DNA from: Spirogloea muscicola
Taxonomy: Eukaryota; Streptophyta; Zygnematophyceae; Spirogloeales; Spirogloeaceae
Reading direction: 5' to 3'
Assembly: GCA_009602725.1 (NCBI GenBank)
Contig: WELB01000143.1
Coordinates: 159,970-188,443, forward strand
Length of the DNA stretch: 28,474 bases
Made by a program: the position numbers and the translations under genes. Under the pieces are notes generated by a model. That model was not told the DNA's origin, did no database searches, and worked only from the letters and a program-made list of their open reading frames with translations. Positions 1-28,474 of this stretch are shown here, one piece after another. Within the stretch, counting starts at the first letter, position 1. The number at the start of each line of letters is the position of its first letter.

Positions 1-1
1 C

Positions 2-2581
2 CCCTCGGCGGCGGCTGCGGCGGGCCGCGCGGTTGCGGTGGTCAAGCGCAGCCCCAAGCGGCTCAAGTACGCCGCCGCGCCCGGCTCCAAGAAGGTCCTC
101 GCCCGCTTCCCGGCGGGCCGCGCGCTCTGGCGGGCCTTGGCGCGCCCGCGATGGCGCCCTGAGGCGGCGGCGCTGGTGGAGGCGGCGGCAGGCCGGGCAG
201 CAGCAGCTGCTGTACGTCGAGGCCGACGCGGGCGGCGCCAACGCCTGGCGCCTCGACGACGTCGCGGAGCTGATCAAGCGCGGCGCCATCGGCATCGTCC
301 CCACGGACACCGTGTGAGGCTGCCGGCGCACAGACCAGATCCCCGAGCGGAGGCCAGGCTGGCTGCCCGAGTTCGCCGCCACCGCTGCTGGTCATTCTGG
401 CGCTTGCCATGAGACGCTTGGCCTCCGGACGGTGCCGGCGTCTCGCTGTGCTGCGTCATTTTCCAGGTGCTGGCACGGCTTCGGGCTCGCTGGGCCCCGG
501 GCTGGCAGCTGAGAAGTTGTTGGCCCCGGGCTGCTTGCTGGCAGGTATGCCATCGTGTGCAACCTCAAGGATCGGGCCGCCATCGACCGCCTGTACCGGT
601 ATGCACGCGCTCGAGCCACGTCTGAGCCACATCTGGTTTCACATGTCATGTGGTCACCTCAGCTCCTTCTTGTGATGATCTTTGGGACTCGATGTCAAGA
701 GTAGCAACTGCTGATGGGATGGCTCCATCTGGCAGAGCGTCTGCAGAAGCCTTCTGTCCATGATGACCGGGGAGGTCCAAAGAGCGCCTGTCTAATATAG
801 CTTGCACCATATTGCATCGCTCTGTCTCTGTGATTCTTTTGGACAGGGCAAAAGACATGGACTACAGGAAGGTGCGTCTTGAGCACACTCTGGGCTCTGC
901 TATTGCATCCCATGGTGGAAAGGAAGTGGCTCGCCGATAAACACACGTGCATGGGTGCTTGTTTCTGACAGGGAGCTCCTATATAATTTCACGTTCTAGC
1001 TATGGCTATGGGTTCCTCCTGCTGTGCAGCCGCTAAGCATCCTGTGCCGGTCCTTTCAAGACATTGACACCTACACAATGGGCTTCCCCCGTGGCAACAG
1101 CCATGGGCAGACCAATGCTTTCCGGGCCGCCAGGCAGTGCTTGCCAGGCCCTGTGAGCTGAGCTACTCATGTCCCCCCTCGTCTCCACGTGTCTCCACAG
1201 CCACCCTTAGACACTCCCCCCGGGCCAATGCTATCATGCCTCATCTCAATTGCACAATCTGGTGTCCTATAAGCATGGGCTGGATGCTTTAATTGTTGTT
1301 GCCCTGCTTGTTGCACATGTGCAGAAAGTACTTTGTAAATGTTCTGCTGACAATAAAAGTGGGCTTGCACTATTATTGTTCTGAGGCCAAGTATGTGTTG
1401 CTAGCTACAAGAGATGCTGACGTGTCTGGCTTCTGATGTCTCTTCTGCAAGAGCAGTATACATTCATCCTGAAGGCGAGCAAGGAGCTGCCAAAGCAGTG
1501 CACCACCTTTGGCGGCAGTGCAGCCTCTCACTGCGTTCCACGCAAGAGTGTGGGGGTGCGGATGCCAGATGATGCAATCTGCCAAGCCCTTTTATCTCGA
1601 CTAGACGAGCCCCTACTCTGCACCAGGTCTGGCCCAAGGGAAGGGAATCAACTCGACCAGAGTCGTACTTGCTCTTGTGTCTCAGCACGCACGGCTGCCT
1701 CGCCTGCTGGGGTTCTTGCCTTATGCTTGTTCAATTGGAGTTGAGGAAGCAGAAGAGAGTAGCGGGGGAAGGCTGGTAGGGCGAGCCTGGCTGCTCTAAG
1801 CTCGGTCGTCTAGTTCTTGGAAGTCTTGTAAAGCTGAGGGCGAGCGAGGAGCGCTGTCTTTGAATCAGTGTGAAGCACGATGAGACCAGTCCGTGGATGA
1901 TCGACCCGGTAGCCATGGCGGCCAGCTCCCAAGGCTCACCTGATGGCAAAGAGGTGGGGTTTTCTTCAGCTCGAATAAGTAGAACAAGCTAGATGCTTGT
2001 CTCAGCAGTTTGTTGGTGGTGGCCAGCAACTTTTGGTTAGTCCCATTGGCTAGTCCTATTGGTGGTCATGCCCTTTGTCTCCCTCACCTCAATCTGTTCT
2101 CTACTATCACTAATAGAAGTGTGCGCTTTGTGGCAAACTGCACAGCGTGAGCACGAGGCCTCTCTTCTGTTTATTCACATTTGGTGCTTCTGGCAATGGC
2201 TTGCAGCCCGTGGACTTTGTTGTCAACGGTGGTGTGCGGGTGGCAGAGCCCTCGACTGTCATTGATATGACTGGCGATAAGGCCGTTGTTTTGCGCCGGG
2301 GCAAAGTAAGTCTCAAGAGAGAGGACACTGGCTGCTTCTTGGAGACAAGGTTGTCACTGTCATCAGCTTGCTTGCAGAACTCAATCAGCATTGATTGCAC
2401 GCAGATGTACACGCAGGCAAAGTGTGATCATTGAGCTGGCCCCCTCTTGTCTGGCGCGGTATGTCTTGCTCAGGGCGTCTTGGAAGACTGGATGCTGATG
2501 GAAGCACACGACTCTTCTGAGCTGCTTGGAGGCTTAATAAACCCTTACTCGTCTGCCGTCGAATCAGCAGTTGTAATGTAG
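2..2581 (+). CDS. YrdC/Sua5/YciO-domain protein, 3' part, nine exons (5' partial)
   Basis: Exons 2-94, 201-313, 545-598, 847-871, 1030-1152, 1457-1626, 1869-1953, 2207-2305 and 2474-2581 total 870 nt and stay in one frame to TAG (289 codons plus stop). No ATG precedes position 38 in frame, so the start is outside the window. Landmarks in order are KRSPKRLKY, LLYVEADAGG, PTDTVYAIVC (split over an intron), KPLSILCRSFQDIDTYT, GFPRGNSHGQ, LPGPYTFILKASKELPKQC, VGVRMPDDAICQALL, NGGVRVAEPSTVIDMTG and a short acidic tail. This is the domain order of the plant yrdC-family protein, which belongs to the fold that makes threonylcarbamoyl-AMP from threonine, bicarbonate and ATP for tRNA t6A. The usual S-x-N motif is replaced by TSVK, as in YciO-like members, so that activity is uncertain. 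The first intron (95-200) is GC-rich with a weak donor and is the least certain junction. Confidence 0.9.
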
Positions 2582-2995
2582 TCTGGGATGATCTTCTGGC
2601 TGGCTGCCTCTTGTGGGGCGCCACCAAAGAGTGCTTGCCAAATGGGCAGTAACATACATGTCTTCCTAGGCTACGATCCTAGGCTTACTTCACCCAACAT
2701 TGTTGGCCTGCCAAGGCCAATAAATACACTTGCTTAACTGTCAACAGCCTGCATGTTGCTGTCTTGGACCGTTGTGTAATCAACGATGTGGTGATCTACA
2801 TTGCTTAACGGCAAAAGCATTCACAAGAGCAGCGCAAGCTCGCTACTCAATGATGAGCCTGTGTGTGAAGCAGACGCAGGAACCACATCACTGGCGGCAC
2901 TCACCTTGACGTGGATGGCATTTGTGATGTGCGGTCATTAAGGGAATGTCAAGGGGCAATTGGAAGCGCTGCTGCGTGCCAGTGTCAGAGCGAAG
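2582..2995. other. 3' UTR and intergenic spacer
   Basis: No coding signal was recognised. The spacer holds the 3' UTR of the YrdC gene, the hairpin at 2703-2720, CCTAGG repeated twice around 2667-2685, and then unremarkable sequence up to the first LINE tails. Confidence 0.5.
2775..2779 (+). promoter_or_regulatory. Putative polyadenylation signal TGTAA
   Basis: TGTAA lies about 195 nt after the YrdC-gene stop. TGTAA is the usual poly(A) signal in green algae. A 7-bp hairpin (2703-2720, TTGGCCT/AGGCCAA) followed by AATAAA lies just upstream and is an alternative 3'-end element. The assignment rests on position and motif only. Confidence 0.35.
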
Positions 2996-3225
2996 GGAAG
3001 ATGATCCTTTAGAAAGAGCTGGTGGCTGTGAAAGGCCAGCCCGAAAGGAGTGGGCAATGTCGAGGGGGCAGCACCGAGACGAAAATGCAAACTACTGGGC
3101 AGAACAGGTGGCTGGGATTGGCCAGCACTCAAGAATCCTGGTCAACAGGGGCTGCTGAGGGTATGGGAAAGAAGCTCGTCCGAAAGGGGGTCATGGAATT
3201 GAAAGGCTAGCCCAGAGGACAGAGC
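2996..3225 (-). mobile_element. Degenerate LINE tail fragments
   Basis: Positions 3017-3069 show the family-A tail in plus-strand view: GGCTGTGAAAGGCCAGCC, then a purine-rich stretch and a GGACAATG-like block. A second weaker match (AAGCTCGTCCGAAAGGGGG, then AAAGGCTAGCCCAGAGGA) lies at 3168-3225. No coding remnant is attached. These are old copies, recognisable only by the hairpin and its 3' flank. Confidence 0.55.
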
Positions 3226-3262
3226 AGAAGCTCTTCCATAGGGAGGCGATGGCTGTGGAAGA

Positions 3263-3377
3263 GAGAAGTGGCTCTCCTAATGGGGGCAAGGGCTGTCAAA
3301 AGCCAGCCCGAAAAGAGTTGACAAATTTTCGAAGGGGCAAAATGCCGGAGGGGCCTAAAGTGCTATGTCAGGACGGG
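3263..3377 (-). mobile_element. LINE family A tail, 5'-truncated
   Basis: Begins with AGAAGTGGCTCTCC, the element's 3' end read on the plus strand. The terminal hairpin at 3290-3309 has GGGCTG/CAGCCC arms. Family-A 3' UTR blocks follow (TTCGAAGGGGC, GGAGGGGCCTAAAG, GCTATGTCAGGACGGG). It is cut at 3377, where another tail starts. Confidence 0.8.
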
Positions 3378-3481
3378 AAGAAGGGCTCGCCCATTGAGGA
3401 TAGGGGAACGGGAGGCCAGCCCAAAGGGCTGGACAAGGTGCAGATGGCAAGAAGTTTGTCCGGATGGGGCGATGGCTGGGA
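3378..3481 (-). mobile_element. LINE family B2 tail, 5'-truncated
   Basis: AAGAAGGGCTCGCCCATTG and GAGGATAGGGG match the start of the tail at 28198. The hairpin region here reads CCAGCCCAAAGGGCTGG, a perfect 7-bp stem at about 3416-3432, in inverted order compared with other copies. It adjoins the family-A tail on the left and a family-C tail on the right. Confidence 0.7.
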
Positions 3482-3560
3482 AATCTTCGTGTATTTGAAA
3501 CAATCGAAGGCCAAAATGGCCAAGTGCAAAGGCAAAGCACATCAAATGACGTAGCAGCTA
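3482..3560 (-). mobile_element. LINE family C tail, 5'-truncated
   Basis: CGTGTATTTGAAACAATCG followed by GGCCAAAATGGCC (a small palindrome) and AAGTGCAAAGGCAAAGCACA matches the 3' UTR of the family-C LINE remnant at 6578-6676. Only the last ~70 nt of the element are present. Confidence 0.7.
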
Positions 3561-3574
3561 GCATCTAGCAGCTA

Positions 3575-4710
3575 CTGGAGCTGCTAGAGAAGTAGGGCAG
3601 CAGCAGTGGCAGGCGAAGGGATGGGGGGGTGAAGGAGGGCCGGCAGAGCCCTTTAGGGGCCTTTCCTGTGTCCGCTTCTGGAGCTGATAGAGGTGTGAGG
3701 CAGTAGCAGTGGCAGGAGAAATGGAGGGGGGGGGGAAAGAGGGCCGGAAGTGCCGATTGGGGCGTTGCCGACCTGTCCTGCTGGAGCTGATATAGAAGGA
3801 GTGGGGCAGCAGCAGTGGCAGGAGGGATGGCATGGGGGGGGAGGACGGCCGGAAAGTGCCGATGAGGGCCTTAGTCGACCTGGCCTACGTCCGTTGCAGG
3901 AGCTGCTGGAGGAGTGGAGCAGCAGCAGTGGCAGGAGGGAGGGCGGGGATGGAAGGAAGACCGGAAGTGCCGATGAGGGCCTTGTTGACCTGTCCTGCGT
4001 CCCCTCATGCCACGGCTGCTACCTCCCACTCCTCTAGCAGCCCCAGAAGCAGACGCAGGACGGGTCGACAAGGTCCGCGTCGGCACGGCTCCCCTTGGCT
4101 CCATGGCATTCGCGGCGGCAGGTCCTGCCCCTTCGGCCCAGCCCCCAATGCCCCAGCCCTCCCGCCCCTCCTTCCCTCCCCCGCTGTCCCTCCTGCCACA
4201 GCTGCTGCCTCCCACTCCTCTAGCAGCTCCACAAGCGGACGCAGGTCGGGTCGACAAGGCCCCCATCGGCTCAGCTCCCTTCACTGCGTGGCAACCCCGG
4301 CCCTTCTCCTCCCCCGGCCATTCCTCCTGCCACAGCTGCTGCTTACCATTCCTCTTGCAGCTCCAGAAGCGGACGCAGGACGGGTCAACACGGCCCCCGT
4401 TGGCACGGCTCCCCCCGCTCCGTGGCACCCCCAGCCCTCCTCCCCCCCCTGCCATTCTTCCTGCTGCGGCTGCTGCTTCCCACTCGTCTAGCAGCTCCGG
4501 AGGCAGACGCAGGACCGGTCGCCAACGCCCCCATCGGCATTTTTGGCCCTCCTTTCCACCCCCTCCATCCTTCCTCTCACTGCTGCTGCCTNGGACGCAG
4601 GATGGGTCGACAAGGCCCCCATCAGCACTTTCGGCCCTCCTTCTCCCCCCCGCCATCCCTCCTGCCACTGCTGCTGCCCCACTCCTCTAGCAGCTCCAGA
4701 AGCAGTGGCG
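3575..4710. repeat. Minisatellite array that reverses orientation near 4003
   Basis: About four plus-oriented units start at 3575, 3678, 3781 and about 3896 (103-115 bp each). Each carries CTGGAGCTG, a GCAGCAGCAGTGGCAGG block, a G-run and GGCCGGAAGTGCCGATGAGG. From about 4005 about five units (roughly 90-190 bp) carry the reverse complement: CTCCTGCCAC, ACTCCTCTAGCAGCTCC, GACGCAGGACGGGTCGACA. Both strands look open over long stretches because the units are GC-rich and lack stops, but composition, drifting frames and the repeat structure argue against a protein. A single N at 4592 lies where an inverted unit lacks about 25 nt. Confidence 0.85.
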
Positions 4711-4780
4711 GGGGTGGAAGGGAGGGCCGGCAGGTGCCGGCGCCGCCAAGGGCGGGTAGCCGAAGGGGCAGCACGAGCGG

Positions 4781-5210
4781 AGGTGATTGGGGAAGCTCGG
4801 CAGCCGGCAAGACGCCCGGGGGAGGGAGGGGGGGCGGGGCTTGAGCAGGGCGCCCAAGGGAGCCGTGGGGCCTGACACAGCGGTGGCGGTGGCGGCGAGG
4901 GGGAATGGGGCCGCCGCCGTCGCCGCCAGCGCCGTCGCGGGCGGCGGGCGTGGGCGCCACAACGGTCGGGGGCAGAAGAAAGGCCTGAGTGGGATGACTG
5001 GGGGAGCTCGGCAGCCGGCAAGGCGCCCGGGGTGCCCCCCGGGCCTGGCGCAGCCTTGAGCAGGGCGCCGAGGAAGTCCCAGGGCCTGGCGCGGCCATGA
5101 GCGCGGCGGAGCGAGCGCGCCAGCCGGCGGCAGGGAGCAATGGGTCCGCCGCCGTCGCCGCCGGCGGCGGCGACGTCGGCGGCGCGAGCAGCGGGCGCCC
5201 AGCGGTCGGA
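4781..5210. repeat. GC-rich imperfect tandem duplication of about 200 bp
   Basis: Two copies (about 4781-4975 and 4997-5210) share, in the same order, AGCTCGGCAGCCGGCAAG, CGCCCGGGG, TTGAGCAGGGCGCC, AATGGGGCCGCC or AATGGGTCCGCC with CGCCGTCGCCGCC, and a final CAACGGTCGG or CAGCGGTCGG. The composition resembles the GC-rich 5' ends of the genes in this window, but no downstream exon was found. It ends just before a run of LINE tails. Confidence 0.7.
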
Positions 5211-5267
5211 ACCTGGAGGGAACGTCCATAGCCAAGGAAAGCAAGGAAAGAGGTGCCGAAAAAGAAG

Positions 5268-5428
5268 AAAGTGCGCGCCCATAGAGAAGAGGGGCTGGCA
5301 AAGCCAGCCCTAAGAAGAATTGGACAATGTCCAAAGCCAAAGAAAGAGGAGGTGGAAAAATGAAGGGCATTGAGGATAGGGGTAAAATCTTGACGAAAAA
5401 GGACTACACTACTAAACACGAGACGATG
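5268..5428 (-). mobile_element. LINE family B tail, 5'-truncated
   Basis: CGCGCCCATAGAGAAGAGG leads into the perfect hairpin GGGCTGGC-AAA-GCCAGCCC at 5292-5310, then AATTGGACAATGTCCAAAG and AAAGGACTACACTACTAAAC. The same order occurs at 28017-28197 and 7744-7959. The copy stops at GACGATGCAGA, before the terminal codons retained in the other two. An internal block at about 5360-5390 (GGGCATTGAGGATAGGGG) resembles family B2 and may be a small insertion. Confidence 0.8.
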
Positions 5429-5528
5429 CAGAAGAAGTGGCTCGCCCAATGGGGGCAAGGGCTGTGAAAAGAAGTGGCACTCCCAATGGGGGCAAGGGAT
5501 GTGAAAAGAAGAAGTGGCTCTCCCAATG
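5429..5528 (-). repeat. Three head-to-tail partial LINE tails
   Basis: The last ~40 nt of family A occur three times in a row, at about 5429-5470, 5471-5508 and 5509-5528. Each begins AAGTGGC with CCCAATG. The first two break off inside the terminal hairpin at TGTGAAAAG and the third after CCCAATG. Serial, extremely truncated insertions at one site, or slippage, would explain it. Confidence 0.7.
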
Positions 5529-5718
5529 TTATGTAGCCAGCCCGAAAAGAATTGACGAGGTTCGAAAGGGCCAAACTACGAGCTAAGCAGCGACTGTGGG
5601 GCCTGAAGAGGAAGTGGCTCTCCCAATGGGGGCAAGGGCTGAAGAGGCTATGGCAGAACGGGGGAGGATGGACCACTCAGTACTTACGAGTGAGGAGCCT
5701 CACATCCGACAGAAAAAA
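5529..5718 (-). mobile_element. LINE family A copy: 3' UTR plus the last codons
   Basis: In plus view: GCCAGCCCGAAAAGAATTG, GGTTCGAAAGGGCC, GCTAAGCAGCGACTG, then GGGGGAGGATGGACCACT and the reverse complement of a C-terminus ending LLTRKY-stop (about 5679-5715). The start of the tail is lost at TTATGTA. A 28-bp piece of another tail sits inside at 5611-5638. Confidence 0.8.
5611..5638 (-). mobile_element. 28-bp LINE-tail micro-insertion with 8-bp duplication
   Basis: The segment equals the extreme 3' end of family A. CTGAAGAG is duplicated on both sides (5603-5610 and 5639-5646). Paralogous copies near 8068, 9453 and 24887 read straight through CCTGAAGAGGCTATGGCA without the insert, so the empty state is known within this window. 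Confidence 0.8.
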
Positions 5719-5886
5719 AATTTACAAAGGTTCGAAGGGGCCAAATGATGGAGGGGCCTAAAACGCGGTAAGCAGCTACTAAGGGGCCTGAAGATGCTAT
5801 GTCAGAACGGGGGAAGGATGGACCACTCAGTAGTCACGAGTGAGGAGCCTCAAATCCGACAGACTAGCTGCCGGAAAACTACCCCC
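5719..5886 (-). mobile_element. LINE family A copy, 3' half (interrupted)
   Basis: Starts AAAAAAAATTTACAAAGGTTCG, continues with GGGGCCAAATGATGGAGGGG and GATGCTATGTCAGAACGGGG, then the reverse complement of codons ending LLTRDY-stop. It breaks at CCGGAAAACTACCCCC. The same copy resumes at 6119, so a plus-strand element has landed inside it. Confidence 0.8.
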
Positions 5887-6118
5887 CGCGCTCTGGCGGC
5901 GGCCTCCGGCTTCCGTCAGGGCGACGTCTTTCCGCCCGCTAGCTATTCAGATTTGCATCTACTGACTAGAGGTTACTAAGAGTTCGCTGTCTCAGTCCTT
6001 GGCACTCCGGCTCCTTCAGACCTTGTCCATTCCTTTGGGCTGGTGCAAAATTATTCATTTGGAAGCATATTTTTATTCTCTCTCTCCCAGCCACCAGTTA
6101 ATCTGGCCGCGCTTGCTT
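5887..6118 (+). mobile_element. Plus-strand LINE 3' end inserted antisense into a minus-strand copy
   Basis: Positions 5887-5979 encode the LINE C-terminus: RALAAASGFRQG, then SDLHLLTRGY and TAA. The 3' UTR follows (GAGTTCGCTGTCTCAGTCC, CAGACCTTGTCCATTC, GGGCTGG) and ends in AGCCACCAGTTAATCTGGCC and GCGCTTGCTT. The same UTR occurs at 9491-9605. Relative to that copy, about 37 AT-rich bases (6044-6080) are inserted between the arms of the GGCTGG/CCAGCC hairpin. Confidence 0.8.
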
Positions 6119-6282
6119 CCTGACGAAAGCCGGAGGCCGCAGCGAGAGCACGGCCAGCACGCAGATGCAAGGCGTGGGCCATGGACCGCTGAAGGGAGAC
6201 GGACAATCGCATACGGTATACCTGAGCCCACGAGCCAGCGGCGTGAAGTCAGCCGGCTCATCGTGCCTGCGGGACACATGAA
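6119..6282 (-). mobile_element. LINE family A copy, 5' half (interrupted)
   Basis: Continues the copy broken at 5886: CCTGACGAAAGCCGGAGGCC, GCATGGGCC-like blocks, CACGAGCCAGCGGCG and TGCGGGACACA. These correspond on the minus strand to the conserved LINE C-terminal segment RLSVSLQRSMAHALHLRAG. A deletion after GCGGCG shifts the frame relative to the copies at 8283 and 25525. It is truncated at 6282. Confidence 0.8.
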
Positions 6283-6440
6283 TTGACAAAGGTCCGAAGG
6301 GGCCAAATGACGGGGGGGGCCTAAAGCGCTAAGCAGTACGAAAGGGGCCTGAAGATGCTATGTCAGAACTGGGGAGGATGCAGAGGGAAGCTCAGTACCC
6401 GCGAGTGAGCAACATCAAGTCAGAGTAGGTCGCTGCAGGG
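6283..6440 (-). mobile_element. Chimeric LINE 3' end (family A UTR joined to family B terminus)
   Basis: Plus view: AATTGACAAAGGTCCGAAGG, GGGGCCTAAAGCGC and GATGCTATGTCAGAACTGGG are family A. After GGAGGATG the sequence becomes CAGAGGGAAGCTCAGTACCC with GCGAGTGAGCAACATCAAG, the family-B terminus (LLTRGY-stop on the minus strand). The terminal hairpin is missing. Confidence 0.7.
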
Positions 6441-6577
6441 AAAAGCTCATCGAAAGGGGGGCGACGGCTGTGGAGACTAAGCGCATCCCAAGGAAAAATG
6501 TGTATTAAGAGATGGAAGGGCCTGTGTGGCCAAGTACAAAGGGAAGCACATTCACCTGCTGCTCACCTCGCTCAAGG
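6441..6577 (-). mobile_element. Degenerate tail fragments
   Basis: GCTCATCGAAAGGGGGGCGA and CGGCTGTGGAGACTAAG recall a family-A tail. Then GTGTATTAAGAGATGG, GGCCTGTGTGGCC and AAGTACAAAGGGAAGCACAT match the family-C UTR. The decay is too strong for exact borders. Confidence 0.5.
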
Positions 6578-7333
6578 GAATCTCGTGTATTTGAAACAAA
6601 CGTAGGCCAAAAGGCCAAGTACAAAGGCAAGCACATCTAAAGACGTACATAACCTACAGCAGATTGACCCGCTCATTAACCACGGCTCAAAACACTAAGG
6701 TCGCTAATCGAAGCCTGAATACTAGATGTCAGATACGGATCCCTTCTGCCACCAACTAGAGCTCGCCCAGCTTTCTGATGCAAAGCATTAGCCTGAGCAC
6801 GCTGCAAACAGGCCGAAACTCGTCGTCGCAAAAACGACAGATATGCAGCTGGCAAGCCCATCTCAGCCGGAAAAAGATCTGCACGTCGTGTGTAGCTTAA
6901 ATTGGCAATATTATGTAGGAGAGTGTGGAAGCGAGGACCCAGACAGCCAAAGATGTCGACTGCCGCTGGCAGGAGCTGATGGCATCGGGGGTAATCGGAG
7001 TAGTGCTGCAGCTTTCTTTGTTCAGCACCGCCCACTTCGTGGCCAGCGATGTGTGTCGATGCAGGACCTTTATACGCCTCCATAACAACGACATCGCCAA
7101 GGCCCGTGGTCCTCCACCAGGTTGCACGCCCACAATGTCAAGTGTGCGGCGATGATGACGTCCCTGGGCGTCCGTGGTGATAGGCATGATGTCGTTGACT
7201 TCCACGACCGCACGGTCACCGGCGTCGCGCATCAAATCCGCCAGGACGTCGTGGAGGAGGTTGTGGATGCTCACCACTTCTGGTCCAGTGGGGCATCTCA
7301 GCATGTGAGTGGCGAGCTCAGCACCCTCAGCAA
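6578..7333 (-). pseudogene. Divergent LINE (family C) C-terminal remnant
   Basis: Minus strand from 7333: AELATHMLRC and LLHDVLADLMRDAG align with the HILRC and LLRDAM segments of the LINE at 25353. RRTLDIVGVQPGGG corresponds to its RRVDLVASRPGGG (endonuclease-like motif), but the second acidic residue is lost. After a frame change, the last part reads FLRRRVSACLQRAQANALHQ, KAGRAL and SDLSVLSRG-stop (TAA at 6676-6678). The 3' UTR runs to about 6578 and includes GGCCAAAAGGCC and CGTGTATTTGAAAC. The copy is 5'-truncated exactly where a family-B2 tail begins. Only one other class of sequence here matches it, the family-C tails. Confidence 0.8.
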
Positions 7334-7470
7334 AAGGGGAAGAAGGGCTGCCCATTGAGAAAAGGGGCTGGAAAAAGCCAGCCCGAAGAAGAATGAACAA
7401 AGGACGAGAAGGGGCCAGGGGAAGCACTAAGAACAACAAGCACAAGAAGAAACGAAGCAGCTAGGAGGCG
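7334..7470 (-). mobile_element. LINE family B2 tail
   Basis: Matches 28198-28330: AAGAAGGGCTGCCCATTGAG, hairpin GGGCTGG-AAAAAG-CCAGCCC (about 7355-7374), AACAAAGGACGAGAAGGGGC, CAGGGGAAG and AAGAACAACAAGCACA. It ends in GAAGCAGCTAGGAGGCG. No codons remain. Confidence 0.75.
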
Positions 7471-7743
7471 AGGGCTGTGAAAAGTGAGCTCTCCCAAAGC
7501 CAGCCCCAGAATGACAAGAATTTATCCAGCCCCAAGAGCGTGGGAGCGGAGGAGGACTCTTCCAGTAGTTACCAGGACAATTGTAAGGCTAGAATTGGCC
7601 TCCCTTTCAATTTCATGCGCACCGCGCGCCTTCCTCACTGCAGTAGAGGGCTGATGATTTGTGTTTGGTCAGCCCAGAAAAAGAATGTAAAAATGGTCGA
7701 ACGGGCCTGAAAAGGCCTGTTCGAGGGGCCTGGTGCGTAGACG
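7471..7743. other. Degenerate repeat sequence with a 10-bp stem-loop
   Basis: A scrambled tail is visible at 7471-7520 (GGGCTGTGAAAAG, GAGCTCTCCC, AAAGCCAGCCCC). The remainder is unrecognised apart from a stem-loop at about 7697-7722, CGAACGGGCC and GGCCTGTTCG around TGAAAA. No credible gene. Confidence 0.4.
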
Positions 7744-7959
7744 AAAGTGCTCGCCCATAGAGAAGAAAAATTTCGTGTATTTGAAACGAAGAAGAGGGGC
7801 TGGCAAAGCCAGCCCAAAAAGAGTGGACAATGACCAAAGCCAAAGAAAGAGGTGCCGAAAAAGGACCACCTCAAAACAATACAAGACACAAGACGATGCA
7901 GAGGGAAGCTCAGTACCCGCGAGTGAGCAACATCAGGTCGGAGTAGCTCGCTGCAGGTG
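7744..7959 (-). mobile_element. LINE family B copy: tail, UTR and last codons
   Basis: TCGCCCATAGAGAAG, hairpin GGGCTGGC-AAA-GCCAGCCC (7797-7815), GTGGACAATGACC, AAAGCCAAAGAAAGAGG, then minus-strand codons SYSDLMLLTRGY-stop (stop at about 7910). A 24-bp family-C tail end is inserted at 7766-7789. Truncation lies near GCTGCAGGTGGG. Confidence 0.8.
7766..7789 (-). mobile_element. 24-bp family-C tail micro-insertion
   Basis: TCGTGTATTTGAAACGA preceded by AAAAATT is the extreme 3' end of family C. It interrupts CATAGAGAAGAGGGGCTGGC of the family-B tail, with AGAAG repeated on both sides (7761-7765 and 7790-7794). The uninterrupted version is at 5281 and 28033. Confidence 0.7.
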
Positions 7960-7962
7960 GGT

Positions 7963-8436
7963 AGAGGAGAAGTGGCTCTCCCAATGGGGGCAAGGGCTGT
8001 GAGAAGCCAGCCCGAAAAGAATTGACAAGGTTCGAAGGGGCCAAAGTACTAGCTAAGCAGCGACTGCGGGGCCTGAAGAGGCTATGGCAAAACGGGGGAG
8101 GATGGACCACTTAGTAGTTACGAGTGAGGAGCCTCACATCCGACAGACTAGCTGCCGGTAAACTATCCCCGTGACGAAAGCCGGAGGCCGCAGCGAGAGC
8201 ACGTCCAGCACGCAGATGCAAGGCGTGGGCCATGGACCGCTGGAGGGAGACGGACAAGCGCATACGATATACCTGAGCCCACGAGCCAGCGGCGTTGAAG
8301 TCAGCCGGCTCACCGCGCCTGCGGGACACAGCGCGCCGTGCAAGCCTGGCCAACAGGTCGAGCCAGTGGGATCCGAGAGCCCCATGCACGTCCACAGCCA
8401 GGGGGACGAACTCGTCGGCAGCCGGGTGGTCGGCAA
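7963..8436 (-). pseudogene. LINE family A copy retaining about 107 C-terminal codons
   Basis: Tail and hairpin at 7968-8015, UTR to 8110, then an open minus-strand stretch from 8431 to the stop at 8111: HPAADEFVPLAVDVHGALG, LLARLARRAVSRRRGEPADF, YRMRLSVSLQRSMAHALHLR, SDVRLLTRNY. It is nearly identical to the C-terminus at 25353-25675 and needs no frameshift, so the insertion is recent. The 5' truncation is at about 8436, directly against the next tail. Confidence 0.85.
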
Positions 8437-8735
8437 GAGAAGGCTCGCCCATAGAAAAAAAGGGGCTAGCAAAGCCAGCCCAGAAAAGATTGGACAATGT
8501 CCGCAGGCCTCAGGGGCCACAAAACAGTGCCCGGAAAGACAAAAACTACACACCAAGACACGAAATGATGCAGATGGATGCTCAGTAGCCATGAGTGAGC
8601 AACAGCAAGTCAAAACTAACTCGAAGCAGGAACAGCGGGAGTCTGTCGAGACCCTGAGGCAGCAGCCCTAGCCCGGCCAGCGCGCGTGTGGAATGATGCA
8701 TGGGCCAAAGAGCGCTGGAGCGAGGGCCGGGAAAA
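8437..8735 (-). pseudogene. Divergent family-B LINE 3' end
   Basis: GGCTCGCCCATAG, hairpin GGGCTAGC-AAA-GCCAGCCC (8463-8481, one mismatch), ATTGGACAATGTCCGC, then minus-strand codons ending VSFDLLLLTHGY-stop (about 8582). Upstream, SSALWPMHHSTRALAGLG can be aligned loosely to SMAHALHLRAGRALAAASG of the main LINE. The 5' limit is unclear. Confidence 0.6.
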
Positions 8736-8789
8736 AGGTTCTCTCCAGTCGATGGTGATTGGTTAGCCCATGAAAAGACTGCACAAAGG

Positions 8790-9166
8790 GTGGCCGGGAA
8801 GGATCCCCGGAGTTGCGGGCGCACGAGCGCGGGGGCGCTTTCCGGCAGGTGGAAGCCGGGCCGGGGCCGCCTGCCGGCTCTGGGGCGGGCGTGGCCGGGC
8901 CGGCACGCCCCACCCGCTGCACGCGGCGGCGGCGGCCGCCCGCCATCAATGCTGGCCCCACGCCGGCGGGCCACTTTTCCTGGCGCCCTATGGGGTTGGC
9001 CCTTTTCCGCCCTGTTCGTTCCTTTATCTGGGCTATCCAATAAATTGCCCACTGCTGAGATGAGTCTTCCTTTCTGTCTTTCTCCTGGCCCCCTTCTCGT
9101 ACTTTGTTCATACTTTTTTGGGGCTGGCTTTCCAGCCCCTATCCTCAATGGGCGAGCCCTTCCTCC
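8790..9166 (+). mobile_element. GC-rich segment with a plus-oriented B2 tail (possible SINE-like unit)
   Basis: A GC-rich block (8800-8960) is followed by ordinary sequence and then the plus-strand tail: GGCCCCCTTCTCGTACTTTG, perfect hairpin GGGGCTGG-CTTT-CCAGCCCC (9120-9139), CTATCCTCAATGGGCGAGCC. No reverse transcriptase codons precede the tail, unlike the minus-strand copies. It could be a non-autonomous element borrowing the LINE tail or a tail inserted next to an unrelated GC-rich sequence. Confidence 0.5.
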
Positions 9167-9212
9167 TTTGTTCCTCGCAGGGCCGCGCTCCGCCGCCGGC
9201 ACATCTCCACAT

Positions 9213-9490
9213 CGAGAGAAGGGCTCGCCCATTGAGGAGAGGACCACATCTCTCTTCTCCGTGGGCTGGCTTTTGTCGTTTCATTCCGGGCTGGCTGTTC
9301 ACAGCCCTTGCCCCCTTTCGCAGAGCCACTTCTTTCTTTCAGAGGAAGAAGTGGCTCTCCCAATGGGGGCAAGGGCTGTGAGAAGCCAGCCCGAAAAGAA
9401 TTGACAAGGTTCGAAGGGGCCAAAGTACGAGCTAAGCAGCGACTGTGGGGCCTGAAGAGGCTATGGCAGAACGGGGGAGGATGGACCGCT
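9213..9490. mobile_element. Tail-to-tail LINE family A ends
   Basis: 9213-9240 is a minus-oriented tail start (AGAAGGGCTCGCCCATTGAG). 9262-9343 is a plus-oriented tail (GGGCTG-GCTGTTCA-CAGCCC at 9288-9307, CTTGCCCCC, AGAGCCACTTCTT). 9345-9490 is a minus-oriented tail and UTR (hairpin 9373-9392). The plus and minus 3' ends abut, so AGAGCCACTTCTT and AAGAAGTGGCTCT form an inverted repeat around 9324-9357. Confidence 0.8.
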
Positions 9491-9605
9491 TACTGAGAGT
9501 TCGCTTACTGCTGTCTCAGTCCTTAGCACTCCGACTCCTTCAGACCTTGTCCATTCTTTTGGGCTGGCCTCTCCCAGCCACCAGTTAATCTGGCCGCGCT
9601 TGCTC
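9491..9605 (+). mobile_element. Plus-strand LINE 3' UTR
   Basis: TTACTGAGAGTTCGCTTACT, TCTCAGTCCTTAGCACTCC, CAGACCTTGTCCATTC, hairpin GGCTGG-CCTCTC-CCAGCC, then ACCAGTTAATCTGGCCGCGC. It is the uninterrupted counterpart of 5977-6118. It begins right after GGATGGACCGC of the minus copy, so it was probably inserted there. Confidence 0.75.
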
Positions 9606-9800
9606 TTTAGTAGGGGGTCGAGGGCTGTGGAAATGTCCTGAAGGAGTCAGGTCCGCATTCCTTGGTCAGCAGCCGGATTCTGTAGCATCCAGAGAGAAAT
9701 GGCACTTTCCAATGTAAGACAGCGGGAGAGAAACGGCATTTTCAATGTAGAAACGGCTGTGAGAGGCCAGCCCAGAAAGAGATGAACAAGGCGTACCCCT
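9606..9800 (-). mobile_element. Degenerate tails, including two tandem terminal fragments
   Basis: AGAGAAATGGCACTTTCCAA (about 9690-9716) and AGAGAAACGGCATTTTCAAT (about 9726-9752) are two successive decayed tail ends. The second continues into GGCTGTGAGAGGCCAGCCCA and AAGAGATGAACAAGG. This is the last LINE debris before the bHLH gene. Confidence 0.6.
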
Positions 9801-10319
9801 ACCCATCTTTCCGTTTCCCCGCCCGAGCATTGGTCTGGCTGGCTCGCCCCCCCCCACAGATCGTGCGCGCTCCGTGGAAGAAAGACCGCTCCGTGGACCC
9901 CCGCCCCGCGGCCGCGGCCCCGCCCGCCCGACCACGCCGCCGCCACCGCCATCGGCGCCGCGGGCCGCCTATGCCCCCCCCCCCATGGCTGTGGCTGCGC
10001 TGATGGAGTTATGAACACCCATCTGCACCTGCTGGCTTCCACAGCCGCTCGTCTAACACCAGGGGCCGCATTCTTCGTCACGGCCGCAGGCGGCCCCCCG
10101 GCCCCCCCGGCGCTCGCGACCCCTCTCTGTGGCTCCCAATGCCTGACCGCAGCCGCCTCCCCCTACCTTCCCCCCGCTAGCCCGCCGCCGCCGCCGGCGT
10201 CGGCCGCTCCCGTTTCCCATCCAGGGCCCCACGACGAGGAGGCAGCGCCGCTCTCTGCGGCCCGCGAATGTCCTCCCCGCCCCTCCGGCCGGCGGCGCTC
10301 CCGTCGCCAGGCCGCCCGC
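9801..10319. other. GC-rich 5' region of the bHLH gene
   Basis: Strongly GC-rich and proline/alanine-coding in several frames. An ATG at 10011 is open to 10439 through the candidate ATG at 10320, so part may be coding. The composition resembles the GC-rich 5' ends of the other genes here, so promoter and 5' UTR are the simpler reading. Confidence 0.4.
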
Positions 10320-12794
10320 ATGGCTGTGAAGGCCCACAGCTGCCAGCAGCCCCGACCCGCGCCCTCACGCTGGCAAGCCGCGGAACTGCTGGAAGGCCAC
10401 AGCCTCCAGGGCGGCCTGCACGCGCCGTTCGACTTTCAGGTAGACGGTTGCTGCCATCATCACTCATGCCCGCCTGCTCGCCCGCCAATGTCAGAACCTC
10501 GCGCTCGAAGAAGCCTCCTTCGTGCCCTTGCGGCAGGCTGATTGATGTCTTGGAACAGCTCCATTGGCGTGACGGCCTATGCTCCGGGCCTGCCCTTGAC
10601 AATCTGGACGCAATGAACGGACTCGGACGCACTTCAGCACCATTCGCGCTCGACCACCCTGACGGCACAAACTTCCAGGTAGTGGCCTTGTAATTGCCCG
10701 TTGACCTGCTGCCTGCTGCGAGAATGGCTAAACTGCTACCCCTATCTATCAAGTGTCAGCAGGCCCCACACTCTTGACCCCTTGAAGCAGAAGTTGGGCA
10801 CAACCACAAATCAAGCGCCTATCTCTCCGGAGGCTGACTGTTTACCATGCTGTTTCTGGCCCCATGTGCAGCTTGCTGCCCTCATCCAAGCTCTGTCACG
10901 ACAGGAGGCCCTCCCAGACTGGGCCACTTTGCCAGACCCATTGTCAAGCTTCCGCGATCTTCCCACCTTGGCAGAGCCACAGCAAGTGCACGAGACAACT
11001 GGCCACATTCAGCATGTCATGGCGCAGGTCCCCCCTATGACACCTGCAGCACCGCCCAACTTGGCAAACTCCTGCTCGCTTGCCCTCCCTTCGGCATCAC
11101 CCCCTGATGTGTGGGGCCACACAGCCATGGCAAGCATGGCAACAAACCCATGCAAGGTTGTACAGGTGTCTGGTAGTACTTGCTTAGAGGACCCCATGCC
11201 GCGGATGGAGCAGGAGGCGGCAAGGAAACTCTTGAGTGAACAACTCGATCAGCTATACAAGCCATTTTACTCCCCGCATAGCCAGCCAACTGTACCACAG
11301 GGAGCCATCCCAGCCCACGAGACGTTGCCCGTTGTGGTCCCCAGTGGCTGCGGGTCTGCTGACCATGTCGAGGAGAAGCCACAGGTTCTTGCCCCATCAC
11401 AGCAGAAAGCTGGCAAGCCCAATCCTCCTCCGAGAAATGCTTGGTCCGCTGAGCTACGGAAGGCCATTGCTGCTGCCTCTCCCAGCAAGGGAGCCTTGTC
11501 TGACAAGAAGCGCGAGCCAAGAGTGGCGGGGGGGTGGAGTGACTACAGCGGTGCCTGCTTCACAGCTGGATATCAGCAGCTTCCAGCAAAGCACATCGTG
11601 GAAGTCTTGCTCGAACACAGGGCGTCCAGTGATCAGACTTCTGCAGCAACTAAATTGCCCTTCGATGTGGCCCAAAGCCTCGCCACCAATGGTGGGTCAC
11701 TCGAGAGCTCAAGCGGCCACAAGCACTGCAGACAGGCTGGTGGTCCGGGAAGCACCTGGACCGACACTCTTGAAGATAAGCGGGCAAGGCACGACGTGGG
11801 CCAGCAGATGCACGATGCTCTCCTCCAAGAGCCACTGGCATGTATGGACGAGGATGCAAGCAAGGCTCCCCTGTACCGCAGGGAGAAGGAGAAGCGGCGG
11901 ACACTCACTGAAAAGCGGAGGAGGGAGCGGATCAGTGAGAGCCTGAAAGCATTGCAGGTACAGTGCTGTAACTCGATATAGCAGCTAGCCGTTTTCCACT
12001 GTCGTGGACCTCAAATAGTTTAGGTTGTGCAACCTGCAGAGGGCATGCTAGGCGGATGGAAATCCACCACGCAATGTGTGGGGAACGTGGTCATGGAATG
12101 GACCTCTGCTGTAATTTAGTGTGCTTAGGTGTGCTTTTAGTAAGGACTCTGGGTCCACGGGTGTGTTACAATTCCCTGGTGCTGGCTATCTGCATATTGA
12201 CTGCTTCTGCCAACAGTCTGTGACTGCTTGCTGCTTGGGCTACTTGTGCGCAGAAAGTGACTCCTCAGCCAACAAGCCACAGGGAAGACACTGCTACTAT
12301 GCTGGAGCGTGCGCGTGAGTACATGCTCTTTCTGGAGAGCCAGGTCCAGGTGGGTTATTTGTGGCGATGTCTAGCGATCTTCAGCTTGACCGTGTGATCA
12401 CATATCCTCTGGCTGGTGGAACATGCCTGGAATGTGCCTGAAGTCAAGAGAAGGGTACTATCATCAAGGGGAACAGGCACTCTGTTACACCTGCTTCCTC
12501 AACTCACAGCACTTCTGAAGTGCTCCATGTGCAGGCTTTGAGCTCGTCTAGCGACCGGAGTTGCCAAGCTAAGCAGCGAGAGCACCTTCTTTTCGCGAGA
12601 AAGCTTACAAAACAGAATGGTAAGGGAGGTACAAGGATGCATGAGTGAGCTAGATTCTATCCAGCTTCTGTCTAGCTCTAGCGCCGGATGTTAAGGTGGA
12701 CAAGCTGGTGAAGTGCAAGCAGCTGTTAGGTGGGACGCCTGAGCTTAGCATCTTCTATTTGCCACTTTGCTTGGTGAGGCGATTTTGGTTGTAG
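10320..12794 (+). CDS. Basic helix-loop-helix (bHLH) transcription factor
   Basis: The supported 3' part is exon 10872-11957 (362 codons), exon 12254-12349, exon 12535-12619 and exon 12682-12794 ending in TAG. The long exon is Ser/Pro/Ala/Gln-rich. It ends in KRRTLTEKRRRERISESLKA plus LQ, which is the basic region and helix 1. The next exon supplies the loop and helix 2, TATMLERAREYMLFLESQVQ, in phase. Conserved Glu9, Arg12 and Arg13 predict E-box DNA binding; the His usual at position 5 in G-box binders is Arg here. It presumably acts in the nucleus as a dimer. Upstream exons are likely near 10320-10439 (MAVKAHSCQQ to HAPFDFQ) and ending at 10678 (NGLGRTSAPFALDHPDGTNF), but their junction phases do not agree, so the start is unresolved. 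An alternative acceptor at 10791 is possible. The last two exons follow splice consensus and frame only. Confidence 0.82.
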
Positions 12795-12801
12795 ATAAGT
12801 C

Positions 12802-12806
12802 TGTAA
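12802..12806 (+). promoter_or_regulatory. Possible polyadenylation signal TGTAA
   Basis: TGTAA lies 8 nt after the proposed bHLH stop. That would give a very short 3' UTR, so either this is coincidence or the gene has a further 3' exon. Confidence 0.25.
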
Positions 12807-13728
12807 CATGTTCAAAGGATGTCCGTCTCTTCAATTTGCGCGCGGTCGTGCATGCCGGCAGTGGCAGCACTAGTCGGCCTCCCCGATGGCCTCTGCAGCC
12901 GTTCTGCCGTACTATGTCCAGCTCTGTAGCCTAGCAGTCGGAGCTGCTTGTGATCCTCATGCGAGCTAGAAGTGCTGTAGCATGCCCGCATCGCAGCCAT
13001 CGGGCTCAGAGTCCGTGCATTTGGGGCTGCAGCAACCCGAGGTGCGGGGACCTGGAGGCCCCGCTAGAATTGAAAGTAGCTGAGATATTGCTGATCTCTG
13101 GCTGGAGAACGACTCTGGTACGTGGACAATCGAAGTGACGCACCCAAGCTAGGCTAAGAAAAAGAGAATTTCTGATCATGTGCAGTGCTTTTTCTCGAAC
13201 TTAGTTCATTGCTTTTCCGGGGGTCTGCCGATCACATCCATCGCCCTCTCCGGGAAGAGTCTCCCCGCTGCGATACCCAAAGCTCCGCGCCCGCCCGGCT
13301 GACGCAGACGGCCGTGGACCCACCCCGGCAAGTGGGGCACGGCAGCAGGCGCCGGCCAGCGGGCCCCCGGGCGCCGGCCACCGCCTGTCGCGGTGCGCCG
13401 ACGGCACGTGGCCAGAGCGGACAGCCCCACGTGCACGCACATGCGTGGCCCCAGTAGTCCCATGTGCAACACTCGTGGGCGACCCAGGCCCAACATTATA
13501 GGGGCGGCGCGCCTTGTCAGCCCTCCGCTTAGTCAACGCTTCGCGGGCGGCACCGGCACTGCCAACGATCTCGCCACTCTAGCCATTAAGTCCGGGCTCG
13601 ACCCGCCGTATCTCCACGGCCCCGCAATTGCCGCGATACTCCGAGATCCGACCCCCGCAGCTCGGAGCGGCTCTTCCGATCCTCAGGATCCGGTCGTCGC
13701 CGTGGGCACTGCTGCCCACCGCCAACGC
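12807..13728. other. Unrecognised region
   Basis: A segment bounded by a good acceptor and donor (13033-13117; one frame reads NPRCGDLEAPLELKVAEILL) could be an exon, but no joining partner was found in phase. 13240-13420 is GC-rich. No protein family was recognised on either strand. Confidence 0.35.
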
Positions 13729-13870
13729 TTTTGGCCCTTTCGGACCTTGTCAGTCATTCTCGAGCTGGCTCTCCACAGCGCTGTTCCCTTTATAAGGGCC
13801 ACTTACTTCTCCCCGTCAGAAGAATGGCTCGTCTTAAGACGGCGGTGGCTGTGAACGGCCCGCTCCACAA
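13729..13870. mobile_element. Two decayed LINE tails, tail-to-tail
   Basis: Plus-oriented: TTTGGCCCTTTCGGACCTTG, GTCAGTCATTCTCGAGCTGG, CTCTCCACAGCGC and GGGCCACTTACTTCT. Minus-oriented right after it: AGAAGAATGGCTCGTC and GGCGGTGGCTGTGAACGGCC. The arrangement is the same as at 9324-9357, but older. Confidence 0.6.
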
Positions 13871-16800
13871 GAACGGACGACCGCTGCCAGGACGCCCCAG
13901 GTTTGCACGCCCGTCCACTGGGTGTGTCGCGCTACACCCTCTACTCACTGCTCTGCTCCACGGCCTTCCGTAAGGGTAGTAAGGGTAGTAAGGGTAGTGA
14001 TCATGTCGTACGGTATTCGAGCGTCTATTAGCGACCGTTCTGGAGACCCGTGGTATTGAGCGGGTCGGTGTAGCAGCAGGTGACGTACATCTCCAGATGT
14101 GCTTGCCTTTGTACTCGCCGACTGAAGCCCTTCACCAGTCAGTTACACGCATTATCTCGATGCTCAAGTCTCGCTAGCCTCTCCATTACCCCGTCTGTGG
14201 CGTGTAGCTCGTCACTCTCCAGATTCCAAGGACAGCTTGCAGATTATTCATCAGCTCTTGCCGCCATGACTGCCTCACGAGTCCTGTGCTTGCGAAGCTT
14301 TCCTCAAGCTTCAATTCCAAGAGCTTCTTCAAGCGTTAACCCTGATTAGCTTAGGACTGACACCTTGCTGCGAGGAGTCCAAAATTGACAGTCTGTGCTG
14401 TGTGAGTCGGCCTTGGCAACAGCCCTTTATTGTCATGCTATCCTAGCTCCACGCAGATGGGTCCTGGTTGAGTACAAGCTGAAGTCATCGAAGGAACCTC
14501 AAGGGCATCATGGAAAACGTACACAACGCTGATATACGACCCAGACTTCAACAGCTTGAGTAACTCCCTGATGTCACTTAGACCATGGCGAGCATGCCTG
14601 GCTCCGGCTGCTGCCGCGGTTATCAAACTCGCGCAAGACCGACATACTCAGTATAGAAGCTGGCGGCAGCCACACACACGCGCTCCGTGCTTCCCAGAGT
14701 GAAACTCACTGCGGCTGCCGCATCCCCACGTTCATTTCTGCCCCCGCAACCGTGTTCCCCTTGCACTAAATCCATGTTTGTGGGCCCCAACTGCTTAACT
14801 GGGCCTGGGGGATCCCGATGACGGCAGCGGCTTGCTTTGCACATGAGGGAGCCCCTCCCGGCCCCTTTCACCGCGCGCCCTGCTTGACGCAATTTGCTTG
14901 ACGCGACTCTTGACCCCTGGTAAGCGCACGTCTTCAGTTGCTGACCACGGCATGCTCGACAATCATACTTCCTGCTGCCTTCCGGTAACACACATGCCAG
15001 TGACTGCCACTGCGACCCCATCAGGCTTTGCCTACGATGCCTCCAACAAAAAAATGGCATCAATCGTTGCCCTCGGTTTTGATTGGTGATTTGACTGCTG
15101 CGTTGCCCATGCATTATGTCTCGTCTGCATGCTAAGAGAGCAATTGCTGCAGCATTAAGGCTTTCGGCCTTAGGGTGATTGTTTTGACAGCCTCTTAGAG
15201 TTTACCTGCTGTGAACCTGGGCTACTGAGCTCTTCCGCTGGATCAGCTCCTGCTGAGTAGGCATCGAAGCCCTCCCTGCTGATGCATTCTCAACATTCCG
15301 CCTGATCCTTAAAAGCCAAGGCCGCTTACTTAAACAATACTTTCTCCAGACAGCAGTGCCTAGGAATGGCGCAGCCCCCAAGCACAAGCATTGAGACGAG
15401 GCACTTACGCTACATGTCTCTCTATCTTCAGTCGGCTGTCACACATTTGCCTGGCATTGCTGATTCACTTGGAACAAGTATACGACAGCCATTCACGCTG
15501 AGATCATTGCAGTCTGTGCTTAGCTGTGACGCTCCTTGCAACAGCTGGGAGCAAGCCCTTATGCAGTGGGCTATGGACTCGGCCGCTATGCATCACCGTG
15601 ATGTACAGTAGCTGGCCGTCAACCAGGCGTCCGAGTGTCAAGCCATGGGGCGTCCGAGTGTCAAGCCATGGGCCATTCTTACGAGACTAAGCACCTTCAG
15701 CAAGCTGCTCAACGAGCACGAAGGTCGTGTTTCTATAGCAGTTGCTCATGTATGTACTTGCTTACACCTCTCGATGTCTATTTAATCTACTGATCTGTAA
15801 GTTGCCTACGGTTGTGCAATGTAGTCAATCACAGCATGTCAATTACATATAGCGTTCTGGGTGGCCCTGACATGCAGGGAGGAGCTGAATGCGCCCTTCT
15901 TAGGTAGAGTGCTTGATGTACTTAGGGACACAACGACACGCCACGAGGAAGCACCCAAGCACAACGGAAGTCTTGCCCTGTGATGCTGCCGCTAGTCGGC
16001 GGCTCCACCTCCTGGGAACCAGCCGCAGACTTGCCTCAAGCGGGACCCCAGCACGGTCTCTTCAGCGAGCCGTCTCTTCACGAGCTCTCTTCACAAGCCG
16101 CGCGGCAGCGGTCTACGGGCAGCAGGCAGCAGCAGCGCTGCGCCTCTCATAGAGCTTCACTGACTTCGCATCAGTCCTGTCTCTGCCCTATACCTTCAGT
16201 GCTCCTCCGTGCCAACCCCTCTCCAGAGCACGTAGGAATCGCCTCAAGGCCTGCCCCGTGAGGAGCGTGCCCGACAAGGGATCCACAAGCTGTCTCGACA
16301 GGCGCCATGGTGTCGAGCGGGTCCTAGTGCCAGGCATGCCACCGGGTGCTCCGAGGCCACCCGGACGAGCCCGGACAGTGATGAATGAAACGACGAAGCA
16401 CTAGTAGCGCGCCGCACGAGGCTAACGGCCACATGTCTCTGGTAAGTTCGGGGGGAATTGCCCGCAACCACCTGAACACTCAGTAAGCGGTAAAAGCACT
16501 GCTTGGCGCTCACAATTGAAAATCACAAATCAATTCATTAGATTGCCACCTGCAAAGCTTGCTGTTCACTGAGCATCTGGCAGGTGGGAGGGTCAGCAAT
16601 CTCTATCATCTGCTAGTCCTGGCTACAAACAACTCCCGGCAATCCTTCTTAGCCAAACAGGCTTTGAGAAAGCATCAGGCATATCACATGCCTTCGTTCT
16701 TGGCTATGGAAGGCAAAGTTCTCCGAGGGCAATGTGCACATGATTGCTTTCATAGGATAGGACCACATGGTTGACAGCGTGGAGGCACGTGGAGCACGGA

Positions 16801-17297
16801 GCAAGTGGCTTAGCCATTGAAGAAGACGTTTGCATTTACATTGGGAAAGTCATTGCGGATGACCTTGTAGTTGTTACCTCGTGTTGATACCACTTGGATG
16901 CCACACAACACGTCGACATCGAACGGGCCATGTCTTGCGGCAAGACAACACAGAGGATGCGCGAGCCTGCGATGATTCACAGCGAGAGCGTGACGTGTCG
17001 CTATCGATGCAAAAGAAGACGGCGCGGCGGCAAGGAGAAGTATCTGGCCCCGGCCACCTAGTGGGCCAGGGTATGCATTCCTGCCTCGATTATGGCCACG
17101 AACGATGGCCCCCAAGGGGCTGGCGGCCTAGAGTGCAGCGCAGGTCGGAGCAGCGCAACCAGGCCATGGCCTGGTCCGGAACCGTCCCTGCGCCGGTTGG
17201 TCGGAGCTACGGTCAGACCTGGCGCACAGGAGGCGTGCACAAGCACGCCACCCCCAGCGCCAGCTGTGGCTGGCCGACGAACAGCCGTGGCGGCCAG
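13871..17297. other. Long stretch without a recognised gene
   Basis: Short open frames on both strands show no known domain. Visible details: TAAGGGTAG three times in tandem near 13972-13998; a 22-bp unit containing CGTCCGAGTGTCAAGCC twice in tandem at about 15627-15671; and a minus-strand open stretch ending at 16810 (GNNYKVIRNDFPNVNANVFF). The region may be an eroded gene or repeat graveyard. Confidence 0.4.
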
Positions 17298-17365
17298 ATC
17301 GGACCTTGTCAAGTCTTCATGGGCTTCCCTTTCACAGCCATTGCCCCTTCTTGGAAGAACACAGC
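17298..17365 (+). mobile_element. Decayed plus-oriented LINE tail
   Basis: GATCGGACCTTGTCAAGTC, then GGGCTTCCCTTTCACAGCC and ATTGCCCCTTCTTGGAAG keep the block order of the family-A tail (GACCTTGTC, hairpin, TTGCCCC), although the 5' hairpin arm is damaged. Confidence 0.5.
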
Positions 17366-17650
17366 ATCAGCAAGGGCAGCATTCGCTGACATGGTGGCCT
17401 GCTTCCATTCCATCGGTGACGGCCAGAAGGTGCTGAGCTTACTCACATGGAGCAGAGTTTGAGTGCTGACGAGCACTTTCTGACAGCTCAGTACACATTT
17501 GATAGCACGTATGTAGCACAACAGTAGTGGTAGTCTTTCTTCAATAAGGACAATCACTCTTCTGTCATGGCTCTGTAAGGAGAGAGACGTTGCGCGGTGC
17601 CCATAAGGGAGATAAGCCAGTCAACCACACCTTGTCAGCTTCATCATGCA
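17366..17650. other. 3' flank of the ITPase gene
   Basis: Probably the 3' UTR and spacer of the minus-strand ITPase gene. No TGTAA was seen on the minus strand here. A 6-bp hairpin AGTGCT-GACG-AGCACT lies at 17462-17477. Confidence 0.4.
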
Positions 17651-19702
17651 TTATGCTGGTACTGGAGCATAGTCTTGCTCATAAAAGTGAGCACGAACTT
17701 TGTCCAAGGCTCTCCTGCGATGTGAAATTCGATTCTTCTCGTCCTTGGGCATCTCCGCAAACCTGTCAATTGCCTTAAGTCAAGTTCTTAGCCCATATAA
17801 AGAGGCCCAAGGATGTCTGACAATACATACATGATACAAGCCAACCCGTTTGGCCACACTAGGTGGGCTAATTATGTCACTTACGTGACATCATAACCAT
17901 CCGGTTGAAAGACAGGGTCCCAGCCAAAGTTGTTGTCCCCTCGAGCTGGTACAATGCTCCCCTGCAGGAAACTGCTACGGACTTAGGGGTATGCAAAGCC
18001 ACAACAAGCATCAAGGAATTGTGTAGAAGATATGCAGGCTACAGGAGTAAAAAGTAGCCAGCTACACAATACTTGCAGACATGCCACACACTTGTAGCTT
18101 CTGGACAGCAGTCGGAGCAGTTATGTGCCTTGTCGTTGGCAACACAGTGAAGAAGTTACTGCTATTACTAGTCAGCATACGCGTAGTACCTCTGTTCGAC
18201 CACTGAACGTAACAGGATCTTCATCTGGCCCCAGCGCCAATGAGAAGACGCATAGCGCATATGCAGACTTGTCTTCATAGGCTGCCAGAAGATTATTTAA
18301 GCCTGCAGAACCAGTGCTTATCAGCCTTATCCAAGCAGTATATGACCCTGTAAGCTCCCAGTCCTGAACCCCGGGCACAATCTGAACATCCCAAATGAAG
18401 AGACATATACCACAGCATGACACTGTGGTAAGTCAACGTTACATTGCCCACTGACTTTCAAAGAGACAATCAGACTCTATGTGCACAAGCGACTGTTCTC
18501 ATTGATGTGCAGGACACTGGGCTATGGGCAGGCTTTCTGCACCTTCGTGGCCAGTCTTTTGTAGAAACCACTTCCTGTCAGAGAGAGGACGGTTGTACAT
18601 GCAATCACCACCAATGTCTCAGACAGATGTCAGACATAGCTAGTATCTGGGACCCACCACCCAGACAAGAACACAAGCAGCCAGACTGTGGATACACCAA
18701 ACTCGACTTATTCGTCCTTCTGCTGTCAAAGAATGCTCACTTCTTATGCAGGCGGCAGCTGGATATAGTTGCTGCTTTTGTGCTCCATCAGCTTGACACA
18801 GGAGGGCTGCCAAGACAATGCTACTATTGCTGAAAACGCCAATGATCAATGTATGCTGCTAAGAGTGGGAGGGACCTTACACATAAGGGCCTGCATGCAT
18901 GAGCAAGTACATGATGTCAATGCTCAGCATTTGTCCTCAGACTGCAAGCTGACAGTGACTTTTCGATAAACCAAACGATGACCAAGAATACACGACTTGG
19001 TCAAATCAGCAGCAGATTATCTAGCATGACACCAGGGCAAGGTCTTATGCAAGATGGTCATATCGTGCAACTACTGGCTGGAGCTCAAGCCCATTAGGCA
19101 GCTCGTGTCTTATCATCCAAGGGATTGATTTGACCTGGCAGGCCGTTGAGGGCATTGAAGCAAAGGCACGTGTCCTCCACCAGCACTGGGCCATTGAGCT
19201 GCCAAGCACGGCTGTAAGAAGCAGCATCAGCGGTACAACCCAACAACAAGGTGCCTCCCTTGCCTGGGCTGTCACAGGAAACTGAGAACGAAAGCAATGA
19301 AGCTGCGCTTCATGTTGCAGCAAACAGGGCCTCTGGCATTATGTTGGCATGTCAGTGGTCATCACGGAGCAATCCTAGAGCGTGTCACCTGCTTGGCAGC
19401 CATCCGCGCCTTGGCCATGCTGATCTCCTCAGGCTCGCCCTGCAGCTCCGGCACTGCAAGAAGCAGCGGTGAAGGTCAGCTGCATGACGCCACGGCATTG
19501 CGGCCCTCGACACGCCGGAGCCCTGTTTGAGCCAGGAGCAGGAGGGCCTACACAAGGAGGGGGGCTCACGGTCCAGCTTCAGGCTGCGGAAGGGGATGGA
19601 GTCGCCCAGTATCAACTCCACCTCGCGCAGCTTGTTGGCGTTGCCCGTCACGAACGTCACGGGCTTCGAGAGCTGCATCACCCACCGCTGCGGCACTGCC
19701 AT
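17651..19702 (-). CDS. ITPA: Inosine triphosphate pyrophosphatase (HAM1/ITPA family), eight exons
   Basis: Exons in transcript order are 19702-19570, 19453-19389, 19198-19135, 18890-18881 (10 nt), 18574-18543, 18302-18190, 17961-17885 and 17762-17651. They total 606 nt and encode 201 aa with stop TAA, the usual size for eukaryotic ITPase. Landmarks are [19 protein letters not shown] (nucleotide-binding N-terminus), [34 protein letters not shown] (active-site region), GPY split over the microexon, [59 protein letters not shown] and the family signature [18 protein letters not shown]. The enzyme hydrolyses ITP, dITP and XTP to monophosphate and pyrophosphate, cleansing the nucleotide pool; no targeting peptide is seen, so it is probably cytosolic. 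The start is the first in-frame ATG; Met9 is an alternative. The donor of exon 3 (GTCAAA) is weak; the others are ordinary. Confidence 0.95.
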
Positions 19703-20260
19703 GGCTGCCCACCACAGCGGCAGTCGCCGCCGCTCCGCCGCCGCTGCGCCTCAGGCGGGAGCTAGCCCACAATAGCGTCCTCGTCTGGCCTTCTTAAACC
19801 CCTCCACAGCCTGCGTTTCGCAACGCACTCCTGGCGTCACGGCCTCGGACGACGATCGGTAGCCGACGGCGCCAAAGGCACGATGGGGGCTGGCGGCGGT
19901 GCTGGCGAGGCCCTCGTCGTTTCGCCAAGCGGGGATTTTGCAGAGGGCCCTGCGACGGTGCAGGCCTCTGTGGGGTGACCGCCGTCGCCGCAGAGACGAC
20001 CGGCGCAGCGCCGTTGTCACAGCGGGAGGGGCGGAGCGGCGGCGGCGTCCCGCGCACCCACGCCCCTCACAAGCAGAACAAGGGGCAGTAGTGGCTTGTT
20101 TCCAAACAGAACACATGACGGGGCGAGGGCTGGGAAATAGAGAAGGGCGCGGTGCGCATGGAATAAAAGGGTGGCCAAAGTCAAGCCAACACATTGTTCA
20201 GGCAATACTAAGGCAAGAAGAAAGAGAAAAGGGGGATAAGGGGAAGTAAGCTGGAACAAA
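19703..20260. other. 5' flank of the ITPase gene, GC-rich
   Basis: The first ~350 nt upstream of the ITPase start are GC-rich, as at the other gene starts, and probably contain promoter and 5' UTR. Farther out the sequence is purine-rich. No gene or TATA-like element could be assigned. Confidence 0.4.
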
Positions 20261-20356
20261 GCTTCCAGAAGAGGTCGATGCCTGTGAGTGGCCAGCCCAG
20301 GAAAAAAGAGTGTCGAAGGGGCCAGAGGAAGCGCTAAAGCACGCAGTAACTCAAGT
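20261..20356 (-). mobile_element. Decayed LINE tail
   Basis: Plus view: CTTCCAGAAGAGG, GCCTGTGAGTGGCCAGCCCA, GGAAAAAAGAGTGTCG, AAGGGGCCAGAGG and ACGCAGTAACTCAAG. This is the order of tail, UTR and last codon of the minus-strand copies. The body would extend to the right. Confidence 0.6.
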
Positions 20357-20420
20357 GGCCACGAGGCACTCTAATCCCTGTTGAGCAAGGAAGTAAGCTC
20401 TTTCCAAGGCATGCGACTAC

Positions 20421-20463
20421 CGCCCTGGCCTGACCAGTCACAGCCTCTGCTCCTGTGCTGGGA
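20421..20463 (+). repeat. 43-bp direct repeat, copy 1
   Basis: CGCCCTGGCCTGACCAGTCA followed by CAGCCTCTGCTCCTGTG. The second copy at 20765-20804 differs by a 3-nt deletion and a few end bases. The two lie either side of the plus tail at 20602-20690. Confidence 0.75.
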
Positions 20464-20601
20464 GAGAGCTTCTCCTCCTCATCGTAGCAGCCCCCACCCT
20501 TAGCATTGCTTCCTTCTCCGGCGACTGCTCGGCCTCTTTCCATAGCAAGCTCCCACATACCTCCCAAGCCACACTATGTGCTGAGTGGTTTGCAACTACT
20601 G

Positions 20602-20690
20602 TTGGGGCTTCAACTTGCGACTTTGTCCACGGCTTTGGGCTGGCCTGTCACAGCCATCGCCCTTTCTGCAAAGAGCCTTCCTCAGGCTGG
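20602..20690 (+). mobile_element. Decayed plus-oriented LINE tail
   Basis: TTGGGGCTTCAACTTGCGAC, TTTGTCCACGGCTTT, GGGCTGGCCTGTCACAGCC (imperfect terminal hairpin), ATCGCCCTTTCTGCAAAGAG. A further small hairpin AGGCTG-GCCATCAA-CAGCCT follows at about 20693-20713. Confidence 0.6.
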
Positions 20691-20764
20691 CCATCAACAG
20701 CCTTTGATGGCGTGGTGGAGCCACTGCGTACATCTTGTTGGCCTCGTCCTACGGTTGTAATTAT

Positions 20765-20804
20765 CGCCCTGGCCTGACCAGTCAGCCTCTGCTCCTGTGA
20801 TGGG
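20765..20804 (+). repeat. 43-bp direct repeat, copy 2
   Basis: CGCCCTGGCCTGACCAGTCA followed by GCCTCTGCTCCTGTG; see copy 1 at 20421-20463. Spacing between copies is about 344 bp. Confidence 0.75.
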
Positions 20805-21544
20805 GCCTTTCTACTTGGACAGTTTCGGCCTGCCCACTTCATGTTTGCATCGATTGCTGCTGACACACGCCTCTTTTGATGGAGCTGTGAAATCCTGCTA
20901 TTACAGTCATGTGCGGCCTTCTCAAGATGATTGCTAAAGCCACTGCTAACACAAGAGCAGGCAAGGTGCAAATTCTTCAAGCTTTTCTTCAGTGTTAGGT
21001 GATCCATCGTGACGCACTTGTGACTGGAGAAAGGGAGGCCCGGCCGTTACCAGAATCTGTCATTGATAGTGATAGCACAGCACTTTATTTGCTATTAAGC
21101 AGCAGCGTGGCTGCATTTCGTTTAGTGCTCCTGCTCCACAATACTGGCAAAAGCGACCCTAAAGGAGCTGCTGTCAAGCTCAAGTCAGTGCTAGGAGCAT
21201 GGAAACTTATGAGCTGCTCCGGGCATGATGTCAACAACAAAGTAGGTATCAACCCCCAAGAATGAAGAATGCACAAAGAACGCACACTAGTGCCTAACTC
21301 CAAGGCTTACTGCCTGACTGGCCCTTGACCTGTACAGCTGCAAGAGTAGGGTAGTACTCGCAGCCCACTACTAAAAGTAGCAACAAGAGAGAAGCCAGAA
21401 GAACAGGTTCTTCACACGACACACCTGCTCATGTTCCATGGGAGCACCCCTGACAAGAAGTGGCTCTGCCTGGTGCGACCGATCAGTCATGCTGGAGGGC
21501 AACCACAAATCTGCACTCTGTCAGCCTGCACATGCAGGCAAATG
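20805..21544. other. Spacer downstream of the lipase gene
   Basis: Unremarkable sequence; part should be the 3' UTR of the minus-strand lipase. An open plus-strand stretch at 20999-21265 has no recognisable domain and no neighbouring exon. Confidence 0.4.
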
Positions 21545-24021
21545 CTAGCTGTCGACGTGGAAGCCATTCTTCACAGCACGGGGGTCAACCTCCTTGACCG
21601 CCTCAGTAACGATGCTGGTGGCTCCATCAAGGAGGCCCGAGCTGCGTTGGTCCAGCCAGGTGAGCAGATCTGTGAGAACCCTCTCCACCACGTCGTCCGG
21701 CTCGCCCTCTGTGAGGGCATGCCAGCTGTCCTTGTACAAATGCATGGTCTTGTCCTTGCTGCATGCCTGCTCATACAGCGCCTGGCTGATGGACGGGTCT
21801 GTCACAGTGTCGGCTCCTCCATGGAGGATGAGCATTGGAATGTTTACCTGCCACGCCAGGAGCCAGGTATTGCCACCGGATAGTCATAGCAGTGAAGTGT
21901 GTTCAACACGTAGCAGGCCACTTTCTCCAGCATAGACAGGCGCAGTCCTGCGCAGCTTACCTCGGGAAGGTGCTCCTCAATGTCCTGCGTAGCTTTCAGC
22001 ATCTCGAGAGCCGTCCTCAACCTTGGCTTTCCCTTGTAAGCAGTGGGGTTTTCACGGGCCTGCCAGGACAAGGTAAGCACTGATACTGCGTAAACAGTTG
22101 TGACAAGCGGGGACCACGAAAAATGCAACAGCTGCACCTGACTATATCATCTTCAGGCAGACAGTACGAATACAAGAAGTGTCAGCCGGTCCTCATAATG
22201 AAAGTGTCAAAAGGTCACTCAGAATACATGCAGCTACCTTCTGGCGCTTGTCAAGCTCACGAAATGCGAAGTCGCAGATGTCGTGCGTGGGAACCGCCTT
22301 CAGCATGGGGAAAAGCCTTGCTAGGGCTTTCAATATCACAATCATCAGTGGTGGCGGCATCATCTCATCCGATATCTGCACAGGTTTTTGAGCTTTCGTT
22401 ACTTCGAATTGGCCTTGCATGGCACAGCAGATCTTGCAAGTTGTTTGAAGAGATCTCCTCCACGCACGTGCTAGCCCTGGCTAGCTTAGTCTGGCTTGGC
22501 ACTGACCTTGCACATTGGTGCCAGGAAGATGGCGCCCCCCCACGCCTGGGACTGGCGCAAGCAGACCTTGAGAGCAACGGCACCACCCATCGACTCTCCA
22601 TAAATGAATGCTGGGAGCCCATGGAACTCCTTCTTACCTGCGAAATGACAGAATGACCCCAAAGAGCGGTTGTTGTATTGTCTTTGGGCTACTACTATAC
22701 GTGTCCCAATCATGACTTGCAATAATCCTGTGGGGTACTGAGAATGTACTCTTGATGCAGTCAAGCTGCTTGATATCCCTCAGGTAATTTCATGCTAGCC
22801 TCCCATAGCTTCAAGTCTACTGCAAATGCGTGCCAGGGGCATGGTTATACCTTTGACCTGGTCGCAGTACTCAACGACGTCATCAACAATCGTATCAAAG
22901 CGCGGAATGTAGCAATGCAATCCAGCTGATTGCCCGTGCCCTTCATAGTCCATGCCAAAAACACCGTAATTTGCCTGCGCCAACTTGATCGCTACGTCTG
23001 CACGAACCACACAAGAAGGCTTGTGGGACTGTGTCCTGCACTTGGCACGATGTCGCCCTTCACAGGCACTGCATTGACAGCTGCTGATTGGAAGAGCACG
23101 TTGCCCTCATGTCCCCGACAACAAGATGTTCCATTTACCAGATAATTTGGACAAGCGGGCACATAAAGAAGCAGGTTGCCTGCCAGCTCGTGACAGCATC
23201 CGGAGCGGCTACTTTTAGGATCACCAGTGCTATCCTGTTTTACTACAGGGCCACAGCTGATCAGGACCTTCCCAAAAGAAGGCACACGTGTCGCCATAGC
23301 CATGGCAGTAGAAGACCAGTCCCTTGAGCTCAATGCTGCTTTGAGGGAACCACCGCTTGGTGAATATCTCCACGCCCCTCGAGTTCACAATAAACTCCTG
23401 CCAGTTTAAACATGCCTGCTCAGAGTGAGGGTCCCAGCAGGCCCATGAATCTGACCGGCTCAGAACAGCAACACGCTACGACGATTTTCATACGTTCAGC
23501 AGAGCAGAGCAGCAGAGCAGCCTCTGGCAGTCAAGAGTTCCTGGTCAAGCAACGGGCACAATAAGTGCAGCTGGTGCCAGGAGGTGGAATGGGAGGAAGA
23601 AACTATGCCGCACCTCATCCGATTTGACTCCCAGCCCCTCCTGTTTGGGTGCGCCCAGCAACAGGCACAGAAGCACAGCCCACAAGTCAAATGCCGGGAC
23701 TGGAGAGTTCAAAATGCGCCTAGGGACGCGAGTGACCGCCGCTGGATGATTAGATCAACCAGCCTGAATCAGCAGTACCCGAGCCTAAGCAGGGCAGCCT
23801 GCATTGCTAAACGGATCGACGGTTGCAGCAATCACGACAGGAACCGCCAGCTGGCTCAGGGATGTTACATAGAAGCTGTCCGGCTTCTTGAAGTGCTGCC
23901 GGATCTTTCGGCGCGCGTTCTCCCAGTCCAGCGACCTGGCGTCGGGCCGGCCGTTGAGCAGCCAGTACAGGAGGATAGCACCCAGGAGGACGGCAGCGAG
24001 GATGGTCCACGGGGCCTCCAT
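21545..24021 (-). CDS. Membrane-anchored alpha/beta hydrolase, plant monoacylglycerol lipase type, seven exons
   Basis: Exons in transcript order are 24021-23869, 23397-23268, 22997-22851, 22637-22507, 22375-22238, 22059-21961 and 21847-21545: 1101 nt, 366 aa, all phases agree, stop TAG. An N-terminal hydrophobic segment (WTILAAVLLGAILLYWLL, residues 5-22) suggests a membrane anchor. Then come EFIVNSRGVEIFTKRWFP, GLVFYCHGYGDT (oxyanion region), YGVFGMDYEGHGQSAGL, the nucleophile elbow YGESMGGAVALK (Ser in G-x-S-x-G), IFLAPMCK, a lid-like stretch with PTHDICDFAFRE, and the acid and base residues in LILHGGADTVTDPSIS and SWHALTEGEPDD. Plant relatives hydrolyse monoacylglycerol or lysophospholipid, or act as caffeoylshikimate esterase. 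Membrane lipid turnover is the likelier role in an alga; the substrate is inferred. The start is the ATG directly before the hydrophobic segment. Confidence 0.95.
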
Positions 24022-24748
24022 GCGGCTCTGGCTGTGGCCTGTGCCGGCGGCGAGGATGTCCTTCCGCCCGCCCGACCAGCCGCCGCCGCAGCCGCCACCG
24101 ACGGGTCGAGGGCCTGCCCGAGTTGCGCGAGCGCGGCCCAGTGACGGCCGCCGCTGCAGCAGCAGGGTTCGCCTCTTAGAGCGGACGCGGCGCTGAGAAG
24201 GCCCTCGGCGGAGCTCTCTGGAGCCGCTGCCGCTAATCACCGCGCGGCACTGCACCGGCTCCGTGCGCCGCGCAGCCTCTCTCCGTCGCGGCCGGGAGCC
24301 CCGCAGCGGCGCCGCTGGCCGGAGTTCCTTGCCAATTCTACGTGGGCCGCGCCGGTCCTGTCGGACGGTGAGGCTCACGGGACCGCCGGCGGCTGCGGCG
24401 GCTGCGGCGGCGGCGGCGGTGGCGGCGGCGGCGGTTGCGGCGGCGCGGTGGCGGGCGACGGGGGCAAAGAGAATGATGATGGTGGAGAGCTGGCTGCGCA
24501 AGCGCCGCGGCGTCGCCGCCCGTCCAACCCTCATCCTCATCAGCCTCCCCCTCCTCCCTTCCTACCCTCATGAAATTTTCCCTCCTCAGGCCACTCAGGC
24601 CCTCTATCAGGAAACTACCATCTAAGTCAATATCACTCCACCTCCTCTTGCAGTTGTCATGGTGAATATTATCCTGCTTTTAGGGGCTTCCGGCTCTTGC
24701 AGACCGGCTACTCAAAGACTAGTCTCTCTAGCATGCGGCCGCTCAACA
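24022..24748 (-). promoter_or_regulatory. GC-rich 5' flank of the lipase gene
   Basis: From the lipase ATG to about 24470 the sequence is very GC-rich, with a GGC-type trinucleotide run at 24386-24450, and probably contains 5' UTR and promoter. 24560-24748 is AT-richer and holds no gene. No core-promoter motif could be assigned with confidence. Confidence 0.4.
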
Positions 24749-24784
24749 GAAAGACGCTTCCATGAGAGGGCGGTGGCTGAGAGA
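24749..24784. repeat. Target-site duplication, left copy (36 bp)
   Basis: Identical to 25059-25094, base for base. It lies immediately before the 3' end of the insertion at 24785. Confidence 0.85.
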
Positions 24785-25058
24785 AGAAGTGGCTCTCCCA
24801 ATGGGGGCAAGGGCTGTGAGAAGCCAGCCCGAAAAGAATTGACAAGGTTCGAAGGAGCCAACTACGAGCTAAGCAGCGACTAAGGGGCCTGAAGAGGCTA
24901 TGGCAGAAAGGGGGAGGATGGACCACTCAGTACTTACGAGTGAGGAGCCTCAAATCCGACAGACTAGCTGCTGGAAAACTATCCCCCTGACGAAAGCCGG
25001 AGGCCGCAGCGAGAGCACGGCCAGCACGCAGATGCAAAGCGTGGGCCATGGACAGAAG
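24785..25058 (-). mobile_element. LINE family A insertion flanked by a 36-bp duplication
   Basis: The copy has the tail (AGAAGTGGCTCTCCC), hairpin, UTR and about 40 C-terminal codons (SMAHALHLRAG-like to LLTRKY-stop at about 24937 on the minus strand), truncated after GGGCCATGGAC. Identical 36-bp stretches at 24749-24784 and 25059-25094 (both containing AAGACGCTTCCATGAGAGGG) flank it. Removing one flank plus the insert restores a continuous older tail, so this is a clean truncated insertion into another LINE copy. Confidence 0.85.
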
Positions 25059-25190
25059 GAAAGACGCTTCCATGAGAGGGCGGTGGCTGAGAGAGGCCAG
25101 CCCAGAAAAAGGAATTAACAAAGTCCGAAGGGGCCAGCCACCAGTTAATCTGGCCGCGCTTGCTGCCAAAAGAAGAAGTGGCGCTTCCAC
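25059..25190 (-). mobile_element. Older LINE tail (host of the insertion)
   Basis: The first 36 bp (25059-25094) are the right target duplication. Then GAGAGGCCAGCCCAG, AAAAGGAATTAACAAAGTCC and GAAGGGGCCAGCCACCAGTT. ATCTGGCCGCGCTTGCT also occurs at the ends of the plus-strand UTRs at 6119 and 9605. It ends in AGAAGAAGTGGCGCTTCC and a spacer before the next tail. Confidence 0.7.
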
Positions 25191-27930
25191 TGGCAAGAAG
25201 AAGAAGTGGCACTCCCAAAGGGCTGTGAAAAGCCAGCCCGAAAAGAATTGACAAAGGTTTGAAGGGGCCAAATGATGGAGGGGCCTAAAAAGCGGTAAGC
25301 AGCTACGAAGGGGCTTGAAGATGCTATGTCAGAACGGGGGAGGATGGACCACTCAGTAGTTACGAGTGAGGAGCCTCAAATCCGACAGACTAGCTGCCGG
25401 AAACCTTTCCCCCTGACGAAAGCCGGAGGCCGCAGCGAGAGCACGGCCGGCACGCAGATGCAAGGCATGGGCCATGGACCGCCGAAGGGAGACGGACAGT
25501 CGCATGCGATAAACCTGAGCCCACGAGCCAGCGGCGTTGAAGTCAGCCGGCTCACCGCGCCTGCGGGACACAGCGCGCCGCGCAAGCCTGGCCAGCAGGT
25601 CGAGCCACTGGGACCCGAGAGCCCCGTGCACGTCCTCGGCCAGGGGTACGAACTCATCTGCAGCCGGGTGGTTGGCGTGTTTGGCCGGCTTGCTGCGAGC
25701 GGCCTTCGCCGCAGCATGGCCAGCCTGCGAGGCAGAGAGCCCCCGGTTGGAGCGGTCGACCACATCAGTGGTGACCACATCAGCGATGATGCGCGCGCCG
25801 CCGCCCGGCCTGGACGCCACCAGGTCGACGCGGCGCGTGTGGAGTCCGTCGGCCCTCCGGAGGATGGGCATGACCGACGTATTCTCCATGGCCACCGTGT
25901 ATCCGCCCTCCTGGGTGATGCCGAACATTGCATCTCGGAGGAGGTCGTGAGCAGCTGTACGTCCGCCTCCAGTGGCGCAGCGGAGGATATGCGCCGCCAG
26001 CTCCGCCGGCTTCGTCGACCGCTCCCCACACTTACACTGCAGCACGCCAAGCAGACAGGGCGGGGGGAGACCCAACAGGCAATGAGTGGCCGTACGGAAG
26101 AGTTCATCCGGCATCCTGAGGGCGTCGTACGGGGGGAGCGCGCAGAGCCAGGCTGCCGCGCCAGGGGAGGCGGCCGACAGCAGCCGAGCATGGCCTCGCA
26201 CGTCTGTGGGAGGGAGGAGCTGCAGCGTGGCCGTGAAGGACGCCTTGTCGACTGCCGCCATGTACCACACCTGCGCTTGCGAGTCGGTGGAGTGGGCAAG
26301 GTGGGCAAACGGGACCACGCTCTTTGCGAGGGCAGGGTGCTCCGCAAGTAACTCGTCTCGAGCTGAGCGGAGCGCCACCTGAAAAGGCAACGAGCCGGTC
26401 GCCACCTCCGCCACAGCCTGCTGCAGCATGGGCCGCTCATCATGGAGAAAGCGCTTTGCCACCGACGTGGCGACCTGAGCCCAACTGCCGAGGAACGCTA
26501 GCCTGCAGATGAGCGAGCGGCAGCCGAGGCCGCCATGGCCGGGGGGCAGAGCGGCCTGGTGCACCGCAGCGGCCGAGTCGAGGAAGCCCGGGTGACGGAT
26601 GAGGGCCGCCACGCTCTCCATGACGCCCGCGTGAACTTGGTGTAGGCCTCCAGCACCTCGGGGCAGGGAGGGGTCGTCTGCGCCAGGTAGTGGGGACGCT
26701 GCACAATGCATTTGGTGAGCATAGCAAGCGCCAGCTGCATATCCTGCAGCTCGGGGAGGCGGGCCACCGGCTGGAGGTGCTCCAGGAGCCAGTCGCGCAG
26801 TTGCCCGTCGACGAAAGACGGCGTGCCGAATGGGACCCCCAGGATGGTGAGGTCGCCTGGGGGAGGCTGGCACCCGGGCGGCAGGGGCAAGGGGGCAGGG
26901 AGGCCACGCGGGGACCACGCGATGCACTTCTCGGGCCGGATGGATATGCCGAGGGCGGCCAGCTGCTGCTGGAAGGTGGCGGTGGCTGCTGACACACCCC
27001 CTGGGCTGCCGACCAGTGTGGTGGTGTCGGCATAGGACGGCAGGAGGACGCCGGGTGCGCTGCCACAGTGGCCTTGAGAGCGCGGTTGTGAGCCAGCGCA
27101 AAGAAGAACCCTGCCAGAGGATCCCCCTAGCGTGTGCCCGTCCTCGCCTGCAGCGTCTCCACCTCGCCACTCCCTGTCAGCCAGAGAAGGTCGCTGGGCT
27201 GGCTGTAACCAAGGCGGAAGAAGGGAAGGAGGGAAGGGAAGGTCGCTTGCAGCTCCTTGGCGATGGCGCTGCTCTCTGCGCTGTTGAAGGCGTTTTGGAC
27301 ATCGACAGCCAGGACCATCCAGTCAGGGTGGAGATCCAGGTCCGCGCGGACGCCGTGGACGATAGCCTCCCCGCTGCTGCGTAGCCCAGCGCCGTATTGA
27401 TGTGGGGCAAGGTGGGTCTGCGCCTGCCCGAGATGTTGCTGCCACAGCGTGCGGGTCGCCAGCCGGTACAGAACCTCGCCGATGGCGATGGGGCGGACTC
27501 CGCCATTGGCCTTGGCGATGGCGAGGAGGTTGCTGGAGCGGAGCACCGAGCGGGTAGCAGCAGGGACCTTGTCCTGGGCCACGAGCTGACAGACTTGGAG
27601 CAGCGCCTGGAAGTCGGAGGCCTCGCCCTCCAGGAACAGCTCACGGATGTGCTCCGTGAGCATGCCAGAGGGGCCGCCTGCTGCTGCTCTGCGGCTGCTC
27701 TGGAGTACCCGGCGGACGGTTGCGGCGTCGAGGGCCACCGCCTCTGGTGGCTCGAAGGAAGGCAGCCAGGAAAATTTGTGGAAGCGGCTGCTGATATCAA
27801 AAGGGGGGGGGAGGGGCACGGGCTTCGGGATGGAGGGCGTTCAGGGCACGTCTGGTTGTCGAGGTCGGTGGAGCCAGCGAAGAGTCCTCAAGTGCTTCCT
27901 TTCCCAGTGCTTGCAAAGACCGGCGCGCGA
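25191..27930 (-). pseudogene. Non-LTR retrotransposon (LINE) with reverse transcriptase and restriction-like endonuclease motif, inactivated
   Basis: Minus strand. An N-terminal part (27930-27810; LQALGKEALEDSSLAPPT) leads to a C9 run where the frame changes. The reverse transcriptase follows: RRAAAGGPSGMLTEHI, LLAIAKANGGVRPIAIGEVL, motif A LAVDVQNAFNS, motif B with TAG in place of the usual Gln before GDPLAGFFFALAHNRALK (stop at 27127-27129). After a further frame change, motif C is YADT instead of YADD, and motif D is ISIRPEKC. Another frameshift lies near 26635. From there to the stop at 25353 one frame is open: LPPGHGGLGCRSLICRLAFL, the zinc-binding CKCGERSTKPAELAAHILRC, then RRVDLVASRPGGGARIIAD (D-x14-D, as in R2/CRE-type endonucleases) and the conserved C-terminus ending LLTRNY. 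The 3' UTR and hairpin tail run to 25191. The copy cannot make an active enzyme. The 5' boundary, near a stop and a hairpin at 27933-27950, is inferred. Confidence 0.93.
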
Positions 27931-27932
27931 GT

Positions 27933-27950
27933 GAGTGAGCTTATGCTCAC
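27933..27950. repeat. Small perfect hairpin at the LINE 5' boundary
   Basis: AGTGAGC-TTAT-GCTCACT, a 7-bp stem. It lies where the open LINE frame ends upstream and may be part of the insertion site or chance. Confidence 0.4.
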
Positions 27951-28016
27951 TGGACCCCCTTCGTGTAGACTGAAAGAATGCAAGACACACGCCCCTGCTG
28001 GGGCCCGAGGGGGCCG

Positions 28017-28197
28017 AGATAAGTGCGCACCCATAGAGAAGAGGGGCTGGCAAAGCCAGCCCAAAAAAAGAATGGACAATGTCCAAAGCCAAAGAAAGAG
28101 GAGCCGGAGAAAGGACTACACTACAAAACACTGCAGAACACAGAACGATGCAGAGGGAAGCTCAGTACCCACGAGTGAGCAACATCAGGTCTGAGTA
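28017..28197 (-). mobile_element. LINE family B copy: tail, UTR and last codons
   Basis: CACCCATAGAGAAGAGG, perfect hairpin GGGCTGGC-AAA-GCCAGCCC (28044-28062), AATGGACAATGTCCAAAG, GGACTACACTACAAAACAC, then minus-strand SDLMLLTRGY-like codons with the stop at about 28161. It is the cleanest family-B copy and is truncated at 28197, where the next tail begins. Confidence 0.85.
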
Positions 28198-28474
28198 GAG
28201 AGAAGGGCTCGCCCATTGAGGATAGGGGCTGGAAAAGCCAGCCCAGAAAAGAATGTACAAAGGACGAGAAGGGACCAGGGGAAGTACGAAGAACAACAAG
28301 CACAGAGAAGAAGCGAAGCAGCTACGAAGCACTCAGTAACCCCTGCTAAGCAGCCTCAGGTCAGAGAGACTGGGTTCCTGGAAGCGGGTCCCCTGGCCAG
28401 AGCCAGAGGCAGCAGCGAGGGCTCTGCCTGCACGCAGGTGCAGCGCGCGGGCCATAGACCTCTGCAGCGAGACG
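28198..28474 (-). mobile_element. LINE family B2 copy running off the window, C-terminus open
   Basis: 3' tail: AGAAGGGCTCGCCCATTGAG, hairpin GGGCTGG-AAAAG-CCAGCCC (28226-28244), CAAAGGACGAGAAGGGACC. The stop TGA is at 28333-28335. From 28474 to the stop the minus strand reads without interruption VSLQRSMARALHLRAG, RALAAASGSGQG and SDLRLLSRGY, an excellent match to the C-terminus of the LINE at 25353. The rest lies beyond the window. Confidence 0.85.

Follow-up and report, generated by a model that had tools for sequence, protein, structure and literature searches.

LINE retrotransposons of the alga Spirogloea muscicola carry at their 3' ends a compact tail of about 60 nt, built around a hairpin with a nearly constant stem and a changing loop. 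This shared LINE tail is real and of a known kind, and its host is probably a group of LINEs with a restriction-like endonuclease (RLE). Most likely, by analogy with known systems, the hairpin tail is a tag by which the LINE enzyme finds its own RNA. The window studied here is the whole stretch of DNA analysed, 28,474 nt of contig WELB01000143.1 (positions 159,970 to 188,443 of assembly GCA_009602725.1), and most of its LINE pieces are on the minus strand. In coding-strand orientation, the tails of four lineages, designated A to D, follow one order: TTGTNMATTC, a T run, the hairpin GGGCTGG-loop-CCAGCCC or a shorter form of it, about 28 nt, and a pyrimidine tract. The stem core, GGCTG/CAGCC, is near-identical across all four lineages, and the variable parts of the hairpin are its loop, the stem length, the outermost pair and one-sided G-U changes. 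In the copies compared, loops vary in both length and sequence and both arms are retained.

Three forms of the hairpin had been put forward for this window in an original prediction, and all three are present where it had placed them, far above the level of shuffled sequence. The first pattern has 11 matches in the window at up to three mismatches (chance mean 0.00 in shuffles), the second has 8 (chance mean 0.08), each palindromic place being counted once per strand, and the third has a single match at 9120-9139 (chance mean 0.01). The hairpins of that prediction hold good but their strand does not: its families A and B are antisense readings of lineages A and C, and only the copy at 9120 is in sense, as a lineage B tail. 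Similarly, the GGACAATG block that had been placed after the hairpin is CATTGTCC in the RNA and lies 5' of the hairpin. Rfam and tRNA scans of the window gave no match. The features of the window are as follows.

3290-3309, minus strand: lineage A hairpin
5292-5310, minus strand: lineage C hairpin
6581-6630, minus strand: F-clade tail with CCTTTGTAC, hairpin GGCC-TTTT-GGCC (6605-6616) and AATACACGA
6676-7137, minus strand: LINE ORF of the sister clade F, which lacks the GGGCTG hairpin; its C-terminal part is present
7365-7384, minus strand: lineage B hairpin, GGGCTGG-CTTTTT-CCAGCCC on that strand, found by the first pattern and missed by the tail map of the window
7797-7815, minus strand: lineage C hairpin
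7994-8013, minus strand: lineage A hairpin
8463-8481, minus strand: lineage C hairpin in the GCTAGCC form, a one-sided G-U change; the form recurs genome-wide in the B/C list
9120-9139, plus strand: lineage B hairpin, plus-strand copy, the third form of the original prediction
9373-9392, minus strand: lineage A hairpin
9562-9579, plus strand: lineage D hairpin core, plus-strand copy
24811-24830, minus strand: lineage A hairpin of a 5'-truncated copy
25220-25239, minus strand: lineage A hairpin, 3' end of the element with ORF 25353-27176
25353-27176, minus strand: part of the LINE ORF of a lineage A element, with RT end, CCHC-like motif and probable restriction-like endonuclease region
27127-27840, minus strand: RT region further upstream in that element, in a different frame, a weak RVT_1 match (E 1.5e-4, below the curated cut-off)
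28020-28079, minus strand: lineage C tail with upstream block TTGTCCATTC, hairpin 28044-28062, ATGGGTGCGC block and tail end (from pattern match and sequence)
28226-28244, minus strand: lineage B hairpin, GGGCTGG-CTTTT-CCAGCCC on that strand, by pattern match

Positions 3575-4678 of the window are taken up by GC-rich tandem repeats, whose periods are about 103, 113, 134 and 88 bases. On the plus strand, 10683-11981 holds a 432-aa open frame with no Pfam match at E 0.001, the end of which we take to be a bHLH-like stretch.

The 153-Mb assembly has 68 exon matches to chlorophyll a/b-binding proteins, one of which matches solved proteins of that kind, in keeping with a photosynthetic and probably green-algal host. 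Across this assembly, GGGCTGGCNNNNCAGCCC occurs at 86 forward and 76 reverse places, palindromic ones being counted twice, and its reversed control at none. Tail patterns in which the hairpin was left free match exactly at 1,265 places for lineage A, 1,758 for B/C and 2,097 for D, each with 0 matches of the reversed-pattern control; readings of individual rows for these patterns and that of clade F refer to the first 100 places listed, from the first contigs. Moreover, of 100 RT-anchored 3' ends, selected from matches of the window ORF and a lineage D query that reached the ORF end or nearly so, 87 have the hairpin together with the tail end. The other 13 ends are mostly broken, inverted or mixed among those inspected, and two of them (L004 and L036) retain an intact hairpin. 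Between lineages, the tails of 15 representatives are 0.61 identical (range 0.41-0.79), compared with 0.32 for the preceding 80 nt and 0.21 for shuffled tails, the A3 representative having been trimmed about 15 nt early. These identities, together with the 87 ends, bear out the earlier proposal that one tail with its hairpin is common to LINE families with diverged 3' UTRs. Additionally, for 7 of 20 sampled copies the LINE sequence seen by BLAST, with a small library that may miss old UTRs, reaches just 7-41 nt beyond the hairpin on its upstream side. None of the 20 sampled tails was recognised as belonging to a SINE or another non-autonomous partner. Two pairs of loci share upstream sequence, one with an F-clade tail, judged by eye, and the other L119/L131, over 63 nt. 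In viral contigs, a loose hairpin pattern matched six contigs and no relative was confirmed by protein.

The window ORF at 25353-27176 (minus strand) gave at least 76 matches as a query (72 of 19,084 candidates scored), and the lineage D query gave 101. Over approximately the last 411 aa, lineages A-D are mutually 62-68% identical, and the next clade, F, is 39-42% identical to them. Three frames, read from stop to stop over 1350-1521 aa, each have one or two zinc-finger-like motifs and an F/YADD RT; Pfam RVT_1 matches these full frames at E 8e-16, 1e-14 and 1e-16, and Pfam zinc-finger families match below their cut-offs only. Long open frames of lineage B or C include those of L061 and, at 1433 aa, of the L143 locus. 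The combination that marks the R2 group, a single ORF with N-terminal zinc finger(s) and RT, is present, and the best PDB matches are R2 proteins, over the RT region only (E 4e-11, ahead of L1 at 2e-4). All eight C-terminal parts contain RR-x1/2-D..DVV and seven of the eight a K..(Y/H)..D.P stretch, which may be PD-(D/E)XK-like endonuclease motifs. Furthermore, C-x-C-x11/12-H-x3-C follows the RT in 8 of 8 C-terminal parts, with a spacing unlike that of the CCHC knuckle, CX2-3CX7-8HX4C, described after the RT of RLE LINEs in PMC5678591. The predicted fold of the window protein by itself is uninformative (pLDDT 37.8). Judging from sequence, with the endonuclease assigned by motifs, the A-D elements are probably restriction-like-endonuclease LINEs of the R2 group in the wide sense. 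Membership in the L1 clade of plants and green algae is not supported, given the absence of an APE endonuclease domain (no Pfam match in the three full frames) and R2 scoring before L1. R2 proper is not supported either, as judged from the flanks, which vary by locus and consist of pyrimidine tracts and other LINE pieces. LINE pieces occur in the flanks of 73 of the 87 loci, three of them self matches (L041, L045, L100) that were removed before the stacking count. Among other RT families, equal-scoring 1237-aa frames stand at several places and are apparently young.

It is reasonably probable that the last 60 or so bases form a 3' recognition tail for target-primed reverse transcription. In the RNA, a hairpin with the near-constant core GGCUG/CAGCC and a lineage-specific loop would stand between UUGUNMAUUC and a 3' part ending in pyrimidines. 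The single-ORF protein, with its zinc-finger-like motifs, R2-like RT and probable RLE, would recognise its template by binding the hairpin and so hold the tail. Subsequently, the nicked target strand would prime cDNA synthesis from the UUC-rich end of the RNA. The TTC tract at the end of each new copy would then serve as the next target, and head-to-tail stacks would arise in this way.

The stem itself was assessed in an alignment for which 82 of the 100 ends were anchored, 63 of them distinct and 50 aligned; the 18 unanchored ends include many good A tails, so that form A1 is under-represented. Interrupted or rearranged ends, some with intact hairpins, were left out (L004, L033, L034, L036, L047, L091, L096, L112), as were ends with N runs (L076, L077) and those similar to kept rows (L010, L013, L110). 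Among the 50 distinct tails, no compensatory change was found in the hairpin, with 0 of 7 pairs and 0 of 350 cells changed on both sides. Pairing is present in 90.0% of the hairpin cells and in 90.5% when the 3' letters are shuffled among sequences, as expected because the arms are constant; sliding the partners by 1 to 3 columns leaves 38.7-66.6% paired. The outer pair is non-standard in 17 of the 50 tails and the seventh pair fails in 16. The original prediction had offered stem-preserving changes as its proof, and the covariation test did not produce them. Its description of differing loops between arms that keep pairing survives for the loops and not for changes that keep the stem, the core being near-constant. 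With so little variation in the stem, paired changes in this genome are unable to demonstrate that the stem is what counts.

One-sided changes were also tabulated, from lists drawn without requiring the arms; for B/C, 4 of the 100 listed rows have no recognisable arms and 62 are distinct, and for D, 1 of 66 distinct rows was skipped. Among the places listed, the five core pairs of B/C show 23 changes that keep pairing versus 9 that break it (62 distinct rows), although many of the 23 are inherited, the independent events numbering about three. In the listed B/C rows, the recurrent core variants GGGTTGG (23 rows), CTAGCCC (6) and CTGGCCC (2) all pair, being G-U on the RNA strand where the other strand would have A-C mismatches. 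The recurrent outer-pair variants CCAGCCA (9) and TGGCTGG (8) break pairing. In the lists for A and D, core changes at the places listed keep pairing in 4 and 8 cases and break it in 8 and 11, respectively. Two models of a small second stem were considered, one pairing columns 43-45 with 52-54 (97.3% paired, 13 both-sided cells, 0 of 500 shuffles as high) and an alternative pairing columns 40-43 with 50-53 (80.7% paired). Neither is claimed, because few lineage-level events are involved and the two models exclude each other and are incompatible with an enclosing helix.

This enclosing helix belongs to the predicted folding of the tail, in which RNAalifold recovers the hairpin core from the 50 tails. 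Tails of B/C are predicted to be more stable than shuffles in 7 of 7 representatives (z -2.4 to -4.8), and those of A and D are not clearly above shuffles (z 0.0 to -1.1). The antisense fold is nearly as good in B (z -2.1 to -3.0) and mostly so in C (z -2.6, -0.7, -3.1 and -2.6). In B/C, the predicted partner of the upstream block is the ATGGGCGA block on the far side of the hairpin, which the two would thereby enclose, with a mean pairing probability of 0.69-0.95. According to this model, the block that had first been described as separate may form one strand of an outer helix in these two lineages. For the hairpin core, form A1 has a predicted probability of 0.32 and D one of 0.44-0.53. Covariation is absent from the enclosing helix, which is kept only partly in D and in A only after a shift; displaced by one pair, it could form at 7 of 8 positions of the most frequent A form. 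By prediction, the 3' part folds differently among the lineages, with the enclosing helix in B and C and local small stems in A and D.

The sister clade F is abundant, with at least 150 matches and many equal-scoring copies (12,501 candidates) and 1,050 exact tails genome-wide. Its tails are without GGGCTG, yet they have a different hairpin of their own, GGCC-loop-GGCC, which follows CCTTTGTAC at a place similar to that of the A-D hairpin. Among the 100 rows listed, the F loops are of several lengths and a few rows have a changed arm. The 3' flanks of six near-identical F-clade copies are pyrimidine-rich. Equally young and abundant copies without the hairpin, which the original prediction had named as the observation that would count against it, were not seen within B/C. 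The search at short spacing revealed no hairpin-less family: at most 24 nt separate the two blocks at 47 places, in many forms of which none occurs more than three times, compared with 1,758 places at longer spacing by a pattern that is not quite alike. Some tails do miss the hairpin or one arm, namely L048 and those 47 places. In L048 (C337:18004) and at C8:152893, the cut fuses CATTC to AATGGG at what would be the inner edge of the enclosing helix, and looks as if the enzyme had skipped the stem.

The same tail could act as a linear signal, for recognition or for formation of the transcript 3' end, with the hairpin as a by-product of the GGGCTGG...CCAGCCC motif. Such a signal would explain the conservation about equally well, as the stem core hardly varies, TTGTNMATTC is approximately as conserved as the stem in the aligned tails, and the folds of A and D are weak. 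We nevertheless consider it unlikely: a conserved motif need not be an inverted repeat, both arms stay in place while loops change length and sequence, the recurrent core variants still pair in the RNA, and a different hairpin occupies a comparable position in clade F. The structure is likely to be a selected feature.

Stacking of copies bears on the insertion step of the proposed recognition tail. New copies tend to adjoin older tails, downstream and in the same orientation. At 39 of 84 loci, a same-strand LINE piece begins no more than 40 nt past the tail; at 9 of the 84, such pieces begin there on the opposite strand alone. At the 48 loci with 500 nt of flank, the same-strand starts per 50-nt bin number 17, then 9, 5, 3, 6, 3, 0, 3, 5 and 2, and the opposite-strand starts 9, then 9, 6, 2, 6, 8, 4, 4, 5 and 4; the later bins of the same flanks served as the control. 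Behind the tail core, about 7-9 positions are mostly pyrimidine, fewer and more weakly so in D. The stacking is consistent with new copies entering the TTC tracts of older tails, and by itself is no proof of an endonuclease preference. Lineage A tail ends closely trailed by a second tail end were also observed (window 5430-5528; 63 places). In 59 of the 63 places the second end is without the 5' arm, its start falling within the hairpin loop or close to it (TTCTCACAGCCC), a region of sequence common to the loop and the TTC tail; the pattern permitted at most 30 nt between the ends, which favours armless second ends. Their sequence suggests that these double ends may be slippage or very short insertions.

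The close succession of tails and LINE pieces would also suit a tail passed between families by template switching or gene conversion among stacked copies, without selection. Mixed tails do occur: a D-type hairpin is joined to a B- or C-type 3' part in at least 3 of the 100 B/C rows (C3:546237, C7:88276, C3:1460330), and L033, L091 and L112 are mixed too. Nonetheless, exchange of this kind is improbable as the source of the shared tail, since loop and 3' part are both specific to the lineage in the 50 aligned RT-anchored tails and the conserved stretch begins at the same block in all four lineages. At C3:1023028-1023080, a lineage C tail has the loop AAA for TTT, as if the hairpin were inverted. 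It is very improbable that the inverted repeat acts as DNA, for example as a cruciform or a mark of the insertion target, for although new copies adjoin tails, the neighbouring pieces at the loci examined begin after the pyrimidine tract and not in the hairpin, and the recurrent variants form RNA pairs but DNA mismatches.

Several known elements resemble those of S. muscicola in part. Utopia elements insert in U2 snRNA genes, and Zepp copies nest within one another. Utopia is alike in having N-terminal zinc fingers, RT, a C-terminal zinc finger and RLE, and RLE elements often target repeats and microsatellites according to the same source (PMC4640811), whereas the present elements seem to target the TTC tract of LINE tails. 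The green-algal Zepp LINEs of Chlorella and Coccomyxa likewise cluster together as reported in PMC11005252, but they are listed there as LINE/L1 and have a poly(A) end according to PMC3747384, in contrast to the pyrimidine-tract ends seen here. R2 shares the single ORF, the N-terminal zinc-finger-like motifs and the RT type, and the account in PMC12180492 describes a structured RNA at the very 3' end, with a 3' terminus able to pair with the primer. In the bird R2 protein described there, 68-98 nt of 3'-terminal RNA serve as the template end and are contacted by a zinc finger (PMC12180492). R2 resides in 28S rDNA, whereas the present copies lie in pyrimidine tracts behind other copies; moreover, that account gives bird and turtle R2 a pseudoknot-hinge-stem and silk-moth R2 a longer UTR (PMC12180492), unlike the simple hairpin within about 60 nt found here.

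LINE tails with a 3' stem-loop recognised by the reverse transcriptase are known from accounts in PMC3747384 and PMC4176376. In the monocot L1 lineage and the maize and sorghum SINEs described by Ohshima (PMC3747384), the last 45-50 nt are similarly conserved, the rest is diverged and a putative hairpin is present. The stem described there varies with compensatory mutations and the loop and flank are constant (PMC3747384), whereas in the present tails the loop changes and the stem stays constant; those elements are also of the L1 clade, in contrast to the R2-like look of the present ones. For zebrafish ZfL2-1/ZfL2-2 and eel UnaL2, PMC4176376 describes a stem that is recognised in general and a loop that is recognised by the cognate protein. 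By analogy, recognition of the L2 type would fit the constant stem and lineage-specific loops seen here, although those elements belong to the L2 clade and have other proteins. No description of this tail was found in the open-access literature on conserved LINE 3' hairpins, Repbase being outside this scope. To our knowledge, no compact shared hairpin of this sort has been described in an RLE-type LINE group.

Few systems are known that reveal how a LINE enzyme distinguishes its own RNA from others. The tail of about 60 nt differs by small, countable steps among the four lineages and the sister clade, several of which have long open frames, so that swaps of protein lineage, stem and loop would be straightforward. 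Additionally, short 3' tags are useful for RNA-templated insertion tools. It is possible, and offered only tentatively, that this one genome holds a graded lock-and-key series of RLE-type tails, in which A-D have a common stem core with differing loops and 3' folding and F has a different hairpin. If so, the stem would serve for the clade and the loop for the lineage, and several enzymes could thereby coexist while using each other's TTC tails as targets.
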